A program made the position numbers and the translations under genes. A stretch of 64,000 nucleotides of DNA, taken from contig NZ_MDEC01000008.1 of assembly GCF_002939785.1 (NCBI RefSeq), positions 1-64,000 on the forward strand, read 5' to 3'. Under the pieces are notes generated by a model. That model ran no database searches, was not told the DNA's origin, and worked only from the letters and a program-made list of their open reading frames with translations. Source of the stretch: Xanthomonas codiaei (lineage in GTDB: Bacteria; Pseudomonadota; Gammaproteobacteria; Xanthomonadales; Xanthomonadaceae). Positions 1 through 64,000 of this stretch are shown one piece after another. Position 1 is the stretch's first letter; every line of letters begins with the position of its first letter.

Positions 1-20
1 GTATACCGCTTGCTGCTCAT
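1..20 (-). CDS. IS3-family transposase OrfA, N-terminus only (runs off the left edge)
   Basis: On the minus strand an ATG at 20 is preceded by a strong GGAGG ribosome binding site at about 26-30. It opens a frame reading M-S-S-K-R-Y and then leaves the window. Many IS3-family OrfA proteins begin this way. The segment to about position 83 looks like the outer end of an insertion sequence, with a possible terminal repeat ending in TGA near 83. With six codons visible the assignment is tentative. Confidence 0.35.
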
Positions 21-341
21 AGACACCTCCGAATCGACCATTTTCCATGGCCATGAGATGTCTAGGAAACCCTGGGCGTATCACCCTGATCCGCGGCTGA
101 AGTCTCCTTTCTTGCTGCTGATCTTAGGCAACTCTAAAACTTGCCAGCCACACGCCATTACATAATCCGGTCTGTATTTTGCTTACGGATCAGTGGGTTA
201 GGGGGGGCTTTACGCCCTACTTTCTCCGCCAACTGTAGTGCAAGCCATCAATCGGCCGACCTTTCTTGCAGCCTCGGCAGCTCTTTCCTTATAGGTCCCG
301 CCGTTTCGCGCGAACGATGGCGAGCATTTGGGCCGCCATGC
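21..341. other. Intergenic stretch between the IS end and the chemoreceptor
   Basis: Positions 21-83 probably belong to the leader and end of the insertion sequence. From 84 to the chemoreceptor stop at 342 I see no convincing gene, RNA or promoter. The insertion may have removed whatever lay downstream of the chemoreceptor. Confidence 0.4.
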
Positions 342-2453
342 TCACATCATCGTGGCTGTGACCTTGAACACCTCCACCGCTTGAGTGAGTTGTGTGGAAT
401 GTTGCTCCAGCGAACGCGCAGCGGTGCTTGCTGCCTCGACCAGACGTACATTCTGCTGGGTGGTTTCGTCCATCTGGGCGATGGTGTGGTTGACCTGTTC
501 GATGCCGCCGGCCTGTTCCTGCGAGGCGGCGGAGATGTGGCCCATGATGTCGGTGACGTGCTGGACACTGGCGACGACCTCGCCCATGGTGGTGCCGGCG
601 GTATGCACCAGTGCGGAGCCATCGGCGACGCGTTGCACCGAGTCGTCGATCAGGCGCTTGATCTCCTTGGCGGCGTCGGAGGAGCGGTGCGAGAGGGTGC
701 GCACTTCCGATGCCACCACGGCGAATCCGCGGCCCTGTTCGCCGGCGCGTGCGGCTTCGACGGCGGCATTCAGGGCGAGGATGTTGGTCTGGAAGGCGAT
801 GCCGTCGATGACGGAGATGATGTCGGCGATGCGCCTGGACGCCGTTTCGATGCCGGACATGGTGTCGATGACCTGGGCGACCACATCGCGGCCCTGCGAG
901 GCAATGGACGCGGCACTTACGGCAAGCTGATTGGCGCGGCCTGCGTGCTCGGCATTCTGCTTGACGGTGGAGGTCAGCTCTTCCATCGAGGCGGCGGTTT
1001 CCTCGAGGCTGGCGGCCTGCTGTTCGCTGCGGCGCGCCAGTTCCTGGTTGCCGCTGGCGATGTCTTCAGCGGCAAAGCCAATGCTGTTGGAGGTGGTCTG
1101 GATATGCGTGACGATGTCAGTCAACCGGTGCACGGTGCTGTTGGCATCGTCGCGCATGGACGCGAACACGCCGTGGAAGTCGCCGGACATGCGCACGGTC
1201 AGATCGCCGTCGGCGATCGAGCGCAGCAGCTCGGAGAACCGGGCCAGGTTGGTGTCGGAAGTGGCCATCATGGTGTTGAGGTTTTCCACCATCAGGCGAA
1301 AGTCGTGCTCGAAGTGTTCCGGCTGGCCGCGTAGCGCGAAGTCGCCGGCGCATGCGGCCTGGGTCAGTGCGTGGATCTGCGCATTGATGGCGCGCAGGTT
1401 CTGCTTGACCTGCTGCATGGTGGCCGTGATGGCGGCTTTTTCGCCAGGATAGTGTTCGATCTCCGGTGTCAGGTCGCCAACGGCGTAGCGCCCCATGACC
1501 TCGGTCATGCGCAGCTGGGTTTGCACATGCGCATGCACCAGCGCATTGGTGTCCTGCACCATGTGGCCGTATTCGCCAGGAAAGCGCTGCGCATCGGTGC
1601 GGTAGCTGATCTCGCCGGCGTCATGCCGACTCGCCATGGTGCGCTGTGCGGAGATCACGTCCTGCAGGCGGTGCTGCATCTGCTGCATGGCACGCAGCAA
1701 CTGGCCGGATTCGTCGTTGGCGGTCGGGGCATCCTGGCTGCGCAGGTCGCCTTCGTTGATGCGCTCGGCCAGCCGCAGCGACTGGCGCAATGGCAACACC
1801 ACGCTGCGGGTAAGCAGGAATGCGATGCTTGCACCGAGCAGCAATGCAACGATGGTGGAGATCATCATCAGCATCGCAAAGCCGCGTGCGGTGGCGACGG
1901 CCTGCCTGGCGGCGAGGCGGTTCTTGGCTTCCTGCAGGTCGATGAAGGCGTTGATGCTGGCCAGCCAGTCGATGAAGGCGGGGCGTGCCTGCTGCAGCAG
2001 CTGCTGCTCGGCATGCGGCTTGTCCGCAGCATCGCGAAACGCGCGGACCTGCGCGATCAGCGGCATGGTGCGCTGCTCGATGGATTTGATCCGCTGCAGG
2101 ATCGCCTTTTCGTTCGCGTCCGTCGACGCCGCAATCAGAGCGTCCAGCGGCTGTGCGGAGCGGGCGTAGTCGGCGGCAAGCTTGTCGATCGATTGCTCGG
2201 CGGCGTGACGCTCTGCCGGCTCGTCCATCAGCACCACATCGCGCAAGGCGATCGCGCGGTCGTGCACGCTGCCGCGGAAGTTGATGGCATAGCGTTGCTT
2301 GACGCTGTTGACTTCGTTGATGGCAGTGAGCTGCTGATCGATGCTCCGCACGCGCTGGATGCCGACCACGGTCAGGATCACCATCAGAACGATGATGGCG
2401 AGAAAGCCGAGCGCCAGGCGCTGACCAATGCGCAGATTCGAGAGGAAATGCAT
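342..2453 (-). CDS. Methyl-accepting chemotaxis protein with several HAMP-like units
   Basis: A 703-residue transmembrane chemoreceptor that would signal to CheA/CheW. The first membrane helix is at about residues 10-30, followed by a periplasmic helical sensor of about 160 residues (four-helix-bundle type). The second membrane helix is near 190-215, then come HAMP and further HAMP-like repeats to about 430. A C-terminal MCP signalling domain holds the conserved hairpin tip and the methylation-type helices. There is no CheR-binding pentapeptide at the C-terminus. The ATG at 2453 is chosen because it directly precedes the basic start of the first membrane helix; a longer frame upstream adds only low-complexity sequence. 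Confidence 0.9.
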
Positions 2454-3071
2454 AGGGTGATCCGACAGGCAATAGGGCGGGAGGTCCCCAATAGCAGGGA
2501 GGCGAAGACTTGCGATACGGCCGGGGAGGCAGGATGGCCGTAGCATCGGGTGGGTCTCGACCTGATCGATAGCGGCCTCGACCAATGAAACTGAACTCTG
2601 CGCCGCAGCGGGTTCAGGTGCGGTTGGATCTGCTCGAAGCGGCCTGGCTTGCCGAATCACGCATGGCGATGCTCACCCCCAAGGCTCGCTCGATCGCCTG
2701 ACCTGCACTGAGGCGTGGCGCCCGAGTGCCTGTCTCGCGCACTACGGCGGCCTGCGGCGCCGGGGCAGCCTCCGGCGCCGTAAAGCCGGCCTGCGGCCGC
2801 CGACGCTCCCGCGCGGCGGAGTGGCCATGTGATCGATTCAGTCGGTTTGCCGCTGGCGGCTGGACGTCGGCGGTCGCAGGCAAGATGATGTGCGGCCGGT
2901 GGTGTCCTTGATGCGCTGCGGGTCGTTCGCGTGTGGTGGGTCCTGGTCCTTCTCAATGGTTGAAACGATGCATCGATGGTCGACCGGTCAGCCGGCTGCA
3001 TGCCGCGCGGGGAGTGCTCGCTGCGGTACGTGCGGCGGCAAGCGTCAAACCGCGCCGTGTGTGCGCGCCGC
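2454..3071. other. Divergent intergenic region, no gene recognised
   Basis: About 620 bases between the divergent chemoreceptor and hybrid-kinase genes. Minus-strand reading frames here encode only Arg/Ala/Pro-rich sequence and look like GC-rich artefacts. It holds one clear hairpin (2755-2780). Promoters for both flanking genes should lie here, but none is convincing. Confidence 0.5.
2755..2780. repeat. Perfect inverted repeat (9-bp stem, 8-base loop)
   Basis: The arms CGGCGCCGG (2755-2763) and CCGGCGCCG (2772-2780) can form a very stable hairpin. No T-tract follows on either strand, so it is not a classical terminator. Confidence 0.5.
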
Positions 3072-5930
3072 ATGAGCGCCTCGTTTCCGCACGGCAGTAG
3101 CACCATGGCGCAAGCGGTCCGCACGCATGATTGGGATGGCAGCGTGCTGGGGCCTGTTGCGCACTGGCCGCCGCCGCTGCGCAATGCGGTGAACCTGATG
3201 CTGGCCTCGCCCGAGAGCATGTACGTGGTGTGGGGCGACGCGCTGACGTTCTTCTACAACGATGCGTATGCGCCGATCCTGGGGCCGCGACAGGCGCAGG
3301 CGCTGGGCGCGCCGCTGCGCGAGCTGTGGGCCGATGCCTGGGAGGCGGTGCGCGCGCCGATCGAGGCAGCGTTCGCGGGGCGTGCATCGCGCTTTGAAGA
3401 AGTGCCGATCGGCATGAACCGCTATGGCGCGCCGGAACAGACCTGGTGGACGTTCTCGTTCTCGCCGATCTATCTCGACGATGGCCAGGTCGGCGGCGCG
3501 TTTTGCGTCACCAACGAGGTGACTGCGCGCAAGCTGGCGCAGGCGCGGCTGGCCGACGAGCACGAACGCCTGATCCGCCTGTTCGAGCAGGCGCCGATGT
3601 TCATGGCATTCCTGAGTGGGCCGCAGCATCGTGTCGAATTCGCCAATCCGTGTTATTCGCGCCTGGTCGGCCACCGCGACGTGATCGGCCGGCCGTTGGC
3701 CGAGGCCTTGCCGGATGCGGTCGAACAGGGGCATGTGCAGCGTCTGGACGAGGTGTACCAGTCCGGGCGCGCCTATTCGGCCAACGCACTGGTGTACGAC
3801 GTGCAGGCGGTGCCGGGCGGGCCCAGCGAGCGACGCCTGCTGGACCTGGTCTACCAGCCGATTGCCGGCGCCGACGGCACTGTCTCGGGTATTTTCGTGC
3901 AGGGCCTGGATATCACCGACCGCATCAGCCTTGAGCGCGCCGTGCGCGAGGCGGAGGTGCGCAACCGGCAGATCCTGGACAGCGTGATGGACTACGCGAT
4001 CATCGCCACCGACATGCGCGGGCGGGTGACCTCGTGGAACGAGGGCGCGCGTCGCATTCTGGGCTGGAGCGAGGCGGAGATGCTCGGGCAGTCGCTGGAG
4101 CGCACCTTTACTCCCGACGATGTCGCACGGCGGCAGATTCTGATCGAAGCCGCTGCCGCGCTGGAGAGCGGCAGCGGCATGGACGAGCGCTGGCATGTGC
4201 GCAAGTCCGGCGAATGGTTCTGGGCCAACGGCTCGCTGATGGTGTTGCGCGACGAGACCGGAGCGGCAATCGGCTTCGTCAAGGTATTGCGCGACCGCAC
4301 CACCGAGCGCCTGGCCAGCGAGGCCTTGATCAAGAGCGAACGTCGGCTGGATGCGCTGGTGCGCGCGTCGTCGCAATCGATCTTTTCCGCCACCGCCGAC
4401 TGGAGCGCGCTGCGCCTGCATGAAGGCGATGGCCTGCAGGACGATGGCCTGCCCAGCAATGCGCGTTGGCAGCTGGAATGGATCTATCCGGACGATCGCG
4501 GGCAACTGGCCGATGCCATCGCAACGGCGATCGCCCACAAGGCCGGCCTGGAGCTGGAGATCCGCGTGCTGGACGCCGCGCAGCGCGTCCGCTGGACCTT
4601 GCTGCGTGCGGTGCCCCTGCTGGATGTGCGCGGCGAGATCGAGGAATGGTTCGGCACGGCATCGGATGTCACCGACCGGCGGCAGGCCGAAGAGCAGCTG
4701 CGCCTGCTGACCGAGACGCTGGAAGAGCGCGTGCGCGAGCGCAGCGCGGCATTGCTGCTGGCCGAGGAAAAACTGCGCCAGAGCCAGAAGATGGAAGCGG
4801 TGGGGCAATTGACCGGAGGGCTGGCGCACGACTTCAACAACCTGCTGACCGCCATCACGGTGGGGCTGGAGCTGTTGCAGACACGTGTGGAGCAGGGCAG
4901 GTACGACCGGCTGGAGCGCTACGTGGACATGGCGCAGACCAGCGCTGCGCGCGCGACTGCGCTGACGCAACGCCTGCTGGCGTTTTCGCGTCGGCAGACG
5001 CTGGCACCCAGCGCATTGGAGGTGGACACGCTGGTACAGGGCATGCGCGAGATCATCTCGCGGACCCTGGGGCCATCGATCAGCTTGCAGGTGTTGCCGG
5101 CGCCGCAGGCGTGGAAGGTGCTGGTGGATGCGCCGCAGCTGGAAAACGCCCTGCTCAATCTCTGCCTCAATGCACGCGATGCCATGCCCGATGGCGGCGA
5201 ACTCATCATCAGCCTGCATAACCGCTCGCTGGATCAGGCCGCGGCGCAGCAACTGGATCTGCCACCGGGCGACTATGTGTGCCTGAGCGTGCGCGACACC
5301 GGCACCGGCATGAGCGCCGATGTCATGTCCAAGGTCTTCGAGCCCTTCTTCACCACCAAGCCGATCGGGCAGGGCACCGGACTGGGCCTGTCGATGATCT
5401 ATGGATTCACCCGCCAGTCCGGCGGGCACGTGCGCATCGAGTCTGAAGTCGGTGTGGGGACCACCATGGCGCTGTACCTGCCGCGGTTCGACGGCGAGCA
5501 GGCGGGCACCGAGACCAGCGACGCGGCCGAGCCGCCGCCGGCCGCCGCGGTGCGGAGTTGCAGTGTGTTGCTGGTGGAAGACGAGCCTGCCATTCGCGCG
5601 CTGATCTGCGAAGTTCTCACCGAGGCCGGTTACCGCGTGATCGAAACGGGTGAAGGCAGCGCCGCGGTGGAGCGGCTGCGCTCATCGGAGGCCATCGATG
5701 TGCTGGTGACCGATGTCGGGCTGACCGGCGGTTTGAACGGGCGCCAGGTTGCCGATGCGGGCCGGCAGTACCGGCCCGGCTTGCCAGTGCTGTTCGTGAC
5801 CGGCTATGCAGCGACCGCAGCGGTGGGCGCGGGACAACTGGACGATGGCATGGAAGTGTTGACCAAGCCGTTCCTGGCAGCCGACCTGGAGCGGCGTGTG
5901 GCGCGGTTGCTGGAATGGCGTTCGCAGTGA
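3072..5930 (+). CDS. Hybrid histidine kinase with multiple PAS domains
   Basis: A soluble hybrid sensor kinase of about 952 residues with no membrane helix. The N-terminal part begins with a PAS-type segment often seen in bacteriophytochrome-like kinases, followed by three or four more PAS/PAC repeats to about residue 540. A coiled linker leads to the HisKA domain, with the phospho-accepting His at about 586 in the motif LAHDFNN. The HATPase domain (N, G1 and G2 boxes) follows, and a receiver domain has its phospho-Asp near 881. The ATG at 3072 is preferred; earlier in-frame starts (3000, 2976) are possible. With KaiC (6275) and a second, similar hybrid kinase (7752) it forms a co-directional signalling group. 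Confidence 0.85.
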   Translation: MSASFPHGSSTMAQAVRTHDWDGSVLGPVAHWPPPLRNAVNLMLASPESMYVVWGDALTFFYNDAYAPILGPRQAQALGAPLRELWADAWEAVRAPIEAAFAGRASRFEEVPIGMNRYGAPEQTWWTFSFSPIYLDDGQVGGAFCVTNEVTARKLAQARLADEHERLIRLFEQAPMFMAFLSGPQHRVEFANPCYSRLVGHRDVIGRPLAEALPDAVEQGHVQRLDEVYQSGRAYSANALVYDVQAVPGGPSERRLLDLVYQPIAGADGTVSGIFVQGLDITDRISLERAVREAEVRNRQILDSVMDYAIIATDMRGRVTSWNEGARRILGWSEAEMLGQSLERTFTPDDVARRQILIEAAAALESGSGMDERWHVRKSGEWFWANGSLMVLRDETGAAIGFVKVLRDRTTERLASEALIKSERRLDALVRASSQSIFSATADWSALRLHEGDGLQDDGLPSNARWQLEWIYPDDRGQLADAIATAIAHKAGLELEIRVLDAAQRVRWTLLRAVPLLDVRGEIEEWFGTASDVTDRRQAEEQLRLLTETLEERVRERSAALLLAEEKLRQSQKMEAVGQLTGGLAHDFNNLLTAITVGLELLQTRVEQGRYDRLERYVDMAQTSAARATALTQRLLAFSRRQTLAPSALEVDTLVQGMREIISRTLGPSISLQVLPAPQAWKVLVDAPQLENALLNLCLNARDAMPDGGELIISLHNRSLDQAAAQQLDLPPGDYVCLSVRDTGTGMSADVMSKVFEPFFTTKPIGQGTGLGLSMIYGFTRQSGGHVRIESEVGVGTTMALYLPRFDGEQAGTETSDAAEPPPAAAVRSCSVLLVEDEPAIRALICEVLTEAGYRVIETGEGSAAVERLRSSEAIDVLVTDVGLTGGLNGRQVADAGRQYRPGLPVLFVTGYAATAAVGAGQLDDGMEVLTKPFLAADLERRVARLLEWRSQ

Positions 5931-6274
5931 CGCAGGATGTCGACGATCACTGTAGGAATGGCGTGGTGCTCGACCGCCAGGGTGCGTGCATGGGGTGATG
6001 CGTCGCTCACTGCGGTTTCGAGCAGGCGCAACAGCGATCGCTTTGCGTCTCACGCGATCTGCCTCCTGTGGCGGATGTGTCGGCGTCCTCACAAACAAGG
6101 GTGAGAGAAGTCACGAATGACGAGCTTCGCCCATGCGTGTCACAGCGTGAATCATCGGGAATGTCTGATCGATCACGCAAAATTCGGGTGGTGGCCCGGC
6201 GTGTCAAGCCAAGCGAGGTGATCAGTTCAGGGCCAGGCAATGGGCAATCGCGCATGCATGTTAGATTTGACGGC
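5931..6274. other. Intergenic region before the KaiC-type gene
   Basis: About 340 bases without a recognised gene. The KaiC frame stays open upstream to 6068, but that extension has no resemblance to KaiC, so I treat it as leader. I see no clear promoter or terminator. Confidence 0.4.
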
Positions 6275-7789
6275 ATGGAAAACGTGAAGCCGATGATCGC
6301 AAACCGTATCACTACCGGAACGACGGGGCTTGACACCATCCTTCGCGGTGGCCTGCCCGCCAACCGGCTGTATCTGCTGGAAGGCCAGCCCGGCTCCGGC
6401 AAGACCACCATGTCGCTGCAGTTCCTGCTCGACGGTGCCGCCAAGGGCGAGAGCTGCCTGTATGTCACGCTCTCGGAAACCATCGATGAGCTCAACGAGG
6501 TGGCTGCCTCGCATGGCTGGTCTTTGCAGGCGCTGCATGTGTTCGAGCTCGCTTCGGCAGAAGCGTTCCTGGGCGATGGCCGCCAGCAATCCATCCTGCA
6601 TCCCTGGGAGATGGAGCTGGACGGCACCATCAAGCTGATCCAGGCCGAGGTCGATCGGGTCAAGCCGGCGCGGGTGGTGTTCGACTCGTTGTCGGAGCTG
6701 CGCCTGCTTGCGCAGGATTCGTTGCGTTACCGGCGGCAGGTGCTGGCGCTCAAGCAATTCTTCGCGCCACGCAATATCACCGTGTTCCTGGTGGATGATC
6801 TGACCGATGAGAATGGCGAGCGCGATGCGCATCTGCATAGCCTGTGTCACGGGGTGATCTCGCTGGAGCGGATGACGCTGGATTTCGGTGCGGCGCGGCG
6901 GCGGATGCAGGTGCAGAAACTGCGGGGCGTCAATTTCATCGCCGGCTACCACGACATCGCCATTGCCACCGGCGGCATGCGGATCTATCCGCGGCTGATC
7001 GCCTCCGAGCACCACGTGCCGTTCGTCGGTGATACGGTGTCCAGCGGCGTGGAGCGCATCGATGCACTGTTGCATGGCGGCCCATTGCGCGGCACCAGCA
7101 CGCTGCTGACCGGACCTGCCGGCTCGGGCAAGACCAACGTTGCCCTGCAATACGTGAGCGCGGCCTGCGAACGTGGCGAGCATTGCTGCGTGCTGCAGTT
7201 CGACGAGCGCACCGGTACGTTGCTGACGCGGGCCGAGAACCTGGGCATGGATCTGCGCAAGCATCTGGCATCGGGGCTGCTGGAACTGCATCAGATGGAC
7301 CCGGCCGAGCTGACACCGGGCGAGTTCGCCTGGACGGTGCGGGAGAGTGTGGAGGCGCGCAACTGCCGCGTGCTGGTGATCGACAGCCTCAACGGCTATC
7401 TATCGTCGATGCCGCAGGAAAAACAGCTGATGTTGCAGATGCATGAGCTGCTGTCGTATCTCAACCAGAGCGGCGTGACCACGTTCCTGATCAATCCGCA
7501 GAGCGGTCTGGTGGGCACGATGTCAACCGGCAATCTCAATATCTCCTACATGGCCGATACCGTCATCCTGTTCCGGTTCTTCGAAGCGCAGGGGCGGATT
7601 CGCAAGGCCTTGTCGGTCATCAAGAACCGTAGCGGCGCGCATGAGGATTCGATCCGCGAGATGCAGATCGGCAGCACCGGCCTGCACCTGAGCGAGCCGC
7701 TCGAGAAATTCCATGGGGTGCTGACCGGCACGCCGCAATTCGTGGGAGACGGTGCGCCGTTGCTGGATCGTGCACTTGACCAGGTGTGA
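6275..7789 (+). CDS. KaiC-type double-domain RecA-like ATPase
   Basis: A 504-residue protein with two tandem KaiC domains, each about 240 residues. The Walker A motifs are GQPGSGKTT (about 37-45) and GPAGSGKTN (about 280-288), and each is followed by a Walker B Asp. The first domain has a single Glu after the beta-strand (LSET, about residue 68) where cyanobacterial KaiC CI has paired glutamates. No kaiA or kaiB is nearby. In heterotrophs such proteins are usually signalling ATPases rather than clock components. It lies between two hybrid histidine kinases, and the downstream kinase overlaps its 3' end, suggesting translational coupling. The ATG at 6275 is chosen because homology starts just after it; 6254 is an alternative. 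Confidence 0.85.
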   Translation: MENVKPMIANRITTGTTGLDTILRGGLPANRLYLLEGQPGSGKTTMSLQFLLDGAAKGESCLYVTLSETIDELNEVAASHGWSLQALHVFELASAEAFLGDGRQQSILHPWEMELDGTIKLIQAEVDRVKPARVVFDSLSELRLLAQDSLRYRRQVLALKQFFAPRNITVFLVDDLTDENGERDAHLHSLCHGVISLERMTLDFGAARRRMQVQKLRGVNFIAGYHDIAIATGGMRIYPRLIASEHHVPFVGDTVSSGVERIDALLHGGPLRGTSTLLTGPAGSGKTNVALQYVSAACERGEHCCVLQFDERTGTLLTRAENLGMDLRKHLASGLLELHQMDPAELTPGEFAWTVRESVEARNCRVLVIDSLNGYLSSMPQEKQLMLQMHELLSYLNQSGVTTFLINPQSGLVGTMSTGNLNISYMADTVILFRFFEAQGRIRKALSVIKNRSGAHEDSIREMQIGSTGLHLSEPLEKFHGVLTGTPQFVGDGAPLLDRALDQV

Positions 7790-9848
7790 TGCGGATGGAT
7801 CGATCGTTCATATCATTGCGCCGTTCGGGCGCGATGCCGACAGCATTGCCAGCATCGTCGGCGAGCGCGGGCTGACGCACAGGGTCTACGGCGCCTTGAC
7901 CGCGCTGGCCGGCGACCTGCGCGACAGCTCCGGGGTGGTGGTACTGACCGAAGAAGCGGTGGGCGGCAATCTGCAGGAGCTGCAGCAGATCCTGCAAAGC
8001 CAGGCGGCGTGGTCGGATATTCCGTTCGTGCTGCTGCGCGCACCGCGTGGTAGCCATCGCGGCCGGCATGCCAACCTGCCGGCCGAAATGACCAACGTCA
8101 TCGAGCTGGAGCGGCCACTGAGTTCGGCCTCGCTGTTGAGCGCGGTCTCCACCGCGTTGCGGTCGCGGCAGAAACAGTTCGTGATCCGCGACCAGATGGC
8201 GCAGCTGGCCGAGAGCCGGGCCGCCCTGGCGCTGAGCGAAGCGGAGCTGCGCCGGGTCACCGATGCCTTGCCGGTGTTGATCGCCTTCATCGACAAGCAT
8301 CTGGTGTACCGCTTCGCCAACCGTTCCTACGAAGACTGGATCGGTATTCCGCCGCAGGATGTGATCGGTCGGCCGCTGGTGGATGTGGTGGGCCCGGCAG
8401 TGGTGGCCGAGCGCCGTGCCTGGATCGAGGCGGCACTGGCCGGCCAGGCGCTCACCGTGGAAGCGAGCTGGCCGCACGCCGACGGGCGCCGTCGCGATGC
8501 CGAAATCCGCTACATGCCGCGTTTCGACGCGGACGGGCAGGTGGACGGATTCCATGTATTTGCCACCGATATCACGGTGCGCGCGCAGGCGATGGAGTCG
8601 ATCCAGCAGCAGGCCAGCCTGCTCGAAGCCAAGGTGGCCGAGCGCACCGCCGAGCTGCAGCAGCAGATGCAGGCGCGCGAATCCAGCGAAGCCGCGCTGC
8701 GCCAGGCGCAGAAGATGGAGGCGGTGGGCCAGCTCACCGGTGGCATCGCGCACGATTTCAACAACATGCTGACCGGTATCCTGTCGGCGCTGGACCTGGC
8801 GCGCTTACGCATCGATCAGGGGCGCACCGAAGGGCTGGGACGCTTTCTGGATGTGGCCTCGGCATCGGCCTTGCGTGCTGCCGCGCTGACCCAGCGGCTG
8901 CTGGCATTCTCGCGCCGGCAATCGCTGGAAGCGCGGCATCTGCACGTCAACGATCTGGTGCTATCGCTGCAGGACCTGCTGGCGAGCACGCTGGGCGAGT
9001 CGGTGCGCCTGGACACCGATCTGTGCGATGCGCTGCCGCAGGCCTACGTCGACGAGAACCAGCTGGAAAGCGCGCTGCTCAACCTGGCCATCAATGCCCG
9101 CGATGCGATGCCCAATGGCGGGCTGTTGCGCATCGCCACGCGGCACCTGCGGGTGGAGGACAGCGCGCTCGAACTCGGCCGTGGCATCGCCCTGGCGCCG
9201 GGCGACTACGCGGTGGTGTCGGTGACCGACACCGGCACCGGCATGCCGGCGGATGTGCTGGAGCGCGTGTTCGAGCCGTTCTACACCACCAAGCCGATCG
9301 GGCAGGGGACCGGGCTGGGCATGTCGATGATCTATGGCTTCATGCAGCAGTCCCATGGACAGGTGTGGGTGGAGTCGCAGGTGGGCGTGGGTACCACGGT
9401 CAGCCTGTACCTGCCGGCCGGCAGCAGCGTGCAGAGCGTGGCGCTGGAGCCGCAGGCCGGCGCGGTGGTGGCCGGCCAGGGACAGCTGGTGCTGGTGGTG
9501 GAGGACGACGAACAGGTCCGCCTGTTGGTCACCGAATTGCTGGGCGAATTGGGTTACCAGGCCGAGGTGGTGGCCGATGCCGACGCCGCACTGCCGATCC
9601 TGGCATCGCCGCAACGGATCGACCTGCTGGTCACCGATGTGGGCCTGCCGGGGCTCAACGGGCGCCAGCTGGCGGAGATCGCGCGGCAGTCGCGCGGCGA
9701 TCTGCCGGTGATCTTCATGACCGGCTATGCGGAGACCGCGCGCGACCGCGGCGAATTTCTCGGCCAGGGCATGAGCATGATCGCCAAGCCGTTTACGCTG
9801 GGCGAGTTCAGCGGGAAATTGCACGAGGTGCTGGGACTTTCGTCCTGA
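7752..9848 (+). CDS. Hybrid histidine kinase (receiver-like N-terminus, PAS, HisKA, HATPase, REC)
   Basis: About 698 residues, soluble. The first 130 residues look like a degenerate receiver fold. A coiled segment, one PAS domain (about 160-280), another coil and the HisKA domain with His about 334 (motif IAHDFNN) follow. The HATPase has the usual N and G boxes, and a C-terminal receiver has its phospho-Asp near 629. There is no ATG near the N-terminus: the in-frame starts are GTG 7752, GTG 7770 and TTG 7776, all inside the 3' end of the KaiC gene. GGGAG at 7744-7748 favours GTG 7752. The kinase core is closely similar to that of the 3072-5930 protein, suggesting duplication. Confidence 0.85.
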   Translation: MRRCWIVHLTRCDADGSIVHIIAPFGRDADSIASIVGERGLTHRVYGALTALAGDLRDSSGVVVLTEEAVGGNLQELQQILQSQAAWSDIPFVLLRAPRGSHRGRHANLPAEMTNVIELERPLSSASLLSAVSTALRSRQKQFVIRDQMAQLAESRAALALSEAELRRVTDALPVLIAFIDKHLVYRFANRSYEDWIGIPPQDVIGRPLVDVVGPAVVAERRAWIEAALAGQALTVEASWPHADGRRRDAEIRYMPRFDADGQVDGFHVFATDITVRAQAMESIQQQASLLEAKVAERTAELQQQMQARESSEAALRQAQKMEAVGQLTGGIAHDFNNMLTGILSALDLARLRIDQGRTEGLGRFLDVASASALRAAALTQRLLAFSRRQSLEARHLHVNDLVLSLQDLLASTLGESVRLDTDLCDALPQAYVDENQLESALLNLAINARDAMPNGGLLRIATRHLRVEDSALELGRGIALAPGDYAVVSVTDTGTGMPADVLERVFEPFYTTKPIGQGTGLGMSMIYGFMQQSHGQVWVESQVGVGTTVSLYLPAGSSVQSVALEPQAGAVVAGQGQLVLVVEDDEQVRLLVTELLGELGYQAEVVADADAALPILASPQRIDLLVTDVGLPGLNGRQLAEIARQSRGDLPVIFMTGYAETARDRGEFLGQGMSMIAKPFTLGEFSGKLHEVLGLSS

Positions 9849-10018
9849 GCCACGGCGCGGGGTGCTGCTGGGCCGATGGCCAGGGGTGCATCACCACTGC
9901 TGGCGTCCCGCTGCCGACGTGGCTGCAGCGCGCCCGAGCAGCATTGCCGAACACCAGGGCCGTTCGACGCGTGCCTGCGCGATGACGTCGCGCGTTGATC
10001 GAGCACTTGCAGCAATGC

Positions 10019-10729
10019 TCAGCGCGCCGCGCGACCGGGTTGCCGGGTACTGGCCATCGCTTCGACCACGGCGATCTTGTCCGCTACCGCCTTCTGCATC
10101 GGCGAGCCGGTCTCCAGTAATCCATGCAGATGGCGCCAATGCGTGGTGGCCGCGGTGTAGTCGCGCTGCTGGAAGTCGCTGATGCCCAGCAGCCACAGCC
10201 CGCGCTGGTTGTCCGGCTCGCGCGCGATCAGCTGCTGCAACTGCGCGCGTGAGGCCGCATCGATGGCGAAGTCGCTGTGCGTCGCCATGTCGGCGGCGAT
10301 CCAGCCGACGATGGCGGCGCTGGTATCCGGTGCGATCTTCAGCGCTTGCGCATAGGCTTGGCGTGCCTCTGCGGGGCGGTTGTTCTGCTCATGCGTCTTG
10401 GCCTGTTGCATCCACGACTCCAGCGCCTGCATCTGCGCGTCCTGCGCGGCACTGGCAGCCTGCGTTTGCGCAGGCTCGGCCACGGGCACGGCTTGTGCGC
10501 CTGGTGGTGCGGCCGGCGGCGGCGCGGCGACCACGCGCTGCACGATCGCCTCGGGCGTGCCCACCAGGCGATACAGGCCGGCGGTGGCGAGCGGCAGGGC
10601 CACCGCCAGCAGAACCGGCAGCGCGTAACGTCCACTGCCATGGCGCGTCGGGTTGCGCAGCAGCGGCAACAGCAGTAGCAGCAGCGCTGCGGCGACCAGC
10701 AGGGCGCTGGCGAGATAGAAACCGGTCAT
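10019..10729 (-). CDS. ccmI: Cytochrome c maturation protein CcmI (TPR, apocytochrome chaperone)
   Basis: A 236-residue protein with two N-terminal membrane helices (about 4-24 and 38-58), a Pro/Ala-rich linker and a C-terminal periplasmic TPR domain (about 95-225). CcmI binds apocytochrome c and presents it to the CcmF/CcmH haem lyase. It is the last gene of the ccm run; its ATG overlaps the ccmH stop codon (TGATG). Function follows from the fold and its position after ccmH. Confidence 0.85.
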   Translation of the reverse strand: MTGFYLASALLVAAALLLLLLPLLRNPTRHGSGRYALPVLLAVALPLATAGLYRLVGTPEAIVQRVVAAPPPAAPPGAQAVPVAEPAQTQAASAAQDAQMQALESWMQQAKTHEQNNRPAEARQAYAQALKIAPDTSAAIVGWIAADMATHSDFAIDAASRAQLQQLIAREPDNQRGLWLLGISDFQQRDYTAATTHWRHLHGLLETGSPMQKAVADKIAVVEAMASTRQPGRAAR

Positions 10730-11214
10730 CACCACTCTTCCTCTGCCTGCGGTGCTGCCGGTGTGCCCACCCGCGCGCGTTTGCGCACGGTGTGGATCAC
10801 CACGCCGGCGCCGGCGCCGAGCATCAGCAGCGGCCCGAACCACAGCAGCCAGGTGCCGCGCCTGACCGGCGGGTCGTACAGCACGAAGTCCGAATAGCGC
10901 TCGACCATGTACTGCTTGATCTGCGCATCGCTCCTGCCGGCCTGCAGTTGCGCAAACACCTGATGGCGCAGGTCGCGTGCCAGGCTGGCGTTGGAATCGG
11001 CCAGATTCTCGTTCTGGCACACCAGGCAGCGTAGTTGCGCGGTCAGCCGTTGATAGCGCGCTTCTTCGCTGCGGTCCTTGAAGGGGAGCGGGTCCACCGC
11101 CTGCGCCTGCACGCACGGCGCCAGCAGCACGCCCAGCAGCAACACCAGCAACAGGCGCAGCTGCCGGGCCTGTCGACGGCGGTGCGCCTGCAAGCGGCGA
11201 TAGCCCGCAATCAT
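10729..11214 (-). CDS. ccmH: Cytochrome c maturation protein CcmH (thiol oxidoreductase)
   Basis: A 161-residue protein with an N-terminal signal anchor, the diagnostic motif LRCxxCQN (about residues 61-68) in a three-helix periplasmic domain, and a C-terminal membrane helix (about 122-142). CcmH reduces or holds the apocytochrome CxxCH thiols before haem attachment. Its start overlaps the end of ccmG by four bases and its stop overlaps ccmI. Confidence 0.93.
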   Translation of the reverse strand: MIAGYRRLQAHRRRQARQLRLLLVLLLGVLLAPCVQAQAVDPLPFKDRSEEARYQRLTAQLRCLVCQNENLADSNASLARDLRHQVFAQLQAGRSDAQIKQYMVERYSDFVLYDPPVRRGTWLLWFGPLLMLGAGAGVVIHTVRKRARVGTPAAPQAEEEW

Positions 11215-11753
11215 GGCGCCCCCTTGGGCAACGCGGCGATGGCGGGCAACAGCTCGGCATCAATGACGGCGGGGGTGAGCACGCCGATATGCTTGTAGCG
11301 GATCGTGCCCTGCGCATCGATCAGGAAGGTTTCCGGCGCGCCGTAGACGCCGAAGTCGATCGCGGTCTGTCCCGGCTCGTCGGCGATCACCAGCGCATAC
11401 GGGTTGCCGTAGCGCGCCAGCCACGCGCTGGCATCGGCCGGCGCGTCCTTGTAGTTGTAGCCGATCAATGCCACGCCAAGCGTGCCGGCCTGCGCCATCA
11501 GCACCGGATGCTCGTGCACGCATTCGGCGCACCAGCTGCCGAACACGTTGAGCACATAGGGCTTGCCCAGCAGTTGCTCGCGGGTGACGCGCTGCTCGGG
11601 CGCATCCAGTCGCGGCAGCGAAAACGCCGGCGCCGGCTTGCCGATCAACGGCGAGGGCACCTCGCGCGGGTTGTGCTGCATGGTCCAGTAGATGCCGAAG
11701 CCGAACAGTGCGGCCACCAACAAGAACCCCAGCAGGGGCAGCATGCGCTTCAC
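11211..11753 (-). CDS. ccmG: Thioredoxin-like protein CcmG/DsbE
   Basis: A 180-residue membrane-anchored periplasmic thioredoxin with one N-terminal helix and the active-site motif WCAEC (about residues 81-85). It keeps apocytochrome thiols reduced, receiving electrons from DsbD. A GTG at 11753 overlaps the ccmF stop (GTGA), which favours it over the ATG at 11744. The overlaps on both sides show co-translation with ccmF and ccmH. Confidence 0.93.
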   Translation of the reverse strand: MKRMLPLLGFLLVAALFGFGIYWTMQHNPREVPSPLIGKPAPAFSLPRLDAPEQRVTREQLLGKPYVLNVFGSWCAECVHEHPVLMAQAGTLGVALIGYNYKDAPADASAWLARYGNPYALVIADEPGQTAIDFGVYGAPETFLIDAQGTIRYKHIGVLTPAVIDAELLPAIAALPKGAP

Positions 11754-13738
11754 GGGTGCGACTCCTGCGCGAGCAGGCGCGCATCGTATGCCGGCGAGGT
11801 AGCGGCTGTGGGGGCGGACACCGGCGCGCGGAAGCGCCGTGCGCAGGCGCTGACCAAGCCGCCCAGCATCATCAACAGGCCACCGGCCCAGATCCAGCGG
11901 ATCAGCGGCTTGTAGTACAGCCGCAGCGTCCAGTCGTATTCGATGTGCTGATCGTCCAGCGGCTCGCCGAGCGCCACATACAGGTCGCGGGTGATGCCCG
12001 GATCGATCGCCGATTCGGTCTGGATGCGCTCGCTGCTGTACAGGCGTTTTTGCGGGTGCAGTTGCGCCACCAACTGGCCATCGCGGCTGACCCGTACGCT
12101 GCCTTGTTCGGCCTTCCAGTTCGGCCCGTCCACCAGCTGCACGCCATCGAAGCGGAAGTTGTAGCCGGCAATCTGCGCGCTCTGGCCGGGCGACAGCCGC
12201 ACGTCGCGCTCCACCGACAGGCTTTCCGATACCAGCACGCCAGCCACGAACACCGCCACGCCCGCGTGGGCGATCAGCATGCCGGCCATTTCCGCCGGAA
12301 AGCGCCGGCCGCGCGGCATCTCGCGCCAGCGCTTGACCACATACAACGCAGTGCCTGCGGCCACCCAGGCGGCGACGCCAATCCCGGCGATCGCCTTGGC
12401 CTGGCCGTCGGCAACCAGGCTGCCGCCCAGCGCGCAGGCGATGGCGGCAATGCCGGCACGCGTGCCCAGCGTCTTCAACGGTGCGGCCTCGGCCTTGCCC
12501 CAGCGCAGGTACGGGCCGAACGGCAGCAGCAGCACCACCGGCAGCATCAGCAGCGGGAACAGCAGGCCGAAGTAGGGCGGGCCAACGGAGACCTTGCCCA
12601 TGCCGAACGCGTCGGCGATCAGCGGAAACAGCGTGCCCAGCAACACCATCGCCGCGGCCACGGTCAGCAGCAGGTTGCCGATCAGGATGCCGGTCTCGCG
12701 CGATGCGGCGGCGAAGGGTTTGCCGCTGGCGATCTTCGGCGCCCGCAGCGCGTACAGCAGCAGCGAACCGCCGACCACCGCGATCAGGAAGATCAGGATG
12801 TACAGGCCGCGCCGCGGATCGGCGGCGAAGGCATGCACCGAGGTCAGCACGCCCGAGCGCACCAGGAAGGTGCCCAGCAGCGACAGCGAAAATGCCAGGA
12901 TCGACAGCAGGATGGTCCAGGCGCGCAGGCTGCCGCGTTTTTCGGTGACCGCCTGGGTGTGGATCAGTGCGGTACCCACCAGCCACGGCATGAAGCTGGC
13001 ATTTTCCACCGGGTCCCAGAACCACCAGCCGCCCCAGCCCAGTTCCGCGTAGGCCCACCAGCTGCCGGCCACGATGCCGGCCGTCAGGTAGGCCCAGGCC
13101 ACATTGGTCCAGGGGCGCGCCCAGCGCACCCAGGCCTGTTCCAGTTCGCCACCCAGCAAGGCGGCGACCGCAAACGCGAAGGCCACCGAAAACCCCACGT
13201 AGCCGGTGTACAGCACCGGCGGGTGGAAGGTCATGCCCGGGTCCTGCAGCACGGGGTTGAGTTCGCGGCCGTCAAGCGGAATCGGCGACAGCCGTCCGAA
13301 CGGATTGGAGGTGAGCAGGATGAAGGCCAGAAAGCCCACCGAGACCAGTCCCAGCACCGCCAGCACGCGCGCGGCGAAGTGCTGCGGCAGATGCCGGCTG
13401 AAGGCGGCCAGCAACACCGTCCAGGTGGACAGGATGGCGATCCACAGCAGCAGCGAGCCTTCGTGCGCGCCCCACACCGCAGCAATGCGGTAGTACCAGG
13501 GCAGGGCGACGTTGGCGTTGGCGGCGACATAGGCCACCGAAAAATCCAGCGACAGCAGCGACCAGGCCAGCAGGCCGAAGGCCAGCCACACGAACACCGC
13601 CTGGCCGGCGGCGGCGGGCCGTGCGATGGCCATCAACGCGGTATTGCCGCGCCAGGCTCCGATCAGTGGCAACACGCCCTGTGCAAGCGAAAGCAGCAGC
13701 GCCAGGATCAATGCGATCTGGCCAAGTTCAGGCGTCAT
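11750..13738 (-). CDS. ccmF: Haem lyase subunit CcmF
   Basis: A 662-residue polytopic membrane protein with about 15 membrane helices and the tryptophan-rich WWD haem-handling motif (WGGWWFWDPVEN, about residues 230-241). CcmF moves haem from holo-CcmE to apocytochrome c. Length and motif order are typical. It follows ccmE after 61 bases and overlaps ccmG. Confidence 0.95.
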   Translation of the reverse strand: MTPELGQIALILALLLSLAQGVLPLIGAWRGNTALMAIARPAAAGQAVFVWLAFGLLAWSLLSLDFSVAYVAANANVALPWYYRIAAVWGAHEGSLLLWIAILSTWTVLLAAFSRHLPQHFAARVLAVLGLVSVGFLAFILLTSNPFGRLSPIPLDGRELNPVLQDPGMTFHPPVLYTGYVGFSVAFAFAVAALLGGELEQAWVRWARPWTNVAWAYLTAGIVAGSWWAYAELGWGGWWFWDPVENASFMPWLVGTALIHTQAVTEKRGSLRAWTILLSILAFSLSLLGTFLVRSGVLTSVHAFAADPRRGLYILIFLIAVVGGSLLLYALRAPKIASGKPFAAASRETGILIGNLLLTVAAAMVLLGTLFPLIADAFGMGKVSVGPPYFGLLFPLLMLPVVLLLPFGPYLRWGKAEAAPLKTLGTRAGIAAIACALGGSLVADGQAKAIAGIGVAAWVAAGTALYVVKRWREMPRGRRFPAEMAGMLIAHAGVAVFVAGVLVSESLSVERDVRLSPGQSAQIAGYNFRFDGVQLVDGPNWKAEQGSVRVSRDGQLVAQLHPQKRLYSSERIQTESAIDPGITRDLYVALGEPLDDQHIEYDWTLRLYYKPLIRWIWAGGLLMMLGGLVSACARRFRAPVSAPTAATSPAYDARLLAQESHP

Positions 13739-13799
13739 GGGCGGGTCGCACGGTGCGGGAGAAGAAGCTCATCGGATGGGGAATGCGTGCTGCGCCCTA

Positions 13800-14270
13800 T
13801 CAACGCGGCGCAGCCAATGGCGCGGCGGTGGCAGGGATCGGCTTGCCGACATGGCCTTCGGCCATCGCGTCCTTGAGTTCTTTCGGCATGTAGGTTTCGT
13901 CGTGCTTGGCCAGCACTTCGGTGGCGACGAACCGCTCGCCCTGCATGCGCCCGTTGGCGATCACCGATTGGTTGTCGCGGAACAGGTCCGGCAGGATGCC
14001 GGTGTACTCGACCTGGGTGGCTGCGTTTTTATCGATGACGGTGAAGCTGACTTTGAGCGAGTCGTTGGCGCGCTGGATCGAGCCGGCCTTGACCATGCCG
14101 CCCAGGCGAAACTGCTGGTAGCCGGACGCTTCGCCGGCATGCACCTGGCTGGGCGTGAACAGATAGCTCATGTTCCGCTGCAGCGCCAGCACGATCAGTG
14201 TCCCGGCCAGCGCGGCGGCGGCCAGCACCCCGACCACCAGCCACAGGCGTTGTCTGCGGGTGGCGTTCAT
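13800..14270 (-). CDS. ccmE: Haem chaperone CcmE
   Basis: A 156-residue protein with one N-terminal membrane anchor (about 9-29) and a periplasmic OB-fold. The haem-binding region KHDETYMP (about residues 124-131) includes the conserved His that binds haem covalently. It carries haem from CcmC to CcmF. The ATG at 14270 overlaps the end of ccmD. Confidence 0.95.
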
Positions 14271-14467
14271 GGTGCGTCCCGCTCCAGCACCGGCTGCTCG
14301 CGGCTGCGGCGCGGCATCTGCCGCTGCAGTTGCCCGCGCAGCGCGCGCGGCAGCCGGCGGCGGCGCAGCCACGGCGACGCAAGATCGGCCAGCAGCACCA
14401 GCACGAACACCGCGTACGCGGTCCACACGTACTGGCCGTAGCCGCCCATCGCCAGAAAGGCGCTCAT
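14267..14467 (-). CDS. ccmD: Haem exporter accessory protein CcmD
   Basis: A 66-residue protein with a single membrane helix (about 12-31) and a basic cytoplasmic tail, as in CcmD. CcmD helps release holo-CcmE from the CcmABC complex. It overlaps ccmC upstream and ccmE downstream by four bases each. Confidence 0.9.
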
Positions 14468-15222
14468 GCGGTGCGCTCCGTCAATACGATGCGGCGTGCC
14501 CAGTCCTTACCGCTTTCCAGCGCCAGCAGGTCCACCCGCACGCGGCCGAACAGGCTGGCGACGTAGTAGCACTTGGTGGCCAGCATCATCGTCAGCAACG
14601 GCCACAGCATGTCCGCACCCATCTTGGACGGGCCGAGCAGGCGCACGGTGGAGCCTTGATGCAGCGTGTTCCACCACACCACCGAGTAATGCACGATGGG
14701 CAGGTTCACCAGGCCGACCAGCGCCAGCAGGCCGGCCGCGCGCATCGCCTGACGGCGGTCTTCCACCGCGTGATACAGGCCAAGCACGCCCAGGTAGAGG
14801 AATAGCAGCAACAATTCCGAGGTCAGCCGCGCATCCCAGGTCCACCAGGTGCCCCACATCGGCTTGCCCCACAGCGCGCCGGTGCACAGGGTGATGAAGG
14901 TGAAGGCCGCGCCGATCGGCGCAGAGGCCATGGTCACCACTTCGGCGAGCTTGATCCGCCACACCAGCGCGATGAACGCCGACACGCCCATCGCGGCGTA
15001 GATGAAAAGGCTCATCCAGGCGCTGGGCACGTGGATGAAGATGATGCGGTAGGCGTCGTGCTGTTGATAATCCGGCGGCGCCAGCACCAGCCCGCCGTAG
15101 GCGGCCACTGTGCCGAGCAGCAGCGCCAGCGCCAGCGCCCACGGACGCACGGCACCTGCAACGCGATAGAACATCGGCGGCGAACTGAGCTTGTGCAACC
15201 ACAACGGGATCCACTTGGTCAT
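14464..15222 (-). CDS. ccmC: Haem transporter subunit CcmC
   Basis: A 252-residue protein with six membrane helices and the tryptophan-rich WGTWWTWD motif (about residue 123). CcmC delivers haem to CcmE. The ATG at 15222 gives the usual length. The preceding gene is a subtilase ending only 10 bases upstream, not ccmB; ccmA and ccmB are absent from this locus. Confidence 0.95.
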
Positions 15223-15232
15223 GCCGGTGTCG

Positions 15233-16564
15233 TCAGTTGGAATGTCTGGAAGGCGACAGGGCATCGACTGCGGCGCCGGCGTTGACCTGCAGCTGGCCGT
15301 CGGAGACCTTGCTGGTGCGCTGCAGGAGCTCGCGCAGTGCACTGGCATCCATCGATGGCTGCAGCGACAACAGCAGCGCGGCCATGCCGCTGACATGCGC
15401 GGTGGCCATCGACGAGCCGGAAGTGAAGTCGTAACGGCCGTTCGGCTGCGTGGTCAGGATGTCCGTGCCGGGGGCGCTCAGCACGCCGGGCATGGCCGCG
15501 CCGCTCCCGCTGCTGCGCACCACCAGCACGCCGGGCACATCATTGGGAAACCCATCCAGCCGGCCATTGGGCGGCATCGCCGCGACCACGATGCGGCCCT
15601 GCTGCACCAGGTGGGCCAGCATCTTGCTCAGCAGTGGATCGGCCGGGCCACCCAGGCTCAGGTTGACCACGCGCGCGGCGCTGTTGTTGATCGCCGCCAG
15701 CGCCTTGGCCAGGGTGAAGGTATTGCAGCGTGCAGTGGCGCCGACGGTGGGCGCGTACCAGCAGGCCTTGTAGATGTTGAGCATGGCCTTGGGCGCCATG
15801 CCGACGATGCCCTGATGGTTGTTGCTGCCGGCGGCGATGATCCCGGCCACTTCGGTACCGTGCGAATCGCTGCTGGTCGTGACCGGAGTGTTGTCGACCA
15901 GATCGTGCACTTCGCGGATGCGCGCCTTCAGGTCGGGGTGGCTGGTGTCCACGCCGGTATCGACCACCGCCACCACCACACCACGGCCCTGGGTCACCGC
16001 CTGCGCGCTGGCGGCATCGGTGTCGATGAAACCGCGCTGCATGTCCACGTACGGGTCGTTGTAACCGGACAACGGTGTGTTCTTGTCTGCGGCGGCATCG
16101 GCGGAAAACACCGAGAAATCCTGCACCGGCTGTACCAGCTCCACGCCTTCGTCGTCGGCCAGCGTGCTGACCAGCTCGTCGCGCGAGACGCCCGGCGGCG
16201 GCTGCAGCACCGCGCAGTACAGGCCCAGCGAGGTGATCGGCCAGCCGGCCACCTCGCGCAACTTGTAGCGCTGCTTGATGGCTTCCATCCGCACGGCGGC
16301 CTTCTGGCCGGCGCCGTAGTAGCTAGAGGCATAGCCGATCAGGCTGGAGCCGGCGCGGGCCGGCGGTGCGCTGAGCGGGTTGGCCACCGCCAGCAGGATG
16401 TCGCGGCTGCTGTCGGGCGTGTGCGCATCGGTGGCAGCGGCTGCCGGCGCGGTGCCGGCGGCAGCGGTTTGCGCAGAGTCCTGCAGGGCGGCGGCCTGCG
16501 CGGTGCCTTGCGGGCCGGTGCCAAGCAGGGCGGCGAGCAGGCCGATAGTGAACAGGCGGCTCAT
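15233..16564 (-). CDS. Secreted S8 subtilisin-like serine protease
   Basis: A 443-residue protein with a signal peptide (about 1-25), an Ala-rich linker, an I9-like propeptide region (about 95-150) and an S8 domain. The catalytic residues are visible as Asp202 (VVDTGVD), His235 (SHGTEVAG) and Ser385 (GSSMATAHVSG). It lies between an anti-sigma factor (ATGA overlap) and ccmC (10 bases). That place, where other bacteria put MucD/DegP-type proteases after rpoE-rseA, suggests it may act on the anti-sigma factor in the periplasm. This is inference; it could also be a degradative exoenzyme. Confidence 0.85.
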   Translation of the reverse strand: MSRLFTIGLLAALLGTGPQGTAQAAALQDSAQTAAAGTAPAAAATDAHTPDSSRDILLAVANPLSAPPARAGSSLIGYASSYYGAGQKAAVRMEAIKQRYKLREVAGWPITSLGLYCAVLQPPPGVSRDELVSTLADDEGVELVQPVQDFSVFSADAAADKNTPLSGYNDPYVDMQRGFIDTDAASAQAVTQGRGVVVAVVDTGVDTSHPDLKARIREVHDLVDNTPVTTSSDSHGTEVAGIIAAGSNNHQGIVGMAPKAMLNIYKACWYAPTVGATARCNTFTLAKALAAINNSAARVVNLSLGGPADPLLSKMLAHLVQQGRIVVAAMPPNGRLDGFPNDVPGVLVVRSSGSGAAMPGVLSAPGTDILTTQPNGRYDFTSGSSMATAHVSGMAALLLSLQPSMDASALRELLQRTSKVSDGQLQVNAGAAVDALSPSRHSN

Positions 16565-17211
16565 GGAGCGGAGACGATCTCGGCCAGCCGGATGCCCGGA
16601 TTGGCACGCAGTTGCTGCACCGTCTGCTGCGGCTGGACTGGCGGCTGCGGTGCGGCCGGCACCACGGTGTAGGCGCCCATGGCGTTGGGTCCGCCCACCA
16701 CCTGCAGCTGCTGCGCATGCAGCAGACGGTCCCAGTCGGCCACGGTCATGCTGGCGTCCGGCACCACGCGGATGGCGCCTTGCGGCACCGGCAACGCGGT
16801 GGCGCTGCTGAGCGTGCGGTAGTCGTGCGACGGCGCCGGCGACGCCAGCTTGACGCCCATGACACCCAGGCCGATGGCCTGTACCAATGCAGCGGCGGCC
16901 AGGGCGCGCACCGTCCAGCTGCCGGAGCGGCGTGCGGCCGGCGGCGGTGCGATGCGCTGTTCGGGAGCGTCCAGTCGGCCGAGCAGACGCTGCAATCCGG
17001 CGTTGGGGTCGAGCCTGACGGCGCAGGGCAATGCCAGCGCCTGACGCAGGCGGTTCTGCTGGGCGAACTCGGCGCCGCAGGAGGCGCACTTGGCCACGTG
17101 CGCGATCAACCAGGCACTCTCTTCCTCGGTGGCGCTATCCAGCAAGACGGCCGGCATCAATTCCCAGGCGTGCGAGCATTCCTTGCCAGGCGCGATGAAA
17201 AACGTCTTCAT
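16561..17211 (-). CDS. Membrane-bound zinc-binding anti-sigma factor
   Basis: A 216-residue protein. The cytoplasmic N-terminus has the ZAS motif HxxxCxxC (His38, Cys42, Cys45) that binds zinc and the sigma factor. One membrane helix lies at about 102-122, and a periplasmic domain covers about 145-216. That domain resembles the propeptide of the neighbouring subtilase. It overlaps the sigma factor gene upstream and the protease gene downstream by four bases each. It should sequester the ECF sigma factor until an envelope or redox signal releases it. Confidence 0.85.
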   Translation of the reverse strand: MKTFFIAPGKECSHAWELMPAVLLDSATEEESAWLIAHVAKCASCGAEFAQQNRLRQALALPCAVRLDPNAGLQRLLGRLDAPEQRIAPPPAARRSGSWTVRALAAAALVQAIGLGVMGVKLASPAPSHDYRTLSSATALPVPQGAIRVVPDASMTVADWDRLLHAQQLQVVGGPNAMGAYTVVPAAPQPPVQPQQTVQQLRANPGIRLAEIVSAP

Positions 17212-17801
17212 TGCAGGGTCTCCGTGTAAGGAGCGCTGCCGGCCAGGCCGGGCAGCACATTGCGTAATTTGACCCGGGCGTGGAACAGCCGGGCTTTGAT
17301 CGTGCCCACCGGGCACTGCATGATGTCGGCGACTTCTTCCAGCTTGTGGCCGACGCCGTAGACCAGTTCGATGACCAGGCGCTGGTCCGGCGATAGCCGC
17401 TCCATGCCCTTGTCCAGCCAGTCGCGCAGCTCGCGGTCGTCGCCGTCGTCGGCGCTGGGGGCGTGGTCTTCCACCACGGCGGTGTCGTCGATGGCTTCGC
17501 CGTCGTGCTGGCGCAGGCATTTGAGCCCGCAGCGGTAGGCGATGCCCATGATCCAGGTGGACACCTGCGAATCGCCCCGGAAGTCGCCGGCTTTCTGCCA
17601 GGCGATCCAGAAGCAATCGTTGATGGCCTCTTCGATGATGTCCGGGCGGCGCGTCAGCCGCGACAGGAACCGGCACAGCCGGCCGTGGTAGCTGTGGTAC
17701 ATGCTCGCCAGGGCGTCGCGATCGCCCGCTGCCATGCGACGCAGCAGCATGCGATCGGTGGCATCGCCGAGGGTGTCGGAATCATTCATCGAAGCAGGCA
17801 T
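17208..17801 (-). CDS. ECF-type RNA polymerase sigma factor
   Basis: A 197-residue group-4 sigma factor. Region 2 (about 25-95) and region 4 with its helix-turn-helix (about 140-190) are both present, and no region 3 is seen. It is translationally coupled to a ZAS anti-sigma factor. A promoter motif, shared with five other operons in this window, ends about 15 bases upstream of the ATG, indicating autoregulation. ATG 17801 is chosen; ATG 17789 is equally possible given the short leader, and neither has a good ribosome binding site. It is not the housekeeping rpoE, whose usual partners rseA-mucD are absent here. Confidence 0.9.
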   Translation of the reverse strand: MPASMNDSDTLGDATDRMLLRRMAAGDRDALASMYHSYHGRLCRFLSRLTRRPDIIEEAINDCFWIAWQKAGDFRGDSQVSTWIMGIAYRCGLKCLRQHDGEAIDDTAVVEDHAPSADDGDDRELRDWLDKGMERLSPDQRLVIELVYGVGHKLEEVADIMQCPVGTIKARLFHARVKLRNVLPGLAGSAPYTETLQ

Positions 17802-17816
17802 GGCAGAGGACACATC

Positions 17817-17845
17817 TAGGTGCCCGCGAGCGGGCAAAAGGTTGC
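17817..17845 (-). promoter_or_regulatory. ECF-type promoter of the sigma / anti-sigma / protease / ccm operon
   Basis: Read on the minus strand: GCAACC (17845-17840), 16 bases, then GCACCTA (17823-17817). Spacing and both boxes match five other intergenic sites in the window. It fits in the 51-base gap before the sigma factor gene, so the operon is probably self-activated. Confidence 0.75.
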
Positions 17846-17852
17846 GGTTGGA

Positions 17853-18824
17853 TCAAAAGCTGCGCGAGACCATGCCCACCCACGGCGTCTCGCCCGGGCC
17901 GCCCTGCGCGCGCGGGGTGTTGTTGCTGGTCAGTACCCGGTCCAGCTTCACCGTCCATGCCGCGCGGTTCCATGTCAGGCCCAGTTGCCCATACCGATAG
18001 CGGCCGGAACTCGGTGCGCCGTAGGCCATGGCCGGGAAATCCGAGACGCCGGCGCCTGCCGAAAGGCTGAACCTGGCCGACAGCGGAATGCTGGCGGTGA
18101 CGTCGACCGCAGTGATCCACAGCGAGCGCTGGGCACGCGGGAAGTTGAAGGTGGACAGCGAGAAGGTCAGCAGGTCGCGGTAGGACCAGGCCAGGCTCGC
18201 TTCCTGGCGGTCGAAGCTGCGCGACTGGCGGTCGGCCGGATAGGCGTAGTACAGCAGGCTGGCCTGCATCTGCCAGCGGTCGTTCAGCATCCAGCCACGC
18301 GCACCCTGCAACGTGAGCGCCACCGGCCTGCTGAAGGAGGGCGATTGCAACGCCGCGGAGGCCGACATCGACCAACCGGGTGCGGGCAGCCAATAGCCGG
18401 CCGCCTGCAGGGTGACGCGATTGGGGGCGATGGAGATGCCGCGGTCGATCAGGGTCGAGGCGACCGCGACCGCGCCGCCCAGACTATCGGCCAGCGCGCT
18501 GCCGCAGGGGCTGGCCATCAGCGCGAGCAGCAGTCCCCGGCGCAGCCGCGAGCGGCGAAGCAGCCGCCGCCGGCAGTGCGGGTGTGTGCAGCGTGGGCCG
18601 GCGGAAAGGAGTCGGTGGCGCCGCGACGCTGCGCCTGTGGCGGACCATGGCTGCCCGTCGCAGGCGCAGTGGCGGCGCGTTCGCAAGAGGGCCTGCTTGG
18701 TAGGCAAAACGTTCGGCAAGGGCGTTGGATATCGGCACGGAGCGGGGCGCGATAGTGACCCATCACGCAGCACGAGACCGCCGCAGCTGCGACGGTTCGG
18801 TCCGTATACGCGAAGAGACTGCAT
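17853..18824 (-). CDS. Putative outer-membrane beta-barrel protein (TorF-like porin)
   Basis: The well-supported part is the last 240 residues or so. A signal-peptide-like segment (hydrophobic core LLLALM, cleavage after SALA, about 18490-18530) is followed by alternating aromatic/polar strands ending in a C-terminal Phe, as in outer-membrane barrels. The first strands (STLIDRGI) recall the TorF/TIGR02001 family. The start is uncertain: the nearest in-frame ATG that keeps the signal peptide is 18824, but the sequence between it and the signal peptide is low-quality, so a non-ATG start near 18560 is more likely. It lies between the cytochrome genes and the sigma operon on the same strand. Confidence 0.55.
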   Translation of the reverse strand: MQSLRVYGPNRRSCGGLVLRDGSLSRPAPCRYPTPLPNVLPTKQALLRTRRHCACDGQPWSATGAASRRHRLLSAGPRCTHPHCRRRLLRRSRLRRGLLLALMASPCGSALADSLGGAVAVASTLIDRGISIAPNRVTLQAAGYWLPAPGWSMSASAALQSPSFSRPVALTLQGARGWMLNDRWQMQASLLYYAYPADRQSRSFDRQEASLAWSYRDLLTFSLSTFNFPRAQRSLWITAVDVTASIPLSARFSLSAGAGVSDFPAMAYGAPSSGRYRYGQLGLTWNRAAWTVKLDRVLTSNNTPRAQGGPGETPWVGMVSRSF

Positions 18825-18904
18825 CGCGCAACGCGGTCCCGCCCGGCTGCGCGGTGCGGCTGCGGGGGGCTGCGGATGCCCACGGCAGGGGCGACGGCTC
18901 GTCG

Positions 18905-18932
18905 GCCGTGCCTGACTTGATGCAGGCACGGC
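18905..18932. repeat. Perfect inverted repeat, possible terminator or attenuator
   Basis: A 10-bp perfect stem (GCCGTGCCTG / CAGGCACGGC) with an 8-base loop lies about 120 bases downstream of the cytochrome c gene on the minus strand. No T-tract follows. It may terminate or process the cytochrome transcript before the porin gene. Confidence 0.4.
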
Positions 18933-19053
18933 GGTGTGCGACGCGCTCATCCCCCGCGAGCGCCGAACCCGGCCCAACACGCCGTCGCCGGCATCTCCCG
19001 CCTCGCCATCGGCGCCGTGCCGGCCGCCGTGGCGCTGTCCCGCCCGGCGCGGA

Positions 19054-19443
19054 TCAGTGCAGGGTGTTGAGGTAGGCGATCAGGGCGTCCAGTTCCTTTT
19101 CGTCTTCCAGGCCCTCGTACTTCATCTTGGTGCCGGGCAGGGCCTTCTTGGAATCCTGCTTGAGAAAGCTTTTCAGGCTGGCCGCATCCCAGGTGCGCTT
19201 GCTCGCCTTGAGTTCCGGCGAGTAGCCGCTGAAGTCCGCCACGGTGCCGGCTTGACGGTTGACGATGCCGAACAGGGAGGGGCCCTTCTTGTTCTTGCCT
19301 TGGGTGGCGCTGTGGCATTCGGCGCATTCTGTGGTGAACACGCTCTTGCCATCGGCGGCACGTGCCGGCGTGGACAGGGTGGTACCGGCCAGCAGCAGCC
19401 CGGCCAGCGAAGCGCACATCAGGGTCTTGTTGAATGGATGCAT
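19054..19443 (-). CDS. Class I c-type cytochrome (c2/c550 type)
   Basis: A 129-residue protein with a Sec signal peptide (cleavage after ARA, about residue 29), one haem site CAECH (Cys40-His44) and a likely axial Met107 in GTKMKY. It is a soluble periplasmic electron carrier of cytochrome c2 type. It lies 35 bases downstream of the outer-membrane CxxCH protein and belongs to the b561-led transcript. Maturation would need the Ccm proteins encoded at 10.0-15.2 kb. Confidence 0.9.
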   Translation of the reverse strand: MHPFNKTLMCASLAGLLLAGTTLSTPARAADGKSVFTTECAECHSATQGKNKKGPSLFGIVNRQAGTVADFSGYSPELKASKRTWDAASLKSFLKQDSKKALPGTKMKYEGLEDEKELDALIAYLNTLH

Positions 19444-19478
19444 GTGGGTCCGTACGGTTGCGTGCAACGTGGGGGAGA

Positions 19479-20825
19479 TCAGAACATCAGGTTGACCGAC
19501 ACCGTGAAGCTGTCGAGATCGCGCGGATTGGTGATCGGCGGGCCGCGGAACACGTTGGACGTGCTGCCGTTGAACTTGTCGAAGCGGAACCAGCCGGCGG
19601 ACAGGCGCAGGTTGGCCATCGAGGTATAGGTGCCGTCCTTGCCGAACGGGGTCCAGTACAGCAGGATCAGATTGCTGGTGGTGTCGGGAATGCCCACTGG
19701 CGAGTACCGCGCCGCATCGAACGAGCCGGTGTTGATCATGTGCGCGGCCAGCACGCCATAAGTCTGTTTGTAGGCATAGTTCACGCTGAAGGTCTGATCG
19801 CGCACGCTGCCGCGTTCCAGCGCAGGCATGGTCGGGTCGGAAGGAATCAGTGGGCTGCCGTACTTGCGCCGCTCGTAGATGTTGACGTAAGCCAGCGACG
19901 CCACGTGTTCGCGGGTGCCGAGGAATTGATAGGTCAGGTCGTAGCCGAAGTCGGTGAGATCGTCGCTGGGCCCGTTGCGCGGACGCTGCCGGCGCGTGTT
20001 GAGCGCGGTCAGGCCGACCGAGAAGAACTGCCGCTTCATGTCCTTCATATAGGCCAGGCGTGCATAGCTGGTGTCGCTGAGCTTGCCCGGGTCGCCGTTG
20101 ATCGGCCAGCCGAGGCGATCCTGCGCCGAGGGCGACAGCGCGCTGTAGCTGCCCACCTCGCCGTACCAGTTCTTGTCGTACAGGCCGTACACGCTGGCGC
20201 CGATGACGCGGTTGGACAACGCCGAGGAGCTGAGCATCGTCGATGCACCGCCGTTGGAGGCCGGGGTCAATGTGGAGGCGTTGGGCAGCACATGGATCGG
20301 GTCGGAAATGCCCGGATTGTTGTTGACGCTGACACCGATCATGGTGTCCTTGCCGGCCATCTCGAACGGCTTGCTGACAAAGCGCAGGTCCACATCGTCC
20401 AGGCGCGTATCGAAGGTGGCATTGCCGCTGTTGGTGGAGCGGATCTTGGAGTAACCGCCCACGTTGTCGCTGACCCGGCCGGCCAGATACAGATCGGCCT
20501 GGCGCAGGCGCGCGGTGCTGTCGCCGCGGCTGGGGTTGTTGCGCGACCAGGTGAGCTGGCCGGAAACCGGAATCTTGGTGCCCTCGCCATTGGTATCGGT
20601 GAAACCGCCCAGCTTGAAACGCATGCCGTAGGGCGTGAGCGAGGGGCCGTAGGAACCGATATGGCAATCCGCGCACGAAGAGCCGGTCTGGCGAGCGAAT
20701 GAGGGGATGGCCTGTGCCTGCGTGCTGGCCAGCAGCAACAGCGGGCCGGACACGCACAACAAGGACGTCAGGGAGACAGTGCGCGATGCGGCGGCACGGT
20801 GCGGAGCAGGCTGGGGAGTAGGCAT
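19479..20825 (-). CDS. Outer-membrane barrel protein with one N-terminal c-type haem motif
   Basis: A 448-residue protein. The signal peptide is cleaved after AQA (about 39), then comes the segment PSFARQTGSSCADCH with haem site Cys51-His55. A long region of alternating beta-strands follows and ends in Phe, indicating an outer-membrane barrel. Proteins with this N-terminal signature exist in several proteobacteria as presumed outer-membrane electron conduits or porins; no substrate is established. AAGGAC precedes ATG 20825. It sits between cytochrome b561 and cytochrome c genes, so an electron path from inner to outer membrane is plausible but unproven. Confidence 0.8.
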   Translation of the reverse strand: MPTPQPAPHRAAASRTVSLTSLLCVSGPLLLLASTQAQAIPSFARQTGSSCADCHIGSYGPSLTPYGMRFKLGGFTDTNGEGTKIPVSGQLTWSRNNPSRGDSTARLRQADLYLAGRVSDNVGGYSKIRSTNSGNATFDTRLDDVDLRFVSKPFEMAGKDTMIGVSVNNNPGISDPIHVLPNASTLTPASNGGASTMLSSSALSNRVIGASVYGLYDKNWYGEVGSYSALSPSAQDRLGWPINGDPGKLSDTSYARLAYMKDMKRQFFSVGLTALNTRRQRPRNGPSDDLTDFGYDLTYQFLGTREHVASLAYVNIYERRKYGSPLIPSDPTMPALERGSVRDQTFSVNYAYKQTYGVLAAHMINTGSFDAARYSPVGIPDTTSNLILLYWTPFGKDGTYTSMANLRLSAGWFRFDKFNGSTSNVFRGPPITNPRDLDSFTVSVNLMF

Positions 20826-20896
20826 GACAAGTCCTTGTTCGACGGAACGGAGTAGGGCAGGGCGGAAACGGCGACGGGCGGGGGAACCGGCAGTGC

Positions 20897-21517
20897 TCAT
20901 GCGTGCTTGCCCGGCAGCACGCGGCGCAGCAAGCCGTCGCGCAACACCAGGTGGTGCCAAAGCGCGGCGCCGATATGCACCAGCACCAGGGCCAGCAGCG
21001 CCCAGGCGGCGTTCAGATGCCAGGCGCCCAGGGTGTCGCCCAGGTCTGCATCGGCTTCCACCAGGTTGGGCAGGGCCAGGCCGAACAGATAGACCGTCTT
21101 GCCGAAGGCATTGCTGAGCGACCAGCCGATCAGCGGCAATGCGAGCATCAGGCCGTACATCGCCAGATGGGTGGTGCCGGCGGCCAGGCGCATGAGCAGC
21201 GATGCGGGCGGGCCGGGCGGCAGGGAGCGCAGCCGCAGGCGCAGGCCCACCCGCAGCACGAACAACAGCAGCACCATCAGGCCGAAGTGACGATGGCCTT
21301 CCAGCAGCCACTGGCGCAGTGCGCGCCCATCCAGTTCGGCACGCAGCAGGATCAAGCTGGCCGCCATCACCAGGCACAGCACCGTCAGCCAGTGCAGTAC
21401 GCGCATGGATTTGGGTAGTGGAATGACGCGCGCGGCCGGCGCTGCCTGGTCCGGCAACGGCCGCGTGGCGGCACTGGCGGTGGCTGTCGCGTCGGGCGCC
21501 TGAGGGGGTGAACGCAT
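20897..21517 (-). CDS. Cytochrome b561 family membrane protein
   Basis: A 206-residue integral membrane protein with four helices and histidines placed for two b-haems (candidates His42, His75/77, His117, His167, His181). The first 36 residues are a Pro/Ala-rich cytoplasmic extension. The family moves electrons between quinol and periplasmic acceptors. It is first in the order b561 - outer-membrane CxxCH protein - cytochrome c, with a leader of about 100 bases behind an ECF-type promoter. Confidence 0.87.
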   Translation of the reverse strand: MRSPPQAPDATATASAATRPLPDQAAPAARVIPLPKSMRVLHWLTVLCLVMAASLILLRAELDGRALRQWLLEGHRHFGLMVLLLFVLRVGLRLRLRSLPPGPPASLLMRLAAGTTHLAMYGLMLALPLIGWSLSNAFGKTVYLFGLALPNLVEADADLGDTLGAWHLNAAWALLALVLVHIGAALWHHLVLRDGLLRRVLPGKHA

Positions 21518-21628
21518 CTGGTCGGTATCCTCACCGGTGGTGGTCGTTGGTTCCGGCAGTCCGCAGTGCGCTGCCAGGCCTGGCTCCCCACGCCGGCCGA
21601 CAGCAGCGGCCAGGTGAACGTGCATCGA

Positions 21629-21657
21629 TATGTGCGGCGATGCCGATGAAAGGTTGC
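21629..21657 (-). promoter_or_regulatory. ECF-type promoter of the cytochrome b561 operon
   Basis: Minus-strand GCAACC (21657-21652), 16 bases, GCACATA (21635-21629). It is identical in spacing to the sigma factor's own promoter. Transcription would begin near 21620, giving a leader of about 100 bases. Confidence 0.75.
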
Positions 21658-21758
21658 ATCGCGCCAACGAATTTTTATCGCTTCGCTGCGTGACCCACGA
21701 GGCATAGCACCGGCTGCTGCGCTTGCGCGGACGCCGTTTCGCAGGGCCGTAACACCGC

Positions 21759-21787
21759 GCAACCTTTCGCACATCCCGGCGCACTCA
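21759..21787 (+). promoter_or_regulatory. ECF-type promoter of the FdtA-led glycan cluster
   Basis: GCAACC (21759-21764), 16 bases, GCACTCA (21781-21787). Predicted start of transcription is about 21794, roughly 38 bases before the ATG of the isomerase gene. It is divergent from the cytochrome promoter. Confidence 0.75.
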
Positions 21788-21831
21788 GGCATGTCGCACT
21801 AAGTGCAGTCAGCGGTTACGCCCACCCGACC

Positions 21832-22269
21832 ATGGCCTTCGAACCCATCCAGTTGCATACCCACGGCGACGATCGCGGCTCGCTCGTTTCGTTGGAGCAG
21901 CAGCGCAATGTCCCGTTCGAGATACGTCGTGTGTACTACCTGTTCGGCACCCGTGGCGGCGTGCATCGCGGCCAGCACGCCCACCGTCAGCTCAACCAGC
22001 TGGCCGTGGCCCTGCATGGCTCGGTGACGATTCTGCTGGACGACGGCAAGGGCGATGGCCCGACCGAGGTACGCCTGGACGACCCATCGCAAGGCTTGCT
22101 GCTGGGACGCATGGTGTGGCGCGACCTGCACCATTTCAGCCCCGATTGCGTGCTGATGGTGCTGGCCGATCAGTACTACGACCCGGGCGATTACATCCTG
22201 GATTACGACCAGTTCCTGCGCGAGGTGCGTGGCGAACTTTGCATCCATGACCGCAGGCTGGAAGCATGA
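21832..22269 (+). CDS. FdtA/QdtA-type dTDP-4-keto-6-deoxyhexose 3,4-ketoisomerase
   Basis: A 145-residue cupin of the WxcM-C/FdtA family. The central motif RGQHAHRQLNQ supplies the catalytic histidines (His49, His51). These enzymes convert dTDP-4-keto-6-deoxyglucose to the 3-keto isomer, the step before amination to Fuc3N or Qui3N. The pathway continues with the DegT-type aminotransferase at 24803 and an acyltransferase such as the one at 22266. The genes for dTDP-4-keto-6-deoxyglucose (rmlA, rmlB) are not in the window. It is first in a tightly overlapping operon. Confidence 0.85.
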   Translation: MAFEPIQLHTHGDDRGSLVSLEQQRNVPFEIRRVYYLFGTRGGVHRGQHAHRQLNQLAVALHGSVTILLDDGKGDGPTEVRLDDPSQGLLLGRMVWRDLHHFSPDCVLMVLADQYYDPGDYILDYDQFLREVRGELCIHDRRLEA

Positions 22270-22937
22270 GTGCGCGCAAACCGCTGGTGATCGTCGGGGC
22301 GGGCGAGTTCGCACAGATCGCCTGCGAATACTTCCAGCACGATAGCGACTACGAAGTGGTGGCCTTCAGCGTGGAGCGCGACTATCTGCTGCGGCCCACG
22401 CTGGCCGACCTGCCGGTGGTGGCTTACGAGGAACTGGAGCAACGGTATCCGCCTGGCCAGTACGAGGCGTTCGTCGCCATTCCCGCGACCCAGTTGAATC
22501 GCCTGCGCAGGCGGTTCTATCAGGACATGCAGCAACGCGGCTACCGTTGCGCCAGCTACGTCAGCTCGCGCGCCTTCGTGTGGCGCAATGCGCAGATCGG
22601 CGCGAACTGCTTCATCTTCGAGGGCAATGTCGTCCAGCCGTTCACCCGCATCGGCGACAACTGCATCCTGTGGAGCGGCAACCATATCGGTCATCGCACC
22701 GTGGTGCAGGATCACGTGTTCATTGCATCGCATGCAGTGATCTCCGGCTATTGCGACATCGGGCAGGGCAGCTTCATCGGCGTCAACGCCACGCTCAGCG
22801 ACAAGGTACGCATTGCCGCAGACAACATCATCGGCGCCGGGGCGCTGGTGACCCGGCACACCGAAGCCGGCCGCGTGTATGTCGGTTCGCCGGCACGCGC
22901 GGTGGCCGGCCGGTCCAGTTTCGACGTGGAGCTCTGA
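22266..22937 (+). CDS. NeuD-family sugar O/N-acyltransferase (hexapeptide repeat)
   Basis: A 223-residue protein. A Rossmann-like N-terminal half (start LVIVGAGEFAQIACEY) is followed by a left-handed beta-helix of hexapeptide repeats (about 95-215), the NeuD/PglD architecture that acetylates aminosugars using acetyl-CoA. In this context the likely substrate is the 3-amino-3,6-dideoxyhexose made by the FdtA/FdtB-type pair. Its ATG overlaps the stop codon of the isomerase gene. Confidence 0.82.
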   Translation: MSARKPLVIVGAGEFAQIACEYFQHDSDYEVVAFSVERDYLLRPTLADLPVVAYEELEQRYPPGQYEAFVAIPATQLNRLRRRFYQDMQQRGYRCASYVSSRAFVWRNAQIGANCFIFEGNVVQPFTRIGDNCILWSGNHIGHRTVVQDHVFIASHAVISGYCDIGQGSFIGVNATLSDKVRIAADNIIGAGALVTRHTEAGRVYVGSPARAVAGRSSFDVEL

Positions 22938-22942
22938 AGCCC

Positions 22943-23896
22943 ATGTTCGACTGGATCAAGCGCGGCCTGGTGTTCGATGTGGCACGCGATGGCGTCGGCG
23001 GCTGGATGCAGCACGCGGCACTGACGCCGACGCCATACCGGCTGTCTGCGCAGACCCTGCGGGTGTATGCGGGTTTCCGCGATGCGCACGGCGTGAGCCG
23101 GATCGGTTATGTGGATGTGCGTGCGGATGCGCCTACCCAGATTGTCGGCGTCAGCCGCGAGCCGGTGCTGGACATCGGGCGCGATGGCTGCTTCGACGAC
23201 AACGGCATGATCCTGGGCGATGTAGTGGCCGGGCCGGATGGCCTGTACATGTTCTACGTAGGCTTCCAACGCGTGGCCAAGGCGAAGTTCCTCGCGTTCA
23301 CCGGCCTGGCGGTGTCGCGCGACGGCGGCGGCACGTTCCAGCGTCGCCAGGAAACGCCGCTGCTGGACCGCGCGCCCGGCCGCAGCACGATCGCCGCGGT
23401 GCACTCGGCACGTTACGAAGATGGACGCTGGCGGCTGTGGTACGCGGTGGGCGACGACTGGGAAACCATCGCGGGCCAGCCGTATCCGCGTTACCACATC
23501 CGCTATGCGCAGACCGATGACCTGGCCTGCATCTGCGGCGACGATCATGTCTGCCTGCGTCCGCGCGACGACGAATACCGCATCGGCCGCCCGCGCGTTT
23601 ACCGGCTTGGCGAGCGTTACCTGATGTACTTCACCCGCGGCGACACGCGCGGTGGCTACTTCCCCGGCATCGCCTTCAGCCGCGATGGTCTGCACTGGGA
23701 GCGCGACGATGGCCAGCTCGGGCTGCAATTGTCCGAGGAGGGCTGGGATGCGCAGACGCTGTGCTACCCGGCATTGATCCAGCAAGGCAATTGCGTACTG
23801 ATGTTCTACAACGGCAATGCGATGGGGCATGCCGGCTTTGGCCTGGCCGATGCGGCGCTGCCGGCGGAACTGCAGGGCGGCCATGTATTCGGTTAG
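22943..23896 (+). CDS. Glycosidase-like five-bladed beta-propeller protein
   Basis: A 317-residue cytoplasmic protein without a signal peptide. Repeated segments of the type DGLYMFYVGF, GRWRLWYAVG, YLMYFTRG and CVLMFYNGNA mark the five-bladed propeller of GH43/GH130/GH32-like proteins. Glycan-cluster members of this group might act as phosphorylases or be catalytically inactive; I cannot identify a substrate. The gene begins six bases after the acyltransferase stop and overlaps the next gene by 14 bases. Confidence 0.7.
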   Translation: MFDWIKRGLVFDVARDGVGGWMQHAALTPTPYRLSAQTLRVYAGFRDAHGVSRIGYVDVRADAPTQIVGVSREPVLDIGRDGCFDDNGMILGDVVAGPDGLYMFYVGFQRVAKAKFLAFTGLAVSRDGGGTFQRRQETPLLDRAPGRSTIAAVHSARYEDGRWRLWYAVGDDWETIAGQPYPRYHIRYAQTDDLACICGDDHVCLRPRDDEYRIGRPRVYRLGERYLMYFTRGDTRGGYFPGIAFSRDGLHWERDDGQLGLQLSEEGWDAQTLCYPALIQQGNCVLMFYNGNAMGHAGFGLADAALPAELQGGHVFG

Positions 23897-24815
23897 GCCC
23901 TATCGTGCCGGCGATGCATCTGCGTGGGACGCACTGGTGGCGAGCTCGCGCAATGGCAACCTGCTGCATCGGCGCGGATATATGGACTACCACGCCGACC
24001 GCTTCGCCGATGCGTCGTTGCTGGTGGAGCGCGGTGGCGAGGTGATTGCGGTGTTTCCTGCGAGCGTGCAGGGCGGCTGCGTCAGCAGCCATGCCGGGCT
24101 CACCTATGCCGGCCTGGTGTCGTCGATGGCGATGCGGGCCGGTGCGGCCCTGCAGGTGTTCGAGCAGATCGCCACGCATTACCGGGCCGCAGGCGCGCAG
24201 GAGATCGTCTACAAGCCAGTGCCGCATGTCTTCCATGCGTACCCGGCGGAAGAGGAGCTGTACGCCCTGCATCGGGTGGGCGCGCAGGTGTATCGGCGCG
24301 ACCTGTCGTCGGTGATCGCGCTGCGCCAGCCGTTCGCCTTCAGTGCCGAGCGGCGGCGGTCGATCGCCAAGGCGCGCAAGGCCGGCGTGCAGGTCCAGAC
24401 CACTAGCAGTCTTGAGGCCTTTCATGCATTGCTGACCGAGGTGCTGCAGCGCCATGGCGTGGCGCCGACCCACCGGCTGGACGAACTGCAACTGCTGCAG
24501 CTCCGGTTCCCGCATCACATCGTGCTGCACGAGGCGCGCGCGGGCGGGCAGTTGCTGGCAGCGGCGCTGGTGTACGACTTCGGCCGCAGTGTCCACACCC
24601 AGTATCTGGCCGTCTCCGAACCGGGGCGCCGGCTGGACGCGCTGAGCCTGCTGCTGGCCGAGCTGATCACCCAGGTGTACGCAGGGCGCGACTACTTCAG
24701 TTTCGGGATTTCAACCGAGCAGGGCGGGCAGGTGCTCAATGAGGGCCTGGTTGAACAGAAGGAGCGCTTCGGCGCGCGTGCAGTGGTACAGGATGTCTAT
24801 CGATGGACTTTGTAA
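23883..24815 (+). CDS. FemAB/GNAT-fold acyltransferase-like protein
   Basis: A 310-residue protein. The second half has the features of the Acetyltransf_6 (BioF2/FemAB-like) domain: a basic RRRSIAKARKAG stretch (about 158-169) and a terminal region SFGISTEQGGQVLNEGLVEQK. Such proteins often occur in polysaccharide clusters and may attach an acyl or aminoacyl group to a sugar. It overlaps the propeller gene by 14 bases and ends inside the aminotransferase start region. Confidence 0.72.
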   Translation: MYSVRPYRAGDASAWDALVASSRNGNLLHRRGYMDYHADRFADASLLVERGGEVIAVFPASVQGGCVSSHAGLTYAGLVSSMAMRAGAALQVFEQIATHYRAAGAQEIVYKPVPHVFHAYPAEEELYALHRVGAQVYRRDLSSVIALRQPFAFSAERRRSIAKARKAGVQVQTTSSLEAFHALLTEVLQRHGVAPTHRLDELQLLQLRFPHHIVLHEARAGGQLLAAALVYDFGRSVHTQYLAVSEPGRRLDALSLLLAELITQVYAGRDYFSFGISTEQGGQVLNEGLVEQKERFGARAVVQDVYRWTL

Positions 24816-25927
24816 TGGATGTGCCTTTCCTGGATCTGCGTGCAACCAACGCACGCTACGCGAACGAGCTCAAGGCCGCGGCCGCGCGCGTGATCGATGC
24901 CGGCTGGTATGTGCTTGGCCAGGAGCTGGCCGCATTCGAGGACGAATTCGCCCGCTATTGCGGCGGCGCGCATGCGGTTGGCGTGGGCAACGGGCTGGAT
25001 GCGTTGTCGCTGATCCTGCGTGGGTATCGCGAACTGGGCGTGTTGCGCGAAGGCGACGAAATCATCGTGCCGGGCAACACCTTCATCGCGACGTTTCTGG
25101 CGATCAGCCAGAACCGGCTGGTGCTGGTGCCGGTGGAGCCGGACCCGGCCACCTTCAACATCGATGCGGCCAGCGTGGAAAAGGCCATCGGGCCCCGCAC
25201 GCGCGCCATCATGGCAGTGCATCTGTATGGCCAGCTGGCCGATATGGCGGGCCTGCAGAGGCTGGCGCACCGGTACGGGCTGCTACTGATCGAAGATGCC
25301 GCGCAGGCGCATGGCGCCACCGCGCACGGAACCCGCGCGGGCGCCTTCGGCGATGCGGCAGCCTTCAGCTTCTTTCCCACCAAAAATCTTGGGGCGCTGG
25401 GCGATGGCGGTGCCGTGGTGACCTCCGATGCGCACCTGGCCGAGCGCATCCGCGCACTGCGCAACTACGGTTCCGAGGTGAAGTACCACCACCTGCATCA
25501 GGGCGTGAATTCGCGCCTGGACGAGCTGCAGGCCGCCTTGCTGCGGGTCAAGCTGACCTATCTGGACGAGGAGATTGCATTGCGGCGTGCGGTGGCGCAG
25601 CGCTATCTGCAGGAGATCGACAATCCGTTGATCAGCCTGCCGGCGGTGGCCTCCGTCGAGCAGCATGTGTGGCATCTGTTCGTGGTGCGCAGCGCGCAGC
25701 GCGACGCCTTGCAGGCGCATCTGCTGCAGTGTGGCATCCATACCCAGATCCATTACCCGGTGCCGCCACACCGGCAGCCGGCGTACGCCACCCTGGGAGA
25801 CGTCTGCCTGCCGCTGAGCGAGCAGTTGCATCGCGAAGTGCTGAGCCTGCCGATGGGTCCGGCGCTGGATGCGGCATCGGTGGAGCGGGTGATTGCCGCT
25901 TGCCAGACCTTCGGCGCCCGCGCATGA
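24803..25927 (+). CDS. FdtB/QdtB-type PLP-dependent sugar aminotransferase
   Basis: A 374-residue DegT/DnrJ/EryC1-family enzyme. The PLP-binding Lys is visible as Lys194 in FFPTKNLGALGDGG, and the cofactor Asp lies in LIEDAAQAHGA (about 164). With an FdtA-type isomerase in the same operon, the expected reaction is transamination of a dTDP-3-keto-6-deoxyhexose to dTDP-Fuc3N or Qui3N. ATG 24803 has an AGGA nine bases upstream; ATG 24815, overlapping the previous stop (TAATG), is an alternative. Confidence 0.87.
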   Translation: MDFVMDVPFLDLRATNARYANELKAAAARVIDAGWYVLGQELAAFEDEFARYCGGAHAVGVGNGLDALSLILRGYRELGVLREGDEIIVPGNTFIATFLAISQNRLVLVPVEPDPATFNIDAASVEKAIGPRTRAIMAVHLYGQLADMAGLQRLAHRYGLLLIEDAAQAHGATAHGTRAGAFGDAAAFSFFPTKNLGALGDGGAVVTSDAHLAERIRALRNYGSEVKYHHLHQGVNSRLDELQAALLRVKLTYLDEEIALRRAVAQRYLQEIDNPLISLPAVASVEQHVWHLFVVRSAQRDALQAHLLQCGIHTQIHYPVPPHRQPAYATLGDVCLPLSEQLHREVLSLPMGPALDAASVERVIAACQTFGARA

Positions 25928-27177
25928 ATCTGCTGCGCAGCAGCGCGTATACCGGCGTGGCGACGCTGGCGAAGTTGCTCGCTGCATTGGTGGTGGTCAA
26001 GCTGGTGGCCATCTACGCCGGGCCGCAGGGGGTGGGCCGGCTCGGCCAGTTCCTAAATCTGATGTCGGTGCTGGCGGTCCTGGCCGGTGGCGGCATCAGC
26101 GCCGGCATCGTCAAGTACGTGGCAGAGTACCGCGACGATGCGCAGGCGCAGGCGCGGCTACTGGGGGCGGCGCTGTGGTACGCCTTCTGCGCGTCCTGCC
26201 TGCTGGCGCTGCTGGCGGTGGTGTTCAGTGGCGCGCTCGCCGAGCGATTGCTGGGCGATGCCAGCTACCAGCCGCTGATCTGCGTGCTGGCGGTCGCGCA
26301 ACTGGGTATCGCCGTGCTCAATTACCTGCTCGCAGTGATCAACGGCTTCATGGATGTACGGCGTCTGGCGTTCGTACAGGTGAGCGGTGCGGTGCTGAGC
26401 GTGGCGCTGGTGGCATGGCTGTCCAGCAGGGCGCAGCTGCAGGGCGCCCTGCTGGGGCTGGTGCTGGGACAGGTGCTCTGGCTGTTGGCCGGCGTGCCGG
26501 CGCTGTGGCGCAGCCCGTACTTTCGGCGCGAGATGTTGCGCATGCGTTTCGATGCGGCGATGACGCGGCGGCTGGCGGCGTTTTCGATGATGACGCTCAC
26601 CTCCACGCTGGTACCACAACTGGTGATCCTATTGGTGCGCGACCATCTGGTTGCCCGGTTCGGATGGCAGCAGGTGGGGTACTGGCAGGCGGTGAGCCGG
26701 GTGTCGGACGCGTACCTGCTGTTCTTCACCACCGCCATCAATGTGTATTACCTGCCCAAACTGGCCTGCCTGCACGAGCGTGCGGCACTGGCGCGCGAGC
26801 TGCGCGCCGCCTATCGGTATGTCATGCCCGCAGTGATCGTGATGGCGCTGGGCGTGTATGTCTGCCGCGATTGGGTGACCTGGCTGCTGTTCGATCCCCG
26901 GTTCGCTGCGGCCAGGTCACTCTATGGCCCGCAGCTGGTAGGCGACGTCATCAAGGTCGCGGCCTTCGTGCTGTCGTATCTGATGCTGGCCAAGGCGATG
27001 ACGCGCCTGTTCGTGGTGTCCGAGTGCGTGTTCGCAGCCAGCTACCTGGGATTGGTCTATGTGTTCACTGCGCGATACGGGCTGATAGGTGCGATGTATG
27101 CCTTCGTGGCCAACTATGTCCTGTACCTGCTGTTCAACATCGTGGTGGCGCGCCGCTACCTGGTGCAGCCGACATGA
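25924..27177 (+). CDS. WzxE-like lipid-linked oligosaccharide flippase
   Basis: A 417-residue membrane protein with about 12 helices of the MOP superfamily. Its segments match the layout of enterobacterial WzxE over the full length: the GPxGxGxxGxF start, a VKYVAEY motif near residue 60, ISDAYL-type wording in the middle and LVGDVIKVxAFxxxYLMLAKA near the C-terminus. It should move undecaprenyl-linked repeat units across the inner membrane. It overlaps the aminotransferase and glycosyltransferase genes by four bases. Confidence 0.88.
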   Translation: MNLLRSSAYTGVATLAKLLAALVVVKLVAIYAGPQGVGRLGQFLNLMSVLAVLAGGGISAGIVKYVAEYRDDAQAQARLLGAALWYAFCASCLLALLAVVFSGALAERLLGDASYQPLICVLAVAQLGIAVLNYLLAVINGFMDVRRLAFVQVSGAVLSVALVAWLSSRAQLQGALLGLVLGQVLWLLAGVPALWRSPYFRREMLRMRFDAAMTRRLAAFSMMTLTSTLVPQLVILLVRDHLVARFGWQQVGYWQAVSRVSDAYLLFFTTAINVYYLPKLACLHERAALARELRAAYRYVMPAVIVMALGVYVCRDWVTWLLFDPRFAAARSLYGPQLVGDVIKVAAFVLSYLMLAKAMTRLFVVSECVFAASYLGLVYVFTARYGLIGAMYAFVANYVLYLLFNIVVARRYLVQPT

Positions 27178-28124
27178 GCGTGCATGCGCAATCGCCAGGG
27201 CGTGCGCGCTGGCCGCTGGTGTCGGTGCTGATTCCTGCGTTCAACCACGAGCGCTTCGTGCAGCGTTGCCTGGACAGCGTGCTGGAAGATCCGTACCCGT
27301 GCAAGGAGATCGTCATCATCGACGATGGCTCCAGCGACGCCACTGGCGAACGGATCGCGCAGTGGATCGCCGACAACGGGCAGCGGGTTCCGGTGCAGTT
27401 CGTGCAACGGGCCAATCGCGGAGTGGCAGCCACGCTCAACGAGCTGGCGTTGCGTGCGAACGGCGAGTATCTGCGCCTGGGGGCCAGTGACGATTATCTG
27501 CTGCCCGGAGGGCTGGATGCGCAGGTGCGTTACCTGCGCGCACATCCGCAGAAACTGGCGGTGATCGGCGATGCCTGCGTGGTCGACGCGCATGGACAGC
27601 TGCTGCATGCCAGCGCCATGCGCGATCTGCATAAGGTGAAGGTGGATCTGTACCGCTCCGCATCCGGGATCCGCCGGGCGGTGATCCGGCACTGGGCGGT
27701 CAGCGGCGCGGTGGCCTTGCTGCGACGCAGTGCCTTCGACGCGCGTACCGGCTGGGACGAGACGCTGCGGATCGAGGACTGGGATTTCTTTCTGCGTCTG
27801 GCCGCACGCGATGCGCTGGGCTTCGTGGACATGCAGGTCTGCGCGTACCGGTTGCACGGCAACAACCTCAGCAAGACGGTCGATGTCGCGGCGCGTATCG
27901 CCAATCTCTCCGAGTCGCGGCAGGTGGCGCTGCGCTGCGCCGGATTGTTCGATGAGCCCGAGCGCACCTTGCTGCGTGCGCAGGCATGCTACGTCGCTGC
28001 AAAGGTCGCGTTCCTGCAACGTCGTCCGCACGCGGTCATCGCGAATCTGCTGGCCTATGCCTGGCTCTCCCTGCCGGCCGGTGCCCGATCCAGGCATGCG
28101 CGCAGCGCGACGGAGCCGGCATGA
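27174..28124 (+). CDS. Family 2 glycosyltransferase
   Basis: A 316-residue GT-A enzyme. The nucleotide-binding start VSVLIPAFNHERF (about 16-28), the IIDDGSSD motif (about 48-55), the LGASDDYL acceptor/metal motif and a WDETLRIEDWDF segment are all present. It adds one sugar to the lipid-linked unit; donor and acceptor cannot be read from sequence. It is the only glycosyltransferase in the 21.8-30.1 kb operon; two more follow at 33.3-35.5 kb. Confidence 0.88.
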   Translation: MSVHAQSPGRARWPLVSVLIPAFNHERFVQRCLDSVLEDPYPCKEIVIIDDGSSDATGERIAQWIADNGQRVPVQFVQRANRGVAATLNELALRANGEYLRLGASDDYLLPGGLDAQVRYLRAHPQKLAVIGDACVVDAHGQLLHASAMRDLHKVKVDLYRSASGIRRAVIRHWAVSGAVALLRRSAFDARTGWDETLRIEDWDFFLRLAARDALGFVDMQVCAYRLHGNNLSKTVDVAARIANLSESRQVALRCAGLFDEPERTLLRAQACYVAAKVAFLQRRPHAVIANLLAYAWLSLPAGARSRHARSATEPA

Positions 28125-29254
28125 GCATACTGTTGCGACGTCCGGCAACCTACCTGGCGCTGCCGATGCTGCTCAGCAGCGCGGTGACGCTGGCGACCTA
28201 TACGTTGCCCGATGGCTACCTGGACGGCATCGCACTGCTTGCCCTTGCCGCGGCGGCCACGGTCGTGCTCGATGCGGTCCTGCAGACCCGGTTGCCGGCG
28301 GTGGAGCGGTTCCGCAGCTATCGCTATGCCGGCACCCGCGATGCCTTCCTGGCGATGGCGCTGGCGGCGGCCGTCACGCTGTTCTGCATTGCCGATGTGG
28401 TGCTGTTTCCGATTCCGTTGTTCAGCGATCCGTCGTCGTATGCGACCCTGAGTCCGTTGCGCTCGCATGTGCGGCACATCTCCAACATGTGCTGGATCCT
28501 GCCGCCGATTGCGCTGCTCTGCGTGCGCCATCGCGGCCTGCGTGCGGCGATGGTGGTGTTTGGGTTCGTCTTTCCCATCCTGGTGATCGACCGCAACCGC
28601 ATCTTTGCCGGCCTGTTCTCCTTCGTGCTGGTGATGCTGCTGCGCCGCGATCCGCTGCGGCGGCTGCCGTGGAAGACGATAGTCGTGCTGGTGCTGGCCG
28701 GTGGCGGGGTGTTTTCGGTGCTGGGCACGCTGCGTTCGGGCTCGTTGGCGACGGTGGCGTTGCCGTTCGGTACGTTCTATCGCGCCATGCCGCAAGGCGT
28801 GCAATGGCTGCTGCTGTACATCAGCGCGGGGCCGTACAACTTCGGTGCGATGCTGGCCAAGGGCTACGTCAACGCCAGCTTCCTGATCAACCAGTTGGTG
28901 CCCTTCAGTGGCTCCATCGCTACCGCCGGTACCAGCATTCCGCTGGATGCGCCCAATATCAATGTGGGCACCGAGTTCTTTCCGTTCCTGATGGCCTGGG
29001 GCGCGCCGGGGGCCGTGCTCGCATGGCTGGCGCTGTACGCCGGGCTGGTGTGGAGCGTGCGGCGGCTCAACGGATCGCTGTCGATCTTCCACGTGCTGAT
29101 CTTCCTGCGCCTGGCCTATGCCTGCCTGATGTCGCCTTTCGCGCCACAGGCCTTCACCTGGACCAACTTCGGCTTCATCGCGCTGTGTCTGGTGCTGCAC
29201 GCCTGCACCGTGCTGTTGCCCAACCGCCACGCCGCACAACCGTCTGCTGCGTGA
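28121..29254 (+). CDS. Putative Wzy-type oligosaccharide polymerase
   Basis: A 377-residue protein with about ten membrane helices and a large loop near residues 250-300, as in Wzy polymerases or O-antigen ligases. Family identity is weak, as usual for Wzy; the assignment rests on topology and position between a glycosyltransferase and Wzz. It overlaps the glycosyltransferase gene by four bases. Confidence 0.7.
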   Translation: MSILLRRPATYLALPMLLSSAVTLATYTLPDGYLDGIALLALAAAATVVLDAVLQTRLPAVERFRSYRYAGTRDAFLAMALAAAVTLFCIADVVLFPIPLFSDPSSYATLSPLRSHVRHISNMCWILPPIALLCVRHRGLRAAMVVFGFVFPILVIDRNRIFAGLFSFVLVMLLRRDPLRRLPWKTIVVLVLAGGGVFSVLGTLRSGSLATVALPFGTFYRAMPQGVQWLLLYISAGPYNFGAMLAKGYVNASFLINQLVPFSGSIATAGTSIPLDAPNINVGTEFFPFLMAWGAPGAVLAWLALYAGLVWSVRRLNGSLSIFHVLIFLRLAYACLMSPFAPQAFTWTNFGFIALCLVLHACTVLLPNRHAAQPSAA

Positions 29255-29294
29255 GCGCGGCGATTCCACCCTCCTGTTCCAGAGCCTGCGCCCC

Positions 29295-30143
29295 ATGAAT
29301 CAACACGACGAAATCTATCTGATCGACCTGTGGCGCATCCTGCGCCGCGAGTGGCGCTGGGCGCTGGCCGCGTTCGTCGTGGTGGTGGGGCTCAGTGTGG
29401 TGTTCCTGCGCGTGGCCAGGCCACAGTGGGAGGCCACCGCATGGATCCAGGTGGGCGAGATCGGTCCGACGCCGGCCGGCCGCGACCCGAAGGTCGAGCC
29501 GTTCCAGCGCGTGATCGATCGCATGAAGACGCGGCTGTTTCAGGATACGGTGCTGCAGCGGGCCGGCGTGCCGCTCAAGAGCCGCGCCGCCCAGCTGTAC
29601 CGGGGCAGTCTCAAGCCGGACCCCGATCCGTATGCCAATCTGATCGGCATCACCATCCGTGCCGATTCGTCGCAGCAGGCGCGCCGCCTGGCGATGACGA
29701 CGGTCGATACGCTGAAGCACCTGCACGACGACACCAACACCACCGCGCTTGCGCTCGCCCGCACCCGCCTGCAGGGCCTGAGCGAGGACCTGCGTGTTGC
29801 CACGCGCAACCGCGACCAGCTGCAGCGGCAACTCGACGCCGGGCAGGGTGGCGCGGCGAGCCCGGCACAGGTGCTGGCCGGTGTGCTGCTGACCGACAGC
29901 AACACCACCATCCGCGCGATCAAGACCGAGCGCGACGATCTGGTGGCGCGGCTGACCGACCGCTATACCTATCAGACCTCGTTGGCGTGGCCGGTGTATG
30001 TGCCAGAGCAGCGCGCATTTCCGAATACCGCGATGGTGGGCGCACTCGGTTTGCTCGGCGGTGCTGGGCTGGGGGTGCTGGCGGCGGTGCTGCGCAATGC
30101 CTGGCGCCGCCGCGTGGCGGCGACGTCGGCGGCTGTCGCCTGA
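29295..30143 (+). CDS. Wzz-type chain-length regulator
   Basis: A 282-residue protein with membrane helices near both ends (about 22-42 and 246-266), a periplasmic domain starting with the WEATAWIQVG segment and a coiled middle. There is no C-terminal tyrosine kinase, so it belongs to the short Wzz/PCP-1 class used for O-antigen- or ECA-like polymers rather than Wza/Wzc capsules. It is the last gene of the FdtA-led operon. Confidence 0.82.
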   Translation: MNQHDEIYLIDLWRILRREWRWALAAFVVVVGLSVVFLRVARPQWEATAWIQVGEIGPTPAGRDPKVEPFQRVIDRMKTRLFQDTVLQRAGVPLKSRAAQLYRGSLKPDPDPYANLIGITIRADSSQQARRLAMTTVDTLKHLHDDTNTTALALARTRLQGLSEDLRVATRNRDQLQRQLDAGQGGAASPAQVLAGVLLTDSNTTIRAIKTERDDLVARLTDRYTYQTSLAWPVYVPEQRAFPNTAMVGALGLLGGAGLGVLAAVLRNAWRRRVAATSAAVA

Positions 30144-30298
30144 CATCGACTGCTGCGGCTCGGCGCTTGCGGCCGGCATCCGGCACGGCTGCGCTGCGCA
30201 CGCCTGTGGCCTGAGCGCTGCGGTCGGGATCGCGGCGAGCGCCATTGGATGTCTGCAGTCTGCAAGTGATCCCCATGCATCGGCGCGCCAACCTGCCT

Positions 30299-30327
30299 GC
30301 AACCAAACCAGCGGGCAGTGGCACTCA
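30299..30327 (+). promoter_or_regulatory. ECF-type promoter of the methyltransferase-amidohydrolase operon
   Basis: GCAACC (30299-30304), 16 bases, GCACTCA (30321-30327), the same boxes and spacing as the sigma operon promoter. It lies in the 268-base gap after wzz, about 85 bases before the methyltransferase ATG. Confidence 0.7.
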
Positions 30328-30411
30328 CGGGTCTATAAAGCGATGCCGCAGTGGCGGCTCCGCGCCCGGAGAGTGCCGTGAGTTCAGCAGGACAGGTGTG
30401 GGAGGCGATGC

Positions 30412-31254
30412 ATGTCGGCGGTCAGTGAGCATGCGGCGCGTGGCGGGACGGTCGCACCGGAGCAATTGCTGGAGACGCAACGTGCGTTCGACAGCGTCGC
30501 CCCCGACTACGACGGCCCACGCGGCAACAACGCGCTGATCCAGCGTATGCGCACTACCTTGTGGGAGACGGTGACTGCCGAGTTGCCGGTGGGCTCGCGG
30601 CTGGTGGACCTGGGCTGCGGAACCGGGCTGGATGCCGCCGAATTCGCACGGCGCGGGTATCGCGTGCTGGCCACCGATTGGTCGCCGGCCATGGTCGAGC
30701 GCACTCGCCATCGTGCTGCCAGCCAGGGCCTGGAAGAACGGCTGGCTGCCGCGCATGTCGGCATCCAGCAGCTCGATCGGCTGGACGGCACGTTCGATGG
30801 CATGTATTCGAATTTCGGCCCGCTCAACTGCGCGCCGGACCTGCCGGCGGTGGCCGCCGAATGCGCACGCCTGCTGCGTGCCGATGGCTGCCTGGTGTTC
30901 TCGGTGATCGGGCGTATCTGTCCGTGGGAAGTGGGCCACTACGCGTTGCGTGGTCGCTTCAAGCGGGCGGCGGTGCGCGCGGCCAAGGGCGCAACGGCGG
31001 TGGGCATGAACGGCCACACCATCTGGACCTGGTACCACCTGCCGCGCGAGTTCTATCGCGCCTTCGAGCAGCACTTCGTGCTGGATAGCTATCGCGCCCT
31101 GAGCCTGTTCCTGCCGCCGCCGTATCTGGTGGATGTTTGCGAGCGCCACCCGCGCCTGGCACAGCGCCTGGGCGCGCTGGACGATCGGCTCGGCGGACTG
31201 CCACTGCTGCGCGACATGGGCGATCACTTCCTGATCGTGATGCGCAAGCGCTGA
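30412..31254 (+). CDS. Class I SAM-dependent methyltransferase
   Basis: A 280-residue cytosolic protein with the SAM-binding motif I VDLGCGTGLD (about 65-74), an acidic motif II and the post-motif segment YSNFGPLNCAPDL. The C-terminal 120 residues form a substrate region that I cannot place. GGGAGG precedes the start. It is first of a five-gene operon with an amidohydrolase, a second methyltransferase and two glycosyltransferases. The acceptor, a sugar or a small molecule, is unknown. Confidence 0.8.
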   Translation: MSAVSEHAARGGTVAPEQLLETQRAFDSVAPDYDGPRGNNALIQRMRTTLWETVTAELPVGSRLVDLGCGTGLDAAEFARRGYRVLATDWSPAMVERTRHRAASQGLEERLAAAHVGIQQLDRLDGTFDGMYSNFGPLNCAPDLPAVAAECARLLRADGCLVFSVIGRICPWEVGHYALRGRFKRAAVRAAKGATAVGMNGHTIWTWYHLPREFYRAFEQHFVLDSYRALSLFLPPPYLVDVCERHPRLAQRLGALDDRLGGLPLLRDMGDHFLIVMRKR

Positions 31255-31266
31255 GTGGAGAGCCCA

Positions 31267-32487
31267 ATGGCCATGGCCGATGTCTGTATGCAGGGCGCGC
31301 GCGCGATCACCCTGGCTGGGGTGTCGCACGTGGCGGTCAACATGCGCAATGGCCGCTTCGGCGGTACGGTGGGCACCGGAACCTTGCGGCTGGATCTGCA
31401 GGGCCATGTGCTGGCGCCGGGCCTGATCAATGCGCATGAGCACTTGCAGGTCAACTGCGTCCCACCGCTGCCGCAGGTGGCGCCGTTCGCCAACAGCTAT
31501 GCGTGGATCGAGGCGTTCCAGGCGCATTTCCAGCACCCCGAGGTGGCCGCGGCGCTGCGTGTGCCCAAGGCGGTACGGCTGCGTCACGGCGGCTTGAAGA
31601 ATCTGCTCGCCGGCGTGACCTGCGTGGCGCAGCACGACCCCTGGCACGCCACCCTGGATGAAGCCGGGTATCCGGTAAGCGTGCTGCGTGAGTTCGGTTG
31701 GAGCTACGCGCTGGGCTGGACAGGCTACGGGCCGCCGGTGCAGGGCAGCTTTGCGGCCACGCCGTCGGCGCATCCATGGATGATCCACCTGGCCGAAGGC
31801 ACCGATGCGGTGGCGCGCGCCGAGCTGGACGACCTCGACCGGCTCGGCTGCCTGGCATCCAATACGGTGCTGATCCACGGCGTGGGGATGGGCGAGCAGG
31901 ACATCGAACGGGTCATCGCGCGCGGTGCGGCCGTGGTGTGGTGCCCGTCGAGCAATCTGAACCTGCTCGGTCGTACCCTGGACCCCTGGCGCCTGTGCAT
32001 GGCCGGGCGGCTGGCGCTGGGCAGCGATTCGCGCGTGAGCGGCTCGCGCGATCTGCTCGACGAATTGCTGGTCGCCGCCGACAGCGGCCTGGCGCCGGAT
32101 CTGCTGCTTGGCCTGGTCACCGAGCACGCGGCACGCATCCTGCGGACGGCATCGCGCGGGCGTATCGCGCCTGGCGCGGTTGCGGACCTGATGATCGTGC
32201 GCGACCGCGGCGGCGAGCCCGCCAACAGCATCATCGGTTGCGATCGCAGCGCATTGCGCGCCGTGATCCGCGACGGCAAGCCACGCATTGCCGATCCGGA
32301 TTTCGCGCCGTGGTTCGATGCCGCCGGCATCCAGAACGTGCCGGTGCTGCTGGACGGCCGTCCCAAGTTGCTCGACGCCGCGCTGGCGGATCCGGCGGTG
32401 CTGGCACTGGAACCGGGTCTGCAGTGCGTACAGCGCGCAACGCCTTCGGCATCTGACGCGCTGCTCGCCATCGGGGTCGCGTCGTGA
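31267..32487 (+). CDS. Metal-dependent amidohydrolase
   Basis: A 406-residue enzyme of the amidohydrolase superfamily (ATZ/TRZ, cytosine- and guanine-deaminase-like branch). Metal ligands are visible: His57 and His59 (HEHL), His174 (IHLAEG), His204 (IHGVG) and Asp254 (GSDSR). It would remove an amino group or cleave an amide or cyclic C-N bond; the substrate is unknown. The last 60 residues after the barrel are not typical. ATG 31267 has GGAG six bases upstream and is preferred to GTG 31255. A hydrolase of this type between two methyltransferases in a glycan locus is unusual. Confidence 0.8.
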   Translation: MAMADVCMQGARAITLAGVSHVAVNMRNGRFGGTVGTGTLRLDLQGHVLAPGLINAHEHLQVNCVPPLPQVAPFANSYAWIEAFQAHFQHPEVAAALRVPKAVRLRHGGLKNLLAGVTCVAQHDPWHATLDEAGYPVSVLREFGWSYALGWTGYGPPVQGSFAATPSAHPWMIHLAEGTDAVARAELDDLDRLGCLASNTVLIHGVGMGEQDIERVIARGAAVVWCPSSNLNLLGRTLDPWRLCMAGRLALGSDSRVSGSRDLLDELLVAADSGLAPDLLLGLVTEHAARILRTASRGRIAPGAVADLMIVRDRGGEPANSIIGCDRSALRAVIRDGKPRIADPDFAPWFDAAGIQNVPVLLDGRPKLLDAALADPAVLALEPGLQCVQRATPSASDALLAIGVAS

Positions 32488-33182
32488 GCGCGGTGCCGGT
32501 CCTCGATCCAGTGGATGCGTATGCACTCTGGGCGCAGGCGTATCCGCCGCATGCGCACAATCCGGTGATGCTGGCCGAAGAGCGCGCCATGCTCGGCCTG
32601 ATGCCGGCGGTGCTGCAGGGGCAGCATGTGCTGGATGCAGGCTGTGGCAGCGGCCGTTACATGTTTCATGCCTTGCGGCGGGGTGCGCGGCACGTCACCG
32701 GCGTCGATCTGTCGCCGCAGATGCTGCAGCGTGCCGGTACCGAACTGGCGCAGCACTGGCCAGCTGGGCGGGTGAGCCTGCAGCAGGGCAGCCTCGATCG
32801 GTTGCCGCTCGCCGATGCGATGGCCGATTTCAGTGTCTGCGGGCTGGTGGTCGGGCATCTGCCGCGACTATGGCCGGCGCTGGAAGAGCTGCACCGCGTC
32901 ACCCGTCCCGATGGCATCGTGCTGTGCAGCGACGTGCACCCGATCGGCGATGCGCTGGGGTGGCGCCGCGATTTCAAGGCCGACGGTCGCCATTACGCCG
33001 TGCGTCACACCCAGCACCTGTATAGCCACTGGCATGCGGCCTGCACGGCATTGGGCTTTGCGATCGAAGCCGTCGCCGAGCCGATGCTGGACCCGGACGA
33101 TATTCCCGCTGGTGCGCATTTCGACCAGATGGCGCTGCAGGTCCCGGTGGCCCTGGTGCTGCGGCTGCGGCGCGTCGCGTGA
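32484..33182 (+). CDS. SAM-dependent methyltransferase (Methyltransf_11 type)
   Basis: A 232-residue enzyme with SAM-binding motif LDAGCGSGRY (about 50-59), motif II VTGVDLSPQML and a PLADAMADF segment. The GTG start overlaps the stop of the amidohydrolase gene (GTGA), so the two are translated together. The acceptor is unknown. It belongs to the branch that includes UbiE/UbiG-like small-molecule methyltransferases. Confidence 0.82.
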   Translation: MSAVPVLDPVDAYALWAQAYPPHAHNPVMLAEERAMLGLMPAVLQGQHVLDAGCGSGRYMFHALRRGARHVTGVDLSPQMLQRAGTELAQHWPAGRVSLQQGSLDRLPLADAMADFSVCGLVVGHLPRLWPALEELHRVTRPDGIVLCSDVHPIGDALGWRRDFKADGRHYAVRHTQHLYSHWHAACTALGFAIEAVAEPMLDPDDIPAGAHFDQMALQVPVALVLRLRRVA

Positions 33183-33297
33183 ACGACGTGGTGTATCCGC
33201 AGTGGCGCCGCGCGGCGCTCGCCACCGGTCTCCCGCTGCAGTGCTACGGACCTGCGCGTCGTGGCGTGCACGTCCATCGCGCGTTGCTGTGCAGCCC

Positions 33298-34428
33298 ATG
33301 ACCTTGCATGTGGCCCAGCTCAATCTGGTGGCGACTCCCGATGGCCTGAGCATCGAGCAGGTGTTCGCGCACTGGCCGTCGCTGGCCGACATCGCCGAAG
33401 CGGTGGCCAGTGCGGGTATCCGCGTGTCGGTGATTCAGGCCTCCGCGCTGGAGGCACGCTTGTCGCGGCACGGCGTGGCCTATCGTTTTACCGCCCTTGG
33501 CCTGCGTGGCAGCGCTGCACGCGCCAGCGCGCTGCAGGCACTGCTGCAGGAACTCGACGTCGATGTGATCCATGTGCATGGCCTGGAGTTCGCTGGCGAT
33601 GCGCGACGGCTTGCGCGTGAGCTGCCGCATACGCCGGTCCTGCTGCAGGATCATGCCAATCGTCCGCCGCGCTGGTGGAGCCGCATGGTGTGGCGTGCGC
33701 GCTACCGTGCCGCTGCCGGAATCGCATTCACCTCGCTGGAACTGGCGCGGCCGTTCCAGCGCGCTGGTCTGTTCGGTGCCGCCACGCAGCTGTTTGCCAT
33801 TCCCGAATCCAGCAGCCGCTTCACACCGGGCGCACAGGCGCTGGCGCGCGAGCAGACCGGCCTGCACGGCGATCCCTGTGTGGTGTGGGTGGGTCATCTG
33901 AGCCCGGCCAAGGATCCCCTGTGCGTGCTCGATGCGATCGCCCTGGCCGCACGCGTCGTGCCCGGCCTGCGCCTGTGGTGCGTGTTCGACCAGGCGCCGC
34001 TGCTGGCGCAGATCCAGCAACGCCTGCGCGATGATCCGCTGCTGGCGCGCTGCGTGCATTTGCTGGGCAAGGTGGAGCATGCGCACGTGCAGACCCTGCT
34101 GCAGGCCAGCGACATCTTCGTCTCTGCCAGCCATACCGAAAGCTGCGGCTACGCGGCGCTGGAAGCCTATGCCTGCGGCAGCCTGCCGCTGCTGACCGAT
34201 ATCCCGGCGTTTCGTGCGCTCAGCGCTGCCGGCGCGGTGGGCGAACTCTGGCCGGTGGGCGATGCCGCCGCGCTGTCGGAACTGCTGGTGCGCGCAGCGC
34301 GGCAGCGGCCCAGCCGGGCGCACGTGCGCGCGCATTTCGATGCACACCTGTCGTTTGCCGCAGTGGGGCGGCAATGGGCCCGGGCCTACGCCAGTCTGCT
34401 GGGCCACGCGCAGGGGACCACGCGATGA
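33298..34428 (+). CDS. Family 4 glycosyltransferase (GT-B)
   Basis: A 376-residue GT-B enzyme. The N-terminal half holds a VIHVHGLEFAG segment, and the C-terminal half has VVWVGHLSPAKDP and the E-x7-E type donor site ESCGYAALEAYACG. ATG 33298 follows a 115-base gap with no other gene. It overlaps the next glycosyltransferase by four bases. Donor and acceptor are not evident. Confidence 0.85.
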   Translation: MTLHVAQLNLVATPDGLSIEQVFAHWPSLADIAEAVASAGIRVSVIQASALEARLSRHGVAYRFTALGLRGSAARASALQALLQELDVDVIHVHGLEFAGDARRLARELPHTPVLLQDHANRPPRWWSRMVWRARYRAAAGIAFTSLELARPFQRAGLFGAATQLFAIPESSSRFTPGAQALAREQTGLHGDPCVVWVGHLSPAKDPLCVLDAIALAARVVPGLRLWCVFDQAPLLAQIQQRLRDDPLLARCVHLLGKVEHAHVQTLLQASDIFVSASHTESCGYAALEAYACGSLPLLTDIPAFRALSAAGAVGELWPVGDAAALSELLVRAARQRPSRAHVRAHFDAHLSFAAVGRQWARAYASLLGHAQGTTR

Positions 34429-35537
34429 AGCTGGCGCTGGTGGTGCCGGGAGGGGTGGACCGCAGTGGCGAGATCCGCGTGATTCCGGTGTTCCTGACCT
34501 TGATCGAATGGCTGGCGCGCCATCACGAGGTGCATGTGTTCGTCCTGCATCAGGAGCCGCTGCCGGCCACCTGGATGCTGCGCGGTGCCAGGGTGCACAA
34601 CATCGGTGAGCGGCGCACGCGCCTGCGTGCAGTGGCGGCCATCGTCGAGGAACACCGGCGCGCGCCGTTCGATGTGATCCAGGCGATCTTCTCCGGCTAC
34701 TGCAGCCTGATCGCCGTCCTCGCGGCGCGGCTGTTGCGGCGTCCCAGTGTGGTGCATATCGCCGGCGGTGAACTGGTGGCGTTGCATGCGATCGGCTACG
34801 GCGGCCGCCGGCGTTGGCGTGGGCGCCTGCGCGAAGCGGTGATCCTGCGCCTGGCCGACCGGGTGACCGCTGCCAGTGAACCGATCATTGCCTCCCTGCA
34901 GGCGCTGGGCCTGCGCGCGCAGCGGGTGCCGTTGGGCGTGGATCTGCGCGCATGGCCGGCGGCGGCGCCCCGTGCCCGCCACGATGCGAGCGCACGTTTG
35001 CTGCATGTGGCCAGCCTCAATCCGGTCAAGGATCAGCGCACCTTGCTGCAGGCAATGGCCGCGCTCAAGCGCGCCGGCGTCGCCTTTACGCTGGACATGG
35101 TCGGCGTCGATACGCTGGACGGTGCCATGCAGCGTCTGGTGCAGCAGCTCGGCCTGCAGGAGCAGGTGCGCTTCCTCGGCTTCAGGACCCAGCGCGAATT
35201 GCGCCCGCTCATGCTATCGGCCGATCTGCTGGTGCTGTCCTCGTTGCATGAAGCCGGCCCCATGGTGTTGCTGGAAGCCGCCGTTGCCGGCGTTCCCACC
35301 GTCGGCACCGCGGTTGGGCATCTCACCGAGTGGGCACCGGTTGCAGCGTTGGCGGTTGCGCCAGGCGATTGGGCGGGCATGGCCGAGGCCATCCGGCAGG
35401 TGCTTGGCGACGACGAACTGCGCCTGCGCCTGGCATGGGCCGCGCAATGCCGCGCGGTTCGCGAAGATGCGGCGTTCACCACACGCCAGTTCGAACACCT
35501 TTACCGCCAGCTCTGCGAGCAGCGACCGCTGCGCTGA
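34425..35537 (+). CDS. Family 4 glycosyltransferase (GT-B)
   Basis: A 370-residue GT-B enzyme starting LALVVPGGVD. It has an acceptor-domain segment VVHIAGGELV, a RLLHVASLNPVKDQ nucleotide-domain start and the donor motif HEAGPMVLLEAAVAG. It is the last gene of the methyltransferase-led operon, overlapping the previous glycosyltransferase. It is distinct from, and not a duplicate of, the upstream enzyme. Confidence 0.87.
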   Translation: MKLALVVPGGVDRSGEIRVIPVFLTLIEWLARHHEVHVFVLHQEPLPATWMLRGARVHNIGERRTRLRAVAAIVEEHRRAPFDVIQAIFSGYCSLIAVLAARLLRRPSVVHIAGGELVALHAIGYGGRRRWRGRLREAVILRLADRVTAASEPIIASLQALGLRAQRVPLGVDLRAWPAAAPRARHDASARLLHVASLNPVKDQRTLLQAMAALKRAGVAFTLDMVGVDTLDGAMQRLVQQLGLQEQVRFLGFRTQRELRPLMLSADLLVLSSLHEAGPMVLLEAAVAGVPTVGTAVGHLTEWAPVAALAVAPGDWAGMAEAIRQVLGDDELRLRLAWAAQCRAVREDAAFTTRQFEHLYRQLCEQRPLR

Positions 35538-35559
35538 GCGCATTGGCCCAGGAATGCGC
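35538..35559 (+). terminator. Possible terminator hairpin after the second GT4 gene
   Basis: Starting directly after the stop codon, GCGCATT (35538-35544) and AATGCGC (35553-35559) form a 7-bp stem with an 8-base loop. No T-run follows, so it may be Rho-assisted or only an RNA-stabilising hairpin. Confidence 0.35.
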
Positions 35560-35789
35560 GCCGTGTCAGAGCGGTACGCATCGCGCAAACCTCAGCTTGG
35601 AGATGCGGCTACCGATGCCGTGCGTGTTCGAGTCTCAGCCCGAGGCGATCGAGCGGCGTGAATGCGCGCGTCTTCGCCTGTGCAGCATGCGTGCGATGGT
35701 GTAGCGCAAGCTTGGGCCAGCGGCGCTGCCGGGCTGGCGCGTCCATCCAGGGGCGATCCCGCGGCGACGCGCTCCCCGCCTGCCCAGCC

Positions 35790-37004
35790 TCACGCCGGCT
35801 GCAGATATCCATCCAGCGCCGCACGCACCACGTACAGCATGTCGGTGCGCGGAACCGGGCGGGTCAGCCGCGTCATCAGCCGGCGTGCCTGGGTCTGGCG
35901 CACCCAGGGCTGATCCTGTAGCCAGAGTTGGGTCTGCAGCATGTCGGCACGCTCCTTGCGGCACTCCGCCGATGGCACCACGCGTTCGCGCAGGTACTGC
36001 CGCGCCTCGCTCAACGAACCCGACCACTCGATCCCGGGCAGGGCCGACAGCCACAGGTTGGAGCACGAGGCGGTGGTGAGCGTCTGCCGGGCGGCACGCA
36101 GGCGCAGCAGGCGCGGGCACTCGGCGTGCAGCCGCGCCATGACCTGCGCCGGCACCACCGCGCGGTAGTAACGCTGCAGCAACTGCAACGGCGGCAACGC
36201 CCACCACGGCGACACCGCCGGGTCTTCCCATAACTGCTGCCAATCGCGTGGGCCCATGCGGGTGGTCAGCAACGCAAGATCGTGCAGATGCATCAGCCGG
36301 ATGCTGCGATGGCAGATGCCTCCGGCTGCGTGCAGCAGCAGGTGGCACATCAGGGCGCCAATGGAAGGATAGGGGTTCAGGCCCGGCTGTGCGTGCTCCG
36401 GCCAGATGCGTGCGGTGATATCCACGCTGCGCACCGGCAGGCGCTCCTGGATGCGCGTGTGCACTTCGATGTTGATGGGGGCATCGCGGTGCTCGCCCAA
36501 TCCGGCCACCGCATCGCCCTGCACCGGCTTGAACACCTGGTGCTTCCATTGCTGGAACGAGGCCTCATACCCCAGCTCGCACAACAGCGCGGCCGTGGCG
36601 AGCGCGTCCTCTGGCGCCACCAGCAGGTCGATATCGGCCATCGGACGATCACCGGGCAGGTACACGCCCAGCCGATGCAGGGCGGTGCCCTTCAATCCCA
36701 CCAGCGCGATGCCGGCGTTGCGCGCGGCGCTGTCGATGCGGCTCAGCAGTAGCGCGATACGCCGGTGGCGGTCTTCGACATGCTGGCGTTGCTCGTCCAG
36801 GAAGCTGTTCCAGTGCGCGTTCTGCCACAACGAGCGGCGCTGCAATAGCGGCGACACGCCATGTGCCGCCGCTGCCGCCGCGGCCAGCTGCCACTGCAGC
36901 CGGTCCCATTGCGGCGAATCGTCGCCCGGCTGCGCCAGCTCGTGCGCGAGCCGCTCGGTGGCCGTGTGCAGGCCGTGTCGGATGGTACGAAGCGAAGGCT
37001 GCAT
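35790..37004 (-). CDS. Nucleotidyltransferase-fold protein (NTP_transf_5 type)
   Basis: A 404-residue protein. A nucleotidyltransferase core is seen at about 98-130: VGLKGTALH, then RPMADIDLLV with the paired metal-binding Asp124 and Asp126. The remainder is helical. Proteins of this family occur next to HPr-kinase-like genes in exopolysaccharide/exosortase and some lasso-peptide loci, where their role is not established. It follows the radical SAM gene on the same strand after 244 bases. ATG 37004 is chosen; the frame stays open upstream through a tandem repeat, which is probably not coding. Confidence 0.75.
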   Translation of the reverse strand: MQPSLRTIRHGLHTATERLAHELAQPGDDSPQWDRLQWQLAAAAAAAHGVSPLLQRRSLWQNAHWNSFLDEQRQHVEDRHRRIALLLSRIDSAARNAGIALVGLKGTALHRLGVYLPGDRPMADIDLLVAPEDALATAALLCELGYEASFQQWKHQVFKPVQGDAVAGLGEHRDAPINIEVHTRIQERLPVRSVDITARIWPEHAQPGLNPYPSIGALMCHLLLHAAGGICHRSIRLMHLHDLALLTTRMGPRDWQQLWEDPAVSPWWALPPLQLLQRYYRAVVPAQVMARLHAECPRLLRLRAARQTLTTASCSNLWLSALPGIEWSGSLSEARQYLRERVVPSAECRKERADMLQTQLWLQDQPWVRQTQARRLMTRLTRPVPRTDMLYVVRAALDGYLQPA

Positions 37005-37073
37005 GCGGGCGTGATCCGGGAGGTCGAAGGGGCGGGGAGGTGCTACGAGTCGGTGGCGGTACTGCACGGTGGT

Positions 37074-37105
37074 GGCGTATCGGCGTATCGGCGTATTGGC
37101 GTATC
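37074..37105. repeat. Short tandem repeat, four 8-bp units
   Basis: Four units of GGCGTATC (the third ends in T) lie head to tail in the 244-base gap between the radical SAM and nucleotidyltransferase genes. The array could change length by slippage; it lies 70-100 bases upstream of the nucleotidyltransferase ATG. Confidence 0.7.
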
Positions 37106-37248
37106 GGCCTGGCGATGGCGCTGCCGCGCGCCACGATTGCGTCGGGTGCGTCGGTTGCCTTGGCGGGGTGGCAATCCCGATCGCCCGGGTTGGCGATGTC
37201 GCGATGCACACCCGTCCGTTTCGCGTTCGCCGGCAGATTCAGGAGACG

Positions 37249-38748
37249 CTAGCCCACCAGCACCGTGGCCAACGGCCGTGATGGCCGTGATGGCCGTGCG
37301 GGCAGGGTGGCAAGCGGTTCGGTGCGGTGCAGCTGTTCGGAGGCGATCAACGCGGACCAGCGCGCTTCCAGCTGCTCGCAGGCCTGCGCAACGGCGTCGG
37401 CCGTCATCGTGCCCCGCGCCTGCTGCAGGTCCACCTGGGCGTGCAACAGATCGCGCACGCTGCGGTAGAACTCCGAGTCGTAGGCGCCATGGAACATCAT
37501 CGCCAGGTCGTCGCTGTCCTGCCAATGCGTCTTGCCGCCGAGCTGGTTCTTCACTTCTTCGTAGAACTTGGTGCCGGGCAACGGATACGACACGCTGACG
37601 CCGATGATGTCCGGATTGGCCTGGCTCACCAATGCGCGCGTGGCCAGGATGTCTTCGAGTTCTTCGCCCAGATAGCCCAGCTGGATGAAGAAACCCACGC
37701 GGATTCCATGCGCGCCCAGTCGCTGGCGGGCGGCGATCACCCCGGCCACGTCGGTGCCCTTGGTCATCCTGTCGAGGATGCGCTGGCTGCCGCTTTCCGC
37801 ACCGATCCAGGCCTCTGCACACCCGGCGCGCGCCAGTGCCGCGGCCATGCGTTCGCTGGCCAGATCCGCGCGGGTCTGGATGGTGAATGGAATCGCACCA
37901 TCGGCCTCGCTCAGGCGCTGCGCAAATGTCTCCACCCAATCGATATGAAAGCCGAAGATGTCGTCGGCCATCCACAGGTGATCGGGCTGGAAGTTGCGCT
38001 TGAGATGGATCATTTCGGCGGCCACGTCCTCGGCGCCGCGACGGGTGTAGTGGTTGCCCCAGATCGGCTTGGCGCACCAGTTGCAACGGAACGGGCAACC
38101 GCGCGAGGCGGCCATGTTCAGGCTGAAATAGCCGTGTCGCTGCCGCCAGAAGCGTTGGTAGCGCGGCATGTCGACCAGGTCCCAGGCCGGTAGGCCGCTC
38201 AGGCGCGGATCCGGTGGCTGCGCACCCGGATGCGCGCGTACCGCCGTCGGATCGCTGCTGGCGATGCGCGCGACACCGGCCAGCCAGGCCTGCGTGTCGA
38301 TCTGCCGATTGCGTTCGACCCGCTCGATCAATTCGATCAACGGCGCGATGCCTTCGCCGATCAATACCGCATGCGCACCGGCGGCCAGGAACGCGTCCGG
38401 GTTGTCGGAGGCATCCGAGCCCGCCACCAACACACGGCAGCCGGCCGCGCGCGCCTGTCCGATCATGCGGCAGGCCGCCTCGCGCATGCGGCTCAGGCAC
38501 ATCTTGGTGAGGAAGTTGAAGTTGTCCTCGTAGAACACCACCAGCTCCGGCTGCGCATCGTGCAGCGCGCCGGCGTAGTCCTCGACGCCGTCGGCCAGCA
38601 TGGCGTCGAACAGGCTCACGGCATGCCCGCGCTCGCGCAGCAATGCCGCGATCTGCAAGGTGGCCAGCGGCGGGTAAGGCTTGCCGCGCTCCCATTGCTT
38701 GGGGTCGTAACGCAGGAAATACGAATGACTGACCTGGATCTTTAGCAT
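37249..38748 (-). CDS. B12-binding radical SAM enzyme
   Basis: A 499-residue enzyme. Residues 1-150 form a cobalamin-binding Rossmann domain of the BchE/HpnJ type, without a clear DxHxxG motif. Residues 205-410 form the radical SAM barrel with cluster motif CPFRCNWC (Cys218, Cys222, Cys225). A C-terminal helical region follows. Class B relatives methylate unactivated carbons or rearrange carbon skeletons of lipids, tetrapyrroles, peptides or antibiotics; the substrate here is unknown. The first 30 residues include a proline-rich YPPLATLQIAALLRERGH motif typical of the B12 domain. It is transcribed divergently from the HPr-kinase-like gene. Confidence 0.87.
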   Translation of the reverse strand: MLKIQVSHSYFLRYDPKQWERGKPYPPLATLQIAALLRERGHAVSLFDAMLADGVEDYAGALHDAQPELVVFYEDNFNFLTKMCLSRMREAACRMIGQARAAGCRVLVAGSDASDNPDAFLAAGAHAVLIGEGIAPLIELIERVERNRQIDTQAWLAGVARIASSDPTAVRAHPGAQPPDPRLSGLPAWDLVDMPRYQRFWRQRHGYFSLNMAASRGCPFRCNWCAKPIWGNHYTRRGAEDVAAEMIHLKRNFQPDHLWMADDIFGFHIDWVETFAQRLSEADGAIPFTIQTRADLASERMAAALARAGCAEAWIGAESGSQRILDRMTKGTDVAGVIAARQRLGAHGIRVGFFIQLGYLGEELEDILATRALVSQANPDIIGVSVSYPLPGTKFYEEVKNQLGGKTHWQDSDDLAMMFHGAYDSEFYRSVRDLLHAQVDLQQARGTMTADAVAQACEQLEARWSALIASEQLHRTEPLATLPARPSRPSRPLATVLVG

Positions 38749-38824
38749 CTGCACAAGGCTCTCGTTCTGTCGCCAGGTGGCGCGCAGCGGCGGCGTGCGC
38801 AGACACCGGCATTCGGCTCGGCAG

Positions 38825-38853
38825 TAGGTGCGCGCACAGGCGTCTTTGGTTGC
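38825..38853 (-). promoter_or_regulatory. ECF-type promoter of the radical SAM operon
   Basis: Minus-strand GCAACC (38853-38848), 16 bases, GCACCTA (38831-38825), the same -10-like box as in front of the sigma factor gene. The predicted leader to ATG 38748 is about 70 bases. Confidence 0.7.
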
Positions 38854-38909
38854 GCCGCTGCGTTGCGCATGGCGGTGACAGGGTGCATCCGCGCATCGCG
38901 CACGGCGAT

Positions 38910-38938
38910 GCAACCTTCGCACCTGCCCTCGGCACATA
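38910..38938 (+). promoter_or_regulatory. ECF-type promoter of the HPr-kinase-like/ABC operon
   Basis: GCAACC (38910-38915), 16 bases, GCACATA (38932-38938). Transcription would begin near 38946, which makes GTG 38950 an unlikely start and supports ATG 38959 or 38968 for the downstream gene. Confidence 0.75.
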
Positions 38939-38967
38939 CCGGCTGATCGGTGCATTGGATGACAGGC

Positions 38968-40014
38968 ATGCCGCAGTCGGCTGCGTTGGCGCAATACCAG
39001 CCGCTGGAACAGACGGCGCAGGCCGCGGTGGCGGCGGACCCGTTCGGCGAGCAACGCGCGCGTGCCTTCAGCGTGCAGCGGCAGATTCTCGGTGCGCTGT
39101 TCCACTTCCATAGCGACAGCCCGGCGCTGCTGGCCCTGGTCGATGCCGCCTATGCCGGCCTGCCTGCACATCATCTGGCCGGCGCACCGCAGTTCCATCT
39201 CACCCTGGATCTGCTGCCGCGCGCGCACGGCAGCGTGGCCGCCGAGCCGCCACCGGTGCGCACGCATGCGGTGGGCGGCCTGATCTGCGGCGTGATGGAC
39301 GCCTGCAACCATCTGATGCTGTCGATCCCGGAGCGCCGCGCCATGCTGGTGGTCTCCGAGGACATGCTGGCGCATGCGTACCACGTGCGCTACGAACTGA
39401 TCGAGTTTGCGGTGTTCCTGCTGGCCGCGCGGGGCATGGGCCTGGTGCCGCTGCACGGCGCCTGCGTGGGCCGGCGCGGCCGCAGCGTGCTGCTGCTCGG
39501 CGCCAGTGGCGCGGGCAAATCCACGCTGGCGCTGCACAGCCTGCTGCATGGGCTGGAGTTCATCGCCGAAGACGGCGTGTTCGTGGCGCCGGACAGCCTG
39601 CTGACCACCGGCGTCGCCAACTTCCTGCATCTGCGGCCCGAAGCCCTGGGCCTGGTCGATGCGCCCACCCGCGCATGGATCGCTGGCTCGCCGATCATTC
39701 GTCGCCGCAGCGGCGTGGAAAAGTTCGAAGTCGACATCCGTCACGGCCAGGCCACGCTTGCGCCCGCGCCCTTGCAGCTGGGTGCCGTGGTGATGTTGTC
39801 CAAGCGGCCTGCCAGTACCTCGGGCAATGGTTTGTTGATGCCGGTGCCAGCCGCGCAGATAGCGCCGTGCCTGCAGCGCGACCAGCCCTATGCCGCCGGT
39901 CAGCCCGGGTGGCAGCGCTTCGTGGCGCAGGTGCAGCGCATCGGCATGTTCACCCTGCACCGTGGCCCGCATCCGCAGGCCTGCCTGGATGCCTTGCTGC
40001 AGGTGCTGCAATGA
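38968..40014 (+). CDS. HPr-kinase-like (HprK-related) protein
   Basis: A 348-residue protein whose C-terminal half resembles the kinase domain of HPr kinase/phosphorylase. It has a PLHGACV entry segment (about 161-167) and Walker A GASGAGKST (about 178-186), followed by an EDGVFV acidic segment. The N-terminal 150 residues are not those of HprK. In other bacteria HprK-related kinases sit with nucleotidyltransferases, ABC exporters or PqqD-like proteins in exopolysaccharide or peptide loci. No HPr gene is nearby. ATG 38968 is chosen, with 38959 as alternative, because the ECF-type promoter ends at 38938. It precedes the ABC exporter by 58 bases. Confidence 0.78.
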   Translation: MPQSAALAQYQPLEQTAQAAVAADPFGEQRARAFSVQRQILGALFHFHSDSPALLALVDAAYAGLPAHHLAGAPQFHLTLDLLPRAHGSVAAEPPPVRTHAVGGLICGVMDACNHLMLSIPERRAMLVVSEDMLAHAYHVRYELIEFAVFLLAARGMGLVPLHGACVGRRGRSVLLLGASGAGKSTLALHSLLHGLEFIAEDGVFVAPDSLLTTGVANFLHLRPEALGLVDAPTRAWIAGSPIIRRRSGVEKFEVDIRHGQATLAPAPLQLGAVVMLSKRPASTSGNGLLMPVPAAQIAPCLQRDQPYAAGQPGWQRFVAQVQRIGMFTLHRGPHPQACLDALLQVLQ

Positions 40015-40072
40015 GACAGCTGCGCGACCGGCCGCATGCGCGTGTCGGCACTGCAGGCGGTGTGGGCGGCTG

Positions 40073-41797
40073 ATGTATCGGCATGCGCGCAATCGGTTCG
40101 GGGCGGTGCTGCATCGCTTCGTCGACACGCTGGTGCCGGCGGACCGGCCGGCCGTCGCACTGTACGTGGCATTGTCGCTGGCGGCCGCATTCGTCGGCAG
40201 CCTCGTGGCGGTATGTCTGTTGCCGCTGGTGCAACCCGGCCACAGCGTGCAGCTGGCCGGCTACCGGCTGGCCGTGCCCGGTGGCCTGCCGATGCAGGCC
40301 GGCGTGTTCGTCGTCGTCAGTGTGCTGTTTGCGCTGTTGCGTTGGCACGGCGCGCGGCTGGCCGCGCGCCTGACCGCCGGGTATGCGCTCGGCCTGCGCC
40401 AGCGCGTGCATGCGGCGCTGATGGATGCGCCGCTGCCGGCCTTGTCGGGCGCCAGTTCGGCGGAAATCGCCAACGTGCTCACCTACAACATCGAAATCGC
40501 CACACAAGGGTTCAGTGCGGTCTTGCAGTTGCTGGTGGCCGGCATCACCGCGCTGGTCAGTGTGTGCGTGGCGGTGTTGATCGTGCCTGCGTTGCTGCTG
40601 GCGACACCGCTGCTCGCGCTGCTGGCATGGCTGGGCCTGCGCATCTCCAGCAGCGATGTGCAAGCGCGCATCAGCCGCGCCTACGTGGCCGACATGACCC
40701 AGCTGTTCTGGTTGAGCGAGGACTTCCCGCGCCGCCTGCGCCATGTGCGCTCGTTTCAGCGCGAAGCGGTGGAAACCCTGCAGTACGAGCGCATGTCCAC
40801 CCGCCTGGCACAGGGTTATGCGCAGCAGCAGGAACTGGTGGCTGCCAGCCGCCTGGTGCTGGAGCTCACCGCGGTGGCTGCCATCGCCGGCATCCTGGTG
40901 CTCGCCAACCTGTGGCAGGGCGCCGACCGCGCCGCCTTGATCACGGTCAGTCTGTTGCTCGGCCGCCTGCTGCCGTATCTGGTCACCACGCGGCAGAGCG
41001 TGCAGCAGTTGCGATCGGCCTGGCCGGCGCTGCAGCTGTGGCGACGCTACGTGGATCTGGGCACCGCAGGTGCGCATGCATCCAACGCGGTTGCCGACCC
41101 GTTGCCGGCGGTGCTGCATGTGGAGCGCATCGATCTGGCACCGCCGCTGCCCGCGCTTGCGATCGACGGCCTGCTGCTCGTGGCGGGGGAGATGACCTTG
41201 GTGGTCGGCCCCTCCGGCATCGGCAAGAGCAGCCTGATGGACGTGCTGTCCGGGCAAACGCCGCCGCTGTTGTTCCAGGCGCAGATGAGCGGGCGTCGGC
41301 TGGATTTTGCGGCCTATCGACACCTGATTCGCCACAGCGCCTACGTCGGCCAGGCGGTGCGGCCATGGCAACGCAACGTGCGCGAGTGCCTGGACTGGGC
41401 GCTGCCGGGGACGCCCGATTTCCGCATGTGGGAAGTGCTGTGCGATGTCGGCCTGAGCGCACGGCTGCAGCGCGAAGGGCAGGGCCTGGACACCGTCATC
41501 AATGGGCAGGAGGGGCGCCTGTCCGGCGGTGAGTTGCAACGTCTGTTGCTGGCGCAGGTGTTGCTGCGTGCCCCGACCCTGGCGCTGCTGGACGAGGCCA
41601 CCAGCGCCCTCGATGCGGATGCCGAACAGCAGGTACTGGTGACGTTGCGGCAGCGGTTGCCGCAGACCGCACTGGTGGTGGTGTCGCACCGCACCAGTCT
41701 GGCCGCGGTAGCCGACCGCACGGTTGCGCTGGGCGGTGCACCTGCCGCGAAAGCGCAGGGCAGGGTCGCGGCCATGGCAACCCGCCGCGGCGCATGA
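40073..41797 (+). CDS. ABC exporter with fused membrane and ATPase domains
   Basis: A 574-residue half-transporter with six membrane helices in the first 310 residues. The ATPase shows Walker A GPSGIGKSS (379-387), Q-loop Gln427, signature LSGGE (483-487), Walker B LALLDE (503-508) and H-loop His539. No peptidase (C39) domain is seen. The layout fits lipid, peptide or glycolipid exporters (MsbA/lasso-D-like). Being co-transcribed with the HPr-kinase-like gene, it probably exports the product of this locus. ATG 40073 is the first in-frame start after the kinase gene. Confidence 0.87.
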   Translation: MYRHARNRFGAVLHRFVDTLVPADRPAVALYVALSLAAAFVGSLVAVCLLPLVQPGHSVQLAGYRLAVPGGLPMQAGVFVVVSVLFALLRWHGARLAARLTAGYALGLRQRVHAALMDAPLPALSGASSAEIANVLTYNIEIATQGFSAVLQLLVAGITALVSVCVAVLIVPALLLATPLLALLAWLGLRISSSDVQARISRAYVADMTQLFWLSEDFPRRLRHVRSFQREAVETLQYERMSTRLAQGYAQQQELVAASRLVLELTAVAAIAGILVLANLWQGADRAALITVSLLLGRLLPYLVTTRQSVQQLRSAWPALQLWRRYVDLGTAGAHASNAVADPLPAVLHVERIDLAPPLPALAIDGLLLVAGEMTLVVGPSGIGKSSLMDVLSGQTPPLLFQAQMSGRRLDFAAYRHLIRHSAYVGQAVRPWQRNVRECLDWALPGTPDFRMWEVLCDVGLSARLQREGQGLDTVINGQEGRLSGGELQRLLLAQVLLRAPTLALLDEATSALDADAEQQVLVTLRQRLPQTALVVVSHRTSLAAVADRTVALGGAPAAKAQGRVAAMATRRGA

Positions 41798-41821
41798 GCG
41801 CGCAGCGGCGACGCACAACGG

Positions 41822-43225
41822 TCAGCCGGCGATCTCTTCCAGCGCGCGATTGCGCGTCCGCGGCCCGAAGACAGCGATCACGCTCGCCACGATCGACATG
41901 CTGATCACGATGAAGCCCAGCACGCCATGGCTGCCGACCTGGGTGAGCAGCCAGCCGATCAGCACACTGCTCACCGCCGTCGACAAGCGGCTGAACGAAT
42001 AGCAGAACCCCACCGCCCGCGCACGCAGGCCGGTGGGAAACAGCTCGGCCTGGTAGCCGTGATAGGCAAAGCTCATCCAGGCATTGCAGAACGCAATCAT
42101 CGCCCCGCACGCCACCATGCCGGCGGCCTGGTGCTGCAGCGAAAACAGCACGCCGAACAGCACCGCGCCCAGCGCCGATGCGGTGATCTGCCATTTGTTT
42201 TCCCAGCGCTGCGCAAAGCGCAGCAACAGCAGCGGCGCCAGCGGGTAGGCCAGCGAGATCGCAAACGCATAGGCCAGACTCTTGGTCACCCCGGTGCCCT
42301 GCGCCGCGATCAGCGCCGGTAGCCAGTTGCCGAAGCCGAAGAAGCCGATCGCCTGGAAGACATGGAATACCACCAGCATGCCGATACGCCCGCGGTACGG
42401 CGCGCGCCACAGCAGCGACAGCTGCACCTGGACGGCGGGCAGGGCGTCGGGCGCCTGCGGCTTCGGCAATGGCGCACCCAGGTCGCGCTCGCAGCGCGCC
42501 TCCAGTTGCGCCAGCACCGCATCGGCCTCCGTGTAGCGGCCCTGGCTGGCAAGCCAGCGGGCCGATTCCGGCAGGCGGCTGCGCAGCCACCAGATCGCCA
42601 GTGCGAACACGCCGCTCAGCAGCACCACCCAGCGCCAGCCGCTGACGCCCAGGGGCGCGTGCGGCACCAGCAGCCATGCACTCAGTGCCACCGCCGGCAC
42701 CGCCAGGAACTGCACGAAGAACGCAAACGCGAACGCCGCGCCGCGCATATGCCGGGGCACCAGTTCGGACAGGTAGGTGTCGATGGTCACCAGCTCGATG
42801 CCCAAGCCGATCCCGACCACGAAGCGCAACACGATCACGCCGGTGGCCGTGCTCTGCAGCCCCATCGCCACGGTGGCCGCGGTGTACCAAACCAGGGCGA
42901 GGGTGAACACCAGGCGTCGACCGAAGCGATCGGCGAACGGGCTCAGCAGCGCGGCGCCCACGAACAGCCCCAGAAAGGTGGCTGCGGCGAATGCGGCCTG
43001 ATCGGACATGCCGAATGCGCCATCGCTACCCTGGGCGAAGATGCCGTCGGCGATCAGGCCGGGGCTGATGTAGGCGGTCTGGAACAGGTCGTACAGCTCG
43101 AAGAAGCCGCCCAGCGCCAGCAGGCCGACCAGCCGCCACAAGCTGGCGCTGGCGGGCAGGCGATCGATGCGCGCGGCAATCTGTGCAACGTCGGCACTGC
43201 GCGCGGATACAGCAGGGGAGGCCAT
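41822..43225 (-). CDS. MFS transporter (sugar/aromatic-acid type)
   Basis: A 467-residue permease with 12 membrane helices in two halves. The loop 2-3 motif DRFGRRLVF and a matching cytoplasmic segment after helix 8 are seen, typical of the sugar and aromatic-acid:H+ symporter branch. The substrate is unknown. ATG 43225 is taken; a start at 43258 (ATG ATG) would add 11 residues, and neither has a strong ribosome binding site. It is convergent with the ABC exporter gene and divergent from the monooxygenase gene. Confidence 0.85.
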   Translation of the reverse strand: MASPAVSARSADVAQIAARIDRLPASASLWRLVGLLALGGFFELYDLFQTAYISPGLIADGIFAQGSDGAFGMSDQAAFAAATFLGLFVGAALLSPFADRFGRRLVFTLALVWYTAATVAMGLQSTATGVIVLRFVVGIGLGIELVTIDTYLSELVPRHMRGAAFAFAFFVQFLAVPAVALSAWLLVPHAPLGVSGWRWVVLLSGVFALAIWWLRSRLPESARWLASQGRYTEADAVLAQLEARCERDLGAPLPKPQAPDALPAVQVQLSLLWRAPYRGRIGMLVVFHVFQAIGFFGFGNWLPALIAAQGTGVTKSLAYAFAISLAYPLAPLLLLRFAQRWENKWQITASALGAVLFGVLFSLQHQAAGMVACGAMIAFCNAWMSFAYHGYQAELFPTGLRARAVGFCYSFSRLSTAVSSVLIGWLLTQVGSHGVLGFIVISMSIVASVIAVFGPRTRNRALEEIAG

Positions 43226-43514
43226 GGTCGTAGCGTGCAGCCAAGTGAACGCCATCATAGCCAGCGGCCGCTCGCCACCCGGCGCGTGCTTCGTCGGGCG
43301 CTCGACGCGTTCGTGCCGGCGTCCATGCCGGCCGGCTGCCGATCGGTTGACGCAGGCGCATGGGCGCCTCCCGCTTACGGCCGAGGCCGCTGGCTCGCCG
43401 TCCCGCTGTTTGATTGCTGGAATGCTGTAATCCCGCGCGGCGGCGCGCAGGCGGCTGGCAATGCCGGCGGTCGGCCCCATCTCTGGCACATCCTCTTTGA
43501 TCCGGAGTCATTTC

Positions 43515-44516
43515 ATGACCCCTATTTCCGTGCTCGATCTGGCGCCAGTCTGCGAAGGCAGCGACACCACCCGCGCCTTCGCCAACATGCTGGACTTGGC
43601 ACAGCACGCCGAGCGTTGGGGCTACCAGCGCTATTGGCTGGCCGAACACCACAACATGCCGGGTATCGCCAGCGCCGCCACCGCGGTGCTGATCGGCCAT
43701 GTGGCCGGCGGCACCAAGACCATTCGCGTCGGTGCCGGCGGCATCATGCTGCCCAACCACGCACCGCTGCAGGTGGCCGAACAGTTCGGCACGCTGGCCT
43801 CGCTGTATCCGCAGCGCATCGATCTGGGCCTGGGCCGCGCGCCCGGCACCGACCAACCCACCGCACGTGCGTTGCGCCGTTATTTCGATAGCGCCGACCA
43901 GTTCCCGCAGGACGTGGCCGAACTGCTGCGCTACTTCGCGCCGGCCGTGCCGGGGCAGCTGGTACAGGCAGTCCCCGGTGCCGGTCTCGACGTGCCGGTG
44001 TGGTTGCTGGGGTCGAGCCTGTTCAGTGCGCGGCTGGCGGCGGCCATGGGGCTGTCGTTCGCCTTCGCCTCGCATTTCGCTCCCGATGCGATGGATGAAG
44101 CGGTGGCGATCTACCGCCGCGAATTCCGCCCGTCCGCGCAGTTGGCCAAGCCATACGTGATGCTGGCCTTGAACGTGGTTGCCGCCGAAACGCAGGCGCA
44201 GGCACGCCGGTTGTTCACCACCCAGCAGCAGAGCTTCGTCAATCTGCGCCGCGGCAAGCCGGGCAAGATTCCGGCGCCGATCGACGACATCGACAGTTTC
44301 TGGCAGCCGCACGAGCGCGCCGGAGTGGAACGCGCGCTCGCCTGCACGGTGCTGGGCGACGCCGAGCAGGTGGCGCAGGGCGTGGCGGCCTTCATCGAGC
44401 GGCATGCGCCCGATGAGTTGCTGTTCACCGCCAACATCTACGAGCACAGCGCACGTTTGCGCTCGTTCGAAATCGCCGCCGCCGCGGTGCGCGAGCTGGA
44501 CGTGACCATTGCGTGA
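43515..44516 (+). CDS. Luciferase-like flavin monooxygenase
   Basis: A 333-residue LLM-class oxidoreductase (bacterial luciferase family, YhbW-like subgroup). Features are the start [12 protein letters not shown], the AEHHNMP segment, the beta-strand [13 protein letters not shown] and the [13 protein letters not shown] motif. It would use reduced flavin and O2 on an unknown substrate. GGAG lies seven bases before ATG 43515, which settles the start against the upstream frame. Confidence 0.88.
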
Positions 44517-44576
44517 TTCACGTCGTTTTGCACGGCGATCCGCTCAGATGCGTGCACATCCATTAGGAAGGCACGC

Positions 44577-45077
44577 ATGCAACTTCACGAACGCAGCGAG
44601 AGCATCAAGCAGCTGGCCGAATTGATACGCGGGGTGGACATCGCCATGTTCACCACCGTCTCGGCCGACGGCAAGCTAGTGAGCCGCCCCTTGGGCACGC
44701 AGGAGGTCGAATTCGACGGCGACCTGTGGTTCGCCACCGCCGCCGACAGCCCGAAAGTGGCGGAAATCGCCGCCGACCCGCGCGTCAACGTGGCCTACGC
44801 CTCGGCATCGAAGAACACCTATGTGTCGGTGGCCGGCACTTCGCAGGTGGTGCACGACCGCGCCAAGATCGAGCAACTGTGGTCGCCGGCGATGAAGGTG
44901 TTCTTCCCAGGCGGCAAGGACGATCCCACCTTGCGCCTGATCCATGTACGCGCCGAATCGGCCGAATACTGGGATGGCCCCAGCGGCCTGCTCGGCAAGG
45001 CGCTGTATTTCGTCATGACCGCGGTGACCGACGATCCCGGCAGCCTGTCCGACAACCGTGTGGTCGACCTGAAGTAA
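44577..45077 (+). CDS. Pyridoxamine 5'-phosphate oxidase-like FMN-binding protein (general stress protein 26 type)
   Basis: A 166-residue split-barrel flavin-binding protein of the GSP26 group. It has the N-terminal helix followed by DIAMFTTVSADGKLVSRPLGTQ and a central DLWFATAADSPKVAEI segment. It probably binds FMN or a deazaflavin, and its natural substrate is unknown. An AGGAAGG ribosome binding site precedes the ATG. It follows the luciferase-like gene after 60 bases and may share its transcript. Confidence 0.87.
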   Translation: MQLHERSESIKQLAELIRGVDIAMFTTVSADGKLVSRPLGTQEVEFDGDLWFATAADSPKVAEIAADPRVNVAYASASKNTYVSVAGTSQVVHDRAKIEQLWSPAMKVFFPGGKDDPTLRLIHVRAESAEYWDGPSGLLGKALYFVMTAVTDDPGSLSDNRVVDLK

Positions 45078-45386
45078 AGCCCCAATCGGCTACCTCTGAT
45101 AAATGCAGAACAGGCTGCAAGTGCAGCACAGCGCACGAGTCCCTCGCTTGCGGGATTACCCATCACCTCCGCCCGGTTAGCCCCTCTCCCTGCGGGAGAG
45201 GGGTTGGGGTGAGGGTACGAAGCGACTGGAAACTACGATTAGCCTGCGCTTTAAGGCTAGCGAGACCTGCTGCACTGATCCGCCTAACAACATCCCCACT
45301 GCGCAGATCAGCACCGGTTGACTCAACCACTGGCAACACCGGGACACGCGCAACCAAAGGCGCTAAAACGTGCGCCGGCTCCAGCC
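45078..45386. other. Convergent intergenic region with an REP-like hairpin
   Basis: About 310 bases between the convergent stress-protein and ExoD genes. It contains one copy of a Xanthomonas-type intergenic repeat (45181-45218). No gene is seen. Confidence 0.5.
45181..45218. repeat. REP-like palindromic element
   Basis: A perfect 10-bp stem (CCCCTCTCCC / GGGAGAGGGG) with a three-base loop, followed by GTTGGGGTGAGGGTA. The same unit, in either orientation, recurs at 54994 and 55141. It may also act as a terminator. Confidence 0.75.
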
Positions 45387-46058
45387 CTATCGCCAAGCCA
45401 CCGGCCACCATCCGCGAATCAGATCCACCAGCTGATCCGAGGTCACCCCGAACACGGCCACCGAGATCAGCGCCGCCGCCCAGCCTGCCAGCAGCAGCGC
45501 GCCGTCGCGTTCCAGCAAGGCCAATGCGAACAACAGCAGGATCAGCCCGAAAATGTAGTTGGTGAACGGGATCGGCAAGGTCAGCAGAACGCCGACCATC
45601 ACCAGCAGTACGCCGGTGAACACCTGCGCCGGCAGGCGATCCAGCAGCCCATGCAGGCGTGGCTTGAGCAGGCGGTCCAGCCGCCGTAAGGTGGGCGCAA
45701 GTTTGGTCACGAAACGCTGGCTGGTACGCCGCCGCGGCCCACGTGCGCCGATGAAGGCCGGCACCCATGGCTTGCGCAGGCAGCACATCATCTGCAGCCC
45801 GATCAGCACCGTCAGCGGGCCGCTGATGCCGCCGGCCACGCCGGGAATCGGAATGAACGAGGGCAGGATCGCCAGAAACAGGAACACGCCGAACGCGCTT
45901 TGCTGCAGGTCCGCCAGAATCTCGCGCACGCGCAGCACCTGCTCTGGGTCGCCATCGCTGAAGGCCGCCAGCAGGCTGCGGATGCCTTCGTTGCGATAGC
46001 GCATCTGGTCCTCGTCCGCATCCCCGGCCGGCGGCCGGCCCTCAGCCGACGATGTCAT
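45387..46058 (-). CDS. ExoD-family membrane protein
   Basis: A 223-residue protein with an acidic N-terminus and four or five membrane helices, matching the ExoD (exopolysaccharide synthesis) family, whose molecular function is not known. It begins inside the end of the CorC/HlyC gene (17-base overlap) and is likely co-transcribed with it. Confidence 0.85.
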   Translation of the reverse strand: MTSSAEGRPPAGDADEDQMRYRNEGIRSLLAAFSDGDPEQVLRVREILADLQQSAFGVFLFLAILPSFIPIPGVAGGISGPLTVLIGLQMMCCLRKPWVPAFIGARGPRRRTSQRFVTKLAPTLRRLDRLLKPRLHGLLDRLPAQVFTGVLLVMVGVLLTLPIPFTNYIFGLILLLFALALLERDGALLLAGWAAALISVAVFGVTSDQLVDLIRGWWPVAWR

Positions 46059-47382
46059 CGCTGCCCTCGTCGCCGACCCGGCTCAGCAACAGCTTGTCCA
46101 CGCGCGCGCCGTCCAGGTCCACGATCTCGATGCGCCAGCCGGCCCAGTCGAAGAATTCGCCGGCCTGCGGAATTCGCCCGAAGTAGTAGATGCACAGCCC
46201 GGCCAGCGTGTGGTAATCGCCATCCTCGGCGTCCGGCAGCTCGGCGCCCAGCACTTCGCGCAGTTCTTCCACCGGCAGCGAGCCGTCGATCAGCAGCGAC
46301 CCGTCGGCACGCGTGACCACCAGCGCGTCCTCGTCGGTATTTTCCACCGCCTGCAGACGCCCGACCACCGCGCCCATCAGGTCGCTGATGGTCACCAGGC
46401 CACGGATCTCGCCGTATTCGTCCACCACTAGCGCCATCGACTGCTGTTCTTCGCGGAAGATCTCCAGCAGCTTCATCGCATGCGTGGATTCGGACACGAA
46501 CACCGTGTCGCGCAAGGCCTGGAACAGGTGCGCGCCATGCCCGTCCATGCGCGTGACCAGCGATTTGACTTCCAGCACGCCGGCGATGTCCTGGTCGCTG
46601 CCGCGATACACCGGGTAGCGCGAGAATTCGTGTTCGCGCATGACCGCCAGGTTGCGTTCCGGCGCGGCATTGGCGTCCAGCCAGGCAATGCGGTTGCGCG
46701 GGGTCATCAGGCTGTCGGCAGTGCGGTCGCCCAGCCGCATCACGCGGTTCATCATGTCGCGCTCGTGCGCGTCGATCACCCCGGCCTCGTGGCTTTCGGC
46801 CACCAGCATGCGGATCTCCTCTTCGGTCACCGAGGCCGATTCGTCCTTGCCCATGCCCAGCAGGCGCAGCACCAGCCGGGTGGAACGGGCCAGCACCCAT
46901 ACCCCGGGCGCGGCGATCCTGGCCAGCCAGGCCATCGGCACCGCAACGACGCCTGCGATGTCCTCGGAATTGCGCAGGGCCAGCCGCTTTGGGACAAGTT
47001 CGCCGAAGATCAGCGTCAGGAAGGTGATCAACGCCACCGCCAGGGCGCTGCCGATCACCACCGAATACGGGCGCGGCTTGCCGACCAGTTCGAAGGTGGC
47101 CGACAGTGCCGGAAACAGTCCCTGCAGCCAGTTGCTGATGGCCTCGCCGATCGCCTCGCCACCGAACACGCCGGTCAGGATGCCGATCAGGGTGATGCCG
47201 ATCTGGACCGTGGACAGGAAGTTTTCCGGGCTTTCGGCCAGCGCCAGCGCCCGCGCAGCGCGCTTGCTGGAGCCGGCCATCTGCTTCAGGCGGCTCTTGC
47301 GCGAGGTCATCAACGACATCTCCGACATGGCGAAGAAACCGTTCAAGACGATCAGGGCGATGACGATCAGAAACTCAACCAC
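46042..47382 (-). CDS. CNNM/CBS-domain membrane protein (HlyC/CorC family)
   Basis: A 446-residue protein: a DUF21/CNNM membrane domain (helices within about 1-190), a CBS pair (about 210-335) with the MTPRNRIAWLD motif at its start, and a C-terminal CorC_HlyC FAD-like domain. Family members act in Mg2+/Co2+ efflux or membrane-related ion homeostasis. Divergent from the phosphate-uptake operon. Confidence 0.88.
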   Translation of the reverse strand: MVEFLIVIALIVLNGFFAMSEMSLMTSRKSRLKQMAGSSKRAARALALAESPENFLSTVQIGITLIGILTGVFGGEAIGEAISNWLQGLFPALSATFELVGKPRPYSVVIGSALAVALITFLTLIFGELVPKRLALRNSEDIAGVVAVPMAWLARIAAPGVWVLARSTRLVLRLLGMGKDESASVTEEEIRMLVAESHEAGVIDAHERDMMNRVMRLGDRTADSLMTPRNRIAWLDANAAPERNLAVMREHEFSRYPVYRGSDQDIAGVLEVKSLVTRMDGHGAHLFQALRDTVFVSESTHAMKLLEIFREEQQSMALVVDEYGEIRGLVTISDLMGAVVGRLQAVENTDEDALVVTRADGSLLIDGSLPVEELREVLGAELPDAEDGDYHTLAGLCIYYFGRIPQAGEFFDWAGWRIEIVDLDGARVDKLLLSRVGDEGSDDIVG

Positions 47383-47588
47383 GGGCGCAGTCCCCGGTCA
47401 ATGAAGGGGAGGGCGGGGTTGCACTGCATTGGCCGGCGCGCACGGGGGCGGGGCGGCAAGCGGGGGGGATAGGGTCGTCTTCCATAGGGTGCGCCCGAAG
47501 GCGCGGGAGGCATGGTAGCAAACCACAGGGTGGTTCGAGCCGGGAAATGCCGATGTGAAGGCCGTCGCCTGCACCGATATACCCAGAC

Positions 47589-47606
47589 GGGTCATTGAAC
47601 GGTCAT
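47589..47606 (+). promoter_or_regulatory. Candidate Pho box (PhoB site)
   Basis: Two 7-base direct repeats, GGGTCAT (47589-47595) and CGGTCAT (47600-47606), separated by TGAA, give the 11-base period of a PhoB binding site (consensus CTGTCAT repeats). It lies 50 bases upstream of the DUF47-pit operon, a phosphate-uptake locus. Inference from sequence only. Confidence 0.55.
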
Positions 47607-47655
47607 AATTCGCCCTTGGTGCCGTCCTCCCTCGACGGCAGGAAGTTCTCCACCC

Positions 47656-48282
47656 ATGTTCTCGTTGCAGACCATCTTCGGTTCCGGCAAGCAGTTCTAT
47701 TCGCTCCTGAACGAAGCGGCGCAGGCCGCCTACGACAGCACCAAGGCCTTGCACGCCATGATGCGCGAGTCCGACCGGCAGCCCGCGCTGGACGCCTTCA
47801 AGCTCGCCCGCCTGCGCGAACGCGCGGCCTCCGACAAGATCGGCCAGGCCCTGGTGGACAGCTTCATGACCCCGATCGAGCGCGAAGACATCGAAGCGCT
47901 GGGCTCGGCGTTGTACAAGATTCCCAAGCAGGTGGAAAAATTCGCCGACCGCTATTCGCTGGCGACCAAGCACCTGGAACACATCGACTTCGCCCCGCGC
48001 GCCGCGATGCTGGAACAGGCGGCCGCGGTGGTGGTGGAGATGGTCGACGACCTGCCGCGCATGAACATCGATCGCATGACCGCGCTCAACGACAAGCTGC
48101 GCATGCTCGAGAACGAGGCCGACCGGCTGATGCTGGAGTTGTACCGCGACATCTATTCCGGCCGCCTGGACACGCTGCAGATGTTCCTGCTCAAGGAGTT
48201 CTTCGAGATCCTGGAAAAAGCCATCGACCGTTGCCGCGAGGCGGGGGTGGTGGTGTACCAGATCGTGTTGAAGAACAGCTGA
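47656..48282 (+). CDS. DUF47/PhoU-like phosphate transport regulator
   Basis: A 208-residue all-helical protein of the TIGR00153/DUF47 family, related to PhoU. Such proteins are encoded directly before Pit-type transporters and are thought to control them. The stop is nine bases before the pit start. A candidate Pho box lies just upstream. Confidence 0.9.
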   Translation: MFSLQTIFGSGKQFYSLLNEAAQAAYDSTKALHAMMRESDRQPALDAFKLARLRERAASDKIGQALVDSFMTPIEREDIEALGSALYKIPKQVEKFADRYSLATKHLEHIDFAPRAAMLEQAAAVVVEMVDDLPRMNIDRMTALNDKLRMLENEADRLMLELYRDIYSGRLDTLQMFLLKEFFEILEKAIDRCREAGVVVYQIVLKNS

Positions 48283-48291
48283 GGCCGCCGC

Positions 48292-49419
48292 GTGCTTACC
48301 CTTGTACTGGTGGTGATCCTGGCCGCGTTGGTGTTCGAGTTCATCAACGGCTTCCACGACACCGCCAACTCCATCGCCACCGTCGTCGCCACCAAGGTGC
48401 TCTCGCCGGGCTGGGCGGTGATGCTGGCGGCCGGCATGAACCTGATCGGCGCCCTCACCGGCACCGCAGTGGCGCTGACCATCGCTTCGGGCCTGCTCAA
48501 CACCAACGTGGTGGACGTCACCCCGCAGGTGATCCTGTGCGCGCTGCTGGGCGGCATCATCTGGAACCTGATCACCTGGTGGAAGGGCCTGCCGTCGTCG
48601 TCCTCGCATGCGCTGATCGGTGGGCTGTGCGGCGCCGGCCTGGCCGCCGCGCACAACAACTGGGATGCCTTGATCTGGTCGGAGAACATCGGCAACTGGG
48701 CCAAGAACAAGGGCCTGTTGTGGAAGGTGTTCGTGCCGATGGTCACCTCGCCGATCGCCGGTTTCCTGCTCGGCATCGTGGTGATGGTGCTGCTGTGGGC
48801 GATCATCGCCGGCATGTCCAGGCTGGGCGGTCCGATCGGGCGGCTGGCGCGGCCGCGCTGGGTCAATGCCTTCTTCGGCAAGGCGCAGATCGCTTCGGCC
48901 GCGTACATGGGCTACGCGCACGGGCACAACGATGCGCAGAAGACCATGGGCATCATCGCCATGACCCTGATCGGCGCGCAGTCGGCCGGCGCGCTGGACA
49001 ATCTGCCGGGCTGGCTGGCCTTCCTGCACCCGGGTACCGGGCTGGCGGCCGGCGACGGCATCCCGATGTGGATCGTACTGACCTGCGCGGTGGTGATGGC
49101 GGCCGGCACCGCGTCGGGCGGCTGGAAGATCATCAAGACGCTCGGCCACAAGATGGTCAAGCTGCATCCCATCCATGGTTTTGCCGCCGAAACCAGCTCG
49201 GCCACGGTGCTGACCATGGCCGCGCATTTCGGCATGCCGGTCTCCACCACCCACAGCATCTCCACCGCCATCATGGGCGTGGGCTTTGCCAAAAATCCGC
49301 GCTCGCTGCGGCTGGGCGTGATCGAGCGCATCGTCTGGGCGTGGATCCTCACCATTCCCGCTGCCGGCGGTGTGGCCTACCTGATCCTGCGCGCCTTCGA
49401 ACTGTTCGGCTGGACATGA
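48292..49419 (+). CDS. pit: Inorganic phosphate transporter, Pit family
   Basis: A 375-residue membrane protein with two copies of the PHO4 signature: FINGFHDTANS (about 17-27) and YAHGHNDAQKT (about 204-214). It imports phosphate, usually as metal-phosphate with H+. GTG 48292 is the start, nine bases after the DUF47 gene; the two form an operon. Confidence 0.92.
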   Translation: MLTLVLVVILAALVFEFINGFHDTANSIATVVATKVLSPGWAVMLAAGMNLIGALTGTAVALTIASGLLNTNVVDVTPQVILCALLGGIIWNLITWWKGLPSSSSHALIGGLCGAGLAAAHNNWDALIWSENIGNWAKNKGLLWKVFVPMVTSPIAGFLLGIVVMVLLWAIIAGMSRLGGPIGRLARPRWVNAFFGKAQIASAAYMGYAHGHNDAQKTMGIIAMTLIGAQSAGALDNLPGWLAFLHPGTGLAAGDGIPMWIVLTCAVVMAAGTASGGWKIIKTLGHKMVKLHPIHGFAAETSSATVLTMAAHFGMPVSTTHSISTAIMGVGFAKNPRSLRLGVIERIVWAWILTIPAAGGVAYLILRAFELFGWT

Positions 49420-49527
49420 GTGGTGTCGCGGTGCGGTCATGCACCGTGATCACGATGCAGTGCCATTGGCGCCGGCCGTCCGCATGCAGCGCGATCGCCG
49501 GCGCGCCCTGAGCGAGACCCTTCTTCG

Positions 49528-50289
49528 ATGATGCTGGCATTGGTGTGCGTGTTGTTCGGGCTTGCCTGGTTGATCGACCGCCGCGGGCTGCGGCGGTTTT
49601 CCCGCACGCTGGGTGCGCTCACGCTGGCGCTGGTGCTGGCGGTGGGCTGCGGACCGCTGCCGTCGTGGATGCTGCAACACCTGCAGCGCACCGGGGTCAA
49701 CGATTTCGACGCGTGGGGTGCGCGCAATGTCATCGTGCTGCTCGGCGCCGGCACCGTGCGCCCGGAGGGACCGGATGCGGTGGCCGAGGCCAATCTGTTC
49801 GCGTACGGCCGCATCGTCGAAGCGGCGCGGTTGTACCAGCAGTGCCATCGTCGCGGTGGCGACTGCAAGATCGAGATCAGCGGCGGCGATGCGCGCGGCC
49901 TGGGCCTGTCCGAGGCGGTGGTTTACCAGCGCGTGCTGATCGGGTTGGGCATCGATCGCGCGGACCTGATCATGGAGCCGTCCAGCATGAATACCTGGCA
50001 GAACGCCCAGTTCAGCCAGCCGCTGTTGCGCGCGCATCGGCCCGATCGCATCGTGCTGGTGTCCTCGGCCACCCATCTGCGCCGCGCCGAGCTGTACTTC
50101 CGCCATTTCGGCATCGACGCGGTGCCGGTGCGCGCCGACTGGCTGACCGCTTCGTGGTCGATCCTGCCGCAGAGCTACAACTTCACCCTGGCCGATGTCG
50201 CCCTGCACGAGTACCTGGGCATCGCGCGTTATCAGCTCTACCAATGGCTGGGCTGGAACGTGAAGGCCAGCGAGCCTGGTGCGTTGTGA
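49528..50289 (+). CDS. YdcF-like DUF218 membrane protein
   Basis: A 253-residue protein with two N-terminal membrane helices and a periplasmic DUF218 domain. Typical segments are VIVLLGAGTVRPEG, ISGGDARGLGLSEA, SSMNTWQNAQFS and VLVSSATHLRRAELYF. Relatives (YdcF, ElyC, SanA) are linked to envelope and peptidoglycan homeostasis. ATG 49528 or the adjacent ATG 49531 starts the protein. Confidence 0.88.
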   Translation: MMLALVCVLFGLAWLIDRRGLRRFSRTLGALTLALVLAVGCGPLPSWMLQHLQRTGVNDFDAWGARNVIVLLGAGTVRPEGPDAVAEANLFAYGRIVEAARLYQQCHRRGGDCKIEISGGDARGLGLSEAVVYQRVLIGLGIDRADLIMEPSSMNTWQNAQFSQPLLRAHRPDRIVLVSSATHLRRAELYFRHFGIDAVPVRADWLTASWSILPQSYNFTLADVALHEYLGIARYQLYQWLGWNVKASEPGAL

Positions 50290-50327
50290 TTGGGGAGTCG
50301 GGATTAGGGATTAGGGATTGGGGATTC
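50288..50327. repeat. GGGATTAG-type heptamer/octamer repeats
   Basis: Four imperfect copies of GGGATTAG/GGGATTGG follow each other directly after the ydcF stop. Arrays of this type are common between Xanthomonas genes; function unknown. Confidence 0.6.
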
Positions 50328-50460
50328 GTAACGGCTGGTGCGCTGTCAGATCTGTTCGGCTGATGTGCTGGCGACGGTGCTTGCCACTTGTGGATTGACG
50401 GCAGCCACGCTGACGCGCGGTGCTTGGAAATGATGATGCGGGTCGATGATGCGTCACCGC

Positions 50461-50510
50461 ACCTTCTCCCGTGCGGCAAGGTGCCCCGCAGGGGCGGATG
50501 AGGGGCGCCT
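50461..50510. repeat. REP-like element
   Basis: The sequence ACCTTCTCCCGTGCGG followed by CAAGGTGCCCCGCAGGGGCGGATGAGGGGCG corresponds to the unit at 55047-55092 (CTTCTCCCG ... GGATGAGGG). It is an imperfect palindrome of the same intergenic repeat family. Confidence 0.6.
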
Positions 50511-50656
50511 TGGAGGGATATCACTGCCTGCGATGGCCAGCGCGTCGCCACGCGCCACCAGGGTGAATCATCGGCTTCACCCTCACACCAACTTTCGCTT
50601 CGCACCCCGGCCCGTTTGGCGGCGCGGGCGCTAGAAGACAGGTGCGCAAGCGGCGC

Positions 50657-50680
50657 CTTCTCGCCCCGATGGGGGCGAAG
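50657..50680 (-). terminator. Possible parE terminator hairpin
   Basis: CTTCTCGCCCC (50657-50667) and GGGGCGAAG (50672-50680) form a GC-rich stem about 37 bases downstream of the parE stop. There is no T-run after it on the minus strand. Confidence 0.4.
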
Positions 50681-50716
50681 CTTTAGCTGCTTGGTGTTTT
50701 CAGATTTTCCGCCAAT

Positions 50717-52606
50717 TCAAACTTCCAGCGACGCCAGATCGCCCTTGGTTTCCAGCCATTGCTTGCGGTCGCCCGCGCGCTTCTTGGCCAGCAGCATGTC
50801 CATCAGCGAACGGGTCTGCTCGCCATCGTCGATGGTCAGCTGCACCAGGCGGCGCGTATCCGGATGGATGGTGGATTCGCGCAGCTGCTGCGGATTCATT
50901 TCGCCCAGGCCCTTGAAGCGGGTCACGCTGATCTGGCCCTTCATCTTCTCGCGCGCGATCTTGTCCAGCAGCGTGGTCTTTTCTTCCTCGTCCAGCGCGT
51001 AGAACACCTGCTTGCCCACGTCCACGCGAAACAGCGGCGGCATCGCCACGAACACGTGGCCGGCGGCCACCAGCGCAGGGAAGTGCTGCAGGAACAGCGC
51101 GGTCAGCAGCGTGGCGATATGCAGGCCATCGGAGTCGGCGTCGGCCAGGATCACCACCTTGCCGTAGCGCAGCCCGGTGATGTCGTCCTTACCCGGGTCG
51201 CAGCCGATCGCGATCGCCAGGTTATGCACTTCTTCCGAGGCCAGCACGCTGCCGGAGGCCACTTCCCAGGTATTGAGGATCTTGCCGCGCAGCGGCAGGA
51301 TGGCCTGGAAATCCTTGTCGCGCGCCTGCTTGGCCGAACCGCCGGCCGAGTCGCCTTCCACCAGGAACAGTTCGGTGCGCGACAGGTCCTGGCTGATGCA
51401 GTCGGCCAGCTTGCCGGGCAGGGCCGGGCCCTGGGTGACCTTCTTGCGGACGATCTGCTTTTCGGTCTTCAGGCGCGCGCTGGCGCGGTCGATGGCGATC
51501 TGCGCGATCTTCTCGCCGATCTCCACGTTCTGGTTGAGATACAGGCTGAAGGCGTCGTGCGCGGCGCCTTCGATGAAGCCGGCGGCCTGGCGCGAGGACA
51601 GGCGCTCCTTGGTCTGCCCGGAGAACTGCGGGTCGGTCATCTTCAGGCTGAGCACGAAGGTGACCCGGTCCCACACGTCCTCCGGCGCCAGCTTGACCCC
51701 GCGCGGCAGCAGGTTGCGGAAGTCGCAGAACTCGCGCAGCGCATCGGTCAGGCCCGAGCGCAGGCCGTTGACATGGGTGCCGTGCTGCGCGGTCGGAATC
51801 AGGTTGACGTAGCTTTCCTGCACCAGCTCGCCTTCCGGCACCCAGGCCGCGGCCCAGTCGACGATCTCGGTGTCCTTCTTCAGGCTGCCCACGAACAGCT
51901 CGGCCGGCAGCAGCTCGTGCTGGGCCATCTCGCCCTTGAGGTAATCGCGCAGGCCGTTCTCGAAATACCAGCTGTCCTGCTCGCCGGTGGCCTCGTCGTG
52001 CAGCTTGACGGTCAGGCCGGGGCACAGCACGGCCTTGGCGCGCAGCAGATGGCGCAGCGCACGCACATTGAACTTGGGCGTGTCGAAATACTTGGGGTCG
52101 GCCCAGAAACGCAGCCGCGTGCCGGTGTTCTTCTTGCCCACCGTGCCGACCACTTCCAGCTTGGAGGCGGCGTTGCCGTCGCGGAACTCCATACGGTGCT
52201 CGCTGCCTTCGCGCTTGATGAACAGCTCGACCTTGGTCGAGAGCGCATTGACCACGCTCACGCCCACGCCGTGCAGGCCGCCGGAGAAGGTGTAGTTGCG
52301 GTTGCTGAACTTGCCGCCGGCATGCAGGCGGGTCAGGATCAGTTCCACGCCCGGGATCTTCTCTTCCGGATGGATGTCCACCGGCATGCCGCGGCCGTCG
52401 TCGGACACCTCGCAGCTGCCATCCTTGTACAGGGTGACTTCGACCTGCTTGGCGTGTCCGGCCAGCGCCTCGTCGACGGAGTTGTCGATCACTTCCTGCG
52501 CCAAATGGTTCGGGCGCGCGGTGTCGGTGTACATGCCCGGGCGGCGTTTGACCGGGTCCAGGCCCGACAGTACTTCAATATCGGCGGCGTTATAACGGGT
52601 GTTCAT
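50717..52606 (-). CDS. parE: DNA topoisomerase IV subunit B
   Basis: A 629-residue GHKL-type ATPase of topoisomerase IV that separates replicated chromosomes with ParC. The ATP site shows DNSVDEALAGHA and GRGMPVDIH, and the TOPRIM domain has LVEGDSAGGSA (about 420) and DADSDG. The length and the start MNTRYNAADIEVL fit ParE rather than GyrB. ATG 52606 is chosen; the upstream open frame is not homologous. Confidence 0.95.
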   Translation of the reverse strand: MNTRYNAADIEVLSGLDPVKRRPGMYTDTARPNHLAQEVIDNSVDEALAGHAKQVEVTLYKDGSCEVSDDGRGMPVDIHPEEKIPGVELILTRLHAGGKFSNRNYTFSGGLHGVGVSVVNALSTKVELFIKREGSEHRMEFRDGNAASKLEVVGTVGKKNTGTRLRFWADPKYFDTPKFNVRALRHLLRAKAVLCPGLTVKLHDEATGEQDSWYFENGLRDYLKGEMAQHELLPAELFVGSLKKDTEIVDWAAAWVPEGELVQESYVNLIPTAQHGTHVNGLRSGLTDALREFCDFRNLLPRGVKLAPEDVWDRVTFVLSLKMTDPQFSGQTKERLSSRQAAGFIEGAAHDAFSLYLNQNVEIGEKIAQIAIDRASARLKTEKQIVRKKVTQGPALPGKLADCISQDLSRTELFLVEGDSAGGSAKQARDKDFQAILPLRGKILNTWEVASGSVLASEEVHNLAIAIGCDPGKDDITGLRYGKVVILADADSDGLHIATLLTALFLQHFPALVAAGHVFVAMPPLFRVDVGKQVFYALDEEEKTTLLDKIAREKMKGQISVTRFKGLGEMNPQQLRESTIHPDTRRLVQLTIDDGEQTRSLMDMLLAKKRAGDRKQWLETKGDLASLEV

Positions 52607-52767
52607 GCATCTCGTTGGCACGTGAAACGACGCGCAAGTGTGCGGGCTGGGGCGACTTTTTGCACGCGGCAGGCGTTCAGTGCAGGGCTGGGTGCGCTTG
52701 GCTACCCTGGCGTTGGTTTCGGAACCGAACGTCCCCACCTGAGGATGTGACCGAACCGGAGGACACC

Positions 52768-53010
52768 ATGAAGTTCAAACATATCCTGATGCTCACCCTA
52801 GGCGCGGCCGCCGTGGCGGCATTGCCGGCGCTGGCCCAGGCCGCCCCGCAGCAGACCGGGCAGGGCGCCACCACGCAGAAGGCCGACGACGCCAAGGCCA
52901 AGACCGAAGCCGAGCGCAAGGCCGAGCGCCGCGCCGCCGCTGCCGCGCAGAAGCCCAAGGCCGACAGCGCCCCGCGCGAGGAAGAAGAAGAGGAAAAGCC
53001 GGCGCGCTGA
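52768..53010 (+). CDS. Small exported, highly charged protein
   Basis: An 80-residue protein. A Sec signal peptide (about 1-25, cleavage after AQA) is followed by a Lys/Glu/Ala-rich helix and an acidic end with a run of Glu before KPAR. CCGGAGG precedes the ATG. I do not recognise a family; the composition suggests an unstructured or helical periplasmic protein. A terminator hairpin follows it. Confidence 0.7.
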   Translation: MKFKHILMLTLGAAAVAALPALAQAAPQQTGQGATTQKADDAKAKTEAERKAERRAAAAAQKPKADSAPREEEEEEKPAR

Positions 53011-53040
53011 TCCTCGCGCATCGGCAACTCGCACCACGCA

Positions 53041-53064
53041 ACGCCCCGACTCAGCCCGGGGCGT
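53041..53064 (+). terminator. Terminator hairpin after the small exported protein
   Basis: ACGCCCCG (53041-53048) and CGGGGCGT (53057-53064) form an 8-bp GC-rich stem, followed by CTGCATTT. It lies 31 bases after the stop codon and before the pyrG promoter region. Confidence 0.6.
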
Positions 53065-53152
53065 CTGCATTTACAGCGGGTTGCAGGCTTTTTTCCGCGC
53101 GGGATGACCTCCTCGTCACGCAACCCTTGGGCATTGGCCCATCACCCGTTAA

Positions 53153-54847
<1,695 letters not shown>

Positions 54848-54993
54848 GTTGTTCTTTCTCCTGTCAGGAGCAGGTGCCCCGAAGCGGCGGATGAAGATGC
54901 GCCGCAATGCACTGGAAGGTGGCAGCCATGACGAGCGCATCGCTGCGCGCCAGTTAGGCAAACCATCATGCTTCAGCAGTGCTTCGCAACCGC

Positions 54994-55028
54994 ACCCTCA
55001 CCCCAACCCCTCTCCCGACGGGAGAGGG
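54994..55028. repeat. REP-like palindromic element
   Basis: ACCCTCACCCCAACCCCTCTCCCG followed by ACGGGAGAGGG. Same unit as 55141-55178, and in reverse orientation as 45181-45218. Confidence 0.75.
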
Positions 55029-55046
55029 CTCAGATCATGGCAATTC

Positions 55047-55092
55047 CCTTCTCCCGTCGGGAGAAGGTGGCGCGAAGCGCCGGATGAGGGTA
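55047..55092. repeat. REP-like palindromic element, second type
   Basis: CCTTCTCCCG / CGGGAGAAGG stem followed by TGGCGCGAAGCGCCGGATGAGGGTA. Together with the flanking units it makes a BIME-like composite. Related to the unit at 50461. Confidence 0.7.
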
Positions 55093-55140
55093 CGGGCGAA
55101 GCCTCATGCACCCAATCACTCAGTTACCACGCGCAAGCCT

Positions 55141-55178
55141 TACCCTCACCCCAACCCCTCTCCCGATGGGAGAGGGGC
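55141..55178. repeat. REP-like palindromic element
   Basis: TACCCTCACCCCAACCCC, then TCTCCCGATGGGAGA at the stem. It ends only about 20 bases before the kdsA start codon. Confidence 0.75.
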
Positions 55179-55198
55179 TTTAATCAATAGGTGACCTG

Positions 55199-56029
55199 AT
55201 GAAACTGTGTGACTTCGAAGTCGGCCTCGACCAGCCGTTGTTCCTGATTGCAGGCCCGTGCGTGATCGAGTCGATGCAGTTGCAGCTCGATGTCGCCGGC
55301 AAGCTCAAGGAGATCACCGGCAAGCTGGGGATCAACTTCATCTTCAAGTCGAGCTTCGACAAGGCCAACCGCACCTCGGGCACCAGCTTTCGTGGCCCCG
55401 GCCTGGAAGAAGGCCTGAAGGTACTGGCTGCGGTGAAGCAGCAGATCGGCGTGCCGGTGCTCACCGATGTGCATGAATACACCCCGATGAACGAAGTGGC
55501 CGCGGTGGTCGATGTGCTGCAGACCCCGGCATTTCTGGTGCGCCAGACCGACTTCATCAGGAACGTCTGCGCCGCCGGCAAGCCGGTGAACATCAAGAAG
55601 GGCCAGTTCCTGGCGCCCTGGGACATGAAACCGGTGGTAGACAAGGCCAAGTCCACCGGCAACGAGCAGATCATGGTCTGCGAGCGTGGCGCCTCGTTCG
55701 GCTACAACAACCTGGTCAGCGACATGCGCTCGTTGAGCGTGATGCGTGACACCGGTTGCCCGGTGGTGTTCGACGCCACCCATTCGGTGCAGTTGCCGGG
55801 CGGGCAGGGCAGCAGCTCCGGCGGCCAGCGCGAGTTCGTGCCGGTACTGGCGCGCGCCGCCGTGGCAGTGGGCATTTCCGGCCTGTTCGCCGAAACCCAT
55901 CCGGATCCGTCCAAGGCGCTGTCCGATGGTCCCAATGCGTGGCCGCTGGATCGCATGGAAGAACTGCTGGAAACGCTGATGGAACTGGACGCAGTGACCA
56001 AGAAGCACGGGTTCGCGCGCTTCGCATGA
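55199..56029 (+). CDS. kdsA: 3-deoxy-D-manno-octulosonate 8-phosphate synthase
   Basis: A 276-residue enzyme that condenses phosphoenolpyruvate with arabinose 5-phosphate to make Kdo-8-phosphate for lipopolysaccharide. The family segments [23 protein letters not shown] and [13 protein letters not shown] are all present, and the length is standard. Its stop overlaps the next gene. Confidence 0.96.
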
Positions 56030-56385
56030 GTTCCGTGCCGCGGGCGTTGGCAACGCATCGCCAGCGCCGGCGGTGGCGGAAGTGGCCCTGGGGCTGGATG
56101 GCCTTAGGTCTGTCGCTCGCTGCATGGGCCTGCCTGGCCGTCATGGTCTTGCTGGTGACCGCCAGCATCGGCATGCCGGGCGACGGCAACCAGGCGATGC
56201 AGGCCACGCGCATTCCGATGCTTGTCACGCTGTTGGCAGGCGCGCTGGCGACCGTAGGCGGTCTTGTCGCCAGCCCGGTCGCGTTCTCGCTGCGTCGCCA
56301 GCCGGGCGCTGCCGCCATGGGCGTGGCGCTGCTGTTGCTCTTGCTCCTGCTGTTTTGCGTGTCGCTGCCGGGCCTGAGGGCCTAG
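56026..56385 (+). CDS. Small integral membrane protein of unknown function
   Basis: A 119-residue protein with a basic N-terminus and three predicted membrane helices (about 25-45, 64-84, 95-114). Its ATG overlaps the kdsA stop (ATGA), supporting translation. I recognise no family; position in the kdsA-eno gap suggests a lineage-specific envelope protein. Confidence 0.7.
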
Positions 56386-56498
56386 CTGCGCAGTCGTGCC
56401 GGTCAGGCACGCATCGGGCCCATGCGATTTGGCAATGGCGCGGTGTACGGCGATAATCCGGCAGCTTGTTTCCGGTGTACTTCCCCCCTTACTGGTAA

Positions 56499-57803
<1,305 letters not shown>

Positions 57804-57806
57804 GCC

Positions 57807-58163
57807 GTGCGCAACTGGCGCTGGCTACTGCTGGTGCTGGCGGTACTGCTGGCTTGGCTGCAGTACCGCTTCTGGTTCGGGCCTGGGAATTCCGGTGAAG
57901 TCATGATGCTGGAAGCCCAGGTCGCGCATCAGACACAGGACAACGAAGGCCTGCGCCAACGCAACCAGGCGTTGGCCGCAGAGGTCAAGGATTTGAAGGA
58001 TGGCGAGGCGGCAATCGAGGAGCGCGCGCGCAGCGAGCTGGGCATGATCAAGCCGGGCGAGACGTTCTACCGCGTGGTCGAGGATGCGCCGCTGCCATCG
58101 CCTGACGCTGCGGCTCCCGCACCGCAAGCGCCTGCCTCCACCGATCCGGTGGACCATCCGTGA
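57807..58163 (+). CDS. ftsB: Cell division protein FtsB
   Basis: A 118-residue bitopic protein with one membrane helix (about 4-21), a coiled coil (about 32-70) and an [14 protein letters not shown] segment typical of FtsB. The C-terminal tail is Pro/Ala-rich. It works with FtsL and FtsQ in the divisome. GTG start, three bases after eno; overlaps ispD by four bases. Confidence 0.93.
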
Positions 58164-58960
58164 CCGGCTCGATCTGGGCGATCGTGCCTGCCGCCGGACG
58201 CGGCACCCGGTTCGGTGGGCCCACGCCCAAGCAATACCTGCACGCGGCCGGGCAGCCGCTGATGGCCTACACCCTGGCGGCACTGGCCGCACACACGGCC
58301 GTGGCCGGCATCCTGGTGGCGATCGCTGCCGACGATGTCGACTGGCCGGGCTGGACGGCGGCGCAGTCCAAGCCGGTGCTGACCTGTGCCGGCGGTGCGA
58401 CGCGCGCTGCCTCCGTGCTGGCCGGCCTGCTGGCATTGCCCGACAGCGTACGCGCGGACGATTTCGTGCTGGTGCACGATGCGGCGCGCCCGAATCTGGC
58501 GTTGGCCGATCTGGACCGATTGCTGGAAATCGGCCGCGGCGACCCGGTGGGCGCTATTCTGGCGGCACCGGTGCGCGACACGCTCAAGCGTGCCGGCGAC
58601 GATGGCGGCATCGATGGCACCGAGCCACGCGAGCGCCTGTGGCGCGCTCTCACTCCGCAATTGTTTCGCCGGCATCAGCTGATCCGCGGCCTCACCGAGG
58701 CCTCGGCCGCCGGGGTGGACGTGACCGACGAAGCGATGGCGATGGAGCGGCTGGGATTGCGCCCCTTGCTGGTGGAAGGGGCCGAAGACAACTTCAAGGT
58801 CACTACACCGGCAGATCTGGCGCGTTTCGAGTTCGAACTGGCGAGGCGGGACAGGGGACCCGGGACCCGGGACCCGGACAGCCTCGGTCCACCGTCTACC
58901 GTCTTGGCATCTGCCGTTCCGGGTCCCCGGTCCCGGGTCCCCGGTCCCGAAGAGATCTGA
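58160..58960 (+). CDS. ispD: 2-C-methyl-D-erythritol 4-phosphate cytidylyltransferase
   Basis: A 266-residue enzyme of the non-mevalonate isoprenoid pathway. The CTP-binding motif [11 protein letters not shown] (about 7-17) and VHDAARPNL segment are present. GTG start overlapping ftsB. The homologous part ends near residue 231; the last 35 residues are encoded by a GGGACCC-rich inverted repeat and look like a repeat-derived extension. ispF follows after three bases. Confidence 0.95.
58850..58952. repeat. GGGACCCGGGACCC repeats forming a long inverted repeat inside the 3' end of ispD
   Basis: Three tandem GGGACCC-type units near 58855-58877 face GGGTCCCCGGTCCCGGGTCC-type units at 58920-58952. 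The RNA could fold into a long GC-rich hairpin within the coding sequence. The units read through as coding in ispD. Confidence 0.75.
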
Positions 58961-58963
58961 TCC

Positions 58964-59455
58964 ATGTCATTCAATTTCCGCATCGGCCAGGGCTATGACG
59001 TCCATGCGTTCGGTCCTGGCGACCACGTGATGCTCGGCGGCGTGCGTGTGGCGCATAGCCACGGCGTGCTCGCCCACAGCGACGGCGACGTGGTGTTGCA
59101 CGCGTTGTGCGATGCCATGCTGGGCGCGCTGGCGCTGGGCGACATCGGCCAGCATTTTCCGCCCAGCGATGCGCGCTGGAAGGATGCCGACAGTGCGCAA
59201 TTCCTGCAGCAGTGCGATCAGTTGCTGCGCGAGCGCGGCTGGCGGGTCGGCAATGCCGATATCACCGTGATCTGCGAGCGACCCAAGGTCGGCCCGCACG
59301 CGCTGGCGATGCGCGAACGCATTGCCGGCCTGCTGGCGATCGAACTCGATGCGGTCAGCGTCAAGGCCACCACCAGCGAAAAGCTCGGCTTCACCGGCCG
59401 CGGCGAAGGCATCGCGGCACAGGCGGCGGTGCTGCTGGGCAAGATCGCTGCTTGA
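58964..59455 (+). CDS. ispF: 2-C-methyl-D-erythritol 2,4-cyclodiphosphate synthase
   Basis: A 163-residue trimeric enzyme of isoprenoid synthesis. The metal-binding GYDVHAF motif (Asp12, His14) and [17 protein letters not shown] segment are clear. Standard length. Confidence 0.97.
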
Positions 59456-59557
59456 TCCACTCCTGCCTGTCGGCCCCATCCGGCAGGCCAGGCGACATTC
59501 CGCGCCGAGCCATCGGCCCACAGCGCACGCTGCGTCGGCGCGAAGGCAAACCACTAC

Positions 59558-60667
59558 ATGAGCGAGACCTCCGTTCTTCCACGCGCACACGGCGCAGCGG
59601 TGCTGCGTGCGGTCATGCGCAGCACGCCGGAGGACTTCCAGGTGGACGAGCAGCCGGCATTCGAGCCCTCCGGCGAGGGCGAGCATCTGCTGCTCACCAT
59701 CCGCAAGCGTGGGCAGAACACCGCCTATGTCGCCAAGGCGCTCGCGCGTTGGGCAGGCATCGCCGAGATGGGGGTGAGCTACGCCGGCCTGAAGGATCGC
59801 CATGCGGTCACCACGCAGCGTTTCAGCGTGCACCTGCCCAGGCGGGTGGCGCCGGATCTGGCCACGCTCGACGACGCGCAACTGCAGGTGATCGATAGCA
59901 CCTGGCACAACCGCAAGCTGCAGCGCGGCGCGCTGCTGGGCAATCGCTTCGTGCTGACCCTGCGCGAGGTGCACGGCGAGCGCGAGGCCATCGAGCAACG
60001 CCTGCAGGCGATCGCCGCGCGCGGCATTCCCAACTGGTTCGGCGAACAACGCTTCGGCCGCGACGGCGGCAACGTGGCATCGGCGCTGGCGATGTTCGGC
60101 CATGTACAGCACGCCGACGGCAGCCTGGCGCCGGCGCCGCCATCGAAACGGCGGCTGCGCAACGACCAGCGCTCGATCCTGCTGTCGGCGGCGCGCTCGG
60201 CGCTGTTCAATCGCGTATTGGCCGCGCGCGTGCAGCAGGGCAGTTGGGACGCCGCGCTGGAGGGCGAAGCCTGGATGCTGGATGGCTCGCGCAGCGTATT
60301 CGGTCCCGAGCCCTGGAGTGAGGTGCTGGCCGAGCGGCTGGCGCGCTTCGATATCCACCCCAGCGGCCCGTTGTGGGGTGCCGGCGAGCTGCGTTCGACC
60401 GGGCAGGCGGCGGCGCTGGAGCAGGGCGCGTTGTCCGATCCGCAATCGGACGTGCTGCGACACGGCCTGGAGGCCGCGGGCTTGAAGCAGGAGCGCCGCG
60501 CACTGCGCTTGCGTCCGCAGCAGTTGGAGTATCGCTGGTTGGAGGCGGACAGCCTGCAGATCGAATTCGCACTGCCGCCGGGCTGCTACGCCACCGCGGT
60601 GCTGTGGGAGCTGGGCGACGTCAGCGATGCCGGGCGTCTCGATGCCGGCCTGCGTTCCGATGCCTAG
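59558..60667 (+). CDS. truD: tRNA pseudouridine(13) synthase
   Basis: A 369-residue enzyme that makes pseudouridine 13 in tRNA. The catalytic Asp80 lies in [13 protein letters not shown]; motifs [14 protein letters not shown] and [13 protein letters not shown] also fit. It is somewhat longer than the E. coli protein. A 102-base gap separates it from ispF. Confidence 0.93.
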
Positions 60668-60710
60668 GCCTGTCCGGTGGTCGTCGGCGGCCCGGCAAAC
60701 ACGTCATCGT

Positions 60711-60735
60711 CGTAGGAGCGGACCTGGCCGCGACA
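60711..60735. repeat. REP-like element (GTAGGAGCGG...CCGCGAC)
   Basis: GTAGGAGCGGACCTGGCCGCGACAG matches the common pseudomonad/xanthomonad REP unit and sits between the convergent truD and smr genes. Confidence 0.7.
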
Positions 60736-60802
60736 GGCCTGCCCGTCAACGCGTCCTTTGCGCAAGCGCATGCCACACCGGCGACCCATCGCCCAATCGG
60801 CG

Positions 60803-61342
60803 CTAACGCCGCGCCAGCAGCACCAGCAACGCACCGGTGCCGCCCTGCGTGGGCGGCGCAGAATGGAACGCCAGCACGTCATTGCGCTGGCGCAGCAAGC
60901 GGTCCATCAGGTTCTTCAACACCGGCGCGCCGTTGTCCGATTGCAGACCCTTGCCGTGGATGATGCGCACGCAGCCATGTTCGTGCGCGTGCGCCTCGAG
61001 CAGGAACTGGCGCAACAAGGCCTCGGCCTGCGCGGCGCTGGCGCCGTGCAGATCCAGTTCGTCCTGCACCGAGAATTGCCCGCGCTTGAGGCGCTGGAAC
61101 AGCCGGGCAGGCAGCGTGTCGCGCCGATAGCTGGCGATGTCGCCGGCTTCCAGCGGCGCGCTGTCGCGCAGCAGGCGGGCGAATTCGGTGTGTGCCTGCG
61201 CCTCGTCGCGCTCGGCCATGCGCGCGCGCGGCTTCGGCCGCGGCTTGGCATTGGCCGGCGGCGCCACCTCGCGGATCGGCTGGACCGCGCCAATGGCCGC
61301 GCGGAACAGCGCGCCCTCGTCTTCGTCTTCGGAATGCGACAT
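60803..61342 (-). CDS. Smr-domain protein
   Basis: A 179-residue protein with a variable, charged N-terminal half and a C-terminal Smr (MutS2-type nuclease) domain, shown by the motifs LDLHGASAAQA and IIHGKG. The cellular role of free-standing Smr proteins in gammaproteobacteria is not settled; some act in ribosome rescue-related mRNA cleavage. Convergent with truD and divergent from surE. Confidence 0.88.
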   Translation of the reverse strand: MSHSEDEDEGALFRAAIGAVQPIREVAPPANAKPRPKPRARMAERDEAQAHTEFARLLRDSAPLEAGDIASYRRDTLPARLFQRLKRGQFSVQDELDLHGASAAQAEALLRQFLLEAHAHEHGCVRIIHGKGLQSDNGAPVLKNLMDRLLRQRNDVLAFHSAPPTQGGTGALLVLLARR

Positions 61343-61441
61343 GGGTACAGCCTAACCGTTCCAACCCCAGGCGCACGCGAAGATCAAGCGGCAAGCCCGT
61401 GGACGCATCCGGTATCATGACCGGGTTTTCCGAGGAGTCCC

Positions 61442-62221
61442 ATGCGCGTACTGGTTAGCAACGACGACGGTGTCGACGCCCCCGGCATCCAGATCCTGGC
61501 CGAGGCACTGCGTGGTGCCGGTCATGAAGTGATGGTGGTCGCGCCCGATCGCGACCGCTCCGGCGCCAGCAATTCGCTGACGCTGGATGTTCCCATTCGT
61601 ACCCGCCGCATCGACGCGCAGACCTGCGCGGTGGCCGGCACGCCGACCGACTGCGTGCATCTGGCGCTCACCGGCATGCTGGATTACGACCCGGATATCG
61701 TGGTCTCCGGCATCAACAATTCGGCCAATCTGGGCGACGACGTGATCTATTCCGGCACCGTCTCTGCCGCGATGGAGGGCCGTTTCCTGGGCCTGCCCGC
61801 CGTGGCGGTGTCGCTGGTCACGCAGAATCACCAAGCGCACAACTACGAGACCGCCGCACGCGCTGCAGTGGAAATCGTTGCGCGGTTGAAGGCCGATCCG
61901 TTGCCGGCCGACACCATCCTCAACGTCAACGTGCCGGATCTGCCCTGGTCGGATGTGCTCGGTTTCGAGGTTACCCGGCTCGGCAACCGCCACCGTTCCG
62001 AGCCGTGCGTGCCGCAGCGCGACCCGCGCGGCCGCACCGTGTACTGGATCGGCCCGGCCGGTCCCGAACAGGACGCCGGCGCCGGCACCGATTTCCACGC
62101 CGTGCGCACCGGGCGGATTTCGATCACGCCGATCCATGTCGATCTCACCCGCTACCAGGCGCTGGAGACCGTGGCCGGCTGGGTCGGCGGCCTGACCGCC
62201 GCGCTGGACGGACCGGCATGA
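61442..62221 (+). CDS. surE: 5'/3'-nucleotidase SurE
   Basis: A 259-residue metal-dependent nucleotidase with the [11 protein letters not shown] motif (Asp8, Asp9) and the [12 protein letters not shown] and [11 protein letters not shown] segments. It dephosphorylates nucleoside monophosphates, often under stress. It overlaps pcm by four bases, the usual order surE-pcm. Confidence 0.97.
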
Positions 62222-62895
62222 CGCCCAGGCTGCGCCTGCAACCGGAGTCGGTGGGGATCGGCATGACCTCGCAACGCGTCCGCGACCGCCTGGTCGAGCG
62301 CCTGCGCGAGGCCGGCATCCAGGACGAAGCCACACTCAATGCGATGCGCACCGTGCCGCGGCATTTGTTCATCGATGAAGCGCTGGCCTCGCGCGCCTAT
62401 GAAGACACCGCGCTGCCGATCGGCCATGGCCAGACCATCTCCCAGCCCTGGGTGGTGGCGCGCATGACCGAAGCGGTGCTGCAGGTGGCGCCGACCAGGG
62501 TGCTCGAAGTGGGCACCGGTTCCGGTTACCAGGGCGCGATCCTCGCCGCGCTGGGGCTGGAGGTCTATACGGTCGAGCGCATCGGCGATCTGCTGCGACA
62601 GGCGCGCAAGCGCTTCCGTCACCTGGGCATGAATGTGCGCAGCAAGCATGACGATGGCCGCATCGGCTGGCCCGAGCACGGACCCTACGATGCCATCGTG
62701 GTCACCGCCGCCGCGCCGGCGCTGGTCGATGCGCTGGTCGATCAGCTGGCGGTCGGCGGTCGGCTGGTCGCACCGGTCGGTGGTGCGTCCTCGCAGTCGC
62801 TGGTGCAACTCACCCGCGCTGCCGACGGGGCGATCGAGCAACAGGTTCTGGCCCCGGTCACGTTCGTCCCGCTGTTGTCGGGCATGCTGGATTGA
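62218..62895 (+). CDS. pcm: Protein-L-isoaspartate O-methyltransferase
   Basis: A 225-residue repair methyltransferase that acts on damaged Asp/Asn residues. SAM motif [16 protein letters not shown], and [24 protein letters not shown] near the N-terminus. ATG 62218 overlaps the surE stop codon. Confidence 0.96.
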
Positions 62896-62913
62896 CCCCA
62901 TGAGAGTTCCACG

Positions 62914-63528
62914 ATGAAGATTTTCGGGCCGTTGTACGACGTGGCCATCCGTTGGTCGCGCCACCGCCGCGCACCCGCGCTGCTGACCGGCCTCAGCTTC
63001 GTGGAGGGATTCATCTTCCCGGTGCCGCCGGAGGTGATGCTGGCGCCGATGTCGCTGGCCGAGCCCAAACGCTCGCTCTGGTTCGCCACCTTGAGCCTGA
63101 TCGGTTCGATCTGCGGCGCATTGGTCGGCTATCTATTGGGCCACTTCGCTTTCGCCGCACTGCAGCCGTTGATCGAATGGCTGGGTTGGAGCACGAAGAT
63201 CCAGGCGCAGATCGAGACCCTGCGCGTGCTGGTGGCCGACTCGCCCTGGAAGGCCTTCTGGGCGTTGGTGCTGGTTGGCTTCACCCCGATCCCGCTGAAG
63301 ATCTTCACCTGGGCGTCGGGCGTGGTCGGCGTGCCGATCCTGCCGTTCATCGCCAGCATGCTTGTGGGGCGCGGCAAGCGCGTGTACCTGGTGGCCGGTG
63401 CCATCCGCCTGGGTGGCGCGCGGGCCGAGGCCGCCTTGCACAGGTGGATCGAGCCGCTGGGCTGGGTGGCGATGGCGGTGCTCGCGGCCGGCGCAGGCTG
63501 GCTGGTATGGAAGACAACGAACGGATGA
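62914..63528 (+). CDS. YqaA-family (SNARE/VTT-associated) membrane protein
   Basis: A 204-residue protein with four or five membrane helices, of the YqaA branch of the DedA/VTT superfamily. Typical segments: FVEGFIFPVPPEVML and LVGFTPIPLKIFTWASG. These proteins act in membrane lipid or envelope homeostasis; exact function unknown. It lies between pcm and nlpD and overlaps nlpD by four bases. Confidence 0.87.
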   Translation: MKIFGPLYDVAIRWSRHRRAPALLTGLSFVEGFIFPVPPEVMLAPMSLAEPKRSLWFATLSLIGSICGALVGYLLGHFAFAALQPLIEWLGWSTKIQAQIETLRVLVADSPWKAFWALVLVGFTPIPLKIFTWASGVVGVPILPFIASMLVGRGKRVYLVAGAIRLGGARAEAALHRWIEPLGWVAMAVLAAGAGWLVWKTTNG

Positions 63529-64000
63529 GCAAGACGCAGATGAATTCGGTACGCAAGACAGCAGTCATGCTCATGGTCGCCATCGGGCTGACCGCCTGCA
63601 GCAGTGCCACGGTGGTGCGTTCGCCCGGTGCCGGCGGCGGTTCCGGGTCGTCGCGCCCTGCGGCGCCGCCGCGGCCGTCGGTACCGCGCCCCGGTGCCAC
63701 CGTCACCGTGCAGCGCGGCGACACCCTGTATGCGATCTCGCGCCGGACCAATATCACGGCCGCCGACCTGGCCACCTGGAACGGCCTGTCGTCTCCGAAC
63801 ACGATCTATCCGGGGCAGACCCTCAAGCTGTATCCCGGCGGGGCGAGCAAGCCCGGCAGCAATGCCCCGGTGGCTGGCGGTACCGTAGTCCCGGCGCGTC
63901 CGGCCGCACCGGTCGCCGCGCCGGTCAGCAGCGGTTTTTCATGGCGCTGGCCTGCCGATGGCGTGGTGGTCGGTACGTTCGTGAGCGGCGAGACCACCAA
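63525..64000 (+). CDS. nlpD: Lipoprotein NlpD (LysM plus M23-type domain), 5' part only
   Basis: The first 158 codons are in the window and the frame continues past its end. A lipoprotein signal ends at Cys25 (LTAC), then come a Pro/Ala/Ser linker, a LysM domain (about 62-106) with the GDTLYAISRR motif, a second linker and the start of the LytM/M23 domain (FSWRWPADG). NlpD activates the amidase AmiC at division. Its ATG overlaps the yqaA stop. The order surE-pcm-yqaA-nlpD is conserved. Confidence 0.93.
   Translation, partial: MSKTQMNSVRKTAVMLMVAIGLTACSSATVVRSPGAGGGSGSSRPAAPPRPSVPRPGATVTVQRGDTLYAISRRTNITAADLATWNGLSSPNTIYPGQTLKLYPGGASKPGSNAPVAGGTVVPARPAAPVAAPVSSGFSWRWPADGVVVGTFVSGETT

Follow-up and report, generated by a model that had tools for sequence, protein, structure and literature searches.

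Six promoter-like sites mark a probable ECF sigma regulon with a prodomain-like anti-sigma domain in Xanthomonas codiaei

In a 64,000-nucleotide stretch of a Xanthomonas codiaei contig (the window; strands are given in brackets), six two-part sites are highly likely to be promoters read by a single ECF sigma factor whose gene lies within its own regulon. A sequence-only reading had pointed to six occurrences of GCAACC-N16-GCACNYA, and an exact scan returned all six at the coordinates and on the strands claimed, with zero further exact matches (0 mismatches) elsewhere in the window. Site 1 (17817..17845, -) lies upstream of the ECF sigma operon, which suggests autoregulation. Site 2 (21629..21657, -) precedes an operon for cytochrome b561, a Cyc2-like protein and cytochrome c, and site 3 (21759..21787, +) an FdtA-led glycan operon. 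Site 4 (30299..30327, +) is upstream of a methyltransferase-amidohydrolase-glycosyltransferase operon, while site 5 (38825..38853, -) and site 6 (38910..38938, +) form a divergent pair upstream of a B12-radical SAM/nucleotidyltransferase operon and an HprK-like/ABC exporter operon, respectively. Under the gene calls made here all six sites were intergenic and each was directed at a nearby start 15-111 bases downstream, as had been described; mechanical open reading frames overlap some of them (e.g. 21385-21792, which has no Pfam match). The spacer began with TTT, TTC or AAA at every site. The candidate promoter would therefore read as a -35 box GCAACC followed by an A/T tract, and a -10 box G[CT]ACNYA, with 16 bases between the boxes. 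The description of the six promoters as identical held for the boxes, but not beyond them and not in the sigma promoters of relatives, where GCACTGA was found in 18/32 Xanthomonas loci and GTAC in 13/34 other loci. We infer that the sigma factor reads all six sites, and the operon limits given here have the same standing.

Dinucleotide shuffles of the window gave a mean of 0.03 matches and a maximum of 1, and 0/100 shuffles gave six. The genome-wide scan that the sequence-only reading had proposed (5.04 Mb, 110 contigs) found 7 exact matches, 6 of them in the window and a single one beyond; the same motif read backwards as a control gave 1. When two A/T bases were required after GCAACC, exactly these six sites were left genome-wide, and loosening the -10 box to GNACNNA added one match in the genome. 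The two extra matches, at C14:65552 and C2:47126, are in open frames spanning 219-455 and 230-595 codons and are therefore probably inside genes. A chance origin of the six sites was rejected on the shuffle, genome and A/T-tract counts. Other spacings were likewise rejected as genuine sites, since with at most one mismatch spacings of 17 and 15 gave 1 and 2 window matches against 1.53 and 1.57 expected, which is chance level. At spacing 16 with up to two mismatches the window was not enriched (27 matches, 20.7 expected).

The sites were followed through relatives of the sigma locus. Of 68 loci returned, L074 (26% identity) and L075 (21%) were excluded from the counts, leaving 66. Alignments were made from a hand-picked spread of loci in which the window replaced its near-duplicate L008: besides the window, A1 held 32 of the 66 loci, A2 held 24 of the 54 in which the Cyc2-like gene is present, A3 held 28 of the 66 and A4 held 22. 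Of the 33 picked, A3 leaves out L038 (stop codon in the coordinates used) and L049, L050 and L060 (doubtful starts). Conservation of the sites had been named as a check, and in Xanthomonas, Dyella, Rhodanobacter and Lysobacter the motif indeed preceded the same genes, with divergent flanks. At a strict threshold it was present upstream of the sigma gene in 63/66 loci, which fits an autoregulated ECF factor. Among the loci examined, it was found at site 2 in 60/65 and at site 3 in 58/62. Among the genus genomes listed, a match of the same type as site 4 recurred, as did the divergent pair of sites 5 and 6. Complete lists for 17 of 35 same-genus genomes gave 4-6 grouped sites in 16 (in G012 over two contigs) and none in G010; the backwards control gave 0-6 matches per genus genome and, with the A/T tract, 0 or 1 in sigma-bearing genomes. 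Among 198 genomes of the family, at least three motif matches were found in 16/18 with the sigma gene versus 0/180 without it. Sites, placement, conservation and co-occurrence with the sigma gene can all be read directly from the sequences.

Conserved two-part sites in front of operons could also bind other proteins, and the promoter reading itself comes from sequence, so the six sites might instead be operators of a separate DNA-binding regulator. We regard this as quite improbable, because the sites are asymmetric and all directed at a gene, their boxes are always exactly 16 bases apart, and the -35-like box is followed by an A/T tract; in addition, the matches track the sigma gene across genomes, and the sigma gene bears the same site. 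The sites might also be read by a different ECF sigma factor encoded in this genome, which has 24 sigma-region-4 matches; these should include further sigma factors and may include unrelated regulators. The probability of this is just as small in our view: no such site was found at the 14 other loci examined (9 further matches lay outside the comparison), and grouped matches follow the presence of this particular sigma gene in family genomes. The block is highly similar within most Xanthomonas loci, which might make the conservation of the sites a mere result of slow change in a syntenic block. This we consider scarcely credible, since with distant relatives included (down to ~69-77% sigma identity) the boxes hold ~2 bits against ~0.6 bits on average at flanking positions, and a divergent site pair, facing the gene g17853, persists in 6/12 loci without a Cyc2-like gene.

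The sigma factor favored here as the reader of the six sites (17208..17801, -, alternative start 17789) is a protein of 197 aa matching PF04542, PF08281 and PF04545 as well as TIGR02937, as expected for an ECF factor of ~200 aa with Sigma70 regions 2 and 4, and it has 66 close relatives. It is probably the X. campestris RpoE4 (XC_2566, XCC1665, XAC1682), a mapping that we made from the available passages of PMC6085468, although it may be RpoE3 instead. In those passages RpoE4 has ~93% identity across Xanthomonas and is marked absent from four outside species (Table 2), no regulon is given for it, and among RpoE1-RpoE10, RpoD and RpoH a virulence role under the conditions used is reported for none but RpoE1, RpoD and RpoH. 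The ECF literature mentions an X. campestris ECF22 and reports 29 promoter motifs for 43 ECF subgroups; the promoter motif of this group may already be in print. Among the matches listed, our literature search returned no account of the regulon, of the prodomain-like anti-sigma domain or of Cyc2 together with this sigma factor. The closest known kind of sigma operon is the SigW-RsiW type, in which a self-regulated ECF sigma factor is encoded with a zinc-type anti-sigma factor. Here, in contrast, the periplasmic part of the anti-sigma factor appears prodomain-like and a subtilase gene comes next, the boxes are GCAACC and G[CT]ACNYA, and the regulon is restricted to one cluster in the genome.

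An input through anti-sigma factor and subtilase had no place in the sequence-only reading. The anti-sigma gene (16561..17211, -; zf-HC2) encodes HX3CX2C in a helical N-terminal domain, which makes it zinc-type (class I), and H38, C42 and C45 were invariant in 33/33 rows. One hydrophobic predicted helix, a candidate membrane helix (100-119, AlphaFold2 pLDDT ~50-60), is followed by a putative periplasmic domain (residues 143-216) with a predicted beta-alpha-beta-beta-alpha-beta order, the elements in the AlphaFold2 model being E147-151, H157-166, E169-173, E181-185, H194-203 and E207-212. In known complexes of prodomains with subtilases, the C-terminal tail of the prodomain enters the active site. 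The predicted fold is shared with the subtilisin BPN' prosegment, POIA1 and the PC1/3 prodomain (58-72 residues aligned), and as in I9-type inhibitors the domain runs to the C-terminus of the protein. Unlike subtilisin prodomains and I9 inhibitors, it sits on an anti-sigma factor rather than on a protease and has no Pfam match; no I9 hit appeared in Pfam at E up to 1, and a PDB sequence search with the domain gave four matches at E 0.99-1.7. The domain thus seems prodomain-like in its model, and we do not file it as an S8 prodomain or I9 member. Directly after the anti-sigma gene in 66/66 loci lies an S8 subtilase gene (15233..16564, -; PF00082, alignment A3, PDB matches) whose product has a prodomain-like N-terminal part. 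Its Asp-His-Ser triad is intact (D202, H235 and S385 in 29/29 rows), and the oxyanion Asn position, as placed by HMMER alignments, holds Pro in 28/29 rows and Ala in one.

In the mechanism that we propose from these models, the putatively membrane-bound zinc-type anti-sigma factor would keep the sigma factor bound as long as the neighboring subtilase has not engaged the periplasmic domain. Engagement would release the sigma factor, either through a cut in the flexible segment that joins this domain to the membrane helix or through a partner switch. Alternatively, the domain could be no more than a ferredoxin-like sensor of generic type, with the subtilase acting separately as a downstream effector; this reading concerns the input model only, is compatible with the regulon and falls somewhat short of an even chance. 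In VIA-align the prodomains headed the structural list with 27/50 rows, other folds being tied within 1 Z, and hhalign found the domain similar to the N-terminal part of the neighboring subtilase; both results, together with the invariable adjacency of the two genes, speak against a generic sensor. The regulon is of an ordinary kind, and its signaling input looks like a novel variation. In its full form our proposal is tentative and rather doubtful: a borrowed subtilisin prodomain on the anti-sigma factor would be read by the co-encoded subtilase, which lacks the oxyanion Asn and may act chiefly as a receptor, or else cut slowly as a site-1 protease, while the prodomain of the subtilase would compete for the same cleft. 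As output, a surface glycan would be coupled to electron transfer through a Cyc2-type outer-membrane path served by heme-attachment genes of its own. The available passages of a 2019 review (PMC8042644) describe the activation of the different X. campestris ECF sigma factors as little or not at all understood. For one such factor there would now be a candidate promoter and a small, closed set of candidate targets, as well as a candidate activation device in the prodomain-like domain facing a subtilase.

As a single cluster the regulon would comprise the sigma/anti-sigma/subtilase/ccm genes, the b561/Cyc2-like/cytochrome c genes, perhaps with g17853, and four operons for synthesis and export of a modified glycan. 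The sequence-only reading had one ECF sigma factor driving its own operon, cytochromes, glycan genes and cytochrome maturation; conservation and co-occurrence support this in general, but the maturation part is seen in Xanthomonas only. Its "cytochromes" can be specified as b561 (20897..21517, -; PF01292, NF008566 below cut-off), a Cyc2-like fused cytochrome-porin (19479..20825, -; from translation, family alignment and motif check) and a cytochrome c (19054..19443, -; PF00034). Next to the sigma gene in 66/66 loci is g17853 (17853..18518, -), a possible small outer-membrane protein with a weak TIGR02001 match far below cut-off; its true start is uncertain and probably upstream.

The Cyc2-like protein (448 aa) has a signal-peptide-like start, AIPSFARQT-GSS-CADCH and a C-terminal Phe, and so contains the Cyc2 motif AXPXFAR[Q/K][T/Y] with CXXCH. 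The strict form was present in 10/25 rows (window included), a loose form (F/Y, P/A) in 25/25, and the C-terminal Phe in 25/25. Two homolog searches returned 371 and 717 proteins, of which the best 120 each were listed, so the protein families treated here may extend beyond the relatives described. In the available passages of PMC8406198 the motif is placed 5 residues before CXXCH and PXL 4 residues after it; here we count 3 residues from motif to heme site and 5 from heme site to PSL, although the counting conventions may differ. The protein resembles the Cyc2 of iron oxidizers described there in its signal-peptide-like start, AXPXFARQT, CXXCH, downstream PXL, length of 448 aa and C-terminal Phe. 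It differs in that the motif F is Y in many relatives, in adjoining glycan genes and in a 16-strand barrel that is putative. A crude period-2 hydropathy count of the porin part did not discriminate (20 segments, 16 in the control), and querying PDB sequences with the family returned 3 matches (E 0.25-0.3). Because the authors of PMC8406198, in the passages available, mention removing several Xanthomonas sequences for being highly sampled, Xanthomonas Cyc2 homologs are not new. As judged from sequence, the three cytochromes could make up an electron path spanning the envelope, in which electrons might run either way, and surface glycan would be made alongside this path. To our knowledge the host is not known as an iron oxidizer. 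A cytochrome-porin of a family studied in iron oxidizers is here apparently co-controlled with surface glycan in bacteria of plants and soil, and this shared control offers a handle on the role of Cyc2-like proteins outside iron oxidizers.

The glycan operon (21832..30143, +; Pfam, NCBIfam) encodes FdtA, a NeuD-type acetyltransferase, GNAT, a DegT aminotransferase, a Wzx-type flippase, GT2 and Wzz, along with a protein without family assignment (22943-23896, +) and a polytopic protein (28121-29254, +) called Wzy-like by eye with no family match. Pfam assigned a methyltransferase, an amidohydrolase, a second methyltransferase and two GT4 glycosyltransferases to 30412..35537 (+), and to 35790..38748 (-) a B12-binding radical SAM protein (37249-38748) and an NTP_transf_5 nucleotidyltransferase (35790-37004). 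An HprK-like protein (38968-40014, match below cut-off) and an ABC exporter (40073-41797) make up 38968..41797 (+). Together with the nucleotidyltransferase they might be read as a lasso-peptide or RiPP set; the gene caller found no further gene there.

At the far end of the sigma operon, with gaps of at most ~60 bases, the subtilase gene is followed by a second set of cytochrome c maturation genes, ccmC-(D)-E-F-dsbE-ccmH-ccmI (10019..15222, -; Pfam, ccmD by position and size only). Unlike a complete system I set, it holds ccmC-I genes only, with ccmA and ccmB absent from it in the window by Pfam. Both ccmC and ccmF were present in 31/32 Xanthomonas loci versus 0/34 others (4 of the 34 end ~3.6 kb or less after the sigma gene), and among the loci examined ccm genes are seen within the sigma operon in Xanthomonas only. 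Another CcmF and the genome's single CcmB match lie on contig C7, and the window set is 32-67% identical to the C7 set.

We scanned the window and the whole genome of X. codiaei for GCAACC-N16-GCACNYA, a -35-like and a -10-like box that the sequence-only reading had placed at six points under one ECF sigma factor (17208-17801, minus strand). All six sites were recovered, at 17817-17845, 21629-21657 and 38825-38853 on the minus strand and at 21759-21787, 30299-30327 and 38910-38938 on the plus strand, against 0.03 expected from shuffled sequence, and each lies 15-111 bases upstream of a start codon and points toward it. The remainder of the genome holds one further exact match. Demanding two A/T bases after GCAACC returned exactly the six sites, and the A/T tract combined with a looser -10 box returned the six and one other; the extra match of the original pattern and that of the looser one both sit inside long open frames. 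In the window, the box pair at other spacings occurred in chance numbers, and allowing two mismatches gave no enrichment.

A search with the sigma protein yielded closely related proteins at 66 loci, spread over Xanthomonas, Dyella, Rhodanobacter, Luteibacter, Pinirhizobacter, Frateuria and Lysobacter, two distant matches being excluded. At a common threshold, a site was found upstream of sigma in 63/66 loci, of the b561 side in 60/65 and of fdtA in 58/62; random segments drawn from these loci, in three lengths, exceeded the threshold in 33/2640, 67/2640 and 93/2640 cases. Box positions carried 1.95-1.96 bits, partly a product of selection, versus 0.56-0.68 bits at other positions; the A/T-tract positions, which lay outside the selection criterion, carried 1.47-2.0 bits. 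In a looser count upstream of sigma, 26 loci had a best match agreeing at all 12 positions, 36 at 11, two at 10 and two at 9, with a spacing of 16 in 65/66; by this count one locus (L055) has no real site there.

Among 198 family genomes, which are linked by shared ancestry and are not independent trials, 18 carry the sigma gene, and 16 of these have at least three motif matches, with two in G222 and none in G220. The 180 genomes lacking sigma have no match in 167 cases, one in 12 and two in one. One other genus in this sample has the sigma gene in six of its eight members; the two without it (G166 and G237) are free of motif matches as well. Searched with the original pattern, 26 genomes outside the genus gave 18 matches, a background level, the backwards control giving 20. 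A genus member, G030, has an A/T-tract match outside its cluster (G030:C4:177372-177400), a possible extra target. On sequence grounds it is very probable that the sigma factor reads all six sites, and the proposal of a one-sigma regulon held up in the genome scan, conservation and co-occurrence tests.

The regulon is of a common kind. The X. campestris counterpart of the sigma factor is probably RpoE4, judging by the pattern of identities in PMC6085468 (Table 2), with RpoE3 a possible alternative; RpoE4 is reported there to have no virulence role under the conditions used. A motif for this sigma group may already be in print.

Sigma is followed by an anti-sigma gene (16561-17211), a subtilase (15233-16564) and ccmC-D-E-F-dsbE-H-I (10019-15222), neighbouring genes overlapping or lying no more than about 60 bases apart, suggesting a single transcript. 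The predicted anti-sigma domain, prodomain-like and encoded next to an unusual subtilase, is of interest for bench work. The subtilase family keeps the catalytic triad; its subtilisin oxyanion Asn position is Pro in 28 of 29 rows and Ala in one. The ccm genes form a second, diverged cytochrome c maturation set, 32-67% identical to one on contig C7, where another CcmF and the genome's only CcmB match lie; ccmAB is absent from the window locus. ccmC and ccmF occur in the sigma operon of 31/32 Xanthomonas loci versus 0/34 others, the exception (L018) and four of the 34 meeting a contig edge soon after sigma. A ccmI-like match is present in locus L040.

The opposite operon, on the minus strand, encodes cytochrome b561 (20897-21517), a Cyc2-like cytochrome-porin (19479-20825) and a cytochrome c (19054-19443). 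Read from 20825, likely its true start, the cytochrome-porin has a signal-peptide-like start and AIPSFARQTGSSCADCH, a motif type described as unique to Cyc2 in PMC8406198; heme site and C-terminal Phe are kept in 25/25 aligned rows. This Cyc2-like path, apparently controlled together with the rest of the regulon, is a second point of interest. The Cyc2-like gene is absent from 12 loci, six of which (L051, L057, L061, L063, L066, L068) retain the divergent site pair, its second site pointing straight at g17853 (17853-18518, minus strand). This gene adjoins sigma in 66/66 loci and is not assigned to any protein family; its start codon is uncertain and, as called, it leaves a gap of about 0.5 kb to the cytochrome c gene (window 17853-19054).

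The four remaining operons (21832-30143, led by fdtA, 30412-35537 and 38968-41797 on the plus strand; 35790-38748 on the minus strand) look, from their protein families, like a Wzx/Wzz-type glycan pathway. They encode FdtA, a DegT aminotransferase, a NeuD-type acetyltransferase, methyltransferases, an amidohydrolase, a B12-radical SAM protein, a nucleotidyltransferase, an HprK-like protein and an ABC exporter. In 35790-41797, the B12-radical SAM, NTP_transf_5, HprK-like and ABC exporter genes are headed by a divergent pair of sites. The acetyltransferase gene, the unassigned gene at 22943-23896 and the GNAT gene (window 22266-24815) jointly lack a match in 13/66 loci, perhaps glycan variants under the same promoter; fdtA is kept in nine of the 13 (L010, L012, L014, L024, L026, L031, L047, L048 and L073).
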